A stretch of 64,000 bases of DNA from Mytilus galloprovincialis (lineage: Eukaryota; Mollusca; Bivalvia; Mytilida; Mytilidae): contig NC_134844.1 in the NCBI RefSeq assembly GCF_965363235.1, positions 55,486,872 through 55,550,871 of the forward strand, in the 5' to 3' direction. Made by a program: the position numbers and the translations under genes. The notes below the pieces were generated by a model. The model was not told the DNA's origin, ran no database searches, and saw only the letters and a list, made by a program, of their open reading frames with translations. Positions 1-64,000 of this stretch are shown here, one piece after another (position 1 is the first letter of the stretch; every line of letters starts with the position of its first letter).

Positions 1-182
1 CATAATGTATTTTTACTAGCTAACATTAAAAAAATGTGTATTAAACAAATGATTTTGCCGATTATGTATAATATGTACAGTTATAATAAAGTATAACACA
101 CCTAGTACACTTTTTGTTTACAAGATCGTCAGCCAAGACGTTCATTCCAAAAAGCTTATAATTATACAAAGCGACTGAAAAG

Positions 183-188
183 TTTATT
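183..188 (-). promoter_or_regulatory. Candidate polyadenylation signal, PHB depolymerase-like gene
   Basis: AATAAA on the minus strand about 260 nt beyond the TAG at 449. It is the first canonical hexamer downstream, so 1-448 is probably 3' UTR and downstream flank. Confidence 0.4.
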
Positions 189-448
189 ACTGGTAAAGAA
201 AATAACTAAATGTCAAGATACACTTTCAAAGAGACTTATCATTAAACAGTAATGTTCACATTTTTATAATCATTATATCAATATGAATAGTACAAAATAA
301 TTTAACATTTTCTTAGTGACTAATTAGCAAGTTGTTCAGTGTTTGTATACAGATTGACAAACATCAAAGTTTGTTCAAAATTTTCTTCACTTTTGCATAT
401 TTCAATTGCAAATTTATAAATATGTCGAGAGCGAAAATAATGTTTCAC

Positions 449-513
449 CTATTGACCGAGTACTCTTTTCCTCATTTTATCCATTGCCATGACCTGTAGT
501 CCTTTATTTGTAG
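449..513 (-). CDS. PHB depolymerase-like gene, exon 10 (stop)
   Basis: The acceptor is TGTATTTCAG. The exon encodes [20 protein letters not shown], then Gln and TAG (451-449). With exon 9 the join reads GSDYATNKGLQ, the usual C-terminal helix of the family, which confirms the exon across a 7.1 kb intron. It was found only by looking for this ending. Confidence 0.88.
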
Positions 514-3500
514 CTGAAATACAATATAATTCATGAGTGTCTGGGCATCAATAACATAAGTACACGAAATTAAGTAGCTACTCCTATCTAAAATGATAGG
601 TTTGTGCCCATATTGAAATGGGATTTTTGAAAGTCACTACAAACGAGAAACATTGTTATGTTTGTTTGTTTTTATGTTTATTTATGTATTTGTTAATGCT
701 GTTTTTTGTGTTTTTTTTTTTGTGTTTTTTTTGGCTTTTTCATTGATGTATAAAGATGTAAAGACGTTAAAAATGCACGACGATATGCCAGTATTTATGA
801 ACGCATGTTCTTCTCACATAAATTGAATTAACATTGGAACTTTTAATTACTCTACGATTTAAAGTTATATGTATATAAGAAACATAGTACATTAGAAACA
901 TAGTAAATGATTCTACTTTATACATCGAGTAAAACTCAGCTAAAAAAGTCCTGAATCAAGTTTGTCTTTTTTTAGTGTGTTTACATTACGATCTATCCAT
1001 GTTTTATTATTTTAAAACAATAGATGAAACTATCAATATTGTTGTCAAACTGAATTTTGAACATTTGCTATCTACAGTCTATCATACTGAATATGTTTTG
1101 CTTGGTTTTGAATCTGATAACCAGTTTAGTCAATTTTGGAAGCATTGTGTACCAACATATATCGTTTCAGCTGTATTTAACAAATCATGTTCAATGTAAA
1201 CAACATAACTCTTATGTAGTTTAAAACAATATAAATGACGAATAACTTATTCAGAAAATTTAATGTAAATGTTGAAGTACATGTAAGTACATATTGAAAA
1301 TACTTTAGAAAGGGAATGAAATGAAATAAGAAAAAAAGTGTAACAATTTGTTGACGTCAAATGTAAAAATAAAACAATCCAATGATTTTCATTACGACAA
1401 GGCATTTATTATTTAGATTTGATTTGAAAAGTGATAACAGCTTAGTTAGAATATTACCTCATGTAAAGATATACAAAATATCTTACTAGGTACTAATTGC
1501 TTCATTATTGAATATATATGTCTTCCATAACTCTAAAAATTTGTTCTCAATTACCATGATATGATTACAACGGATAATATTATCGCATTTTCAAATGGGA
1601 ATATGGTTCTAGATGTAAAAAGCGATCAGACACAAATTACAATTGGATAAAACATGATACTTTGATTATTTTCTCTTTACATTATAATGATATGCTATCT
1701 CATAAACAGGAACTGAATTGACCAAAAGCTAAGAAACATCAACTTCATGTATTTGTGGGACATACATGCATGTAGTAAACAATAAGTAACACTTAGGCTT
1801 CAGCTTGTCAATAAACTCATCATAGAAACCAGGAATTAAATTGTATATTTACGCCAGACGCGCGTTTCGTCTACAAAAGACTCATCAGTGACGCTCGAAT
1901 CTAAAAATGTTTAAAAGGCCAAATAAAGTACGAAGTTGAAGAGCATTGAGGACCAAAAATTCCTAAAAGTTTTGCCAAATACAGCTAAGGTAATATAGTC
2001 CTTAGGTAGAAGAGCCTTAGTCTTTTATCATTGAAACTTTCAGTCTGGAAACTGTTATAAAACACCATACATGTCGACTATAAACAATAAAACACAAATA
2101 ATGTGAACGTTTTTTTTCATGGGCAGTATTAAACTGACTTTCAAGAATACTTAAACATTTAACTAGTTTTTACTGAAAAATTATATACAAAAGATAAGCC
2201 ACAAATCCTCTAAAACAAAATGATCAATTCATAAAAGAGATTATCAACATTTTATATTTAAATAATCTGGTTTAATTCAATCAAATATTTTGTGTGGATG
2301 TGTGGGTGTTCAAGCATTTAGCACATTGTCATATATGGCATGGCCATAATTGGCGCTGTCACATGGACATGGAATTTGAATTTGGGAATTCCCATATCGG
2401 CACTTGTTAATTTTCTGTCAACAACGAAGCAGGTGCTGCAGAAAATAGATGCCAAAACAAAATAAATGCCAGGAGATCGCCATCAAGGGTCATTAGAAAG
2501 AAGAGGAAGACGACCAGCAGGAAAGAGGGACAGGGAGTTCGGAACGTATACATCACTCAACAAAAGGACGGAGTTGGACGCAAACGAATGGACAGGAAAA
2601 GACACTTGTAGACACAAGGACCAGAGGCAAATGTTGAAATATCTTCAGGTAATGAGTCGGAGGAGGATTGACGAGCATTCTCTCTTTTAGGCACCACCTG
2701 TCACAAACAAATTATGAAATGGCAAATAATTCAATTGATTTCAACCCGACACAAGAAGCTAGCATTCATGACGCAGTGGAGGTACAAGTGCCTTTTAAAA
2801 TTAAGGAAAAGATTTTGGAGGGAAAGTTTATTGAGCTACATTATCTTTTGAGAACGCAAAAAGAAATGAAGGAGGTTGACGAGGGCGATTTGAAATTAAA
2901 GAGGGGTCATATTTGCATTGAAAAGGATCGTCGGGTGTTTATTTGTCCAAAAATGAATGGACTTTAGCATTCATGGTTTTTATTAGTGTTTACATTGAGA
3001 AATATATTCATTAGGAAATACTCCTGTGTAGGTATCTGTCGTGGAAAGTTATAATGTTTTTATATCTCGGGAGATAAGTTCAAATTTCATCATCTTAATC
3101 TATCGACTTCTTCTATTGACTTATTATATTTACCCCATTCTCCGAATGATTGCTTATAGTAACTAGATAATGGTCACTTAAGTTTTGGTATTTCTTTCAA
3201 TTGAACGACAGAAGTTCTCCACAATATAAAGTGCAATCACGAACAGATTAAATTGTCTCACATTTCTTAAATTTGGGTTCTTATGATATAATTCGACTGC
3301 TATTAACAAATCATCTTTAAAAAGGCGTACGTCTGACGTTCTAAATTGTAGTCCCGAAATATTTGATGACTCTCTTCAAGTTTTATTAACTGTTAGCGTT
3401 TTGACAATAAAATGCATTAATTAAGGTATACAATTTAAGAAATTGCCTGTACCAACTCAGGAATATGACGTTTGATGTGTTTGAGCTTTTGATTTTACCA

Positions 3501-6500
3501 TTTAATTAGGAACTTTCCGTTTAGAATTATCCTAGGAGTTCGGTTATTTTGTTATTTTACTTTTTAAATGCATGATAGAAAAACGGGTTTCTTGACAACA
3601 GTATCCAAATTACAGTTGTAGCTACAGCATCTAGCATCCATCTTGTAGTAGCCATCACTATTACCCTGCTCTTTAAAAAATGTGTGTAAATATTTCATGC
3701 AGTTTCATTGCTAGTGTTATGGTGACCTGCTGGCTGATGCAATGCACATTATTTTATTTTATTACGTTCTTTGGTTTTCAATCCTATGTCTTACTTACCA
3801 TTACAGACTGGTTTAACCGCACATTGTTTTTGCCCGGTAACAGATAATGATTGTTGGTCAATGTGTAATGTGTTGTACATTTTTTAAATATGTTCCAGAG
3901 TATTCGAGTATTTTTGGAGATTTGCTGGAACATTTTTTTGTCAATGACTTAGTTTGTTTTTGACTTCAAACTGCTTTAAAGCCCCAGTCCCACTAGACCA
4001 CGATCGCACCACGCTCTACGCGATCTAAAATAACTTGAGATTTTGGTGAGGTCGCGGTATGAGCGGCATGAAAATGTAAATGTTCGTTGCTTTCACAATG
4101 ATACTAGGTCCTCATTACGCTTCTACAACGATCCCGCTACGATTAAACCACGTTATCACCGCGCTTATTCTGCGACCTCACTACGCTTATCAAGATCTTT
4201 TTACGCTCATTACGTTCTCACTACGACCATACCACGAATTATCCGATTGCAACACGATCGTACAACGCTTCTACTGCGATTATAGCACGTTCTTACCACG
4301 ATTATACTATGTTCATACCGAAATTACTACGTTCTCAGCAATAATATCAAAATCGTGTTCCATATCAATACAGTTCCATTCCTTCTATTTCTGATTAAAC
4401 CCTAATCCAGCAAATATGTCGGAACGACCAATACAACCTGAATTACAAACTATTCCTGGTCCATCAAGCTCAAATTACGATATGTTAGTGAACGATAGTA
4501 GAGATGACAGAGATGTGTGAATATAATTTTTTTTAGAGGATGTGGTATGATTGCCAATGAGACAACTCTCCACTAGAGACCAGAATGACACAGAAATTAA
4601 CAACTATAGGTCACCGGACGGCATTCAACAAAGAGCAAAGCCCATTCTGCATAGGTCTCGAAATGACAATGTAAAACAATTCAAACAAGAAAACTAACGG
4701 CTTTATCTATGTTCAAAAAATGAATGAAAAACATATATGTAACACATTAACAAACGACAATCACTGATTTGCAGGCTCCTGACTTGGGATAGGCACAAAC
4801 ATACATAATGTGGCATGGTTGAGCAGTTAGAGAAAGTGGAAAGAAATCCTTATTAGAAGAGAGATTTAATATATTTTATGTAGAAATGACAATTAGAATG
4901 AAAGTCGTAGTATGAACGTAGTCAGGTCGTAGGAAGAGCGCTATGAGGGCGGCAAGGTCGTGCTAGAATCGTACTGTGGTCTTGACAGCGTGGTGTAATG
5001 CCCGCGTCACACTGTCCCGATTTTTACGCCGATGGCAACACGATTATGGAAATTTTCAAAATCGGGAATGATCGTATCCAGATCGGGCTATTCGTAGTGC
5101 CATCTTTAACCATCGTAGAACCATCGGCCACTTTTTCTAGCCTTCGGGGACAACTTCGGGAAGGGTTCTAAATTTTTTAACATGTTAAAAAATCCCCGAA
5201 GGTGCGTCCGATGTTGAGGGTTCGTATTGAGTTCGTATCACCATCCTCACCATCGTAATATCACCGGGAATGCATTTTTGAACATCGTATTGCATTCGTG
5301 TTTCCATCGTTTCCATCGGGCAGTTTTGACATTACGATGTCTACACGAATGAATCACGAAGCTACCCGAAGGTCTTACGATGGCAACACGACTTCGTGAA
5401 GACCTCGTGATCCCGTCGTGATGCCATCGAATAAAAGTACGACGGTGACAGGATGGAACTACGACGGCAATAAATCCAGTTAAATGTAAGTTAATTTTCG
5501 CGCTTAATTACATTTAAAGTGCCATGCGCGATATGCACTGGTCAGTCTAATACGTCAGTTAAGAAAGACGTTCACAAAACATGGAGCTCATATCATATGA
5601 TTCTATGAGAACAAGAAAGGCGACAGCGTTGTTTCTATTAATTCAAATTGAACAAGAAAAGCAGGTATTACAGGCTCAGGATTTACTTTTACAAATAAAA
5701 TATAATTTTTTGTCAATTTTTCATATCAAATAACATAATGAAAATCATAAACGCGCCTCGTATACCAAAACTGCAGGTACACGTATATAGGGAAACCAAC
5801 TTTTTCTTCATTATTCTTATTTTTTATGTATCGTCTGAGTTATTGTCACACGAATGTTTACTCCGTAAGCATTTTGTTTTCTATATGTCATATTTTGCCG
5901 CATTTATTGCTTTCCCCACATCCTTCCTTTAGTCTATATTATTATGATATTTTCCTGGAAAGAGCTCTTTTTGAATAAAAGTGATCAACGAACCCATTAC
6001 CTTACCTTTAAGATAGATCAGTAAACATGGGCATAATTATGGGTGATTATTCAGACTAGTGCACACATTTTTCAGTTCAAACAAGGCAATGTCGAGCGTG
6101 GCATCCCTCGTATGTAACATATTGGGGACAAATATGTACACTATATGTGTATATGACACATGCAGAAAATGGTAAATTGAATACGCATATTTGATACATA
6201 AACTATTTTTTTTTTAGAAATCAACCAAATTATTCAGTAACTGGAAATACCCACGGTCTTCCGTCTTATGATTAAACCAAAAATTAAATGTACAATATAA
6301 TATATATTCAATATTGATCAAACTATTTAAAACGCGTGATGCCTTCGGCATATAATTTAAATGCATCGTAAGCTGTACACGACGTCTTTTAGACATCGTA
6401 TGGCCATCGCGCCATCATCGTTATCCATCGTGTAGCCTTCGTGATCCATCGTGTAGGCTTCGGCTGAGATATGAAGCTTAAATACCGTCTTCGGTTAACC

Positions 6501-9500
6501 TTTGTATGTCCATCTTTTGCTATCGTATATACTTTCGGCACCCTCGTATAGACTTCGTTATTCATCGTACTTGCTTCTGTCATTTTTTGGTATTTTAACG
6601 AGATCGGGACCAACTTCGTACGAACTTACAATTTTCGCATTCGCGTGTCCATCGTATATAAAAATCGGGATAGTGTGACGCGGGCATAAACGGGGTATAT
6701 TCGTAGTGGAAGCGTAGTTGGGTCGCTGTGAGAACGTGATGGTCGTAGTGAGGTCGTAATAACGTCGCTGTGAGATCGTAGCGCAGTCTCTTCGAATAGA
6801 ATCACGCTTTCGCTACGCTCTCGCTACGATGGTACAGCGACCTTTGCGATCTTTACACGATCTAACTGCGCTCTCACTACGCTTCTAATACGACCTGATT
6901 TCGCCCGACCGCACCACGATTGTTTGAACACGTTCAAAGTTGGCCACGCTCATCACGATCATCAAGACCTCACCACGACCGTACTACGACCTTACTGAAC
7001 TTATCCGAATTTAAACATAAATACAAATCTATGTACTTTTAACATTACCATCATATTTTTACTGTAATGCCATATCATAATTGTTTATTGTATTTTAAAT
7101 TGTACATAATCTTTCTTTACCATTATTGTTGATGCATTGTTTATTTGTTATGTAATTATTATTGTATTAAGAGAGCCTTATTGAAAATTGGTGTAATCCA
7201 AATGAGTTACTCTCTCTAAATAAAGATATTATTATTATTATTATTATTATTACTGCGATCTGCACGATCGCACTACTATCGTCAAAATTTCAACGAGCAA
7301 TAATCGGCAATGTGTGAACCCCGCATTAGTCAAAGGCAAGGAACAGGTTTTTTTATTTCTATTGCGTTTTTTTCTATTATCTTGGTTAATAAATGTTTCC
7401 ATGGGTTCAAGTTAGTATATTGAAATCGAAATGTTTTGTCCAGGTTCAGAACTAATATAAAATCAACAAACTAAAAATTAACACAAATACCGAAAAAGGG
7501 GCAGAATTATTAATTTACTAGTACACCTATTTTGTTCAGTGTTTCATTAGGCCCTTCTGTTTTGTTTTGTATTTTAAAACCATTCTTTCTGAAGTTGGAG
7601 AAAAAGAATGAATTTGAAAACGTGCAGATTTTATAGAATATAAAATACTGACCATAATCTGAACCAGTGAATCCATACATATCCCAACATCCATCGGCGT
7701 TTTTAGAATTAGGTACTGCTTGTGGATATAATATAATGATGTTATTCAACTCTCCAACTTCGTTATAACCTGTATGTTTTACATATACATCATCGATATA
7801 ATGTCTGAAAGAGTAAAACAATTGTTAAGTTTATGAGGGTGTGGATTTGGGTTTGGAAAATAGAGAATAAAGGGCAAAATTATTAGGAAAACTTGCCCAA
7901 ATAATTAGAGAATACAGAATAATGAGGTGCTAAAATATAGAGATATTATATATATACTGACTTGAAGCAATCATATTTTGCTTGATCTTAAATAGTACGT
8001 TAATAACGAAATCCAGGGAAAACTGCTGGCTTGAATATTACATAATTGATCTTGTTCTAGTTTGACGGATTTTGGCTTCTTTGTTTTGTATATGTTGTCA
8101 TAGAAACCCATAACCAATCATGCATATATACATACCTGCCCATTTTGCATCCATGAAGTGCGATGTGAAGCTTACATTCTACAAAAAAAATAAAAAATAA
8201 TAAGGTATGTCATTTATTAAATGGAGGGATTTTTTTTATATTGTACTTAAACAATTAATTTTAAAAATATATAAACAAGGGCACTTTTCCCACCCAGCAT
8301 TACACCCCTTGACAAATTGACGCAAGTTTGGCAGTGCCGGATGTCAAATGGGGACCTTAAATTGCAACAACTCTTCGAGGATTCCGTAGGTGGCCTATAT
8401 AATTGCGATATTTGATCTCTTTAAAATATACCGTCATTTCCCAGTGCACTTTTTTTTTCTTGTCTTATCCTTTCAATCATCTGTTTTATGTCTCCCCAAG
8501 GTTAGCACACTAGTAATATGCAGTAGATGCAATAAAATAGGGACAGAAAGTATACCCCCTTCGAGTATTAATACATCTATCTCTTTTACACATTCCTATG
8601 AAAACAATCAAAAGTTTAAGTATGAAAACTGCATGCCTCCATCATTCAAATGAATGTAGTATTATTCAACTATTCTATAGTTTATGGTATATCTGAACAT
8701 TAAATGGTTTCTTTTTCAAAGTGGTCAAAATATCGTCACCTCCATTGACTACCTTATCCATTTTACTTTTTTTCATTGATCCACGGAAAATATGACATTG
8801 ATATATCCTCGTTAATTTCAAAGAGGCTAGTATATAGTCCCTGACATGAAAAATTTGAAACAATCAACAAATTGAATACAATCAACGTCATTATTCATAA
8901 TAAAATGAAAGCTTACTACTTGTATTATGAGAACATCCTGACGGAATATATACGTATCCTGTATTATCCATACTGTACCCCGATGTGGAGTTTTCTGTAA
9001 ACTCTGACTGGTCAAAGGTCAAAAGCTAGGAATAACAAAATATAAAACAGTTTCATATGTCATTGACAAGCTTCGGGTGACGCCCACATCAGTAGAATTT
9101 TGGTATTGTATTTTTCTTTATTCATGGTGTTTGTTTGTAATCCCTTTCATTTTTCAATGTTTTATTATGGAACACACAAGTTTTGAGCCCTATCAGCTAT
9201 TGCAATGCTTACATATGGGGATTTGTACAGTTCCCAAACAAGTCAATGAAATAATTTCCTCGAACTTGAAACAACAAAATACATTAAAACGTTGTTTTGA
9301 CTTTTCTAGAAGATAATTTTCAAATTAAACTCGCCATGTACATGTATGAGATGTCTATAAAACTCCTTTTTTGTAGAGAAACTGTGATCAGCTAGTTAGT
9401 CTAACGTAAAACATGTTGATCTTACAAAAAAAGGACACTCGGTTATTACTTAAGTAGAAACAAATATTTTGTAGTGGAAAATTTTCAAGTGCATTTTCTA

Positions 9501-12500
9501 GTGATAACGTTTAGTTTAAACATATTTTATTTGCGTAAATGTGCAAAAGGGATGAGACACAAGTTAAACAAACATATATAGTCTTCTCCCATAACAATTT
9601 ATAACAGTAGAATATTTACAAAGCATGCTTACAAACAATACATTATGTATATATATATATATATATAACATATTTGAACTCTGAAAAGATGGTGTGTGAT
9701 AACGTTCTAATGAGTTCAAAATACTTCTGGAAATAACTTGTCATATTTATGTACATGTGTGTATCAAGGTGAATGTGTTCTACTTGCGTAATTCAAAATC
9801 AAGAATATACATACATATTACTACAGATGAATGCAAATATTCTTTAATAAGTTCTATTAGACATCGAAGCAAGCATTTTACGAACTTCAAGATATTTGTC
9901 TGACACATTTCAAATTGTTTGCGTAATTATACATGCCCCAATCTGTAAATGGGTTGTCTTACTTTTTGTAGAATAAGGAAAAATATAGCTTATAAGTAAC
10001 AATCGTTTTCCTTACTGACCTTACCTGTCCGGACAAAATCGTGTTGGCTGTTGGTTTCTGGAATTAGTGTACAAATTATTATAATCAATAAGAATATGGA
10101 ATGTGAATGGATTTAACTGAGAAAAAAAACACAATTTTAATTTGATACCTTAGTCAAGAACTGTTGTATCCTACACATTTTACATTGGATAATGGTTAAT
10201 ACTAACTATACTTCTACTGCCGTTGTTAGGTTTAAAAGTGTGGGATCCACCCCCCCCCCCCTTTTCCATTTTAAATTTGATATTGTATATGGTTTTTCGA
10301 CTTGCAAAGCCTTACTCTACAGATTCAAGTCAAACATATTACGTTAGAAAAATGATAAATATCGTTTAGTACTGAATATCTTGTAAGTAAAGTGTAGTTT
10401 GTGTCTAAACAGAGCTACGGCGGGATTTTTTTAAAGTAACCAACTAGTTTTCAAAAGCTACAAATTCCTCAATGATACAGATCTTGACATTTAAAAATAA
10501 AAGAGAGAGGAAAGATATTAAACGGAAATTCAAACTCATCATTCGGAAAAACTGAAAACGACATGGCAAAAAACGAAAACCGGTAAAAATTAGATACAAA
10601 CAACGTCATTTTGTCATTTGATCTCTTGACAATCATTGGCAATCATACCACATCTACTTTTTTATTTATACAAAATTAATACAACATAAACACAAAAACG
10701 AAAGACTGAGCAACACAAACTCCACTGAAATCGGCGGTAATCCAAGGTGTTCCGGAAGGGTATGCAGATCCTGCTCCAATATTGTCACCCGTCGTGTTGC
10801 TTGTGTATACATGTACAACTTACAGACTTCGAAACATGTATTAAATGATGAGAACTTACTGTTATATTTCCATAAATCCAATTCAACAAATCATAAGCTG
10901 CATTGTAACCACAATTGTTAATAAAATTACTGGACAACTTATTACAAGGTCCTCCATAATTGTCTGTTGGCTAAGTGTAGAAGAAAAAAAACATAACTAA
11001 TTTTGTAAAATATTTCTACAAATAAATTTATTTTCTTTGTAAAAGGAAAATATCAAGCCTGTAATTGTTTCTTTTAAAATGGCAAACATCGTCATTAAAG
11101 GGCAATTACTTAAATAAGGAGTCGACTGACGATTTTGGACAATCGTCTAATTTATAGATCTAGTGTTGCTGCCTATTGTTTGGTCCTAAAAGGCTTCTCT
11201 TTGTCTTGCATACATTTAAGTTTGTTACAAATATATATCTTAGACAAAAATTAGTTTAAATGGGACACAATTTTCGTATATATAGGGGTGTTTAATATAA
11301 GAGATTTTTTTTTATTTGATCCCGATATTATGTTTTCAGCCATATTAGCCTTGTCGGTTGTAGGCAGAGTCATCGGTTATAATTTTTAAAAGCTGGATGC
11401 AGCAATAATAATTGTGGCCAAGTGTGGTAAAAGGTTTTAGCTGAGCCGATTTTTGTGTAAAAGTTTAACTGTCAAAGACGAAGACGAACAACAGACGACG
11501 GACGCCAATTTATGAGAAAATCTCACTTTGGTCCTTTTTTGACGGTGTACTTGTTATGTGTAAAATGTAGCATTGTTTCCCAAGCAATCTATAAACATAC
11601 GTTACCATACAGTGCTGTGCATCCATGTTGAATACTGATTTAACATTGGAACTTGATACAAAGTTGTTGTAATATAACGCAATGTTGTGTCCATTTTCTG
11701 TAATATTATTCCTTATGTTGTATGTCAATTCATGTATTATTCTAATGCATATAAATTTTATTGTATGTCCCATGTTTATTCTAATTGTGCATATGAATTT
11801 GAAGGTTAGTTGCCTTTTCTACAACAATGGACAACGAAAGACAACTCTACAGTAGTTTGAAGGTATAAACTTTGTATCTGGTCAAAATTAAAGAACTAGC
11901 TAAATGCCAACTAACTTGATTTTATTAACATATTTTTTATCTTCTCCTAGAATATTGCAAAGTCTATAGTTTTTAAAGGACTTCATTTGGACGCTTAACA
12001 GCCATCCATTCATACATATCTATACATTTGTATTTAGAATTATTTATTATGAAGAAAAATCCAGGGGCGTGTTTTTTTGTTCTTCGGTAGTGAGCCAGAA
12101 GAGGTCCATTTCTATTTTTTTGCATTGGGAAGATCTTCTGGCTCTCTTCCACCTCTTCTTTTTAAATAGGTGGTTTAGACAGCAGAGGCACAAAACAAAC
12201 ATGGCGTCGTTTAGTCTAAATGACATTCATAAATTAATTAATGAAGATATACTAGAATGTGAGCTTTGTTATAAACGTTTTTATGGTATGACAGCCTTAG
12301 TAGGACATATCTGTAGGACGATAAGCTGGATGAATATAAGAACTACACGGACAGTAACAGTTAAGGGACAACTCTTTGAAATTCTAGAGACGGGATTTTG
12401 ATTCTTCTTTAGGTACAGAAAACCATCAACATTTTGAAGATTACTTTCCGGCGCATGCCTGATTGAGGTTGCTAGTTCATTTCAATTTTTCTTTTATTTA

Positions 12501-15500
12501 TTAAACTGTACAATTTTATTGAACTTTTAATTTTTTACATTTTCTTTATTATATTTTCATTAGTGATTAACGCTAATTTCAATACTCATGATTGGGCTAG
12601 TAGTCAGTTTAAATCAATAGATGAGGAATGAAGAAGGAAAGAGGACATCATTATTCATTTTAATTTGTCGCTAATCATGCCTATTTTTGTTTTGCTCTTA
12701 CCAGGCAACCATATTCATAAACGAAAATCTCCTGTCCCCCATCCCAACAAATAAATAAATATCAGATGGTTTTTTCTTATTTAACACAAAATTGATGCTA
12801 ATTTTTAACGCCCAGTGACAAATATTTCATGCATGTTCAGGAAAACACGAGAGAAAAAGTCGGGTATATAATATAAAAACGAAGAGATGTGATCTGATTG
12901 CTGATGACGCAACTATCATAATATGAAGTAGTGAATGAAAGCAATAATAGGAAACCGTAAGGACTTCAACAATAAAAAAAAACCGATACTGTAAAGCCGT
13001 TTATAAAACGACATGAAAGTGTGAAACAATTCAAACGATAAAACTAATACGGCCTAATTATACAAAACAAAACAATTTGAAAAATACCAAATATGAGTTG
13101 AGACATGAACCAACGACAAACACTAAACTACATGATCCTACATGCTCCTGACTTGGGACAGGTTCATAAAGAATATGGCAGAAGTTGATTATATAAAAAC
13201 GAAGATGTGGTATGATTGCCAATGAGACAACTCTTCACAAGAGACCAAATGATACAAAAATTAACAGCCATAGGTCACCTGACCATACGGCTTTTAACAA
13301 TAAGCAAAGCCAATACCACATAGTGAGCTATAAAAGGCCCCGAAATCACAAATGTAAAACAATTTAAAGGAGAAAACTAACGGCCTATATAATTAATGTA
13401 TAAAATAAAGTGAACGAAAAACAAAGAAGTAACACAGCAACAAACGGCAACCACCGAGTTCCTGTCCCAAGTCAGTAGCCTGTAAGTCACTGACTTACAG
13501 GTTACTGACTTGGGACAGGCACATACATACTGAATGTGGCGGGATTAAACATAGTAGCGGGATCCCAACCATTTCCTATCCAGGGACAGTGATTTAACAG
13601 TACAACAACTAGTTTGTGAGCGCTCGATCCTCCTCGAGGCTGAAACAGTAGTGTAGCAGTACAATATAAGAACAACCTGTGCAAATCAGTTGCAATTTGA
13701 TTAACTGAAAAGATCGGTACGAGATACTCAAAAGAAACCGGCCAACTAACATTAAGACTATAGACTCAAAACATCGAACAAAGAGTATTTGCAATTACTG
13801 GAAGTTTGTTCAAAGCTAGTTGCAACTAGTTCTGAAATAAATCTTGTTCTCCCAGACTGAAGTATCAATCAGTACACAACCAACTGTTAAAATTTATTAA
13901 AAAGAAAAGTATAGGAAACGTCTGGTTTACGTTGCATACTAACATATGGATCGATATATAATGAAAGCATTTGAAAAGTGGTAGTCCGAAGGTTTTGACC
14001 ATCGAAATTTTGCATTAGAAATAATAGTTAGGACCTGGGGAGATTTTCTTCAAGGACCACCAGAAAAAAATGATTTTGAGAACTTCCTGAAAGCTTTGCT
14101 TTATACAAAAATAATCCAGTTCGGTTACTTTAAAAAATAAATAGATAGACTAAGATGTCCTTTTTGTAAATTGATCTGAGTCATATTCCAGACAAATATT
14201 AACGAATTCTTGTGCAGGATAAGATTGTTCTTAAAAATCAAATAGTGGGGGATAAAGCCTGATTTGTTTAGCAACATTGAATTGAAGAAAAGCATAAAGA
14301 AAATTGTAACGAACAGAGCACAATTTTACAGTCATGTCTACTGGACGTATCTTAATTTTCTTAAAAAAATCGTAAACTTAATTTAATTCATCCAACATAA
14401 CAAGAACCTGCTGTATTCGACGGCAATTATTTTTTTTTATTTTATTGATCTTCCGTAGAATATCTCCAGAAGAGGTCCAGATTCATTTTTTTGAACTCTT
14501 CACCAGAAGACATTCTGGAGATGTACAGAAGAGACCAATAAAACACGCCCCTAATACATAAAGCTGTCTGTTATCGAATTTGTATAGGTTTTTAAGGTTT
14601 ATGTACCCTTCTGTAGCCATTTTTGTACGAACTTTCCAAACTTCAATTGTATCAAAACTACAGATATAATGAATAATAGATATAGGCCATTTTGTACATA
14701 TTCCAAGGGGAAACTTGATGCAAAGCATTATTTTTTACTGTTCCATTGCATTTAATAGAAAAAGAGGACTTTGTGGCAAATAAATCAAGATTTTTATAGA
14801 AAATCCACAGCCTTTATCCTTGTACTCTCATATTTGGCAATTTGATGACTGATAGATATAGGATTATTGCATGCAGTGCTAGCATTGATTTATATAGGAT
14901 TATTGCATGCAGTGCTAGCATTGATTTCCTTAAAACAAGTTTATAAATGTAGTTATTGGTTAAGACAAGTATAAATATGGCCAAAATCAAGTACACCTTT
15001 TAAGGTGCGCTCGACTTTCGTGTCTCAGCACGAGGTGTTTTGGAATTTACAGGTTACTTAGAACTTTTTGTAAAAAATAAACACTAGCACATCATAGAAA
15101 ATCAAGTAAGTAATTTATGTTTCAAAGGAGTAGGTCCGGTAAGGACCGATTTTGGCCTCAAATTTCAGGTTCATCTGACGAAAGATTTTGACCACTTTTT
15201 AAACACTTAAGTGTCTATTTTATTTGAATTAATTAGTTTATGTGAAAGATTTTAACAGAATTAGTCATTAAAAACGATCCGATTCAAGCTCAAATATGAA
15301 AAATCTACCTAATATGCCGAAAAATGTCACTTTTCAGATGGTTTTTGGTAAAAATGAAAGTGGCCGCATCCGTGTTCATCCTCAACCTTTATATATGTTA
15401 TGTATTATCATAAAATACAACTTACATTTCAATATTAAGGATGAACACGAATGCGGCCACTTTCGTTTTACACGAAAACCGTCTAAAATTTAACTAAAAT

Positions 15501-18500
15501 GCTAGAATTATGAGGATTTAAGTAATTTAGCATGACTTAATGGTGCTAGTACATGTACCGGATATATGTGCATTGTATAGTCAAAAACAGCCCATATTTA
15601 TGTAGCAGAAGCATTCTACTGTCCAAAAAATAACGAAAGGTTTACATTTTAACAATTTCGTAAAACTGCTATATTTTGGGGCCAAAAAGGGGTCTTACTG
15701 AACCTACTCCTTTTATAACAAAAATCTCTGTATTAAAGGCTGTGGATTTTCTATAAAATTCTTGATTTATTTGCCACAAAGTCCTCTTTTTCTATCAAAT
15801 GCAATGAAACAGTAAAAAATAATGCTTTACATCAAGTTTCCCCTTGTAACATGTACTAAATGGCCTATCTCTATTATTTATTATATCTTTAGTTTTGATA
15901 CAATTAAGGTTTGAAAAATTCGTGCAAAAATGGCTACAGAAGGGTACATACACCTTAAGAAGTTTGAACTTGAACGTGGGTGTTGATTGCTTTTAATTTC
16001 ATACAGAATATCCCATAAAAATTAGTATTATAATAAACATGTTCTTGGATTAATTTGCACTTCTCATAAGTGCAAATTGGAACCACACTTTTTTTTGTCG
16101 TAGAATCACCAAATTTGGCAATAATGTACCTCTGGGGATAAATAACACAATACAAAAAAAAAATTGGTGTGGCTCGCCCGGTTCGGCAACTGGAGTGAAA
16201 ACAGTGACAAAATCCTGTAGGATATTTTTTTCTCCCATAGGATTTTTAAAAATCCTACAGGATTTTCAGAAATCCTATAGGATAAAGTCATAATCCCATA
16301 GGATATTTTTTATATCCTACAGGATATTTAAATCCTAAGGGATAATAAATCCCTTAGGAGAATAAAAATATCCTATAGGATATAGTTTCTCCCTTAGGAT
16401 TAAAAAAATCCCTTAGGAAAAATAAAAGCATTTCCTATAGGATATTTTTTATCCTACAGGATATAAGTCTAATAAGATAATCCCATGGGATTAAAAATAT
16501 CCGATAGGATTAATAAATATCCTAAGGGATTTCATTACAGAAAAAATATCCTGTGGGATAAAAAAGAATCCTAAGGGTAATAAATAAATCCTAAGGGAGA
16601 TTAAAAATCCTGTGGGAGATCAAAGTAACACATAAGAGAGAAAAAATCCTATGGGAGAAAGAAATATCCTAAAGGAGAAATGAATATCCTATAGGAGAAA
16701 TAAATATCCTATGGGAGAATGAAATATCTTATCAGAGATAAATCTATTTGTGAACAAAACCAAAGAACAGATAATAGTTTTATATGTTTTTGTAGTAAGT
16801 AAGGATATTATTTTATTGGACCAGACCAAATATTCCCAGATTTCATTGTTCAAGAATTGTTGATTTTTCTACCAATGACACAAATTCCCGATAATTTTAC
16901 TTGGAGCTTGCATTGTGTTACTGCTACTGGTCCGTTTGTTATTTTATGTTTATTATTGCCATTTGCGTAGTTTCTTCTGTTACCTATTCCCACATCTGAC
17001 TCTGGCTTCTTTTAAACCGAGTTTTCTCTTTTTTATGCATTGTGGTTGTTTATTCCTCATTTGCTAAAGGAATAGGGGCCGGTTGAGATATCAAAAGTCA
17101 TGAATACACATTCATCGCCTGGTTCAAAGCAGAAACCTTTATCCTTTAGTAATATCATGTGGTTTTTTTTCAATTAAATTCAAAAGTGCATTCTAGTGTT
17201 TAGTGTAGCAATCATTTCACTGAACTGTTATACATTATTGTTTAATGACCAAAAGAGGTCCGCCTCCATGTGCGGAATTTTCTTTCTACATAGAGGACCC
17301 ATCATTTTGAACTCATTAGGGTTCCTGTACTCACACGACTTGTTTTTTTTTACTGAGACATGACTGTGACACCATCTGAACAAAAACTGTGAATAAAATC
17401 AGAAGCAATTTTAAAACAACACATGGTGTTGGGGCTAAGAATACCACCAGCTTTTCATTGAAAGTAATGACAAGACAGAAACATGCGTCCAACGGGTATA
17501 TCCAATACACTACAATTACTTAAACAACTTTGAAAATCGTACATAAGTGTTTTTGATTTTTATTAAATATAGCTTGCTTTCCGTGAAGATATTTTTATTG
17601 TGGAGATGCCTGAATAGATTTGCCAGTAGCCATACTTCTTCGATTGTGTCCTCAATATGCATGTAGTATTTGCAACTGAACATTTACATTAACTTTCAAC
17701 AATAAATTCTTCAACAAAATTTGATAATAACTGAAATTTTATGGAACTAAAAACTAGATGTTCTAAAGACAGTATTGTTCACATTGGTCTATGTGCATCT
17801 CTGACAACAGACACATCAACACGTTAGGCTAGAATAACATTCGTAACTAAAACTTTCAAAAAAATCATTATTGCTGATAATTTCAGAGATTAAAAGGAGA
17901 AATCATTTTGCTTTTGTTTAATCCGCTTTCGTGCGCATGGCTTTGATGGACGCCAACTCTTAAGTTAGAATATGGTCAGCTTGTTAAAATGTTTATGTAT
18001 TAAAAAGTTTTATCAAGAAAATGGAATAGAAATGTCGACAATAACAAATTGAGATATTATATGCTAAAAATAGATATAAATAAAGTCAGTGGTATGAGTG
18101 CTTATATTACAATTGATTTGGCAATGGAGAAAAAATGTTCCTATCCATCAATCTTTTAAAACTTTACACACTCTGTGTTCTCTTTGTTTTTTTTTTTTAC
18201 ATAAACCTATGTCAATTTCCAAGTTGTGGTCCCTTACGCGAAATTTTGTTAAAATTTGAAGACTATTAAAAATTAAATAGGTCAAAGAACAACCTTCAAC
18301 ATTTGAGGCTTTTTATAGCCAAGGCTTCGTTTAGTTTAAACATATTTTATCTAAAAAAAAAAAAAAAAACAGCCTTCAACACGGAGCCTTGGAAATTAGA
18401 AAATTTGCAGTTAGAGGCCGCAAGAATAGTAACAGGTCTACCAATATTTACAAAAACTGAAACTTTATATTCTGAGGTTGGCTTGGAATCTCTTTTTGAA

Positions 18501-21500
18501 AGAACAAAGAGAAAAAAATTACAGATGTTTTAAAACATTTAAAACCCGGCCACGTCCACTTGTATTTTTTGTCTATCTGACGAGTTAAGCCTTTTTCAAC
18601 TGATTTTTATAGTTCGTTCTTATGTTGTACTGTTATACCACTCTCCAAGGTTAGGGGGAGGGTTGGGATCTCGCTAACATGTTTAACACCGCCACATTAT
18701 TTATGTATGTGCCTGTCCCAAGTCAGGAGCCTGTAATTCAGTGGTTGTCGTTTGTTTATGTGTTGCATATTTGTTTTTCGTTCATTATTTTACATAAATA
18801 AGGCCGTTAGTTTTCTCGTTTGAATTGTTTTACATTGTCTTATCGGGGCCTTTTAAAGCTGACTATGCGGTATGGGCTTTGCTCATTGTTGAAGGCCGTA
18901 CGGTGACCTATAGTTGTTAATGTTTGTGTCATTTTGGTCTTTTGTGGATAGTTGTATCATTGGCAATCATGCCACATCTTTTTTTATATGAACCAAAAGC
19001 ATGCACCAGAATATCTATGTAATATTGTACCTCCTTGTGTACAAAGTACAACCAACTACCCGTTGCGAAATAGTCATGATATTATTGTTCCATTTTGTAG
19101 ACTTTCCCTTACTACTGAATCGTTTATTCCCTCAACTATACGAGAATGGAATAAACTTAATCCAAAAAATCGCAGTGTCGACTCTATTTCTAAATTTAAG
19201 AAAGAATTAAAAAACGATAGTCTATTATGTAAAACTGAAACGTTTTATTTGTACGGCCCAATGAAATTAAATATTATCTTAACGCAATTTCTATGTTCCA
19301 CTTCATTCTTAAACAATGACCTATTTAGAGCTAATATTATAAAGGATCCTTCTTGCCATTGTGGGTCCGATATTGAGGATGTCTACCATTACTTCTTCGT
19401 TTGCCCAAAATACACATTATGCAGAAAAACCTTATTCCATAACCTTAACTGGCTGTCTGAAAACTTTGTTTTAGATACAAAACTATTAATTTGCGGACAC
19501 TTAGAACTTTTGAACGAACAAAATATCCAAATTTTCAAACAAGTTCAAAATTTTATAAAAAGGTCAAACAGATTGCTTATGCCTTGACAGAGCGTTATTA
19601 TTACTGACACGGAACGTCGTCGTTGTCATCAATTCACAAGTCATCGTCACAGAATTATACGACTTTTCAAACTTTCTTTTCCTCTTTTTACTTTCTCTCC
19701 TCTTTGTTCACCTATGAAAGCTAGTATTTATTTGTATAAACTATTTGTTTTATGTGCATGTCCATTATATCATACAATTATTGTAACTTTATATTGTATT
19801 ATGGAGAAGACTTCATAAGTATGATTTACTTGTGTCTAATCCATTTTTCTTTAATTCAGCAAATAAAATATGTCTAAACTAAACTGAGCCTTGTCTATAA
19901 AAAGCCTCAAATGACACATGAACAACCGTTCAAACAGGAAAACCAACGGTCGAATCTATAAGCGAAACTAGAATCACTTATGAACTATACATTAGCAAAC
20001 GACACCCACTGAATAACAGATATCTGACATAGGACAGCTGCAAGCAAACAGTATAGGTGTATATGTTTAAAAGCCTTAAGTATACGGATAACTCAAAAGA
20101 CTTAAGTTATAATATTCTTAATGTTACCAGAACCGTATATATATATGTTAATTAAGATATGATATTTCTAAAACAATTTCTCGTCCTAAATATGCATGAA
20201 ATACTTGCCACTGGACATTAAGCAACCAACAATCAACCAATCAAATTGTACTTTAAAAATTAATTAAACAATATAAACCACAATTGTGTTCATCACTTGT
20301 TGTCAGTTGTCTGTTTGTACAAAATATACTGAATTCGTTTTTGTCCAGAAATATATCATTGAGACAAGTTCAAGTATGTAAATAAATGCATACGATATCG
20401 TGAGGTAGTTGAAATTATCCAGTAGAATCATTTTGTGTCCGTCGTCGTCTTTCATACATATCAAGTGTTGTATTCACTGTTAGCGTTAGGCATGGTCTCG
20501 AAATTATAGTCCCTATTTCGGTATTGACTAATCACGAAGGGGAAAAGGGGGGGGGGGGGGGTCCACGGGTCAAACACCTTTTTCTTTATTAACAATAAAC
20601 ACTTTTTTTTAAAATTAAATAAACCGATGTATACTTCAGATGTTGAATCAAAAAAAGATTTCAAAACAATAATAAATCTTAAATTCAAAAGTATTTTATG
20701 GTAAACATATTTAATGTTAAGGTTATATTCTATGCAGTTAGCAGTTATGTAATTTGACACTTGTCTTACGGTTTCGCTACTTTCGGCAAAATCTAAACAT
20801 TGTTCAATAGGAAGTGTTTTTTTCTCTTTATCGTGTCTAGATTGTTTTGCACATTCGTTTATACTTTTATATATGTTGTTGTTTGTAATTTGATAATAGT
20901 GTTCCAAAAACGCAAATAGCTGGGTGACAACTATTATTTGCTTATGATAATGTCTTGGGATGACTCCGGACTCCGGACCATTATTTGTTCGCTTTGAATT
21001 ACACGGAATTTCTGCCAAAGCTTAGTGAGTATTATTAGAATGTAGGACAAAAAGTCACAGGACCAAAAGTCACAGACTAAAAGTCACCAAAAAAAGTCAC
21101 AGGTCAAAGTCAGAATTCATTTTTCTGATTATTTTCTTTGGGTAAAAAACGCTTATTTCTACAAAAATATGTTTGTATTGTTCTTGAACTATTATATATA
21201 AACCAACTTTGTAAACAACATGCATTTACCCAAAAAATATCAAAGATGATTAAATAATTGTTGAAAACAAACAAAATATTTCAAGATATTTCTTTTACAT
21301 ATTCAAAAACTAATCAACATTTTATTTGTGACTTTTTGTCCTACCACTTTTGTGACTTTATGTGCTGTGACTTTCTGTCCGTTTACCTATTATTCAACCA
21401 GGTAAGTTTTCGCAAAAATGTGCTATCGAAAATACAGGTGAACGCATTAATTCGGCACTAAAATGGTCTCTCATGTCGGCGCTATTATGTCCTTTAGTAG

Positions 21501-24500
21501 TTAAATTTTTTCCTCCAAAAATCGAATTTCACGTTTCGGCATTTTCGTGCATTACTTTTCCGAAATGAGTAGATACCACTTTTCCGCATTTTACCTGTAT
21601 TTCACCTGTAAAAAGTGATAAAAACGATATATATATATAACTGAGCCTTACGGTCTTATTAGCTATAGCACCAGTTCGTAAAAATGACCGCGAACGAATT
21701 GAATTCGTATGTCCGAACAGTTTGTCAAGTATGGTAGAGAAGAGATTACGAGGTTAGACTTCATAAAGTCAGTTGGCTATAAGTTTTACACTTTGACCAA
21801 TATGCATGTAAATTGGCTAAATTTACTGTAAAATACTTTACTGTCGTTTTCTGTTTTATCTGCATGCATAATTTTATATAAACTTTTAGCGCTGAATATT
21901 GACTTTAAATATTTGAATTTGATGTGACTTACTGTACATCCTTTTCCATGTTTTAGGGGGGGGGGGGATGGTTTGTTGGTGTGTGAGGGGGGTATGTCTT
22001 GTTTAATCGTAGAGAGACTTTATGATTGTAACTTTTCTGAAAATAAAAAGAATTGAAAAAGATAAAAACAAAAACAAACAAAAAAACCATCTCGATAGCT
22101 ACAGATAAAAACGTAAAGTTACAAATAAAAATAGCTCGTTGGTGTAATTTAAAAAGACTAAATATTGATTTTAGTTATTGAACTTGAATAAGAATTTGTA
22201 ACATTTATCCCACCTAGGACACCTCTTAAAAAAGATGACTGGTAATGCTTTACAAATTTAACGTGGCAGTTTCTGAGACATGGAACATTCTGTATAGGTA
22301 GTGATTTACTTTGACATGTTTGGGTATTACAGCAGCGTTACATGTATATTACTTGTATATGGTAAGGTATACATGTATATATCTATTCCGAATTTCGTGA
22401 CAATTAGGTTTTATTACATTCACAATTCTGCATTTTCTGTATTCCAAATTCACATTTTTTTTCAAACCAAATATCATTGATGATATGTAATTTTTGAAGG
22501 AAACAATTTTGACTATCAAATTGATTTCGTTGTTACTATTATATGTATTAAGTCATTGAAATTAAAAAAAAAATCATACGGCTTGTCCACGAAGAACTGA
22601 AGCCGATATTATGGAGTATTACATGAATTGCATGGATGTAATAAAACAATCCAGTTAAGTGATATAAGTTAAGGTCCCTCTTAAATCATGAATGGTCATG
22701 CTATAAAATCGGGAGAGTTTCTTTGACATGGTATACATTCTGTTGTGATTCACATTGATATTTCCGGGTGTTACAGAGCTACATGCATGCTACCCGTAGA
22801 TGATAAAATGCAGCCCCATAAGATCTTGCGTATAGAGGTTCACGTTAATATTGGTACTTAAAACTTCTTTTTTCAATCATTCAGTTATTTTCTCTCGTGT
22901 AAATAGCCAGATTCTAATTATAGCACTTGATTTTTAATGTTCCCAAGAATAGTTCTTCCTTTAAAAATTACCCGTTGTAATTCAATACAAAAATATTTTG
23001 GTTTTATAACTTCTTCTTAAGATTTGTAAATTTGAACATCATTTATCATTTTATGACATCGAATTTAACCATTCTAAATGTATATGTTCAAAATTATTAT
23101 TTGGTAAACATCGGACCTTACCCTAAATATAATTCAATATTTCACAACGATCTATTTGTATTTGCCAACGTCTTTAATATGCAATTTAACTTGTGTATTG
23201 AACTCGACTTTATTACTTATTGTCCTTTCGAAATGACAGTCACACCTGACACGTGTACCCTAATGTGAGAATAATACACACATCGCATAGTTAAAGATAG
23301 TAAAAGGCAAATACTAAACTTAATTTGAAGATTTACTTCATTTGTCCACCATATATGTCGAGAAATCAAATATTAAAACAAAAAATAAAGATTTAATTTT
23401 TAACAAGGATCTCTAGTTTAGAATTTCACTTTACCTTAGTTACTTTCATGGAACATCCTGATCAACAAGAAAGTAATGATACATTTTGCAAGATTTGAGA
23501 GACTTAGATAGCCATAAAGCAGTAAATGTAAGTTATAAAAAATGTAGTATAGACCTAAACACATTTTTTTTTCATTTCCCTTCAGCCGAGATTTTTTCCA
23601 AGAAAAAAAATCAGGAATCTAATAAATTGATAAAAAAGAACCATTTCAAGTAAAAGATGAATGTTGTACGAATTTAAGACTTTTAAAATGCAACTTCGTA
23701 AAAAAGTAATATATTAAAGAAATATTTTAGTGGTTAGTAGGATAACGTTTGATATTTATGGATGAAACGGAAAGCGGGGAGGTGGGGGTGGAGATACAAT
23801 TAATTTTATAATAAACAGGCTGTGATCTTTAATTTTGATGAAAAAATATAGGATGTGCCATTCCATCCCCCCCATCCCACCTTAAAAAATCGTAAAAATC
23901 GCACGTTTGTTGCCAAATACATGAATTTAATATTCAGTAGTGGGGGTCCCGGGGTTGGAACAACCCTTTTTTGGATGATCAATGCATTTAAATGGGACAT
24001 AAAGTTGGACCCCACCCTTGTTTTGTCCTGGATTTTGACCTGGATCCGTCACTGATATATAAATTCGATAACAATATAAACGTTTCAAAAGAATGCATTT
24101 CCTACTTAATTAGTACATGAAATGTTTATAAAAAATGTTTTTGTCTTATTATATATATTCAGGCATATACTTTAATTTTTTTTTAATTCATGATCGGGAA
24201 TAAACACGTGTTACATTATGATTCAATCGCAGCTTACCCGCGCCCAAAATTGATGACATAAGTTGAATGATTTTCTTCTAGATTTGCTGCTTATTTGGAC
24301 GTGTATTACATGAACACTTTTTGTTTATAGGGATTCTATCTTATGATAAGATTTGAATTTTATTTACTTATTTCCTGTCTTATTTTTATTGAAATATACA
24401 CGTCAGTATCATCATTTCTTTACTTTCAGCATTGTCCAAAATACTATTCATATCCATATATTGAAGAACAATTTAATGACCGAATATTTTGCTTCATAAA

Positions 24501-27500
24501 GGGGCGGTGTGTTCTTTTTTTTAGTGTATTACCTATTTACTTTTCAACGCCTTCACCCACTTTTTTTGGTTTAAATTAGCACTTTTACGGTATTCGGAAA
24601 ATCAGGAGTTATGCAAAACATTAATTTGTCATCTGCTAGACCATAATAAATTATTTCTCATAAAATTTGGGATCAAAATAATTTTTTTTAGGAGAAAACC
24701 ATACCCCCCCCCTTTTTTGAAGCCAAGTTAAATGTCCCTTAATTAGTGTATATAATATGAATAGTATTTTACTGGAAATGTTTGAAAAAAGATATTGATG
24801 CTAACGTAATTATTTTGTTCAATAAAAAGAAAGGAAATAAGCCGGTGAACCAAAAAGTTCAAATCTAATTGAAAGTTAAAGTGCCCATGAACTCACTGAT
24901 TATGCACGAGTGATTCTATTCATATAAAGTGTCCGTGTAACAACTAAAAAGAGTCCGTGTATCATATGAAAAGAATCCGTGTAACACCCATTAATGTACT
25001 GTTTGTTCTATATCTCTGCGTGGGCAACGTCGTACAAATTATTGATATCAATAGGTCAATCGAAAAAAAACCTAAAATACTCCACTTATCATAAAAAGCT
25101 TCACAAATTCAAAGAAATGGTTTGACACGAAATCAATATATGTATCTGCTTTTAAACTATTCTATAATATATACATATAAATATATAACGTTAATTAAAA
25201 CTGCGAAAAAAAACTGAATCCATTTGTCGGTAAAAAACGGACAAACGAAATTGTAAAAAATATATATATTATCTTTAAAATGTATTAGTATATTTATTCT
25301 AGTTTATTAATCAAATGTTGATCACCAGCAGTATGTGTGCCTTACTAGTTTAATGTCGTGGACTGTGATGTATGCTGTCACCTTCGAGACTTATTTGCAA
25401 ACGGTTCATTAAAATAGATGGTCAGGATGGGGTCGATGAATAGAGAATAATGGATTAAAAGTGCCGAATAAAGGAAAAAAATAATGACTACAGAAAAATT
25501 AAGAAAAAAATAAGAAATAGAGAATGGCGAAGTGCTTATATATAGAGAACACAGAAAAAGACAGAAAAATTATAGTATTAAGGACCCCGTACAGGTCCTC
25601 ATAAAATTGACACATCTTATTTTCACACCTAGCAGTTTCTGCGTATATACACATAGTGGTCAGTGTACATCTTCAATGTTCAATTAGGTGTGAAATTTTA
25701 ATCTGGTAATTGAGATTAAATATAAAAGATGAATATTGTGTTTATTTCATTAAAGTGTCGCATATTGCTCTTATAGTTAAAACAAAAATCAATAACCAGC
25801 CTTCATAGAATTACGAGACACTAAATTGACAATAAAATTAATTAAAATATATATAATTATGAATAAGTTACAACAAGGATATGTAAAGTTAGACACACAT
25901 CTTTATCAATGAAATCCAGGATTTGTATAGTATGTAAAATAATATCCACATTTTATATAAGTAAAAAAATGAACCAATAAAATCTTTATCAAAATGCTAA
26001 TAATGGCTTGCTAATATTGTGATGATAGATATTATAATTAAAATTGTCAAGTGAAATGATCTTTTTAAAAGAAAATAAAGGTATATAAACTTGTCATATT
26101 ATTTGAAGCACATCACAGTAACCTTTAAATAAGATACAAATATGCACATAGAAAGACAAAAAAAGTACTGAAGATATATTGGTTGTAAATCATAATTTCA
26201 TAAAAACTTTTTTCTTCTAAGAAAAAAACTATTAAATGTACGAGCTAAAAACTTTTGTATGTATTTACAGTTCATATGAGCAATAACACCAAATCGTGCA
26301 TTATACAAATCGCATTTTTTATTGATATTGTTTAAGGTTTTTTACATTTTTCTTCGGAAATATTAATATTTATGTGATTTAAAGGGAATTTTATGTCCTT
26401 TCTGCTCTTATCAAACTTCTTTGGTGTCCTTAGTGCTCCTTTGTGCACAAAGGAGGTCCTTTGCGGTGTTTTTAGAGACCCCATCTTTTCTATGTGTTCA
26501 TTCTGTAATAGTCAATATGTTCACGTGATTTTTGAAAAAGTTCATATCGGAAGTCTGTATATAAAGGACAGATTATTAAAAAACGTATTTCGTTTTCCAC
26601 ACAGTTCGTACTACAAAATTTGCCAAGTCTATCACTAAATGGTATCTGCGGTATGGAATATCGTTCCGTTTTAACGGCTAGCGAAAATAACGATTTCGCA
26701 GATAAAAATATGAAAATGTTAAATAAAAATATTTAAACCTTTTTCACAAACTTTTTCCCAACGTGTACGCTTGGATGACATTTTTGTGACTTTCATCCTA
26801 CTAATAAAAACATGTGCGACTTTTCCCTCAGCATACATGTGGATCATGGGATCCGTAGAAATACCGCAAAAGGACCTCCTTAGTGCACTAAAAACAAAAA
26901 TGTGCACTAAGGACCTGAAGGAATGACACAACTATCGTAAAGGATATGGCATATTGAAATAGACTTTGTAAAAATTCGTAATTTCAAATTTTATAATTAT
27001 GTCTTTTTAAATTAGACAGTTATCTAATATTTTCTCGACACGTGCCTCAATCAGTTGATTGGGCATCCCGTTGATTGTCACCTTTAGTGTAATCGGTAGA
27101 AATTCATGTTCGCTCAACCCTGACCCGTTTATAATCCGCTTGTATATACGAATTTTAACATGTATATGGTATTTCAAATTGTTCTTTTATTTTTTTCGTT
27201 TTTTTGTTTCTGCCGTGTTTATTCTGTCTGGTATAATTTTTACTTCTAAGGTAATAGCGTCTGTTCAACTCTTTTCAGTTTGGGAACTTTTTATCCTTTT
27301 AATTTTAAAAATACAAATAATTGTAAACACTTCACGGAAAGGTGAGGATTGATAGTTGGTTGCTTAACGTCCAGTAGCCAATACTTCATTCATTTTTCTG
27401 ATGTCAGGAACCATGCCTTACCGCAAGGTTTTTAAAAGGATAGAACACAGGCAAATGCAAAAAGATTCTATTGACTATCTTTGCTGCCTAGGTCTCTATA

Positions 27501-30500
27501 TAATGATTTATGTTTTATGGGATACTAAACTCCTGTTCTACAACAACAAATATATTCAGTTTAAGTAAGGTTTTAGTCTGATCTAAGTTCTGATGTGATT
27601 TACTGAAATTGTTTCACTCTATTGATAAGAGGCATGTTTACCTTTAACATGTGGTCAGGTTAAAAATACATATAGGGTTAAACACTTTCCTCGACATGTT
27701 TAGGAGAGGAACATATTTAGGGTTCGAACTTGTTTACAAATGCATTACAAGTATAAATATGTGTAGCTTTGTGTTTAGGCCCTAAACACATTTTTAAACT
27801 GTAAATATGACCTATTTATTTCTTACATCTACTTCAATTTTAACGTTTGTGGATAGGTGTTTCATTGACAGCCATACTACATCTCCTTTTGTTTATTTTT
27901 GTTGTATATATTTTTTTTCATTTTCCTTGTCTTTTAAAAAATATTTATTCCATTATAAATTTTATTTGATGCCGAAAATAAGAATACAGAGTTATTTGTT
28001 AAATGCTATAACTAAGCGAAGTAAAACAACCATTAATAATTGTGTATAAGAGCATTATAGATATTTATAAAATATTTAAAATACAAGCAGACATACCATT
28101 TGTGACACCAATTTCATTTATTTCCTAATCTTAAAGTCTTATATTTCCACAATTGTCCAGTTCTTTAGCGTCTCTTAATAATGGCAGAACGGGCTTTAGA
28201 GTCATATGATTAAGTTAACTAAATTATTTAGTTCTCCCACATTGTGAATTGTATTTCTTACATCACTGCTTATTACATTATACAATAAAATGGTATTCAT
28301 CTTCAATTGTTGAATAAAGATGAATTGTTAAAAAAAAGCATTGACATCAGTTATAAAGTTATTGTTCATAGAAGACAGTTATGATTTATATTCTCTTTTA
28401 AAAAAGTAATATAGTATTTATCGCTTGGAGTTTTTCTATATTACATTTCTAGTCGGATTTCGAAGAACCCCACGGACGCCACATACTCTCATGTGTCTCT
28501 CAAGGTATAATGATAGTCTGTAAACTCTTGTGTTGTAGATAAGGAAATGAAATCGCAAAAGCTTTTTTTCTCAATTTATATCTCAAAATTGGCTTCTTTA
28601 AATAAACAAAGAAGCTTACATAGCAATTTCCTTAGAAACAAAATAAAACAAAGGCAAAGTAAACACAAATTTCATTTATTTTTATTTTTCTTTAATAAAC
28701 TTGAAATTATGCCACGCTAAACCGTTAGGTTTATTCAACAACAACCATTAGTTAATCAATAAGTAACGATCAAAAGACAAATGTTTATTGGATAAGGTTG
28801 ATCGAACATGATGATTTGAGATTTTGCAATAAGCCGTTGGTCACGTGCCGAGTGGCACGCGTTGATTAAAAAGTCATTTAACTTTACAATTACAATATTT
28901 ATTGATACCAAACTTTATAGATATGAGGTATTAACTCATAGCCTCTTATATCCATGTTCTGTGTAATCTTAAAACATCGTTTTAGTGCAAAAAACATTCT
29001 TCTTAGTACACTAAGAAATCCTTTGCAGTATTTCTACACACCGGTAAATCATGTGGCCTATTCCCCCCATCCCGTTTATTAAAGTAAAAATGTATTACAT
29101 GGTTGAGCAATATCGGGTAGTTATAATTTATGAATGCTATAGAATTCGTACAGATTAAAGACAAGGACTTATATACGTCCCTGTTAAAGATAAAGAATGA
29201 GAATATGCACCTTAAGTACTGTAGTTTTACTTAGTCATGAATTGTGGTTCCATTTTGCAGGCTTTACCTGAATCGTTTATTCATTCTATAGTTCATGAGT
29301 GGAATAAACCTGATACAAACCATTTCAGTGTCAACTCTATATCTAAATTTGAGAAAGAATTGAAAATAAAAAACAATATCTTTTAGTAGGAAATTAAATA
29401 TTAATTTATCTTAACGCAATTGCGATGCTTCGCTTTATTCTAAAACTATGAAATTTTTCAAGCTTATATTACAAATGACCTTTCTTGCAAATGTGTGTCA
29501 GATATTGTGTATCGGTACGTCTAAAAAACAACACTGGACTTCCGGTACGAATGGGGACATAAAAAGTATACACAAGACAAGTTATAAATATGCATTCTAC
29601 AGAAATTTAAATTTTTGATCTTATATTTTTTGTTTTGATAAAATCAATCCAATATTTGAGAAGCTATTTACAAAAACGTTAAATAAACTTTTCTTTTTGT
29701 TTCAACTTTATAATAAAACTAGTCCTCAATGTCACCTAATTTTACATAAAGTATATATAATAAATAAAATGTTCTCTCTATTAAATATTTTGCCATCTAC
29801 CAATTTCAATAGACATTTTTTTTTATTGTGTTCCAAGTTCTAAATCTACAAAAGAATAACTATTTTTGTAACATTGAATACAAAAGAAAGCTTCGCAAGT
29901 TAGACTGTTTTTGGCATAATTGTTTTTATTCCACATTTTGTTTTAAAAATATATTTAGCCATTAAAACTCATCCTTGTCCCGTATGACATTTCCTGAACG
30001 AGTGAAAATCTGAAATAATTATTTTATTAAGCTTATCTTTATTGCGATAGCCTATTATTGAAAAAAGGGTCTAATTTAAAATTTCATGAAGTAAGATTCA
30101 TACCACCAGAGACATTTAATATACTAGTAAACAATAGAAACGACACAAGGCAATATATTAATCATATAGAATAAAATTAGATACAACAGCTTTGCTCATT
30201 GTGGAAAGCCGTAAGATGACCTATAGTTGTTAATGTCTATGTCATTCGTCTCTTTGGCAATCATGCCACGTCTTCTTTTTTTTTTATATAATTTGCGTTC
30301 ATCAGCTTCATGTGCACTTTGGTGGAAAGCAATAGTTTGAAGTTGTCTCATTCACAATCGAACCACATCTACTTCTTTTTATTCTATCCAAAACCGGGAA
30401 TTATAGCTGCAATAGGAATTGTTTTTGAGCGGATTAAGTAAAGAGTGGACAATATTTCTGTACTCAAGTCTAACCAATGGGTTCGAAAAAAAGGGTATAA

Positions 30501-33500
30501 GAGTAAATATTGATGAGACAACAACCCAACAACACAGACAATCAAGACATTAAAAGTTAAAGGGAAACTTCGCAAAAAAATCAAAAATTGATATTATGTT
30601 CATTCTGTATAAAAATGCTCAAATTCATAGATATTAAAGTTTTATTCCGCTAGATAAGCGATCACCATCGATTTTAAATTTAGAGTATCAATTCTCTGCG
30701 ATCCGCCATTTTGTCTTCTTTCCCGATTAATAAAAACGATATGTCTATAAACCACAAAGAAACAAAACTACAGTAACCGATGTAGTCGTAATTGCGTGTC
30801 GATATCTTGTCAATCGTACGGTTGTTTTATCCGACTAACTAACTTGATACGAAAAATATTCTTACTTTTTTTAAATTACCATGGTCTGTTGTTTTTAAAC
30901 CGTTGATATTGGAATTAGGTGAAAAGTCAAAGTTGAAATCATAAATAAGTGTTCCGTGAAAATTGTTTTCGAAAATCTAATTTGTTCATAATTCTTTAAA
31001 GTAATAAACAAATATATTTTGATCTTCCCTCATCTGATCACCAGCATGGCTAAAGGTATTACTTCCAAAGTTATTGTGAGGGGTGTGAGGTGACACGTCC
31101 AGGTATTCAAGCGATTTCCTGTCGTGAAAAGGGTGAATTTGGGAAAATGTAATATATAGTCATTGTCAATAGTGAAGGACAGATTGGAACAGACCAGAAA
31201 TATTGATTTAAAAAAATGTACGCACTTGCCGACGATTCGTTTATACGACTGGATAGAAAGTTACGGAACTATAGCGCAATTTAAAATATATACATGTATA
31301 CATTGAACATAAGAAAAAAACATATATTTTGAATAAATAGGAGTAAAAGTGTTGTAAATAGACTAGTCCACGTATGCCAACAGTATGTAATCATCGAATG
31401 TCGATAGACTATTGTATACCAGAAGAAGAAGAGAACCAATTTGATTTAAATACAGGTCGATGTATAACTTTTGCTTTGGTTCATTGAAGCTGTGGACCTA
31501 GTAAAATCACAGATTTATATTTCAATAAGATTGTTCTCGAACAAAGGAAGTAATTCGTCATCACAATTGTTATATATGCCACTGGACGAACACTAATTAT
31601 CCCCAGGGAATGTGAATATTTTGCTGGGAAACTTTTGAGTATCAAAGTTTCAAATTAATTTCGGGATTTATTTTCTTTCTTGGTATTCAATAACAGAAAA
31701 AAGAATAAATTACTTGTTCGCTAAATAGGGGTATTCTTGTCAGATAAAAGACTTTTAGTTATATTTAAAAAATAGGGAAATATGACATTAAATTGGTTCT
31801 GTCTTTTTTTTAAACATCGTTAAAAAGATGTGTGTCTAAGGTGAACGCCACAAGAACCCTGTAATACTAGTACGAGAGTATAGCATGTAAACATTCCTTC
31901 TCAATAATATGGTTGTATTGGAAATCTTTTCATACAGATTGACAACTCATTGTCCGATATGCATGTAATATTTGCCACATGACGCCCATAGTTCTTTCTA
32001 CCATCATCATCTTATTCTGTGATATTGCTGTAAACATCGATGGTTCACACCCAAACAAAATGGGAGTAATGGACCTTCAGAGCTTCTCCGTGTTATACAC
32101 TTGTGAAATATAGAGACGAAATTTCTGTATTGAAATGAATCTACATCTCACAAACAGGATTTTCAAATAACGATTGTGAGTAATCACCTTACAAACCAAT
32201 ATAAACGTATGGCAAGATATAACCATGAAGGAATTTAGTTTTTGTCAGACGCAAGAACTCATCACTATATATATCATAAACGTATACGTATATATATGCA
32301 TACAGTTTCAAATATTAAGAACAAGCGGTCGATGTCGATAGTCTGTTTTCTAACTGTTCAGAGTTAGACATGTCACTTGTTCATTCTTGGAAGCCTTCAT
32401 ATTCCCCGTCTAACGATGGGAACTCTTTCTGATTGTGTTGACTATAAATGCTTGTATGGTAATTCTGTCGTTTATCTGTACAAGCGGTTGCATTTCCTCT
32501 CCTTTCCCAACAAACAAACGAACGAAACGCCACTAGTCTGATTTCTCTGGAGCTCATCCTCAATGGCTCTTATACGTCAGGAAACTTACATGTATACTAA
32601 TAATGATTGTTTCAAGAACAACGATGTATAGACGAACTATTATAAATTCGTCAATATCAGTTATGCATGACTAAAATATAACTTTTATTACAACTACTGT
32701 ATTACTTATTTGGATTAATGACGGCTATCATGTTCAACATTGCACAAATATTATCATAGAATTTTAAAAAAAATCCTCAAAAATCCTCAAAAGAAATAAT
32801 GCCTTAGCTTAGATAATTGATATTCTTTTCACAAAAAGTTCGTGTAAATGATTGTCAAATGAATTTAATTATGTAAGAATAAAATGTTAAAAAGAAACTA
32901 AAAAAAAATCATGCATGTTGTATGTTGTATTTTTTTGTCAATTAAAAACTTTAAAATTGCAATAGTTTTATTAGCATTTAAACACAGCCAGATTTGAATA
33001 CAAGTTAAGAAATTCCGGTAAAGTCAATGATGTACAATGGTATATCAAATTGGGTAATATTGCATTTAGTTTTTATAAAAGATTAAAACTACTATTTTTT
33101 GCTTCATATTTGAATCTTTACGCCAATTGCCGCTAAGAAAGTAATCAAAAATTGTTTCCTTTTATTTTTATACACTTTCGGAATTACGAATCTGAATTTT
33201 ATTTTCAATTAATTTACACAATTTAATTATTGTATCTTTATTCTCATCGTGTATTAAATCTTAATGTATTAACATCGTGACAGCATACTCTTTCTAATCC
33301 TTTCTGTTTATCCTTTCCAAATAACAACATTTATACCTGTGTACGCTTGAACTCACACCTGCGGCTAAATAGCTACAAGGTAAACGAATTGACCTCAAGC
33401 CGAGAAATATACAGTGACCTTTACAAAATAATATACACACTCTGCTCACACACTAGTTGCATTGAAATGATTATAAAAACAATAACGGTAAATAGAACTG

Positions 33501-36500
33501 AAATATTTTCAGTTCAATATCAGTAAAAATGTTCAATAAATATTTTATGAAAAAAATCTCAACAATAATTAATTAAATTTATTCAAAAACATTTACTAGA
33601 GATAATTTTATAGGAGTTTAATTCAATCAATACAAAACGGTATATGCATATTCATTTTCGATCATTCTTATATTGTGGTTCATACCTTCGACCATTCGTC
33701 AGCTGTGCGCTTTTAATTACGTATATTGTTGATAAGCTATAAGAGTTAAACAGATTTTATTTTTTCCCAGAATTCAATAAATCGGGCTAATACGTCACGA
33801 CCCACTCGAGAATTCAACCAAAAAAGTTACAAATACTTGATTTTCTCCGTTATTAGAAGGAATATAAATTTAAAACTTTGCAAATGTGTTTTTTATGTTA
33901 AGATGAACATAATTAGATGATAAGTAAAAAATCGCGGAATTTCCCTTTAACAGTCATATGTTTTTTTTTTTTATTATAGAGAGATCCCTATACAGATTCA
34001 GATTCAATATTTTATTAGAGTCTCACCACTTGCAATACATATAATACAATCACCATAATGTATACATTGAATAAAACAGTAATTTTATAAATTAAAATAC
34101 AAGTGCCATTATATAAAGAATTATGAGAGACTATAGAAATCAATATAAATTATTAACTATATATTTATCATGTCTATAAAACATTTCCATTATGTAAAAC
34201 TATGAAACTACATTTATCATGTCTATAAAATATTTCAGGTCTGTAAAAACATATTTATCAATTAAGCATATAAAAAACTATTTCTTCTACTTAAAATATT
34301 AAAGCAGGTCTTGGCAACCATATCAAAACAATCTGTACTTTTAAAAGGGTATATAAACTTCTCATACACCTTATCAAGCCAAAAAAAAAAAAACGTTCTA
34401 TGTTTAAATAAAGTAAGGAGCTAATTTCATATTACCTGCCATTAAAAATATCACAAAAGGCACATATATATTTTGTGTGGATGAAAAGTTTAACCATACC
34501 ATTTTTATAATATCAATTCGTGGAAATCAAACTAAGTACATGCAATAAAAATCAGAACAAGGAAAATACTTCTCTATTTATTAACTATAACTACTAGAGT
34601 AGATAATGATCGTTGAATATGCCTTATGTCAAGACCTGTCCAGAGACAAATTCAAGTTCCAAATGTTATATGAATATGAACCGTGCTCTAGACTGATAGT
34701 GTCGAGAAAGATTTTTAGCGTGCTAGTTCACAAGGTAACACTCCGTATTAAGACATCATTTAGCAACTCGAGCACATACCAGTCGAGTTTTTTTTACAGA
34801 TATATCATGTAATGGAGGGAAGTATAACTAAATTATTAATGCCACTTGCTAAGCGGAGGAACAGCAATTCTAAATTTTGACGTATTTGGTTTGACCCGCA
34901 CCAAGTGCAAAAACATAACCAAAAGAAATCTGAAGCTGTCAGAAAAATATAGTATCATACCAGATAAAACTACATTGTAAAATGCAATAAGTAACCCAAG
35001 CTCAAAGAATTTTCCCTTTTATTTTAGGCAGCAAAATGCATTTAACCAATTGATATTATTGAAAACTGTACTTGAAAAACGATGGTCGATTTAAGCGTAG
35101 ATTTCATGCACGAACGCTTTCTGCACATTTGGTACTCTTGCAGCAATTAATTGAAGGATCCATGTGTGACCAGCTGTTGCAAGGCTAAACTCACGAAGTT
35201 CTTTTTTTTTATCCAATATATCCTCATTTTGCAAATTACCATTCCAAGTTCCATGTCCATTCTCCCAGTCGACCTTTTATATTTGCTATGAAAAGCCTAC
35301 CTATTGTATTTAAGAAATAATTCATGGGGGCTTGAATATATCGTGATTTTACCACGGGTTGGCCCTTTATGACAAATATTTTACCCCTGAGCGATAGCGA
35401 GGGGTAAAATATCGGCATAAAGGGACAACCCGTGGTAAAATCTAGGTATATTCAAGCCCCATGAATTATTTCGATTCTGATAGGACAAATACGGCAATTC
35501 TTTTGGATCGAAGCGCTCTAGGTGTAGGCAAATATTTGCCGTTCCCATAAATAAACGCACTAATAAACTAGCGTAAAAGAACGGAGTAAACTGCATTAGT
35601 GACATGCTTAAACTATTTAAAATAATGTATTTAGACAGTTTTGGATGAATTTGAATGATAATTTATTTATATGTCTTATATGATGTACAATAAAGGGCTT
35701 TTGCCACATTTTAGCATCATTTGTGTATGTTTCCTTGTGATGATTTTCGGATTCACAAGCGTGTATTTTCCCGTAAAATGCTTACATTCTAACGTCATTG
35801 TTCTATGACGTCGGGTATCTCGTTCATAAAAAAGCATATGACGTGGGAGTACAATCGGAACAGCACTGGCAATATATTCATATTTTACCACGGGTGTGTA
35901 CTCAAAGCGTTTGAAGGACGTCATGTTAGAATTATAATTAATGTGTTCTCGTTATGAACATACATGAAATATTTGCCACAGGACGTAAAACAAACAACAT
36001 TTATTAAACACTCATTAATAATAAATATCATGAAAACCATATACGAAGGCAAGATTTGCACAATCCTATAAAGTAATATTTCCATGTATCCGTTTCGATA
36101 CTTATGGAAACTTTAACGATCCTTTTCAGGTTTGCGTTCAATATCGTAGCAGCTACGTAGTGCGACGTAGATTTATGACTATTGAACGAGTAGCTAGCTT
36201 AGCTGCTATTAATATCTACGTAGCAGCTAGGCTAGCCACCCGTTCAATAGTCATAAATCTACATAGCCCTATATAGCCGATAAGATATTGAACGCAACCC
36301 AAGGTCGTATTCAATATCGTAGCGGCTACGTAGCTGGTATAAATATCGATGTAGCAGCTAGGCTAAATACAAAGGTTGAGTTCAATATCGTAGCAGCTAC
36401 GTAGTGATCAATATATATGTAGCAACTGGGCTGAGTTCAATATCATAACATGCAGGTACGTAGCGGCTACATAGCTGCTATATATATCTATGTATATTGG

Positions 36501-39500
36501 TATTTTACAAACGTTAACAATCGTTAACGTTTGTAAAATACCAACAAAACTGACGAATTCATCTTAGATCACAATACGTATCAAAATTTAATCCTATGGG
36601 AGAAAAAATAATCCTATAGGACAAAGTTAATCCTAAGGGAAAACAAAATATCCGACAGGACAAAATTTATCCTAAGGGAGAGAAAAAAATCCGGTAGGAG
36701 AAAAAAATATCCTATGGGAGAAAAAACATCCCTCAGGACAAAATAAATCCCTTAGGAGAAAAAATTATCCTAAGGGACATTTGTTTCTGACAAAAAGTCG
36801 TTCATGATAATCCTATAGGATAAAAAAAATCCTATCGGATTTAACACTTTTTTTGAAAATCCTACGGGATTTTAAATCCCATAGGATATTAATTTTATCC
36901 CATAGGAGATAAATTTTCCTATAGGATAAATAAATCCGATAGGATTTATATATCCCGTAGGATATAAAAAATATCCTATGGGATTATGACTTTATCCTAT
37001 AGGATTTCTGAAAATCCTGTAGGATTTTTAAAAATCCTATGGGAGAAAAAAATATCCTACAGGATTTTGTCACTGTTTTCACTCCAGTTGCCGAACCGGG
37101 CGAGCCACACCAAATTTTTTTTTGTATTGTGTTATTTATCCCCAGAGGTACATTATTGCCAAATTTGGTGATTCTACGACAAAAAAAAGTGTGGTTCCAA
37201 TTTGCACTTATGAGAAGTGCAAATTAATCCAAGAACATGTTAATAGATGTTTTTCATTATCATTAATGAAATAAATTTCATACAAAAGAATTGACTGTCT
37301 TCAGTCTGTATCATGGTTCTTTCAGATCAGTAAAATATGTACCAACATTTTCAAAATTCTAGATGGACACCTTATTGAAAATACAAAACAACGCATAGCC
37401 TTAGGTTCTAAAAAATACACTTCGTTGAACATTAAAATTTATGGTTAACCTGTACCCACGAAATACACGAATATTGGTATTATACATATATTGATGAATC
37501 CACAGACTGAGTAGACTATATTTTATGAAATATAAATTGTCAATCATGGATTCTCATTGAAAATACATCATGTTACAGCTATATCGAGAGCCTCATACAC
37601 TGTACACGTATACGCTAATTGGTGTAATGGTTCCAAGTATTCTAACATAAAAAGCTGACTTGAGTATAATATGTACGGGAATATCATGTGACAGTTTCAA
37701 ACTTACGTGGGTTAATTTGGGTGTCTGCTCTTCCTGTAAAAACATATACTCTATCGTTTTTCATGTTTGAAACTGCATCAATATTGCCTTTACTGGCTTC
37801 AGAGACTGTGAGGTGCTCCATTGAGGAGACTGACTCAAACATTGGTATTTTCATGCATGCTAATGCAGCTATAGATGAACCATGAGCACAACCATAAGGA
37901 ACTGGGGAAAAAAACGCAGCGTCAAAGTCTATTATACATGAATGCACCCTTTTGTCTCAATCAAAAAAGTTAAGAAAGTTACATCATGTTCAATGTAGAG
38001 TATGTTATTTTTAATGTGTTATTTCGTTTATAAGATATAAGAAGATGTGGTATGAGTGCAAATGAGACAACTCTCTATCAAAGTCAGAATTTATAAAATT
38101 AAACAACTATTGGTGTACGGTCTTCAAGTTCGATAAAAACACAAAAAGTTTGAAATGTTTTGCTCATTAGTTTGTTTTTTGAAATTATATACGATATATT
38201 GACCAAACAAAGAAAAATGACTAAGGCCGTGTTCACACCAAAACGCCGTGTACAGTAAACATCTTAACATTTGGTTTAATGTAATGTACACTAGTTTTAC
38301 ATTAAATTTAATAAAATTGAGAATGAAAATGGGGAATGTGCCAAAGAGACAACAACCCGACCATAGAAAAAAACAACAGCAGAAGGTCACCAACAGGTCT
38401 TCAATGTAGCAAGAAATTCCCGCACCCGGAGGCGTCCTTCAACTGACCCCTAAACAAATATATACTAGTTCAGTGATAATGAACGTTGTTCACATCTATA
38501 CGACTTGTTTAGCTACCTGTACATATAATTTGTTCACACTTGTAAACCAACTATGGTTTCACGCCATTATTCCGACAGCCCATTAGTCCGACAACCCATT
38601 AGTCTACAACCCAATAGTCCGACAACCCATTGCTCCGACAACCCAATACTCTGACAACCCATAAGTCCGACACTTATCAAGTACAGGATATCAGGGTAAA
38701 ATAAAATTTGTCTGTCTGTATTATTACGTTTAGATATGTAATAACATATTTTAAGAAATAACTCCGCATATATAACATAAGTTTAAGGTAGTTCGAATAC
38801 TTTCTATATACTCAATTCGAAATCTGAATAAATATAACAGAAAAGAATATATACGCATTTTGACTGCTCAAATATTTCATTTTCCAAATTAAAGGATCTT
38901 TAAAGAGCATATAAATCAAGAACAACCATTGATGATACGAGCTACTGACGATACCCCGCCAAAACATTTCGGTAAACAGGAAGTTTTTGAGTTACGAATC
39001 TGAAAAAGCACCTCACAGTATAACTGACTTATTCAAACTTTAAAACCAAATTTCAGAAATCATTGTATTGTAGTTCCTGAGAAAAATGTGACGAAAATTT
39101 TCAACTTGGCTGTCATGTAATAAGTAATGAATTTGAAAACGCATCACACGATATAGACGACTTCAATAAACCTTTCAGTAATCCTTGTAATGTAGTTTAT
39201 GAAAAAGATGAAACGAAAATAATTATGGACGGTTGGACGTATGGAAAGACAGAGGAAGAACAGTAAACACCCACTTTTTCGACGCGGCAGTCTAATGATT
39301 GGGTCAACATTAAGACATTCCAATACTAATATGATATAATTATCTTTATAGCAATATAAGCCTCAGTCACAATCGGATACAAAGACAAAATAGGAAAAAA
39401 CAACTAACACATTGATATTAAATAACAGTCAGTATCAAGACATGTACTACATAATTAAAAAAAACTAACATTGTAAATAAATTATAATTTTCCCCCCATA

Positions 39501-42500
39501 ATAGTAAAGTTTTCTTGTGTTAACATAGATAATTTATCATATTTATCTAACTTTTTAAAGTTCTTACATGTGCTAGAAATATGGTGAAAGAGTTCCTCCC
39601 TCAAATTATTATGAAGTGAGCATTCGATTGAAAAATGACGCTCATCCTCAACCTTATCAGCTGTACAATATGATATTTTGAGTATCTAGCATTTTCAATT
39701 CTTAATGTAATGGAAGAGCGGGCGTATGACATTTGCGCCAATTTAAAAAAAAATCATTCTTTCATTTGCGCAGATTTCATTTTTTTATTTGCGCCGATTT
39801 TATATTTGCTCCCAATTCGATTTACAGGTAAGTTCATACTTGTACATGTACTGATATGTATCTTTTAGGCCTTCGTTCACCTCCCCGTGGTGAACAGGGG
39901 ACAACAATTATATACAAGTTATGATTGAAATTTATTACATTTGTACAAGTGGCTAACGGAAGAGGTCTATAATGATAAATGAAAAATAACATGGAGAGTT
40001 GTCTCATTGGCACTCATACCACATCTTTTTATATATATTCACCTGAAATTTACCTGTAAAAAAATAGGCGCAAATGAAAATGAAAATAGGCGCAAATGAA
40101 AATAAAAATCGGCGCAAATGAAATGCAGATCGGCGCAAATGCAAAAAAAGACAATTTGACAAAGACACAAGCGGGACAATAATGTCACACATTGTCTTCG
40201 ATTTTTTACTAGTTTGTTATTGGCTTTTATACTGCACTCGTTCTAATTGAGCAGTCAAAATGCATAAATATTTATTTCTATGACATATACGGTCACTGAC
40301 CCGATATCACTTTTCCTTATGAATATTAAGTTAGAAGTTGCCGAAATATTCATGTCCGTCATATATGTTTTTCGTAATAAGTTTTGTTGTAAATCATCAT
40401 TCCTGCATCTCTACCAACCATAATAAAAGAGACATATTTTTTCTAGATTTTAAAATAAGCTCAGGATATAAAATCGGTATCCCTACAAATATATAAAGTT
40501 TCATCTCTCAGACTATGTCTGATCGATCGCTATTGGAAGTGCTTTGTACTGTCTCCGTATTTCGTGGATTCACATTCCCGAACATGATACCGTTTTCATA
40601 ATTGGAATTGCTCATCTTTTCTGAGCACATATTTCATCCTATTTGTCATCTTATTTTTAAGGATCTGGGTATGTATTTGTCTCTTTGTTTTTCTCATTTT
40701 GACTGACGCTTCATTAGCCCATTATTTCTGCGACAAAATTTAAATAAAACTCAGATGAGTGATACAAGTGAGAAAGTGTTGCGACCAAAGAGGGCGGGTA
40801 GTGTTATATATCCAACTCCGATATATTTATTTATGTAGTTAATAGTGCGGATATGTCATTTAAATGTTCAATACGTAGAACCGAATTCAAATTTTTTAAG
40901 CAACTTTTCTAGCAGTTAGGGAACGACCATTTGACTTTAAATAAAAAGGGGGGATGGATTTTTCCACAATTTAATTAAAAAAAAAAATCGGGTCATACAG
41001 ATGATTAGAATGAACAAATATTCTGAATCCAAAGTTTCCCCATACATTCAGTATAGTGTTAAATATTGAATTGGTACCATCGAAAACAAAACTAAATATA
41101 AACTTTCGCGCGAGAAAAAAAAATAGACCCAGAACACCCTTCCCCACTTTAAAAAAAAAAGTAAAGTGGTTGCTCCTTTAAGAAATTCATTTTGGAGGAT
41201 TTGCAGTAGTTTAAAGATGTCTCGATTAAGCACTTAAAACGTAGGCTGCATCAGCGTGCTTACAGACGAAGAAAAAAGAATTGCGATGTTAAGGATCACT
41301 ACATTTCTATCTTTTCTGTTTGTTTCAAATTGTATTTTTTCTCCAAGGAGTATTTTGCAAAGGGAGGGGGTAATAAGGCTACGTAAAGTGCTTTTATAAC
41401 AAATACATATATCAAGTTTAGACAAGTATTTTTGTAAAGAACTTTATTAATAAGTGTTATAAGTATCAATTTTATATAAAAAATTATTATTATGTTTAGT
41501 TTATGTGTGGGTTACACTAACATAACACCGAGTTTAGGTCAATGTGAACACGGCCTAACATACGTTTCCGGAAGTACACTTGTTCTATGTCTCAAATGTA
41601 TGTCTACCAAAACTTTTATTGAGATTTATTGAAGAAATGTTTGCAATAGAGAGAGACTAAGCTCTTAGACTAAGTCTGCACTCAAAACATTTTAATAATG
41701 TGGTGTGTTGCTTGTGTTGATTTAATTTGACGTTATATAAGTCACCTTGTATGAATATATGAACGGAGGAATTGTGCTTGATACATGTACTTACTTTTCG
41801 AGGGTGCTGTCAATTTTTGTTAAGTTAACTTTATTCTATTAACAGAGTATAGAGACTAGAGGGGATTGAATTATATTGGAAAATATGGTCGTCTGTACAT
41901 ACTTGTATTGGATAACAAATGCCTAGTATTATACATGAATGCATGTAATATGTAAATTTGTAGGTATGTATGAAAATTGTCCGTTACTCAAAAGCTATGT
42001 GTTCATAATGTAGTTCAATGGAATAAAATATACCGGTTTATTTAGAGAATCTTTGAGAAGAAAGGTACCCGTGTCACGACTTCAAAGAAGACAGTTAATT
42101 TGAAATTCGCTTGACTGATGTCTAATTGAATTCATAAGCGAATCTTTTAAAACATCTAGTTTGCAGATGTTGTTCACCAAATGGTATACAGGAATTAAAT
42201 ACGCACCTCCAGCAACCACTCCTACGCCAATAAAGGAAGCAGAATGTATCACGTGCATTTGTGTAGCGAATCCAGCACCAGAAGATATACCGGAAATAGA
42301 AACTTTGTCGACGTCAACATTGTAGGAACCTTAATTTATATAAAAAAAAATAATATAATTAATGTCGGTAAATCAACAATATGTAGCACTTTTTATGAAT
42401 CCTAAAAACAACCGAAACTTTTAAAATTCTAATATTTCAATAACGCAAAAACGCGATTGCATCGTTTTCAACAATGAATGTGAAACAGGAAAATGATTTA

Positions 42501-42728
42501 CATCTTAAAACATGATTAAAATCTCTAAAAATGATTTACATCTTAAAACATAATTAAAATCTCTAAAAATGATTTACATCTTAAAACATAATTAAAATCT
42601 CTAAAAATGATTTACATCTTAAAACATAATTAAAATCTCTAAAAATGATACATACCTAGTCGAGAAGATTTGCACTCTTTTAATAGAACTACTAGAAGAA
42701 GTGAAAAGAACAAACTTGTGCTTAGCAT
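449..42728 (-). CDS. Secreted PHB-depolymerase-family esterase, complete 10-exon gene
   Basis: Exons in transcript order: 42656-42728, 42207-42329, 37707-37901, 11606-11697, 10860-10970, 10025-10057, 8917-9025, 8136-8178, 7653-7804, 449-513. They sum to 996 nt, or 331 residues plus stop, and every junction keeps phase with GT/AG borders. Residues 1-19 or so form a signal peptide. The lipase-type box GISSG gives nucleophile S40; VYVFTGRAD gives D125; MDAQH gives H159. Further family blocks are [43 protein letters not shown] and DYATNKGLQ. Known family members of this type (for example the fungal Penicillium enzyme) are secreted, about 320-340 residues long, and cleave poly(3-hydroxybutyrate) or related polyesters. 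The substrate in this animal is inferred, and digestion of bacterial polyester granules is one possibility. The family call rests on motif order read by eye. Confidence 0.93.
521..1794. other. Intron 9 of the esterase, no feature seen
   Basis: AT-rich intronic DNA with T runs at 711-730. The 74-codon frame at 975 (plus) has no recognisable content and is probably chance. Confidence 0.4.
1795..2040 (+). mobile_element. Mussel repeat C (GACGCGCGTTTCGTC), copy 1
   Basis: CGCCAGACGCGCGTTTCGTC then ACAAAAGACTCATCAGTGAC and GCTCGAATC, ending AAATACAGCTAAGGTAATA. The CTCGAATC word resembles a Pol III B box, so it may be a SINE. Common in mussel sequences as I recall. Confidence 0.6.
2400..2967 (+). 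mobile_element. Fragment of a recombinase-element-associated ORF (fossil)
   Basis: A patch with better coding character than its surroundings reads [20 protein letters not shown], then [20 protein letters not shown]. From memory this resembles the upstream ORF found next to xerD-like recombinases in mollusc repeats. An Arg/Lys-rich stretch precedes it. Family tentative; old and broken. It lies in intron 9 of the esterase gene on the opposite strand. Confidence 0.35.
2970..3979. other. Intron 9, unassigned stretch
   Basis: Nothing coding. The words GAATATGACGTTTGATGTGT and ATTTAATTAGGAACTTTCCG recur in altered form at 61120-61190, so part belongs to a dispersed repeat. Confidence 0.35.
4530..4835 (+). 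mobile_element. Mussel interspersed repeat A, copy 1
   Basis: It reads ATGTGGTATGATTGCCAATG at its start, CACCGGACGGCATTCAACAA, and near its end CTCCTGACTTGGGATAGG. The family is the most abundant repeat in the window. It has no coding capacity and no clear Pol III boxes; SINE or MITE status is undecided. Inserted in the ACG array. Confidence 0.75.
4999..6686. mobile_element. 1.7 kb TIR element, Harbinger-like, with ATCG motif arrays
   Basis: The termini TGCCCGCGTCACACTGTCCC and its inverted partner (one mismatch in 20) are flanked by TAA on both sides, as for PIF/Harbinger transposons. The subterminal parts (5030-5450 and 6360-6660) are packed with ATCGT, CATCGG and CTTCGG words in opposite orientation at the two ends. 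A short frame at 5581 survives inside. Probably non-autonomous. Confidence 0.65.
5581..5733 (+). pseudogene. Possible N-terminal remnant of a Harbinger transposase
   Basis: Fifty codons from [23 protein letters not shown], then [16 protein letters not shown]. It is helix-rich with Glu/Gln, as at the N-terminus of many Harbinger nucleases. No catalytic domain follows. The assignment leans on the TAA-flanked host element. Confidence 0.25.
7010..7252 (+). mobile_element. LINE-like 3' tail ending in (ATT)n
   Basis: It ends CTCTCTAAATAAAGAT followed by about seven ATT units (7232-7252), the usual form of a non-LTR element 3' end. It interrupts the ACG motif arrays at 6.7-7.3 kb. No coding sequence. 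Confidence 0.45.
7653..7804 (-). CDS. PHB depolymerase-like gene, exon 9
   Basis: Residues 260-310 plus one base. The acceptor is ACTCTTTCAG and the donor TTATG|GTCAGT. It encodes [20 protein letters not shown] followed by [11 protein letters not shown]. Aromatic residues in the CWDxxGxTG block are expected at the substrate surface in this family. Confidence 0.93.
7855..7960. repeat. Short AGAGAATA-type array, esterase intron 8/9 region
   Basis: Words AATAGAGAATAAAGGG, TTAGAGAATACAGAATAATG recur downstream of exon 9's acceptor side. A longer similar stretch lies at 25435-25580. Confidence 0.4.
8136..8178 (-). CDS. PHB depolymerase-like gene, exon 8
   Basis: A 43 nt exon (residues 246-259 plus two bases of 260) with acceptor TTTTTGTAG and donor GGCAG|GTATGT. 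It encodes [13 protein letters not shown]; the LHGC block is a hallmark of the C-terminal half of the family. Confidence 0.92.
8917..9025 (-). CDS. PHB depolymerase-like gene, exon 7
   Basis: Residues 210-245 plus one base. The acceptor is ATTCCTAG. It encodes LLTFDQSEF and GYVYIPSGC. Two overlapping donors exist: GTAAGC after 8917, used here, and GTAGTA after 8920. Both keep the frame and differ by one serine before the next Lys-Cys. Confidence 0.9.
9505..9540 (-). mobile_element. LINE 3' tail fragment
   Basis: On the minus strand it reads AAATAAAATATGTTTAAACT, the same tail as the LINE copy ending at 19.9 kb. No coding part remains. Confidence 0.4.
10025..10057 (-). CDS. PHB depolymerase-like gene, exon 6 (33 nt microexon)
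   Basis: Eleven codons, [11 protein letters not shown] (residues 199-209). The acceptor is ATTCCAG and the donor CAG|GTAAGG. It joins exon 7 so that the product reads [14 protein letters not shown], the expected family strand. It is too short to show up as an open frame and was found from the gap between exons 5 and 7. Confidence 0.88.
10590..10840 (-). mobile_element. Composite repeat: mussel repeat A end plus GTGCTCCGGAAGG-type repeat
   Basis: GGCAATCATACCACATCTAC is the end of repeat A. 10690-10815 (GGTGTTCCGGAAGGGTATGC, CACCCGTCGTGTTGCTTGTG) belongs to another mussel repeat, also seen at 44985-45190. It lies 20 bp downstream of the exon 5 donor, in intron 5. Confidence 0.5.
10860..10970 (-). 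CDS. PHB depolymerase-like gene, exon 5
   Basis: Residues 162-198, exactly 37 codons in phase 0 at both ends. The acceptor is CACTTAG and the donor ACA|GTAAGT. It encodes [20 protein letters not shown], then [14 protein letters not shown], a block that follows the catalytic His in this family. Confidence 0.93.
11606..11697 (-). CDS. PHB depolymerase-like gene, exon 4 (catalytic His)
   Basis: Residues 131-161. The acceptor is ATTACAG and the donor TGTATG|GTAACG. It encodes [12 protein letters not shown] and ends [10 protein letters not shown], placing H159. It joins exon 3 in phase 1 and exon 5 in phase 0, which supports the order despite the 26 kb intron between exons 3 and 4. Confidence 0.9.
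12200..12401 (+). pseudogene. Small frame with a partial C2H2-like finger inside a TIR element
   Basis: From ATG at 12200 it reads [20 protein letters not shown], then [16 protein letters not shown]. Spacing C-x2-C-x3-F-x5-L-x2-H fits three ligands and the core of a C2H2 finger; no second His follows at the usual distance. Given its position just inside a TIR, it may be a decayed transposase DNA-binding part. Confidence 0.3.
12868..13180 (+). mobile_element. Mussel repeat A, copy 2 (old, diverged)
   Basis: Recognisable by AAACAATTCAAACGATAAAA and GCTCCTGACTTGGGACAGGT, with many substitutions. It directly precedes copy 3. Confidence 0.6.
13184..13720 (+). mobile_element. Mussel repeat A, copy 3 (long form)
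   Basis: Starts GATGTGGTATGATTGCCAAT, passes GCTTTTAACAATAAGCAAAG and GTAACACAGCAACAAACGGC, contains a local inverted duplication around 13460-13520 (CAAGTCAGTAGCCTGTAAGT), then GCGGGATCCCAACC and an extension to about 13720. Short frames on the minus strand here are shadows. Confidence 0.7.
14856..14927. repeat. 36 bp perfect tandem duplication
   Basis: Two identical adjacent units starting ATATAGGATTATTGCATGC, lying beside the left arm of the foldback. Confidence 0.9.
15125..15715. mobile_element. GGAGTAGG MITE, full copy 1
   Basis: TIRs AAAGGAGTAGGT / ACCTACTCCTTT with inner TTGGCC/GGCCAA. The centre folds into a long hairpin: arms near 15353-15385 and 15436-15469 both contain GTGGCCGCAT-type sequence (one inverted). 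No coding capacity is evident. Confidence 0.8.
16036..16740. mobile_element. Palindrome-array element, copy 1
   Basis: The left 170 bp is a unique part with a perfect 11 bp stem-loop (16052-16078, stem AATTTGCACTT). It is followed from about 16210 by about 25 copies of a 10 bp palindrome, TCCYNNRGGA, joined by 6-12 bp A/T-rich spacers. No TIR pair is visible within one copy. Class unknown; the terminal hairpin is reminiscent of Helitron-like ends, but no other Helitron feature is seen. Confidence 0.75.
16741..18300. other. Intron 3, unassigned stretch
   Basis: AT-rich, no coding signal. 16880-17140 has a repeat-like texture (TTTAAACCGAGTTTTCTC) and 17655-17690 carries the dispersed word ATGCATGTAGTATTTGCAAC, also seen near 20190, 31965 and 35950. 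Confidence 0.35.
18301..18352. repeat. Left inverted repeat flanking the LINE at 18.4-19.6 kb
   Basis: It begins ATTTGAGGCTTTTTATAG and ends near CATATTTTATCT. It matches the reverse complement of 19861-19911 over about 50 bp with few differences. Part of it (TTTAGTTTAAACATATTTTA) also occurs at 9509-9535, so it includes a LINE tail. Confidence 0.7.
18369..19590 (+). mobile_element. LINE, 3' part of reverse transcriptase ORF, with nested repeat
   Basis: Two blocks of one non-LTR reverse transcriptase C-terminus: 18369-18533 ([26 protein letters not shown]) and 18990-19587 ([26 protein letters not shown], then a CxCG...H...CP finger-like motif near residue 135 of that frame). They are separated by a mussel repeat copy (18560-18990). 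The 3' end carries AATAAAATATG near 19862. The clade looks CR1/Jockey-like but is not certain. The 5' part and endonuclease are absent. Confidence 0.75.
18560..18990 (-). mobile_element. Mussel repeat A, copy 4, inserted in a LINE
   Basis: Reverse orientation; contains GCTGACTATGCGGTATGGGC, AGGCCGTACGGTGACCTATA and ends GGCAATCATGCCACATCTTT. It splits the LINE reverse transcriptase at 18.4-19.6 kb, so it is younger than that LINE. Confidence 0.8.
19861..19911. repeat. Right inverted repeat flanking the LINE at 18.4-19.6 kb
   Basis: AAATAAAATATGTCTAAAC through AAAAGCCTCAAAT, the inverted partner of 18301-18352. The outer flank also matches, so the pair is longer than the LINE tail alone. Confidence 0.7.
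20461..21018 (-). other. Unassigned 185-codon open frame without ATG
   Basis: A long open frame by the standards of this AT-rich window. It opens after a stop and an AG (TTTGGCAG), reads [38 protein letters not shown] and [19 protein letters not shown], then becomes low complexity across a G15 run. No family recognised, no initiator Met near the start. Could be a decayed exon or a chance frame. Confidence 0.2.
21042..21380. mobile_element. 340 bp MITE with AAAGTCACAGG motif arrays
   Basis: GGACAAAAAGTCACAG-type words occur about five times at the left end, and the inverse (GTGACTTTTTGTCC) three times at the right. The middle 230 bp is plain AT-rich sequence. Confidence 0.65.
21431..21605. 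mobile_element. 175 bp MITE, TIR ACAGGTGAA, TTCCG/TTCGGCA words
   Basis: Ends AATACAGGTGAACGCATT and GCATTTTACCTGTATT are inverted. TTCGGCA / CTTTTCCG-type words recur inside. Confidence 0.45.
22205..22870. repeat. Diverged direct repeat, two ~190 bp units
   Basis: 22205-22390 and 22668-22870 share TGACTGGTAATGCT / GAATGGTCATGCT, GACATGG..CATTCTG and GGGTATTACAGC / GGGTGTTACAGAG in the same order. Old duplication or two copies of one repeat. Confidence 0.45.
24915..24990. repeat. Three GTCCGTGTAACA-type units, ~22-26 bp
   Basis: AGTGTCCGTGTAACAACT, AGAGTCCGTGTATCATATG, AGAATCCGTGTAACACCC follow each other in one direction. Confidence 0.5.
25435..25580. repeat. AGAGAATA-type array, second locus
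   Basis: ATGAATAGAGAATAATGG, GAAATAGAGAATGGCG, TATAGAGAACACAG and similar words, ending just before AGGACCCCGTACAGGTCCT. Same family as 7855-7960. Confidence 0.45.
26390..26930. mobile_element. 540 bp foldback MITE with GTCCTTAGTGCAC words
   Basis: The two ends carry inverted blocks containing AAGGAGGTCCTTTGCGGT (left) and CCGCAAAAGGACCTCCTT (right). A lone arm of the same family lies at about 29000-29050. Confidence 0.6.
26931..29224. other. Intron 3, mostly unassigned
   Basis: 27355-27400 holds the dispersed word TTGCTTAACGTCCAGTAGCC in reverse sense, and 27840-27890 a short repeat A end. 29000-29050 is a lone arm of the foldback at 26.4 kb. No coding signal otherwise. Confidence 0.35.
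29225..29520 (+). mobile_element. Second, decayed copy of the same LINE C-terminus
   Basis: It parallels 19080-19390: TGGTTCCATTTTGCAGGCTT, GAGTGGAATAAACCTGATAC and TTCTTGCAAATGTGTGTCAG align with the intact copy, but with several indels and substitutions. Older than the 19 kb copy. Confidence 0.6.
30190..30290 (-). mobile_element. Mussel repeat A, copy 5 (end fragment)
   Basis: TTTGCTCATTGTGGAAAGCC through GGCAATCATGCCACGTCTTC. Only the terminal ~100 bp. Confidence 0.65.
30555..33951. mobile_element. 3.4 kb TIR element beginning GTTAAAGGGAAA
   Basis: GTTAAAGGGAAACTTCGC and the inverse of TTTCCCTTTAAC form the ends, and looser inverted similarity (ATTATGTTCAT) extends to about 60 bp. A degraded coding-like patch at 31380-31555 (plus) reads [20 protein letters not shown] before a stop, and a minus-strand frame of about 58 codons lies at 32381-32557. 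Neither is recognised. Class unknown. Confidence 0.45.
33985..34400 (-). mobile_element. LINE 3' end, minus strand
   Basis: The minus strand gives a short frame with [20 protein letters not shown] then a stop, a long AT-rich 3' UTR, and a tail reading CTCTAATAAAATATTGAATC followed by TGAATCTG repeats. This is a typical non-LTR element end. No RT core is present. Confidence 0.45.
34401..35315. other. Intron 3, unassigned stretch
   Basis: A polyA run at 34381-34393 precedes AT-rich DNA. The 68-codon plus frame at 34606 has no recognisable content. Confidence 0.3.
35316..35470. repeat. 155 bp near-perfect hairpin, ~70 bp arms
   Basis: The arms run from AATAATTCATGGGGGCTTGA to TTTTACCCC and back, with loop TGAGCGATAGCGA. 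Only a handful of mismatches. TTTACCACGGGT words recur again at 35884, so it is part of a repeat family. Confidence 0.85.
36131..36298. mobile_element. 168 bp MITE with AGCTACGTAG motifs, plus partial copies to 36480
   Basis: TIRs TTGCGTTCAATATC / GATATTGAACGCAA. The interior is built from GTAGCAGCTACGTAG-like words in both directions. The stretch 36302-36480 repeats the left end about three more times (TTCAATATCGTAGCGGCTAC and similar) without right ends. Confidence 0.65.
36497..36544. repeat. Perfect 22 bp inverted repeat with 4 nt loop
   Basis: The arm TTGGTATTTTACAAACGTTA continues AC, then loop AATC and the exact complement. It lies 50 bp outside the array end of palindrome element copy 2, and no equivalent is seen next to copy 1. 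Confidence 0.9.
36592..37240. mobile_element. Palindrome-array element, copy 2 (inverted)
   Basis: Reverse-complement partner of 16036-16740. The unique part and the first ~100 bp of the array are nearly identical to copy 1. Further into the array (36592-36900) the palindromes differ in base and register. About 23 palindromes. Hairpin partner at 37199-37225. Confidence 0.75.
37707..37901 (-). CDS. PHB depolymerase-like gene, exon 3 (acid residue)
   Basis: Residues 66-130. The acceptor CCCCAG follows a pyrimidine tract and the donor is a perfect GTAAGT. It begins PYGCAHGSS, then [20 protein letters not shown] and TQINP. D125 is the expected catalytic acid. The cysteines of PYGCA and ALACMK match conserved positions as I recall the family. 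Confidence 0.93.
38030..38130 (+). mobile_element. Mussel repeat A, copy 6 (fragment)
   Basis: AAGATGTGGTATGAGTGCAA then GACAACTCTCTATC and GTACGGTCTTCAAG. Ends about 100 bp before the Harbinger-like TIR. Confidence 0.6.
38318..38505 (+). mobile_element. Mussel interspersed repeat B, copy 1
   Basis: Different family: GAATGAAAATGGGGAATGTG, AAAGAGACAACAACCCGACC, AAATTCCCGCACCCGGAGGC. Related pieces lie at 52683-52760 and 52915-53050. Confidence 0.55.
38572..38670. repeat. Array of ~16-18 bp units GTCCGACAACCCATTA
   Basis: Six units in one direction only, with an opposite arm not seen. Resembles one half of the motif-array MITEs listed elsewhere. Confidence 0.8.
39490..39690 (-). mobile_element. 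LINE C-terminal finger fragment, minus strand
   Basis: The minus strand reads [20 protein letters not shown], then [17 protein letters not shown], matching the 'EDE.HF...C' motif at the C-terminus of many non-LTR reverse transcriptases. It sits inside the Harbinger-like element 38225-41555. Confidence 0.6.
39731..40141. mobile_element. 410 bp MITE with ATTTGCGCCGATTT motif arrays
   Basis: Three or four copies of ATTTGCGCCGATTT face inward at 39731-39830 and four inverted copies at 40065-40141, with matching inner ends TTTACAGGTAA / TTACCTGTAAA. The middle contains a mussel repeat end (39960-40035). Confidence 0.7.
42207..42329 (-). CDS. PHB depolymerase-like gene, exon 2 (nucleophile exon)
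   Basis: Residues 25-65. The acceptor is TTAAG|GTTCC and the donor GGAG|GTGCGT. It carries [17 protein letters not shown], the strand-nucleophile-helix turn with S40 in GxSxG, followed by GVGVVAG. A second possible donor 4 nt downstream (GTATTT) would break the frame of exon 3, so the first is used. Confidence 0.92.
42490..42655. repeat. 37 bp minisatellite at the 5' end of esterase intron 1
   Basis: About 4.3 copies of a unit starting AAAATGATTTACATCTTAAA. The last partial unit runs into the splice donor of exon 1, so intron 1 (326 bp) is half minisatellite. Confidence 0.92.
42656..42728 (-). CDS. PHB depolymerase-like gene, exon 1 (signal peptide)
   Basis: ATG at 42728 opens a hydrophobic leader ([19 protein letters not shown]), residues 1-24 plus the first base of codon 25. 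The donor reads ACTAG|GTATGT. This ATG is chosen because it begins a textbook signal peptide about 70 nt below a TATA-like box. Cleavage near the Cys-Lys-Ser-Ser stretch is likely. Confidence 0.9.
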
Positions 42729-42794
42729 CGTCTTCTTGGCACTATTTCTGCTAATATATTATGTTGAATGTTTATGAACTATACTATATGTGAA

Positions 42795-42806
42795 TTATTT
42801 ATATAA
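42795..42806 (-). promoter_or_regulatory. TATA-like box of the PHB depolymerase-like gene
   Basis: On the minus strand TTATATAAATAA lies about 70 nt upstream of the ATG. This would place initiation near 42770 and give a 5' leader of roughly 40 nt. Inferred from position and consensus only. Confidence 0.5.
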
Positions 42807-42809
42807 GTT

Positions 42810-43640
42810 ATTTGGCGGTCGAACCTTATCAGGTTAGTTCTGTATGACAATATAATCTCAACGGAGATTCACGTTTACTAGCACGTTACCATGCATGCGT
42901 AGACAAAGCAGTTACATAAACGGTACGCCAATAGTATTCCAAATGGAAAAAGTAAAGTAAAAAAAATACACAAGGAGATTTAATAAAATATTTTAGATTA
43001 TTATTTTGATTTACTATACACCAAGCTCTGAGTCTTCACGTTTGTAGTTTTGAAAGTTACAAGAAAGGAACGTTTGTATAAAATATGAATAGTCCGATCA
43101 GCAAATACTATAATACAATGTTCAAAAGGAAAATTGAACAACAGTAGTATAAATTGATCAAAATATTAAACTATCCGCAAAACCGACTACTGTTGAAGAC
43201 CGTACTTTGACCTATAACAATGGTTTACTTTTACAAATTGTGAATTGGATGGAAAGTTGTCTCATTTGCACTCATACCACAGCTTCTTAGATCTAACAAT
43301 ACAACTGTGTCCGTGCTGTTTGGTTGCTGATTTATTGACGAATCTCACACGAGGGTCTGGATGTGGGATGGGTGCTTCATTTCTTTATTCTTTAGTGTTT
43401 TGTGCCATTTTCTGAGCGGCAACTCAATTCTATTTTTTCGTTGTGCGTTATTTATTATTCTTTATGTTTCAGCATTATGATCAATTCGACAAAGAAGCAA
43501 AAATCAGATTTTTTTTATCTTATTTTAACCGCATGTTTCTCAAAACAAAAGACAGCTACTGCTACAGAAAAGATATAAAGAATAAATTTATTGATATTTT
43601 TTAAGCGAAATCAATTCTACACCAAACATATTTCCAAAAT
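42810..43640. other. Upstream flank of the esterase gene
   Basis: Promoter-side DNA without clear motifs beyond the TATA-like box. 43180-43290 is a worn end of repeat A (AGTTGTCTCATTTGCACTCA). Confidence 0.35.
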
Positions 43641-43647
43641 ATTTTAG

Positions 43648-43998
43648 AAAAAGAAGATGTGGTATGATTGTTTATGAGAAAAATTCTTCACAAGAGACTA
43701 AATGACACAGATATCAATAACTATACATGTAGGTCACCGTACGGTCTTCAACAATGGACAAAACCCATACTTCATTGTCTATAAAAGGCCTCGAAATGAC
43801 AGATGTAAAACAATTCAAACGATAAAACTAACGGTCTAATTTATGAACAAAATAATGAACGAAAAACTAATATGTAATATAACAGCAAACGACAACCACT
43901 GAATTTCAGGCTCCTGACTTGGGACACTCACGTAACGAATGTGGCGGGGTTAAACATTTCCTCTTTTGGGACAGTGGTACAAAACTAAATCCAAAAAC
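43648..43998 (+). mobile_element. Mussel repeat A, copy 7
   Basis: AGATGTGGTATGATTGTTTA at the start, TAGGTCACCGTACGGTCTTC, ending GGCGGGGTTAAACATTTCC. Confidence 0.75.
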
Positions 43999-44165
43999 TG
44001 TACAAGACAATAAACAAACAACGTAATTATCTAGAATAAGTACTCAACTGCAACAAACACCAACCACTCAATGACAGGCTCCTGACTTAGGAATGTCATA
44101 TATATAGAATGTGGCGAGGGGTTAAACGTGTAAGGGGAAACCTACCTCCCCTAACCTGGGACAAT
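43999..44165 (+). mobile_element. Mussel repeat A, copy 8 (3' part)
   Basis: Carries only the last third: ACTCAATGACAGGCTCCTGA, GAATGTGGCGAGGGGTTAAA, then CCTCCCCTAACCTGGG. Follows copy 7 closely. Confidence 0.6.
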
Positions 44166-44299
44166 TCATACACATTTTTGTAACGCTACACTTCTAAAAT
44201 AGTAGACATTGACGAACATACAACATGTAACCGAAAATTTTACCTTTGACATTTAACCTAGACACACAGCAGCAATAATTATTGCCTTTCTTGTGGTTG

Positions 44300-44690
44300 T
44301 TATACATATAGCTTAATTCATGCATTATCGTTTAGGCCATCCACAGAGTTTTCATCCAGAAATTCCTCCAAGTCATTCAGGTATAAGGCAACGAGAAAAG
44401 GTGACATTTGTTTCTCCCTGTCTTACACCTACCTACCACGGGAAACAGTCTGTATTTAGTTCTCCATTTTTAATACAAGACTTAATATCCGTATACATGC
44501 TCAATATAACTTTGAAAATTTTCCCACCAATGTTATATTTTAATCATTTTTGCCATAGTCCCACCCTCAACACTGTATCAATAGCTTTTCGAAAATCTAC
44601 AAAAGCGCAAAATAATTTCTTTTCCGAACTCAAAAGCATTCATGATAAACATACTATCTCGGATTATGCCTCTTTCCATACGTAGTTAAC
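44300..44690 (-). mobile_element. LINE reverse transcriptase core fragment, minus strand
   Basis: The minus strand contains KKLFCAFVDFRKAIDTV, GLWQKLIKYNIGGKIFKVIL, SCIKNGELNTDCF and VGVRQGE, the RT fingers/palm approach with the FVDFxKAFDxV motif and the GVRQGxxxSP box, then a frameshifted NDLEEFLDEN. At least three frame or stop lesions; a decayed LINE, different in sequence from the one at 19 kb. The plus-strand frame of 121 codons over the same bases is a shadow. Confidence 0.75.
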
Positions 44691-44984
44691 TGAAGTAAAA
44701 TATGATTGGTTTGTGTGGCTGGTTATACTTTCTTATATTTATTGTAAATTGTTTAATCACTTTAGTGTATAACTAATAATCTTATAAATAACAAGTCATA
44801 TTTATTTATTATATCTATCCGAAAGCAAAAAGAAAGAAATGTCATACCATATTTATCATGTTTATAAATCATACGCATTTAACCTACATTGTAATCCCTA
44901 TTCTCATCTACAGCAGGGATTTATGTATAATTGTTCTTCGTGCATGTATTTGAGTCAACTGGTTCTTGTTTTCTAGAGCAAAAA

Positions 44985-45190
44985 AGTGCGAAAAGTCAAA
45001 GAGAGACAAACGATACTGAAAGGACATCCAAACTAATAAGTTATGTTAAAAAAAGGTAACAACTCAATTACAAAACACGACAAAATGCTATAGAAAAAAA
45101 AGGTATACCAAACACAACAAAAAAAACCAACTAAAGACTGCACCCCACCAACATAGAGGATGAACTTATGTGTTTCGGAAGAAGGGTCAG
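44985..45190 (-). mobile_element. Relative of the composite repeat at 10.6 kb
   Basis: AAGAGAGACAAACGATACTG, ACAAAACACGACAAAATGCT, AGGATGAACTTATGTGTTTC. Fragmented, intergenic. Confidence 0.4.
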
Positions 45191-46869
45191 CATTTCCTAG
45201 TTTTAGGAGGTTTTTCATGTAATGTTTTCAAAGTTTAAAATATATTTTTGGTATTTAGGGGGAAAACGTTGCATTCATGATGGAAATTGTTTAAATCTTA
45301 ATAATAAAATTATCTTTAAGCTAGAATAAGAGGACACCTTATCATCCTTAAGGTTAACTATTCATTAACAAACTGATTTTGAATTGCTACTTTTCTATTT
45401 AAACATTTAAAGGAATCAACAAAAATGTTTTTGACCTTTACAATACATGTACATGTAAACATACACTAAATCAATACACCATACATGCAATCTGCGTATT
45501 TACTTTTAACAACAGAAGTACAATGTACATGTATTGGTGGGCTATAAACGACTAATTCGAGATAGTCTTCTAACACAGACTTTACAATAACTTGTAATTG
45601 TGATAACAACAGAAGATAAAAGGTATTTATATCTAAGTCTTGGTTTTTCTTGATCTTTGTGTACGCATTTTATAATATTAAAATAACTACATGTATAAAA
45701 CAAGTGCCTAACAAGATTGTGTGAGGTAGACGAAATTGACCTTAAAACGATCGCATTGTCTTTTGATGTCCAAAAATAGGCAGATCGTACATATAAGGAT
45801 CTTATGACTACATAAATTTGGCATTTATTATTATTATACTGAATATTCGAATGAAACTGAAAAATGTATTTTTTTGTTAGGATAAACAACAATTTTACCT
45901 GGCGTAGCCGTGCGTAAAATGTTTTTTCTGCATTTATCGAAAAATGGCGTTTTTAATGGAATAGAACGTAAATACAGTAAACTTTCCCTTTTTTCTCCGC
46001 AATAGGCTTCAAAAATATTTTATCTAATGTGAATTCGAAAAATTATGTGAAAATATATAAAAGTGGCAATTGTTACCTTTCATACCTTAAGTTTCATTGA
46101 TAAAACGTAATATGGACTGGTCCAGTGTCCAGTATGCATGTCATTTAATTTACTGTACACATTCACGCACGGTCTGATTTAATCAATATACTCGTACGAA
46201 AAGCATGAACAGTTTGAAGGTAATCAAAGTTGAAGAACTTAATCCAATCAAATTGCATAAGATTCAATAACAATGTCCAGTCCACATTATATTAAGTAAT
46301 AAGGGTAAACTGCGTAGAAAAAAAAGACAGATATTTTAAGTTGATATTTATGCAATAACGAATTAAAATATGTCGACCAAAAGTTTTGGTACAATTTCAA
46401 AAATTCATCGTTCTGTATTGGTATAGTTTTCGGACCATTCATTGGCGTATTTAAAGCTATAAAAAGTTTGAGCTTCAAAAGTTCACACAATTATTGACTT
46501 TATACAGAAAATTCGTCCTTGTAAAACATTTAATAGTTCACAAATAGTACGTGATTTTAGAGTCAAATTATTTCTTAAAACACTGCAAAAAATTTCATTC
46601 ATATTGATAAAGTGGTATCGTTATAAAGTGCGTTGAAATGAGCAGTGGTATAGCAAACATCGAATTCCCTCACAAAATGTTATCACACACTATAGGTAAA
46701 ATTGTTGTATCTTACATTTGTTTTGACTATGCTTTAATTTTTCTTACGATTAGCCTCCAGTTATTCTGTTTATTCTTATTGTATTTTGTTTCTTTAAGGA
46801 TGTATTCTTCTTGAAGTTCGAGTCTCGTTGAAATCTCGTTCTGGATTTTTTTTTTTTTTTGGCTAAAAC
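45191..46869. other. Intergenic stretch, nothing assigned
   Basis: AT-rich with no exon-like segment; frames of 67-116 codons on the minus strand lack recognisable motifs. Ends in a T14 run near 46846. Confidence 0.35.
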
Positions 46870-48040
46870 ATGTTGTAACAAAAATCGGTAATAGTTTATT
46901 TATTTCGATGTGAAATACCAGTTGTATTTCCCTATTAATTGTGTTTCTATATGTTTATAAGTTTCTCCATAGTTGGAGCACCGTCTATTTGTTAAAACAC
47001 CCCTAAAGTTGGTATAATCTTATTTTTCACCCCTTCAAGTATAATGGACCGTTCCATATGGTAGTATATAAACCAGCTCAAGACAGAGAAACTTTGTCAG
47101 TTTTATGTGGACCGTTGAAGTGATAACATCAGGGATTATTTTCCAATTGGTAAGTAGAGTGAATTAAGTGATTCCAAAGGATATATAAATAGTGTTCGGA
47201 TTTATATGTGGATATTGCAATAGTGATTGTGATACAATGTATAAAGTGAATCTGATATATATATAAGTGGTTATTGTATTAGTGAGAATACAATGTGTAT
47301 ACTTGCTGGTGTTGCAAGTTGTACTATGTGGAAGTGTGAATACTTCATAGATTTGTATTAGTGAGAATATAAGGTGTTTACTTGCTGGTGTTGCAAGTTG
47401 TTATATTGTGGAAGTGTATTAGTGAAGGTGCACTGTGTTAAACCTTACCAGTTGGATAATATTCATTGTATGGGAACTCAAAGGGATAGTTAGTGCGCGA
47501 GTTCAGCTGTGTTATATATATATTCCTTGTGAATTGAAACATTGTGCAAGTGTAATTGTGTCATTGTGTTATTGTGGTTAGTTGCAGACTAACAAGGTGA
47601 TACTACATATTGGTTGTAAATAGAAGTTGTATATATGTGATTTTGTGTCCATACGATTTGTGTGAGACTTGCTTGATGCATGTTGCAAAGTAATCTGTTG
47701 GTGACATGGTGTAATAAAGGGCCGTATGCATGTTGTATAATAATCTGCTAGTGACATTGTGAATAAATCGGTCTGATGCATGTTGCATAGTGATTGCATA
47801 GTGACATTGTGTATATATATTATGTTATGATACAGAGTGTTTATGCATTGTGTATGAGGTACTTCACCTTGCATTTTGATTTATGTGCATTGTGCTGTGT
47901 ATATAGTTTTTGTTGTGAATCAATTTAAGGATGTGTTAATTGTTTTGAATAGGGCAACTGGTTGTGGTGAAAAATTGATTTGAACACTTGAAATCCTGAT
48001 TTATTCAGATACGGATCCATTGATCGCACGGTTACACGTT
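46870..48040 (+). other. GT-skewed block with reiterated modules and a TATA-like start
   Basis: GTATATAAACCAGCTCAAGA (near 47063) resembles a core promoter, and CAATTGGTAAGTAG at 47145 resembles a splice donor. From 47200 to 47900 the plus strand is rich in G and T. A ~90 bp module (CTTGCTGGTGTTGCAAGTTG) occurs twice and a ~55 bp module (TGCATGTTG...GTGACAT) three times. The outer words TGTTGTAACA and TTACACGTTACA could be ends of a solitary LTR, but no target duplication is seen. Treated as a possible fossil element of unknown class. Confidence 0.3.
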
Positions 48041-48371
48041 ACAATGTGATACACGCGAAATATATTGGTGACTTAAAAAAATGTTATAATCAAATTTCAC
48101 TTTGTGAAAAATATAATGTATTAAACTTTACAATAATTAGTATTTGAGGAAAACACATTCAAATTTTATAACCAATCAAGTCAGTTTCAACAGCCAAAAT
48201 ATTGCGAAAATGGGTAAAGGGTACAAGAAATGATTTTACAAGAAACATGTACATTCCATATCATTTTTTTTTCTTTTCAAATTTCTTAGATATTTTTCAT
48301 TTTTAATCATTCATACCAAAGAAATTGAAATTAAAGGCTTGTTGTTCTTAAAAAAAAGAGAGAAAAATCAC

Positions 48372-48882
48372 AAAGGAGTAGGTTCAGTATGATCCCTTTT
48401 TGGCCCCAAATATAGCAGTTTTGCAAACTTTATAAAATGTAAACTTTTAGATATTTATGGGAAAGAAGAATGCTTCTGTAACATAAATATGGGCTCTTTT
48501 TGGAAATACAATGCTTATGTTTCGGGTACTACAAATGTAGCTTCATTAAGTCGTGCTAAATTACAGAAATCTTCACAATTTTAGCATTTGAGGTAATTTT
48601 TAGACGGTTTCCGTCTTAAATGGAAGTGGCCGCATTTGTGTTCCTTCTTAATATCTAAATGTAAGTTGTATTTGATGATAATAAATAACATATATAAAGA
48701 TTGAGGATGAAAACGGATGCGGTCACTTTCCTTTTTGACAAAAACCAAATGAAAAGTGACATATTAGACATACTGATAGATTTTTAATATTTAAGCTTGA
48801 ATTTGAACGCTTTTAATGACTAAATCAGTTCAAATCTTTCACAGAAACTAATTGAATCTAATAACGTAGACACTTATTAAAA
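48372..48882. mobile_element. GGAGTAGG MITE, copy 3, one end truncated
   Basis: It starts AAAGGAGTAGGTTCAGTATG and runs in the reverse sense of copy 2 through the central hairpin (48620-48735). It stops about 40-100 bp before the other TIR. Confidence 0.7.
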
Positions 48883-49728
48883 TAGAACGAAATTCATAAC
48901 AGTGTGGTCAACAGTAAAACGTTTATTAGTAATTGTACTGAAAAGTTTACCTTTAACTTGTTTGTCGTGGGCGATGATTTTATGCTCACTCAGTCTATCG
49001 GAGGCCTTCAAGTGGGGATTTAAATAATCATTTGTTACAAATTTTGATACATAAAATGAAACTTTTTTTTTACAAATCATTTAAGGAATTTATTTTAAAT
49101 AATTGTTATACCATCACTTACAACAGTTTCACTTTTAAGAATATTAATGTCCAGAGCTGATATCAATAAATTATATATAAATATACTAAATAAATAAATG
49201 ATTTGGAAAATACATTGAAGGTATAAAAAGTCATGAGAATTCCGAATGCAATTAGGTTATATCCGGGCACTCTGATTCTAAACCATGGTTCCATCTGGGT
49301 TTTCTGGTTCTGAACCTTGGTTCTTTGGTTCGAAACCATGGTAACTGGTTCAACATCCGGGTTGTTTGGTTAAGGCAACCCAACTTCTTGGTTCCATCTG
49401 GGTTCTATTCTAGAAGATTCTAATGTTCCCGTTGAACATAACAGAAAATAACCGCAAGTCTCCGAATAAAAAGGTAAAGTAGGTCAAAGACGCTAAAATT
49501 ATTTTATAACATTAAACATTTTAGCATCGACGGTAAAGGAAGCTATAAGGTATTTATCTTCTCATTTTAATTATTTTGATAAGGAAACTAGATAAAAATA
49601 AAGCATCGTATAGATTTTTAAAACAAACCGAAGTATACAGTATATCGAACATCCTTTTATTTAATTCAGTCATTTTGTTTTCTTTTTTTTCCCTTTACTC
49701 ATCCCTTATTTATGTAAATATGTCTAGA

Positions 49729-49846
49729 CAGTGGTGGATCCAGAACTTTTCCTAAGGGGGGCCCGCTTCAGTCATGTTTCAATGATTCCCTATATAATCA
49801 ACCAAATTTTTCCCACGAAGGACACCCCCCCCCCCCTGGATCCGCT
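49729..49846. mobile_element. ~118 bp MITE, TIR CAGTGGYGGATCCAG, copy 1
   Basis: CAGTGGTGGATCCAG at the left and CTGGATCCGCTC at the right. This end sequence is widespread in animal genomes and is usually attributed to hAT-type MITEs. Includes a C run (49826-49838). Confidence 0.65.
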
Positions 49847-50187
49847 CTTGGTTCCATCTTGGTTCTATTCTAGATCATTCTAATGTTCCCGTTGAACGTA
49901 ACAGAAAATAACCGCAAGTCTCCGAATAAAAAGGTAAAGTAGGTCAAAGACGCTAAAATTATTTTATAACATTAAACATTTTAGCATCGAAGGTAAAGGA
50001 AGCTATAAGGTATTTATTTTCTCATTTTAATTATTTTGATAAGAAAACTAGATAAAAATAAGCATCGTATATATTTTTAAAACAAACCGAAGTATACAGT
50101 ACATCGAACATCTTTTTATTTAATTCAGTCATGCTGTTTTCTTTTTTTTTCCTTTACTCATCCCTTATTTACGTAAATATGTCTAGA

Positions 50188-50306
50188 CAGTGGCGGATCC
50201 AGAACTTTTCCTAAGGGGGCCCGCTTCATTCATGCTTCAATGATTCCCTATATAATCAACCAAATTTCCCCCACAAAGGGTTTGGGGGGCGCCCCCTGGA
50301 TCCACC
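50188..50306. mobile_element. ~119 bp MITE, TIR CAGTGGCGGATCCAG, copy 2
   Basis: Same as the copy at 49729, at the same position in the second tandem unit, so the MITE was present before the duplication. A one-ended relative (TGGATCCGTCACTG) ends at 24053. Confidence 0.7.
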
Positions 50307-50937
50307 TATGCTAGAAGTTTTAAAACCACCCAATTAGGACATGTTGTTTATATGGCTAACGACATGTGCATCTAGCCACTTGACCAGTTGACGACTTGCA
50401 TATATATTTGATTGCACATTTATTATCAAGTTCGACTGAATTTATTTAATGGATTTTTAATAATGTCAGATTTGAAAGAAATACATGTGAAGTATATGTT
50501 AGAAATCTTTTTGTTCAAAACAGAATGTTAAAAGACATATAAAGGAAAGTTATGATCAATAAGTTGGTAAGCTTTAATTAGTTGGAAAAAAAGTTATAAA
50601 TATAATAAAATGTATAATTATGTACAATAAATTGGCAAATTTGATACTCATGCAGTCGTTGTGAAGGGCATGCATATAATCATTCGGCCAAAAATAAAGA
50701 AATCAAGATTAAGATTCAATATTATTTTTATAATAAAATTAATTGTACATGTGTTAATGACGGTGCTAGTGGGATATGTATCACCAGCACAATAGTAAGA
50801 ACTTCTGTGTTGGCGCCATGATTTAGGAACATAAAGAGTTACACTAGTCCGTCTGTCCCGAATGTCCCATAAAAACGGGTTCTGCTCTTCTTACTTTAGT
50901 TTGCCTCAATCAAATACTTCAAAACCTAAACACAATA

Positions 50938-51235
50938 TATAAAAGGAGCTGATGCATGAGTGCCAATGAGAACTCTCCACAAGAGACTAAATGACACAGA
51001 AATTAACAATTATACAATGTAGCCTAGGTCACCAACACGGTCTTCAACAATGGGCAAGGTTCATACCGCAAAGTCAGCTTTTAAAGGCACCGACATGACA
51101 ATGTAAAACAATTCAAACGAGAAAACAAACGGTATAAGTTATGTACAAAAAATAAACGAAAAACAAAATAGGCACGTGCATATAAAATAAGGCGGGGTTA
51201 AACATGTTAGCGGGATCCCAACCCTCCCCCGTATG
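50938..51235 (+). mobile_element. Mussel repeat A, copy 9
   Basis: GATGCATGAGTGCCAATGAG, AAATGACACAGAAATTAACA, ending AGGCGGGGTTAAACATGTTA and GCGGGATCCCAACCCTCCCC. Confidence 0.75.
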
Positions 51236-51560
51236 TGGCATGAGTGCCAATAAGAACTCTCCACAAAAGACCAGATCACACAAACACTAAAAACTATGGG
51301 TCATATGCAGCTTTCAACAATGAGCAAAGTCAATACCGCATATAGTTATCAATAAAAGGCACTGAAATGACATTGTAAAACAATATTCAAACGAGAAAAA
51401 AAACGAACAAATTTATGTAAAAAAAAATGAACGAAAAACAAGTATGTAACACATAAAAAACGACATTCATTGAATTACAGGCTCCTGACTTACCACAAGC
51501 ACATACATACCGAATAAGGCGGGGTTGAACATGTAAGCAGGATCCCCACCTCAACACAAA
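51231..51560 (+). mobile_element. Mussel repeat A, copy 10, head to tail with copy 9
   Basis: Starts TATGTGGCATGAGTGCCAAT directly after copy 9 and ends GCGGGGTTGAACATGTAAGC. Two head-to-tail copies suggest serial insertion into a preferred site or a dimeric form. Confidence 0.7.
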
Positions 51561-51667
51561 ATCAAATTTGAAATTTTTAAGTGTCACTTTTACCGTTCAA
51601 GAGTTATCATGTCCCTTTAAAAAATATAAGAAGTGCTGACTATCTCGTTACCTTTGTCTTAAATAAG

Positions 51668-51891
51668 GAGGCCCCTCATGGGGGGTCCTAGTAATCACAT
51701 AATCACCATTTTTTTGCCAATATAATCACATAATCATTAAATATTTGCTTATCTTTAGTAATCAAATTATCATAAACTAAAAATACAGTCCTAGGTAATC
51801 AAATAATCATGAAATATTTGGCTTAATAATCAAATAATCATTAAAAAAACGGCCAAGTAATCACATAATCAAAAACCCCATGAGGGCCCTC
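51668..51891. mobile_element. 224 bp MITE with TAATCANATAATCA motif arrays
   Basis: Ends AGGCCCCTCATGGGG and CCCCATGAGGGCCCTC are inverted. Between them are six double words of the type TAATCACATAATCA. No other content. Confidence 0.7.
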
Positions 51892-52769
51892 AATAAGTCT
51901 GACTCAATCAAATGTTATGAACCTTATACGCGATTCACATTACCCCATAACACAGATATGTGAAGCTCAATATTGGGTCACGATGGCGTCACTGTTCATG
52001 TTTTTTTTATATGTAAAAAGTTGTGGTACGATTACCAATGATACAAATGTCAACCCGGAGCCTTGAGATAGGAAAACTGCTAAATCTATTGTTTCTGTTC
52101 TTTAACTTTAATTTGCCTCAGCCAAATGTTTTGAAACTTATTCACAATGCTTATGGTCACAAAACGGTCAAAATTACGCGAATCCTGCATCTATATGTGG
52201 AAGTTTACTCATTTTTTTCACAAGCAGGGGCATCTGTGATTAATAGACATATTCTACATTTACTTCAGTAATCAGCTTATTTTCTTCCATTGAATTCTTT
52301 TTTAAATAAACTGAACTTGCACATTTTTTTTCAGGATCTCGGTGCAGTTTGGTAACAGACAGTGATATCAAGTTAAATGTGACCAACTTAACAAAGTGTT
52401 TCACTTCTAGATTGAGCTCTCTGTCTAATTGTACTTTAATGGTTCTTAGCATTGAGTTCAGTTTATTGATATGCGTATACCTTCTGTGTGAATTTTTATG
52501 ATGTAAAAGCAGACTATTCATACCTACATGTCCATGAAATGAAATCTAAGGTAAAATGATTGAAACATTTTGCATTATCTATCACAGCTGGCAGAACATG
52601 ATGCTACTGAAGCAGTAAATTTTCTTACTTGATATTCACGGAAATTAAAGGATTTAGTTTCATCTGAACCAAACATTCTAAAAAATTGAGAATGGAAATG
52701 TGGAATGTGTAAAAGAGACAGTAACAATGTCAAAAGAGCAGAAAGCAGTCAAAGGCCATTTATGAGTCC

Positions 52770-52912
52770 TCATAGCTGACTATGCGGTATGGGCTTTGCT
52801 CATTGTTGAAAGCCGTACGGGGACCTATAGTTGTTAAAGTCTGTGTCATTTTAGTCTTTTGTGGATAGTTGTCCCATTGGCACCCATACCACATCTTCTT
52901 TTTTATATCTTC
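52770..52912 (-). mobile_element. Mussel repeat A, copy 11 (inserted in repeat B)
   Basis: AGCTGACTATGCGGTATGGG to CACCCATACCACATCTTCTT, reverse orientation. Repeat B sequence is found on both sides. Confidence 0.7.
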
Positions 52913-53059
52913 AACAAAGCGAGAAAATCCCTCTTCCAGAGGCGGGCTTCAGATGGCCCTTAACAAAATGTGTACCAGTTCAAACTTCAAATTATAAAAT
53001 CAACTTACAATTAAAAATATACAAGACTAACAAAAACCAGAGACTCCTGACTTGACGTC

Positions 53060-55690
53060 AAGGTAATCATACCAAGAGACACATCCAATATGCAAAGGTC
53101 AAGAGTCAAAAAGTCATAGTCTGGTCAAGAGATTCTTGTGAAAAAATAAAGGATTTTGATAAAAGGGTCATTGTGGTACACTAAACTAACAATATATCTT
53201 ATGTATCTAATATATCTTAGAAGATGTGGTACGAATGCCAATCATACAGTTAATTCTCCATTTAATTCAAACAAAATATGATACAAGTTTTACATTGAGG
53301 ACAAAGGTCAAGCTCACATGAAGTTTCTCGTGCCAATAGACTCATATAGAAAACCTAGGGCAGAGACAGAAACACAAGACATATAATTGAATGGAACTTG
53401 TATTGCAGGTCACTACAATTGCCTTCAACAAAGAATATAAACTCTCGCAACAAAGCAAGATTAACCCCGTCTTTCACTAAAGTTTGAGCAGGATTCTTTG
53501 CAACGATTATCTTAACACATATAATTGAGAATCGAGTCGTGCAGTTATGTCAAGAAATTAAAACGGTAAGATTAAACATTAAAACAGTAAAAACTAGCCT
53601 AAGGGTTTACCATTAATTTTTAACCCAACCATATGCTAGATAGTACTATGGTAAACTTATGGATACACATGATACAGTCATGAAATTGAATATTTGAAAT
53701 AGTACGACCAGAACAATACAAGACAGAGTTGTAAACAAAAGAAAGTAATGATGCATATCGAATTTTTAATTCCAATGCACAAATTAGGAACCGTAGTTTT
53801 CATTCAATTTATTTATCTAAAATGTACGCTTGGGTTAAACAATGGAAATTAACACTGTATATTTATATAAACGATCAATCTTGTAATAATAATAAAAAAA
53901 AAGTTTATTCATGGTAAAAAAAAACCAAAAAAACTTTTAAGTTAATAGTGACCCGCGTTATTTCAGAAAATATCTTATTGATTAAGAGAACAAAAACTTC
54001 TACGTTGTGATCATTTAAGAGTGGCCTTCTATTTATTCAATGCTAACCATGTGGGCTTTGTTTTTTTTTTTATTTACCATAAATCGATTCGTTCATTCAG
54101 ATATTTTCTGTTTGCCTTGGCTCATGAAGTCCAACACACAACTTCTCACGAAATTGGTATTTTTCTTACAAAAATTACATCCATGTGATGTATTCTTTTC
54201 ATGGAGAATGAATGTTACACCTTATTTTATTTGTTATCGTTTTTTTTTGTGTGTATCATTGACGTATAAGACAAACTGAATCTTCTTTATTCAAATTTAA
54301 AACATACGAGATGGCAATTATGACAAAATAACTAAATTAAACTTACAGCAGAAGAAAGATAATGAACATCGCTTTTATAGTCTTCTAAATATCGAAGACG
54401 CGTGGTCTTTTTAAAAATGATGTAAATTTATAAAGGAAACAACAAACAAAATAGTTCGAATATTTATATTGGAAAAAGTAACGGTGTGTAAATCATAACA
54501 ATTATTTTATTTCAATGAAAATCAAACTGTTGAATTTTTCCCGCTGCGAGCAAATTTTTAATTTTGGTCGCATTTTGAAAATCAATAAATCTTGTATTCT
54601 TGTTGGAAGCTGCACTGTGTAGTTTATACCCGTTTTTTTCAATGCCACACAAATCCAACACAGACAAAAAAATGGTAGGTTCAAGAAATAATTGATGCAA
54701 ACTATACTTTATTGTAGTTTTAACATGGGTAGGCATTATATTCGTGATTATTTTTGCCCGAGTGATATCGAAAAACTATTATAAAAAGTGTCCTAGTTCA
54801 GTGAAAATGTACGTCATACTTATTTCCTAAACAAATAAATAAACAAACATTAATTAATTAACATACAACACTACCAAAGGCCAGAGACTCCTTACTTGTA
54901 TGATTTTGTAAAAAAAATGCATCTTTTTAAAACAGTCGAAAACAAAATTGTCTGTCCAATGGAAAAGTCGAAGCCCAAAAAAGATGAACAGTGCATTATA
55001 GAAACATAGAAGCTGGTTGCAAAAGTTGACGACAAGATCTATTTTATAACTTGAGTATGGCCTAATACTATTAACCTGAAATAAATATATTTATAGCAAT
55101 TCCCTTGATACGAAAGATCTACATGTTGCCTTGGGCTTTTTTTTTCTTTTTTTTTTTTGCTCTTTGGTTGGGTTTTTGTCTCAATGACAATTCAATTTTC
55201 ATTCTTATTATAGATATAACTGCATGTTAAAATAAGAATATGAAGTGTGATAGACAATCAGACCCATTCTTTCCAGGGACCAACAGGCGTTATCAAGCTA
55301 TAGGTCCCCGTATGGCCTTCGACCATTAGCAAAATACACACTTTATAGAATGAAAGCTCCAAGAGGTCTTGGGATGAAAAAAAAAACAAACATAAAAGAT
55401 GAGCGAGAAAAAAAATAGGGATACCGCATGGAAATTGGAAAATGGTCCGCAACATTAATTTAGTCAACTCACTTAGTTGAAATTAAAGACCTGGAGAATT
55501 TTAGCCTTTTGCAATGGATGTGATGTATGTTTAAAAAAAAATCATGGTTTGTTTGGACATTTTTATAAATCAAGTCTTGTTTTTAAATTATTTGCAAGTA
55601 AGTTTTAAGTCATGAACAAATAATCACTCACAGAAAGACGTCAAATCCATCAACAAAAGAAAAAAATTAATAGACGACCGACAACGCACA
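53060..55690. other. Intergenic stretch, nothing firmly assigned
   Basis: Contains a repeat A start fragment at 53220-53250 (AGATGTGGTACGAATGCCAA), a repeat B end near 54830-54900 and T runs at 55135-55160. No gene supported. Confidence 0.35.
54501..54736 (-). other. Unassigned short minus-strand frame
   Basis: The end of the frame reads NGYKLHSAASNKNTRFIDF, then QNATKIKNLLAAGKIQQFDF and a stop. Its composition is more protein-like than its neighbours, but no splice acceptor is convincing and no family is recognised. Confidence 0.15.
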
Positions 55691-55701
55691 GAATATCATG
55701 T

Positions 55702-55820
55702 ATGTGTTCCGGACCATACGAGTATTTGGACCATACGCATATATCATGACCATAAGGGTATACTAATATGGTCCAACCATACACGTATGGTCCAAATACT
55801 CATAAGGTCCGGAACATATT
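55702..55820. mobile_element. 119 bp palindromic MITE with GGACCATACG words
   Basis: ATGTGTTCCGGACCATACG and its inverted counterpart frame the element. GACCATACGNGTAT words occur about six times in the two orientations, so the whole sequence can fold on itself. Confidence 0.65.
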
Positions 55821-56562
55821 TTATTTGCGATCACAAATGCACGAAGACGTCCATTTCTATGTAAATTGGGTCGATTTTTTTATATAAATAAGATGAATGC
55901 GTTTCTGTTGCCAAGTGTTTTTCACAAGTATAGTAGCAGTATAGCAGAACGGTTTAAGTTTCCTATATACACCAAATGATACATTTTGCCAATACAATAA
56001 CGTAAATGCATGCAAATTTCACAAGGTTTAATCCAAATAGCTTTCTTACTATCCAATAACTTTCAAGTACGAAAAAGACAGGGCAGAAGTATATTTTGTC
56101 TTTATGTTTCGTATTTGCACAACTTTTGAAAGTGGATTATGCATTCGTTCTAAAATAAAATTAGACCAGATAAAAGTTAAAAGATTACATAACTCGACAA
56201 TCGCAATTGTTAAATCCGAAAAAGATAATCAATCAATACATGCATTCAGTAAGTCATTCTTTTTTCTGAAAGGACATGGCTTTGCGATATCTTATTATGA
56301 AAATTGATTGTCGAAACATAACAAAAACACAAGTAAAGGACGTTTAATTAATCAATATAAATCAAAACACAAATTCCTGATTAGTATTTCGAATTATTTT
56401 ATATAGGCGTTGAGAACCTTTGGTGACCCCACGGTTTAAATGTTTATATTAAGGACGTCGTGAGCAATGGGCGTTATAGACGAACGTTCACCTAATCTGT
56501 CCCAGTCAATGGGATATTAAAGTGCGCCAATCAATGTCCATAGCCACACTGTTATGAATTCG

Positions 56563-56653
56563 ATACTAAGTGTTTAAAAAGAGTAAAAAATCTTTCATTA
56601 GATGAACTTGAAGTTTCAGGCCAAAATCGGCCTTTAGCGGACCTACTCCTTTA
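56563..56653. mobile_element. GGAGTAGG MITE, end-only copy 4
   Basis: Only the terminal ~90 bp is present, ending GGACCTACTCCTTT, preceded by the inner GTTTCAGGCCAAAATCGGCC block. Confidence 0.6.
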
Positions 56654-56938
56654 AAAAATTGACAGCATGGTAAATTTTAAACGAAAATTCTAAAAAAAAT
56701 TATAAAACTTTCTTCTTTTAACACCTATCTATAGTTTACTACAGTTAAATTCATTCAGAAAGGTCCCCCTCATCTTTAGTGAAAGTATATATAAAAAAGC
56801 TTAATGGTGAAACTGATTTATTTTCATGATAATAGCCCAAATAGGTAAAAATTATTGATAAAAAAATGTGAAAATCCTCAAAATTGGTTCATTTTATAAT
56901 GTTTTGTGTATCACATTTCTATTGTTTGTAGTAGCAAA

Positions 56939-57110
56939 ATGTTCGTCTCAGGTTTAGTAGCTATTGTAGCAACAAGTATGGTTTTTGTCCAATGTCATGA
57001 TTGTAAAGATTTTGACCTATCGGCATCTGACCAGTCTTTTCTAATGAAGCATTACCTCCGTACCTCCAGAAAAGATGAGGGCCTTCCAATAGTAAATCCA
57101 GTACCCTCAG
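56939..57110 (+). CDS. First coding exon of an unidentified secreted protein
   Basis: ATG at 56939 in a good context (GCAAAATG) opens MFVSGLVAIVATSMVFVQC, a clear signal peptide, then HDCKDFDLSASDQSFLMKHY and ends NPVPS plus one base at a strong donor, CTCAG|GTATGA. That makes 57 codons with mixed polar composition unlike the surrounding AT-rich noise. I do not recognise the family. No convincing second exon is visible before 64000 on this strand, so it is either the start of a gene with a long first intron or an orphaned exon. The downstream repeats (minisatellite, recombinase element) would then lie in intron 1. Confidence 0.5.
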
Positions 57111-57474
57111 GTATGATCGTTAAATATGTTTAACCTTTTTAAAACTTAAGTGTCAAAGGCATCTGTTCATACTCTTTTCTGATGTTCTGCTTATTGTGAA
57201 ACAGTACATACGTAAGACAATACTTTCAAAGTTTAAGTAAAACATGAAAAAGACCGAAAATACAACGGCTCATTTAAAAAAAAAACCACGAAACGACGCA
57301 CTTTATTTTACAGTTGAAACATTGCACACACACAGATAAACACAAAATAATCTATGCCTGAGGTAGAAAAGCCTTAGTATTTCAAAAAATTCAAAAATTT
57401 GTAAACAGTAAATCTATAAATATAACAATATCAATGACAATTCATGTCAGCACAAAAAGTGCTGACTACTAGGC

Positions 57475-57700
57475 TTATGATACCCTCGGGGAAATAAATC
57501 TCCACCAGCAGTGGCATCGACCCAGTGGTTGTAAATAAACTCATCATAGATACCAGGATTAAATTTAGTATATACGCCAGACGCGCGTTTCGTCTACAAA
57601 AGACTCAATAGTGACGCTCGAATCCAAAAAAGTACGAAGTTGACGAGCATTGAGAACAAAAATTCCTAAAAGATTTGCCAAACACAGCTAAGGTAATCCA
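57475..57700 (+). mobile_element. Mussel repeat C, copy 2, next to the 27 bp minisatellite
   Basis: CGCCAGACGCGCGTTTCGTC and TAGTGACGCTCGAATCCAAA, ending AAACACAGCTAAGGTAATCC where the 27 bp array begins. Confidence 0.6.
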
Positions 57701-57711
57701 TGCCTGAGATA

Positions 57712-58033
57712 GAGATGCACCTTGTGCAGTGTATAATTGAGATACATATTGTGCAGTTTATAATTGAGATGCATCTTGTGCAGTTTGTAATTGCGAAGCA
57801 CCTTGTGCAGTGTATGATTGAGAGGTACCTTGTGCAGTTTATAATTGAGAAGCACCTTGTGCAGTTTATAATTGAGAGGCACCTTGTGCAGTTTATTATT
57901 GAGAAGCACCTTGTGTAGTTTATAATTACGAAGCACCTTGTGCAGTTTAAATGCATAAATGCACCTTGTGCAGACTTTAATTGAGAAGTACATTGTGCGG
58001 TTTAAGTACAAAAAATGCGCCTTGTGCGATTTA
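57712..58033. repeat. 27 bp minisatellite, about 12 units
   Basis: Unit near GAAGCACCTTGTGCAGTTTA plus TAATTGA. Because 27 is a multiple of 3 and the unit lacks stops in several frames, long artificial frames appear on both strands (minus 57666-57956, minus 57688-58011, plus 57700-57918). Degenerate units continue after the MITE to about 58800. Confidence 0.92.
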
Positions 58034-58034
58034 A

Positions 58035-58716
58035 AGGGGCACTAGCTGCCAAATTCATTGTAACCGATTTGACTCAAATTCTCATGTTTGGTTTATAACA
58101 ATGTAAAACATTTATCCAAACTATCAAAAGTCTAAAATAAACAGTTTACAGAGCATGGGGTAGATAATATATAGGTTCGTTTCGTGTGTATTTTAGTCCA
58201 GACGCCATCTAATTAACTATCGATTTGACCTCAGATGACCATATAAGCGATGTAAACAAAAATAAAGATACGAATAGATTAAACCAACACGTGCAATTGC
58301 ATTTTTATAGGTCTGTTTGATTTTATTTTATAGATTAAAAATAGATGTTTCTCATTGTTTTTAACCATATAAGAATGATTTTATGTGCATCGAATTAGTA
58401 ATCAAATGATTTACCGTAGTTTCACTTTCATTGTTGACATTCTTTTTCTTTAAATAACCAGTACACGTACAATGCATGCGTTGTCAATCTCTAGCTAGGG
58501 GTTAACTTGAAGTTCACATGAATACCGGTTAGAATGATGATGACGTTTTCACTTGCAAGTGAATCAGTCAAAAATTATGTTTAATCGCTTATTTCAACAA
58601 AATTAAAGGAAATTGATTGCTAAAAGCAAATTATTATTTCATTATTCCAATTTGATTAATGATTGATCTTAAAAAAATCATACTTTATTTTTTTATATAT
58701 CGTAGCTAGTGCCCCT
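58035..58716. mobile_element. 682 bp MITE with TTAA target duplication
   Basis: TIRs AGGGGCACTAGCT / AGCTAGTGCCCCT are a perfect 13 bp pair, each flanked by TTAA. A TTAA target and AGGGG ends fit Kolobok-type elements better than piggyBac. It has split a 27 bp minisatellite, so it is younger than that array. Confidence 0.8.
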
Positions 58717-58800
58717 TTAAAAATAAAAATGCACTTTGTGTAGTTTAAAGAAAGAAATTATATGCACCTTGTGCTGTTGTTTAAGATGCACTTTGCATGA
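58717..58800. repeat. Continuation of the 27 bp minisatellite beyond the MITE
   Basis: Three diverged units (ATGCACTTTGTGTAGTTTAA, ATGCACCTTGTGCTGTTGTT, ATGCACTTTGCATGATTG), separated from the main array by the TTAA-flanked MITE. Confidence 0.7.
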
Positions 58801-58898
58801 TTGTTATGTTATAGTGATAAATTTATATTTATTATTTACTAGCTAAGTTGTGCTTAGTTTTATTTATGTTTCATTATTACAGGACAGTGCAACATTGA

Positions 58899-59615
58899 GG
58901 GAAATTTCTCAGTTTGCGAATTCAAATCAACAGTTTACCGGATGTGAAAAAAAGCATTTTCAATATTGTGAGAAGCAGTAAAACAATTTCTACAAATAAA
59001 GAGTATGATGTGTATTTCAAAAAATGTAAAGAATGGTGTATTACATATAAAGTTATTCCGTTACAGTTTATATTAGTGGACTTGTGCAGCAATCCGTATC
59101 CGAGACAGTTTTATTAGCTCATTTTTATAGCATAAAGTGGTGTCACGATTTCAGTTTAGTATATAATCCGTGTGAAGACAAGCTTATTCAGATGATGATT
59201 GAAGGAGCTAAGAGAATTTTAAGTAAACCAGTTTTGAAAAAAGAGCCAATTACAGCAAATCATTTACAGAAGATAATGAAAAAAAAATGGGTAGTGATCG
59301 TGCTCATTTGCCGAATGTTATATAGTTTGTGCTATGATGTTAGTTGGTTATGCAGGATTTTTACGCTACAGTGAGATGGCAAATTTAAAGATGTGTAACA
59401 TAAAAAAAATTGACACTTATGTTTCTTTGAATATTGAATCTGGGAAAACTGATGTATATAGAAGGGGTAATAATGTTTTAATTTCTAAAACAAATTTGCC
59501 TACCTGTCCGGTAGTTTGGTTATTGACCTACATTATTTTAGCTAAATTGTCTTTGGATTCTAATCCATATGTTTTTCGTTCTGTTAGACCTTTTAAGTCA
59601 GAACATTTAATTTAA
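58899..59615 (+). mobile_element. Tyrosine recombinase element, N-terminal and core part (broken)
   Basis: Three blocks in successive frames resemble the xerD-like tyrosine recombinases common in mollusc genomes: an N-terminal SAM-like part with YFKKCKEWC, a middle part with IEGAKRILSKPVLKKEPITA, and a core block with GYAGFLRYSEMANLKMCNI, which holds the first catalytic Arg region. Such proteins belong to YR retroelements (DIRS/Ngaro kin) or to Cryptons; no reverse transcriptase is visible, so the class is open. The copy is a fossil with a few breaks and is interrupted by an insertion that follows it directly. Confidence 0.6.
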
Positions 59616-59627
59616 AACATTTAATAG

Positions 59628-60419
59628 GTATCCCATAAGGACGCGGTGTGTCAGTGTAAGATCACCCCGAAGGCCGGAGGCCAGAGAGTGATCCAACACT
59701 GACACTCCAAGTCCGAATGGGATAACTATTTTACATCCAAACTGTTTTAGATTAGACGAAAAACCATTTACAATTCATAAAATCTAGTTTAGAACGCCAC
59801 ACAACCATTATAATATACTTTATACATTACTATATGATGTATACCCTTTATGACCCCCGAACACGATGAGTAGATATCAAACAGTGTCAACTCGCTCCAC
59901 TGGCCAATCGGCCCACACTTTATCGCCACTTTATAAAAAAGATCGCCCCACTCTAGTTTACCGACTCGCTAAACTTTTGAAAAAGTGTAAAATCAAATTT
60001 AACAATCAGTCTGACAACTCACATATTAACGAAAAAGATTTAAACCCCACCGAATAAAAGGTTTGCCAACTCGCCCTACTTATAAAAATATCTTGCTTCC
60101 TTTAAGTATGTTAAATTACTGATAGTTCGTATCCAGTCGTCCTGGTGTAGTGGTATGTGTCGTTGCTTGTTATGCTAAAGGTCTAGCGTCCCAGCATATA
60201 CACTGGATTTTTTTCTACGTGAATTTAAATAGATAGTCTTTTCCGTACAATTAGTTATAAGTTTTATAGTGGATTCGACATTCCCGCCAAAACGTTACTG
60301 AACAAAGGAAAGCATCCATAACAGAGAAACTCAAACTGGGGTGATCTGGTAGGGGTGATCCGGCTCAGATCACCCCTGTTAGAACAAAGGAGCTGGGATG
60401 TAATATAAGTTAACAGATG
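59628..60419. mobile_element. Insertion inside the recombinase element
   Basis: About 790 bp separates the two recombinase parts. Its left edge carries TATCCCATAAGGACGCG and an inverted pair around GTGTCAGTG / CACTGACAC. Its right part carries GGGGTGATC / GATCACCCC inverted repeats and a tRNA-like segment (60131-60208). No transposase frame is seen. The exact borders are uncertain. Confidence 0.4.
60131..60208 (+). tRNA. tRNA-like sequence with Pol III boxes (probable pseudogene or SINE head)
   Basis: The ends ATCCAGT and ACTGGAT can pair as a 7 bp acceptor stem. TGGTGTAGTGG fits a Pol III A box, GGTCTAGCGTCC resembles a B box, and a run of seven T follows at once. The anticodon and T stems pair poorly and the A box sits about 4 nt too far in, so a decayed tRNA or the head of a tRNA-derived SINE is more likely than a working tRNA. 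Confidence 0.3.
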
Positions 60420-60670
60420 TTAATCGTCCTTTATCTTATACTAGAGCTAGGGAATAACTTTTGGGCACATTAACTGCGATTGGTCTTGATTGTAAGCATT
60501 TTTGTCTTCCTAGTTTGCGCAGTGGTGGTTCCACTGCTGCTGCAAGAAATGGTGTTTCTGATCGTTTAAAAAAAGAGCATGGAAGGTGGCGTACCGATTT
60601 TGCTAAAGATGGTTATATCAAAGATTCTGTTAAAAAGCAACTTACGGTTTCGTCAAATCTTGGTATATAA
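60420..60670 (+). mobile_element. Tyrosine recombinase element, C-terminal catalytic part (broken)
   Basis: It reads RPLSYTRARE, then SLRSGGSTAAARNGVSDRL, HGRWRTDFAKDGYIKDSV and ends VSSNLGI with a stop. This is the typical end of the xerD-like family, including the box around the second catalytic Arg and the HGRW...Y segment. It continues the part at 58899-59615 after an intervening insertion of about 0.8 kb. Fossil element. Confidence 0.6.
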
Positions 60671-60919
60671 CGGGTTATAGACATTTAGTTTTTTTATGAT
60701 ATTATTCAGCTCAATTATGCTATATTTTTACTATTTTCCCTTTGTCTCGAGGTTATAGCACACCTACATTATGTCATTTGTTCTTTGTTAAGGCCATAGA
60801 ATATAATTACTTTATATTCGGACGAACGTAGTGAGGAAGAATATAACCAAGTATTAGTACTTCAATTCAAAAGAATCTGCTTTTCAATTTCATTTTGTAA
60901 AAAAAAAAATGCATACATA

Positions 60920-61055
60920 TCTGACTATGCGGTATGGGCTTTGCTCATTGTTGAAGGCCGTACGGTGACCTATAGTTGTTAATGTCTGTGTTATTTTGTG
61001 GATAGTTGTCTCATTGGCAATCATACCACTTCTTCTTTTTTATATATAATTATTC
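60920..61055 (-). mobile_element. Mussel repeat A, copy 12 (end fragment)
   Basis: CTGACTATGCGGTATGGGCT, GGCCGTACGGTGACCTATAG, ending GGCAATCATACCACTTCTTC. It follows the tyrosine recombinase remnant. Confidence 0.7.
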
Positions 61056-61394
61056 ATCCCATATCCAATTGATTTTGTGTTTGCAGTGTATCATCTGAAA
61101 ATGCATATACCAAGTCAGAAATATGACAGTTGTTGCCCATTCGTTTGATAGTTTTTTTTTCGTTTGATTTTGCCATTTGATTAGGGACTTTCTGATTTGA
61201 ATTTCCCTCGGAGTTCAGTTTTTTTTTGTGATTTTGTTTTTGTCATAGATCAAACTTGTTCGTTCAGTGTATGTCCACTTGTGTTAATATGTCTTTTGAT
61301 TGTTTTAAACCATTTCGATTGATATTTTACAGTTTGTCTTTCTTTGTGTGATGTAACACTATCGTTTGAAACAAGGGTAAATGTTTGATACCAT

Positions 61395-61690
61395 TAAACG
61401 TTTAAACCTGTTGCTATTGTTTGCACCTGTCCTAAGTCGGGAATTTTATATTCAGTAGTTGCCGTTTGTTGATGTGGTTCTCGTATTTTTCGTTTTTTGC
61501 TGTTTATATAGATTAGACCGTTGGTTTTCCCATTTAAATGGTTTTAAACAAGTTACTTTTTGGGCCCTTTATAACTTGCTGTTCGGTGTGAGTCAATGCT
61601 CCGTGTTGAAGACCTATAATTGTTTAATTTTTATATTGTGACTTGGATGGAGAGTTGTCTCATTGGCAGTCGTACATCTTCTTATATCTG
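61395..61690 (-). mobile_element. Mussel repeat A, copy 13 (old)
   Basis: Diverged: CACCTGTCCTAAGTCGGGAA, CGTTTGTTGATGTGGTTCTC, GAGTTGTCTCATTGGCAGTC. Lies just downstream of the collagen C4-like gene. Confidence 0.55.
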
Positions 61691-61908
61691 TAAAATACAT
61701 CACGAATGTCAAATTAGAAAGGGAACACTCTCATATGGAGTCTACAAATCGCGTCTGTAAATCAAAATGCGATATACTGATGATATAACCAGTAATTCGA
61801 GAAAAAAAAAATACATTTCAGATTCACTTTAATAATGATAACTTGTAATATGCATATACTTAGCATATACTGATTAAGTAAAAACATATTTCATTGAGTT
61901 TCTTCGCC

Positions 61909-61914
61909 TTTATT
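61909..61914 (-). promoter_or_regulatory. Polyadenylation signal, short-chain collagen C4-like gene
   Basis: AATAAA on the minus strand only about 10 nt after the TAA stop, so the 3' UTR may be very short. Confidence 0.5.
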
Positions 61915-61924
61915 ACAAAAGATT

Positions 61925-62163
61925 TTATTTTGTACAAACAACGCAGTGAACATCTGTTGCATCTTTGTAAGGTGGACACCTTAAACTGCCACATTTGGTT
62001 TTTACTCCATAAAATAAGGCCCCATCTTCATTGCTAGATTTATTGTCGACAGGCTCGGCATCTTGGTCAACACATACATATTCTTTGCTGCTGTAATCTT
62101 TATGATCTGACATGATATATCCTTTGTACTCAAATGTCCAGCCTTTGTAGCAGGTTTTTCTTC
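61925..62163 (-). CDS. Short-chain collagen C4-like gene, terminal exon
   Basis: The acceptor AATCTTTTAG is followed by GRKTCYKGWTFEYKGYIMSD and a run ending KCGSLRCPPY...HCVVCTK, stop at 61927-61925. Six cysteines lie at conserved positions of the family as I recall it. Confidence 0.88.
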
Positions 62164-64000
62164 CTAAAAGATTGAAACAATATTGATTCAATGCCGTTCA
62201 ACTTGTACATCTACATCATTTTGCTTCAAACTATAACTACTTCTCGATCATTTTGTTTTAATTCTTGTGTAGATCAATTAAATCTAACGAGTCCTGATTA
62301 CTTTAAAGCCTATCTTGATTTGTTTTGTTGATACAAATTGAAAAAAATTCAGAACTTTTCATTTATTTCCTGTGATTGTTTTGTTTAATATGAGGTGCAA
62401 CACAAAGGCAACAGTAGTATCGTTGTCCAAATGTCATAAATTGAATGAGCGAAAACAAATTAAATCTGGGTCAGAAATTAAACCCGACGGAAAGTATTTC
62501 ATGTGATCGTTTTGTGGACTTTTAAGAATATTCCATCAATCTGGATGGACACCGGACATAAGATACATTTAACATGAACGGCCTGGTTTGCTTCGAAAAC
62601 GAGGATGGTGTAAATTGAACCAACTAGTAATTTATAAACGAGGATATATTACTATGTTCGCAATCACAAACCATGAGTAAAAGAAAAAAAGGAAAAAATC
62701 ACAAAAGACCACGCAGATTTAAAGTATTAAGTAGCATCAACTCCAACATAAACTGCTGTTCGTCGTTGTGCTTTTTAATGATAGGCAGTTTCCGTCGAGT
62801 TGCTCATCAGAAGAAAAATTCTGTAAATTGAATAAATGATGTCACAATCGATGAAATAAAAACGGGATTGCGGCTTTGGGAATAGGGACAAATTCATTAT
62901 CTTCTATGATACATGTGTTTTATAATGGTTAACCAAATAATGATGACGGCTGCACACATTAGAATAGCGAAATTGAACTTTACCCATTTGTATGTAAATC
63001 CTGCTGTTTTCTCTTTTTCATGAAAAATGAAGTTTACAATACAAAAATGTCTAGTCCATTATTTTTACAATCACGAATCAAGAAATGATAAAGATCTGAG
63101 TATATGACTAAATTTTTGCTTTAACATCAAACCATCATTATTGATGCTTTATTTTGTCAACAATGACGAAAATTTAAATTCTTAAAGATAAAGGAGTAGG
63201 TTCAGTAAGGGCCTGTTTTGGCCTAAAACTTCAGATTCATCTGAAAAAAGATTTAGACTCTTTTTAAAACACTTAAGTGTCAACTTCAGTTGTTCAATTA
63301 GTTTATGCGAAATATTTGAACTGATTTAGTCATTAATGACGCTCAAATGTAAGCTTACATATAAACAATCTATCAAATATCCAAAATAAGTCACTTTTCA
63401 GATGATTTTTGTCAAAAATAAAAGTGGCCGCATCCGTGTTTATTCTCAAAATTTATATATGATATGTGTTATCATCAAGTACAACTTACATTTAAATATT
63501 AAGAATGAACACAAATGCCGCCACTTCCATTTCAGACGAAAACTGTCTAAAAATTAACCAAAATTCCAAAATTTTGAAGATTTTAGTAATTTAGCATGGC
63601 TTAATGATGCTAGTACCCGATACATGTGCATTGTATTGTCAAAAACACCTCATATTTATGCAACAGAAGTATTTTACTTTCCAATAAATAGCTAAGAGGT
63701 TACATTCTAACAATTTTGTAGAACCGCTATATTTTGGGGCCAAATGTCTTACTGGGCCTACTCCGTTACCTGGTATCATCAGAACAGTTGATCGTTTTCT
63801 TTGGTAGCAAACAGTACATGGCACCTCTTTATTGTGTAAAGTTTTTTGGTTTTTCATTCCTGATGGGACTTGTGATGAAGCAAGCTCATATTCGGCACCA
63901 AATATCTGGTTAGTTGCAGCTGAAAAGGGTTCTCCATTTTCGGGGTTGTTTGGTAGACATAAATAGTTAACACCTCCTCCTTTATGTGTATAATGGTTAC
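61925..64000 (-). CDS. Short-chain collagen C4-like protein, 3' two exons (partial gene)
   Basis: Two exons, 63770-64000 (open at the window edge) and 61925-62163, join in phase 1 (CCAG|GTAACG to TTTTAG|GAAGA) across a 1.6 kb intron. The joined product contains GGGVNYLCLP, FGAEYEL, VPCTVCY, RSTVLMIPGRKTCYKGW, EYVCVD, GALFYGVKTKCGSLRCPP and ends HCVVCTK. This Cys-rich block order matches the C-terminal domain of proteins annotated 'short-chain collagen C4-like', a group I recall as expanded in bivalves and named after a sponge collagen. It is probably secreted and extracellular. The collagen or leader part, if present, is outside the window. The molecular role is not established. Confidence 0.85.
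62164..63189. other. Intron of the collagen C4-like gene, unique part
   Basis: About 1.0 kb between the terminal exon acceptor and the MITE. AT-rich, no other feature seen. Confidence 0.5.
63190..63766. mobile_element. GGAGTAGG MITE, full copy 2, abutting a splice donor
   Basis: Same TIRs and central hairpin (63421-63530) as the copy at 15125. Its right end (CCTACTCC) is within 1-5 bp of the GT donor at 63769-63768 of the collagen C4-like gene, so almost the first third of that intron is this element. Confidence 0.8.
63770..64000 (-). CDS. Short-chain collagen C4-like gene, penultimate exon (partial)
   Basis: Reads HYTHKGGGVNYLCLP through VPCTVCYQRKRSTVLMIP and ends on the first base of a Gly codon at GATACCAG|GTAACG. 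Its 5' part continues past 64000. The splice donor lies 1-5 bp from the end of a MITE (63190-63766). Confidence 0.85.

Follow-up and report, generated by a model that had tools for sequence, protein, structure and literature searches.

The window analysed here, a stretch of 64,000 nucleotides of Mytilus galloprovincialis DNA, raises the question of what the arrays of short motifs at the ends of its repeats are, and whether they have one origin. A sequence-only reading had proposed that at least nine unrelated repeats share a layout and a common mechanism. The arrays are present where that reading placed them, but neither the nine families nor the single mechanism holds. The explanation favored here, with a probability of roughly 70% as a whole, is that several unrelated DNA transposons lie in the window, each in a non-autonomous form as far as seen, and that their family-specific end arrays would serve transposition as sites for a transposase or partner protein, a design that probably arose by convergence.

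The largest of these elements is a giant DNA transposon of 21.2 kb (16036..37241, forward strand), with ends AACATGTTCTTGG...CCAAGAACATGTT and an AATA duplication at 16032-16035 and 37242-37245. Its terminal inverted match pairs 16033-16462 with 37244-36810 at 89.7%; the TCC....GGA words near 16.2 kb mark one end of this element and those near 36.6 kb the other. The end sequence is found at 132 places genome-wide with at most one mismatch (control, 0), and 38 of the 40 copies paired among 100 listed ends of the 132 span 10.7-32 kb. A 4-bp target duplication flanks the window copy and 15 of 20 other copies; four of the 20 right ends lack a duplication and one has a 5-bp match (duplications at three ends were read by eye). 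The window copy carries several other repeats.

Two of the presumed families are parts of the giant. The AGCTACGTAG (AGCTACG) repeats (36129..36500, unstranded) are the inner part of its right end, and the GTCCTT words (26395..26930, unstranded as a feature; forward at 26395-26480, inverse at 26870-26930) lie within it. Among 40 scored places for each, 28 for AGCTACG and 29 for GTCC are inside the 40 sized giants, and in both cases 11 more are within 35 kb of another giant end. The GTCC stretch from 26482 onward is matched in all 40 of its scored places and the left stretch (26380-26481) in three.

The AAAGTC element (21038..21387, forward strand; flanks TATTATTA and TATTATTC, equal at 7 of 8 bases) is a family of its own that is inserted in the window copy of the giant; 3 of its 40 scored places are inside sized giants. 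Family members with both ends found measure 489-536 bp and have an 8-bp duplication. The sample comprised 26 loci, from which copies in duplicated giants (L039-L042) were excluded and of which four had no found right end; with edges allowed to shift by a few bases, 17 of 22 copies have a duplication of at least 8 bp and five do not. The ATTTGCGCC (TTTGCG) element (39720..40150, forward strand; motif spacing 33, 23 and 22, 22, 21 bp) has a duplication of 8-9 bp in five of eight other copies, the remaining three lacking one of 8 bp or more. Both families thus have the 8-bp target duplication of hAT elements, a length that superfamilies other than hAT also produce.

The TACG element (3979..7290, forward strand) is likewise non-autonomous as seen, and its right terminus was not found in this copy. 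Three sequences break it up: the ATCG element, a short repeat of the dispersed kind at about 4535-4833, and an insertion at about 7003-7250. Eight other copies were tried by eye; five of the seven with a readable right end have a TWA duplication and two do not. The ATCG element, which the earlier list had counted separately, spans 1,688 bp (4999..6686, forward strand; TIR TGCCCGCGTCACACTGTCCCGATTTTTA; TAA at 4996-4998 and 6687-6689); equal TWA is found on both sides in six of eight copies, the window copy included, and the flanks of the other two (L005 and L006) are unequal. PIF/Harbinger transposons duplicate TWA, and both elements have this 3-bp duplication. Of 1041 PF13359 candidates 150 matches were scored; 39 ATCG places were checked against them, and none has such a match within 8 kb.

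The TAATCA element of 224 bp (51668..51891, forward strand; AATAAG at 51662-51667 and 51892-51897) consists of direct repeat units of about 31 bp, each with two motifs 8 bp apart, and the 6-bp duplication is present in 14 of 14 copies, in three of which the insertion falls at the same site of a larger repeat. The GGACCATACG (GGACC) motif forms an imperfect palindrome (55702..55819, unstranded) within a longer repeat, whose matches extend over 55080-56425 and which measures at least 1.2 kb. The list of nine separate families is therefore rejected.

The proposal that every motif recurs in inverse direction at the opposite end is borne out for four of the nine: AAAGTC (forward to inverse 5:0 at one end and 0:3 at the other), TTTGCG (3:0 and 0:4), GGACC (3:0 and 0:2), and GTCC (3:0 and 0:2). 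It does not extend to the remaining five. TAATCA is a single direct array with 11 forward motifs and 0 inverse; TCC....GGA is palindromic, as is the centre of AGCTACGTAG, and neither has a direction; the left end of ATCG is mixed (10:7) and the right one-way (17:0). TACG is 16:2 on the left; on the right its inner block is inverse (0:12), but the outer one (8:0) points the same way as the left.

Ordinary ends with arrays produced by chance would have undone this picture, but most families do not fit that description: shuffles, real-DNA segments and autocorrelation reject chance enrichment as a general cause. The score used was the best inward word, that is, its forward count in the left arm plus its inverse count in the right arm. 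With 6-mers, eight of nine cases exceed all of 300 dinucleotide shuffles; AGCTACGTAG is the exception, reached by 61, and its enrichment is not beyond chance. With 8-mers, none of the 300 shuffles reach the giant, AAAGTC, GTCC, TTTGCG, or GGACC, and 2, 9, 15, and 100 reach TAATCA, TACG, ATCG, and AGCTACG. The real-DNA control used 500 segment pairs for each case from the same window: by 6-mers 0 reach the giant, AAAGTC, TTTGCG, TAATCA (whose 6-mer score comes from one arm only, 0+6), and GGACC, one reaches GTCC, four ATCG, 31 TACG, and 58 AGCTACG; by 8-mers the counts are 0 for the giant, AAAGTC, TTTGCG, and GGACC, five for GTCC, 12 for TAATCA, 132 for TACG, 156 for AGCTACG, and 165 for ATCG. 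Judged by exact words, which are degenerate in both, TACG and ATCG score weakly; their spacing signal is strong.

Autocorrelation, in which no motif is chosen beforehand, was compared with 60 shuffles, and z at 11 bp is up to 13.7 for TACG (uninterrupted copy) and 10.8 for ATCG. Peaks are found at 11/20/22/31/33/42/44/53 bp (TACG), 11/21/32/43 bp (ATCG), 20/39-40/59 bp (giant), and 22-23/33/43-44 bp (TTTGCG); in four control stretches z never exceeds 4.3 and the peaks form no series of this kind. Motif spacing amounts to whole helical turns in four families (about 10.6, 10.5, 20, and 22 bp); the spacings of AAAGTC (14-15 bp) and GGACC (17 and 19 bp) do not. TACG mixes gaps of 9, 11, 20, 22, 31, and 33 bp, and two of its three blocks keep these in a register of about 10.6 bp. 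When motif gaps were jittered by up to 6 bp in 2000 sets, the observed phase was reached by 0 sets for the left giant array and one for the right, by 0 for the left and 0 for the middle TACG block, and by 0, 3, and 2 for ATCG; the outer right TACG block, reached by 81, is not clearly phased.

The arrays of the giant consist of palindromic TCC(N4)GGA sites: 24 on the left (16213..16716, unstranded), mostly 17-21 bp apart with exceptions of 24, 29, 29, and 39 bp, and 23 on the right (36592..37064, unstranded), 17-21 bp apart with exceptions of 30 and 43 bp. One mismatch was allowed and sites with two or more were not counted; on this basis the core is exact in 46 of 47 sites while the central four bases vary. 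The outer sites are homologous between the two ends, so the 47 are not independent, but among the inner sites, which do not align between the ends, 24 of 25 cores are exact. Self-complementarity of the centre follows no general rule (outer pair in 16 of 47, inner pair in 22 of 47).

The sequence-only reading had asked whether the number of motifs varies between copies, and it does. The right arm of AAAGTC has 2-6 exact units in 22 copies, with length steps of 15 bp in most, and the left arm has five in 21 of the 22; in two copies with two exact right units there is a 39-bp gap, where a decayed unit was counted. The left array of the giant has 24-26 sites in 30 copies and changes in steps of about 20 bp.

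Exact cores around variable centres fit arrays that are kept for transposition, and we infer the following from the pattern. In each family a short site would be bound by the element's own transposase or by a partner protein that the element encodes, and occupation of several copies at once would allow the ends to be found and paired. The whole-turn spacing in four families would put the sites on one DNA face, an arrangement suited to a rigid oligomer. Slippage or unequal exchange may add and remove units, transposition retaining those that are still bound. Target duplications are of 3 bp (TWA; TACG and ATCG), 4 bp (giant), 6 bp (TAATCA), and 8 bp (AAAGTC and TTTGCG); since they differ between families, different transposases are needed, and the shared design of the ends would be convergent rather than due to descent or to one enzyme. 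The Hermes and Harbinger3_DR findings described below speak for this explanation. Several points weigh against it: no autonomous partner was linked to any family, nothing in two copies of the giant names the protein, the spacings of AAAGTC and GGACC do not amount to whole turns, tandem duplication of one unit likewise yields regular spacing, and the right-end and inner repeats of Hermes and the ends of mPing, also described below, point the other way.

Regular spacing by duplication is also part of the case for regarding the arrays as functionless by-products of a copying process in which end sequences multiply, for instance through slippage when gaps are repaired or DNA is replicated; we consider this unlikely. 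The variable right arms of AAAGTC beside a constant left arm, and the stepwise changes in the giant, are what such copying could produce. However, unit gain and loss alone does not explain why the giant cores are invariant while their centres differ, even where the inner stretches of the left and right ends cannot be aligned, nor would it be expected to hold the mixed gaps of TACG to a single register in two blocks.

The earlier suggestion that the arrays are multiple binding sites for a transposase or a host factor is retained in its first form as the best reading, a transposase or partner protein being the probable ligand, and the second form is a rival with a distinctly small chance of being right. 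Here the arrays would bind a host protein (a chromatin or nucleosome-phasing factor, or a transcription factor) that the elements exploit or that they serve the host by binding. A host architectural protein could equally be served by helical phasing and A/T-rich spacers, and G/C positions in the giant cores have private mutations at half the rate of those outside the array (6 in 92 versus 13 in 95). In contrast, the motif is different in every family, and across 26 of the 30 giant copies (L009-L012, a second subfamily and segmental duplicates, omitted) private mutations are alike on cores and on spacers plus centres (8 in 138 positions versus 29 in 406; p 0.71). Single giant copies thus give no clear sign that sites are spared or that selection acts at the level of the host; weak copy-level constraint may exist, as the test includes just eight core changes and the G/C rate is halved. 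That one autonomous element moves all families, as the idea of a common mechanism implied, is hardly credible: the ends share a general look, but their terminal sequences are unrelated, and a transposase giving four kinds of duplication would be needed to rescue a proposal that the duplications already contradict.

Subterminal repeats are familiar, and to our knowledge a rule for their placement is known from few elements. In this 64-kb window, four unrelated families hold sites in helical register; if a protein is shown to bind them, the idea that phased arrays pair the ends could be tested in different superfamilies. Hermes, a hAT element, makes an 8-bp duplication like AAAGTC and TTTGCG. 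It has many short motif copies near both ends, largely in one direction at each, and its description calls exact phasing of the left-end subterminal repeats crucial; some repeats are bound by BED domains of the octamer, those at the right end are not engaged by them, and auxiliary binding of inner repeats is reported as unlikely to matter in cells (PMC10368747). Unlike the families here, to which no transposase is linked, Hermes places its repeats asymmetrically at the two ends (PMC10368747).

Other systems resemble individual families. In Harbinger3_DR a Myb-like accessory protein binds a 9-bp subterminal motif (PMC9710019). The TACG and ATCG elements fit PIF/Harbinger in their 3-bp duplication, but they have tens of degenerate words in a register of about 10.6 bp, a feature absent from the parts of the Harbinger3_DR account drawn on here. 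For mPing, end sequences are described as important without a common motif (PMC9921582). Tm1, a Mutator/Foldback element of root-knot nematodes with 9-bp flanking direct repeats and a Phantom-like transposase, has long composite inverted repeats of a motif of about 14 bp whose number differs between ends and copies, and its description also mentions a Tc1/mariner element whose 355-bp TIRs are made of direct repeats and palindromes (PMC3169594). The families here differ from Tm1 in their duplications of 3, 4, 6, or 8 bp and in having no transposase seen, and helical phasing is not mentioned in the sections of that paper used here (PMC3169594).

The class of the giant is less easily given. Open frames from two copies were scanned, 40 in all: in the window copy 27 of the 30 that reach 70 aa, and in copy C6 13 of the 14 that reach 80 aa (the scan covered frames taken whole rather than spliced exons, and three window frames and one C6 frame in the terminal arms, with shorter frames, were set aside). 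None has a Pfam match of any kind at the cut-off. One weak transposon-related hit, a zf-RVT piece (E 0.0057), suggests a LINE fragment. Of the 1041 candidate PIF/Harbinger transposase hits, the 150 that were scored all lie outside the 40 sized giants, with none within 2 kb of one. Polinton/Maverick elements make a 6-bp duplication and encode a polymerase, an integrase, and capsid proteins; membership is rejected on the 4-bp duplication in 15 of 20 copies, and the same 40 frames have no Pfam match over the cut-off to this gene set. Academ, Sola, Ginger, and Chapaev make duplications of about 3-5 bp, so the duplication length of the giant would allow any of them, with no transposase domain in the two copies to set beside it.

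Kolobok and KolobokP of bivalves share with the giant the 4-bp length of the duplication, the form 5'-RR...YY-3' of the ends, and a terminal repeat length of some hundred bases (PMC9587614). Membership in either is rejected: Kolobok duplicates TTAA, whereas the giant duplicates any 4 bp and has TTAA in 0 of 15 duplications, and the terminal repeats of KolobokP are direct, with autonomous Pacific oyster families of 4.0-4.7 kb (PMC9587614), whereas those of the giant are inverted and its copies mostly 10.7-32 kb long. A search of open-licence PubMed Central literature under phased or palindromic transposon ends and giant bivalve transposons found no description of it. A bolder combination, which we put forward tentatively and think clearly more likely wrong than right, is that phased arrays are a general convergent end design of DNA transposons in this genome and that the giant is a new kind of transposon or a giant satellite of one. 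A dimeric protein would then coat some 0.5 kb of each end along one DNA face, with one dimer per TCC....GGA every two turns, letting a cargo of 10-30 kb be excised and moved without a recognisable transposase gene. At its size, and with no such gene recognisable in two copies, the giant would be a large vehicle for moving other repeats. Its long inverted repeats, with internal short repeats that vary in number, are those of a Foldback-type element, which is a structural label and not a superfamily.

The sequence-only reading had described at least nine unrelated repeats whose ends carry near-copies of a short motif in one direction at one end and the inverse at the other. For each array the highest-scoring inward 6-mer and 8-mer were compared with those of 300 dinucleotide shuffles, with 500 real segment pairs drawn from the same window as a second control. 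The arrays themselves hold: at k=6 all of the nine but one, AGCTACG (36129-36500), score above every one of the 300 shuffles. At k=8 the TCC....GGA array, AAAGTC (21038-21387), GTCC (26395-26930), TTTGCG (39720-40150) and GGACC (55702-55819) are matched in 0/300 shuffles, TAATCA (51668-51891) in 2, TACG (3979-7290) in 9, ATCG (4999-6686, interrupting TACG) in 15, and AGCTACG in 100. Real pairs at k=6 reach TCC....GGA, AAAGTC, TTTGCG, TAATCA and GGACC in 0/500, GTCC in 1, ATCG in 4, TACG in 31 and AGCTACG in 58; at k=8 they reach GTCC in 5 and TAATCA in 12, and TACG (132/500), AGCTACG (156/500) and ATCG (165/500) are not distinct from them. The proposed layout is found in four of nine (AAAGTC, TTTGCG, GGACC, and GTCC); TAATCA is a single direct array with no inverse end, ATCG runs mainly in one direction, the right end of TACG carries both directions, and TCC....GGA and the AGCTACGTAG centre are palindromes rather than directional arrays. 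Nor are all nine separate, GTCC and AGCTACG lying within one element.

That element, the giant, is a 21.2-kb DNA transposon (16036-37241) with TCC....GGA arrays at both ends, which match inversely (16033-16462 to 37244-36810, 89.7%). Its termini are AACATGTTCTTGG...CCAAGAACATGTT, beyond which the sequence varies. With at most one mismatch, the end pattern occurs 132 times in the genome (1.38 Gb, 331 contigs) and its reversed control never. The window lies at C7:55486872-55550871, and its repeats would fit a mussel. AATA flanks the window copy on both sides; when 20 right ends were fetched and each paired with its left end, 15 copies (12, and 3 on the other strand) had an exact duplication of 4 bp whose sequence varied from copy to copy, one a 5-bp match, and four no duplication. 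In 40 adjacent end pairs, from the 100 listed of the 132 ends, sizes are 1.7-32 kb (median 16.65 kb), 38 being at least 10.7 kb. In a bivalve transposon survey, Sola1 and Academ are reported as generally the longest curated DDE elements, with means near 5.5 kb (PMC10294476); thus the giant's 10.7-32 kb stands out, although those means are autonomous consensus lengths. Three same-direction giant ends lie about 5.8 kb apart at C7:70231039-70242692 on the window's contig; the two fetched share the same outer flanks, which marks a tandemly duplicated element end.

Of 40 scored places each, 29 for GTCC and 28 for AGCTACG fall inside the 40 sized giants, and another 11 of each lie at most 35 kb from some other giant end; for AAAGTC the counts are 3 and 0 of 40. 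The giant thus includes GTCC and AGCTACG, and AAAGTC forms a family of its own. Compared with the window copy, a 13.3-kb copy on contig C6 aligns in numerous blocks at about 82-95%, their order partly changed, so the interior is rearranged or replaced from copy to copy; 30 left ends show at least two interior versions, diverging near base 1850, with GTCC-type words in one. None of 40 open frames from two giant copies has a Pfam match at its cut-off; an autonomous copy may exist, since the full reading covers these two copies only. Two window ORFs of at least 150 aa are listed (translation code 11). A possible LINE-like coding fragment lies inside the giant at 18952-19584 (zf-RVT E 0.0057, under the cut-off) and at 29232-29507, the one stretch matching the other at 71%. 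A GGACC repeat copy (C1:14113272-14113472) sits within another giant (C1:14109058-14127270); giants thus collect other repeats.

The giant's left array begins 178 bases inward of the end and proceeds in steps of 20, 20, 20, 21, 21, 18, 17, 21, 19, 19, 24, 19, 29, 19, 20, 29, 20, 20, 19, 39, 20, 20, and 20 bp; the right also starts at 178 and shares the first six steps, later ones differing. Across both ends the six outer bases (core) are exact in 46 of 47 sites under a search tolerance of one mismatch, including 24 of 25 inner sites, where the ends no longer align well. The four-base centres vary (TATA, CATA, TAAG, CTTA, TGTG, and others), self-complementarity not being the rule, and spacers are A/T-rich. 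Among 26 copies, private mutations occupy 8/138 core positions versus 29/406 in spacer and centre (p 0.71), shared variants number 0 versus 9 (p 0.12), and private mutations at G/C positions number 6/92 in cores versus 13/95 outside the array. On the simplest interpretation, the cores were conserved while the lineage was mobile, not after insertion; weak constraint may act on them in single copies.

Autocorrelation, with no motif chosen beforehand, shows peaks in series at multiples of the helical turn in TACG (11, 20, 22, 31, 33, 42, 44, 53 bp), ATCG (11, 21, 32, 43 bp) and TTTGCG (22-23, 33, 43-44 bp); in four control stretches z never exceeds 4.3 and no helical series appears. Gaps in eight TACG copies are 11 (126 times), 22 (34), 20 (32), 31 (23), 9 (21) and 33 bp (13), other lengths occurring at most 6 times each. 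With every gap jittered by up to 6 bp in 2000 sets, the observed phase is reached 0-3 times in seven of eight arrays and 81 times in one. Eight TTTGCG copies have spacings of 33 and 23-24 bp on the left and 21-22 on the right (43-44 if one word is lost). AAAGTC (14-15 bp) and GGACC (17, 19) spacings are not helical; TAATCA has a repeat period of about 31 bp, its motifs lying in pairs at a distance of 8 bp. Phasing can arise partly from unit duplication. The open-licence PMC text searched yielded neither a report of helical register across families nor a description of the giant.

Target duplications differ among families. Equal flanks of the 3-bp TWA type border the 1,688-bp ATCG element in 6/8 copies (37 other near-full places at 93-98%, plus partial ones, among 40 scored of 10437 candidates) and TACG in 5/7 readable right ends of eight copies tried. 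AAAGTC has at least 8 bp duplicated in 17/22 copies, TTTGCG 8-9 bp in 5/8, and TAATCA 6 bp in 14/14, the window copy, L120 and L121 representing one common insertion site. The family names assigned to 3, 4, 6, and 8 bp duplications are partly presumptive. These differences require different transposases, which contradicts the suggested common mechanism in the sense of one autonomous partner; the similar look of the ends is therefore convergent.

Arrays at transposon ends are of a known kind, and their best-supported role is as a landing platform that an oligomeric transposase or a partner protein would bind. Hermes places BED domains on three strictly phased left-end subterminal repeats but leaves those of the right end unengaged (PMC10368747), and the 9-bp site of the Myb-like protein of Harbinger3_DR lies subterminally (PMC9710019). 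Motif number, raised earlier as a question, does vary between copies: the AAAGTC right arm has 2, 3, 4, 5, and 6 exact units in 2, 2, 6, 11, and 1 copies (both two-unit copies also hold a decayed unit), and the giant left array 24-26 sites across 30 copies, with one extra isolated match each in L016 and L026. Slippage or unequal exchange would account for such changes. Tm1 has foldback-like ends with arrays of about 14-bp units that vary in number (PMC3169594).

GGACC is part of a longer repeat filling three of four 1.3-kb stretches compared, the match in copy L108 ending 78 bases short of the stretch end; main alignments are 97-98.6% alike. Around TAATCA (51650-51920) the flanks are also common to 17/40 scored places, the window's included, so TAATCA is nested in a further repeat, the two spreading together. 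A further short direct array, CCGACAACCCATTAGT-like with a spacing of about 17 bp by eye and absent from the sequence-only reading, lies at 38550-38680. A short dispersed repeat, presumably mussel-type, has many window copies in both directions at about 71-91% identity, nested in other elements (4535-4833, 13190-13607, 18623-18989, 43641-43959, 50935-51550, 52771-52908, and 60916-61045), and a stretch of about 435 bp is tandemly duplicated, with 95% identity, at 49386-50279.
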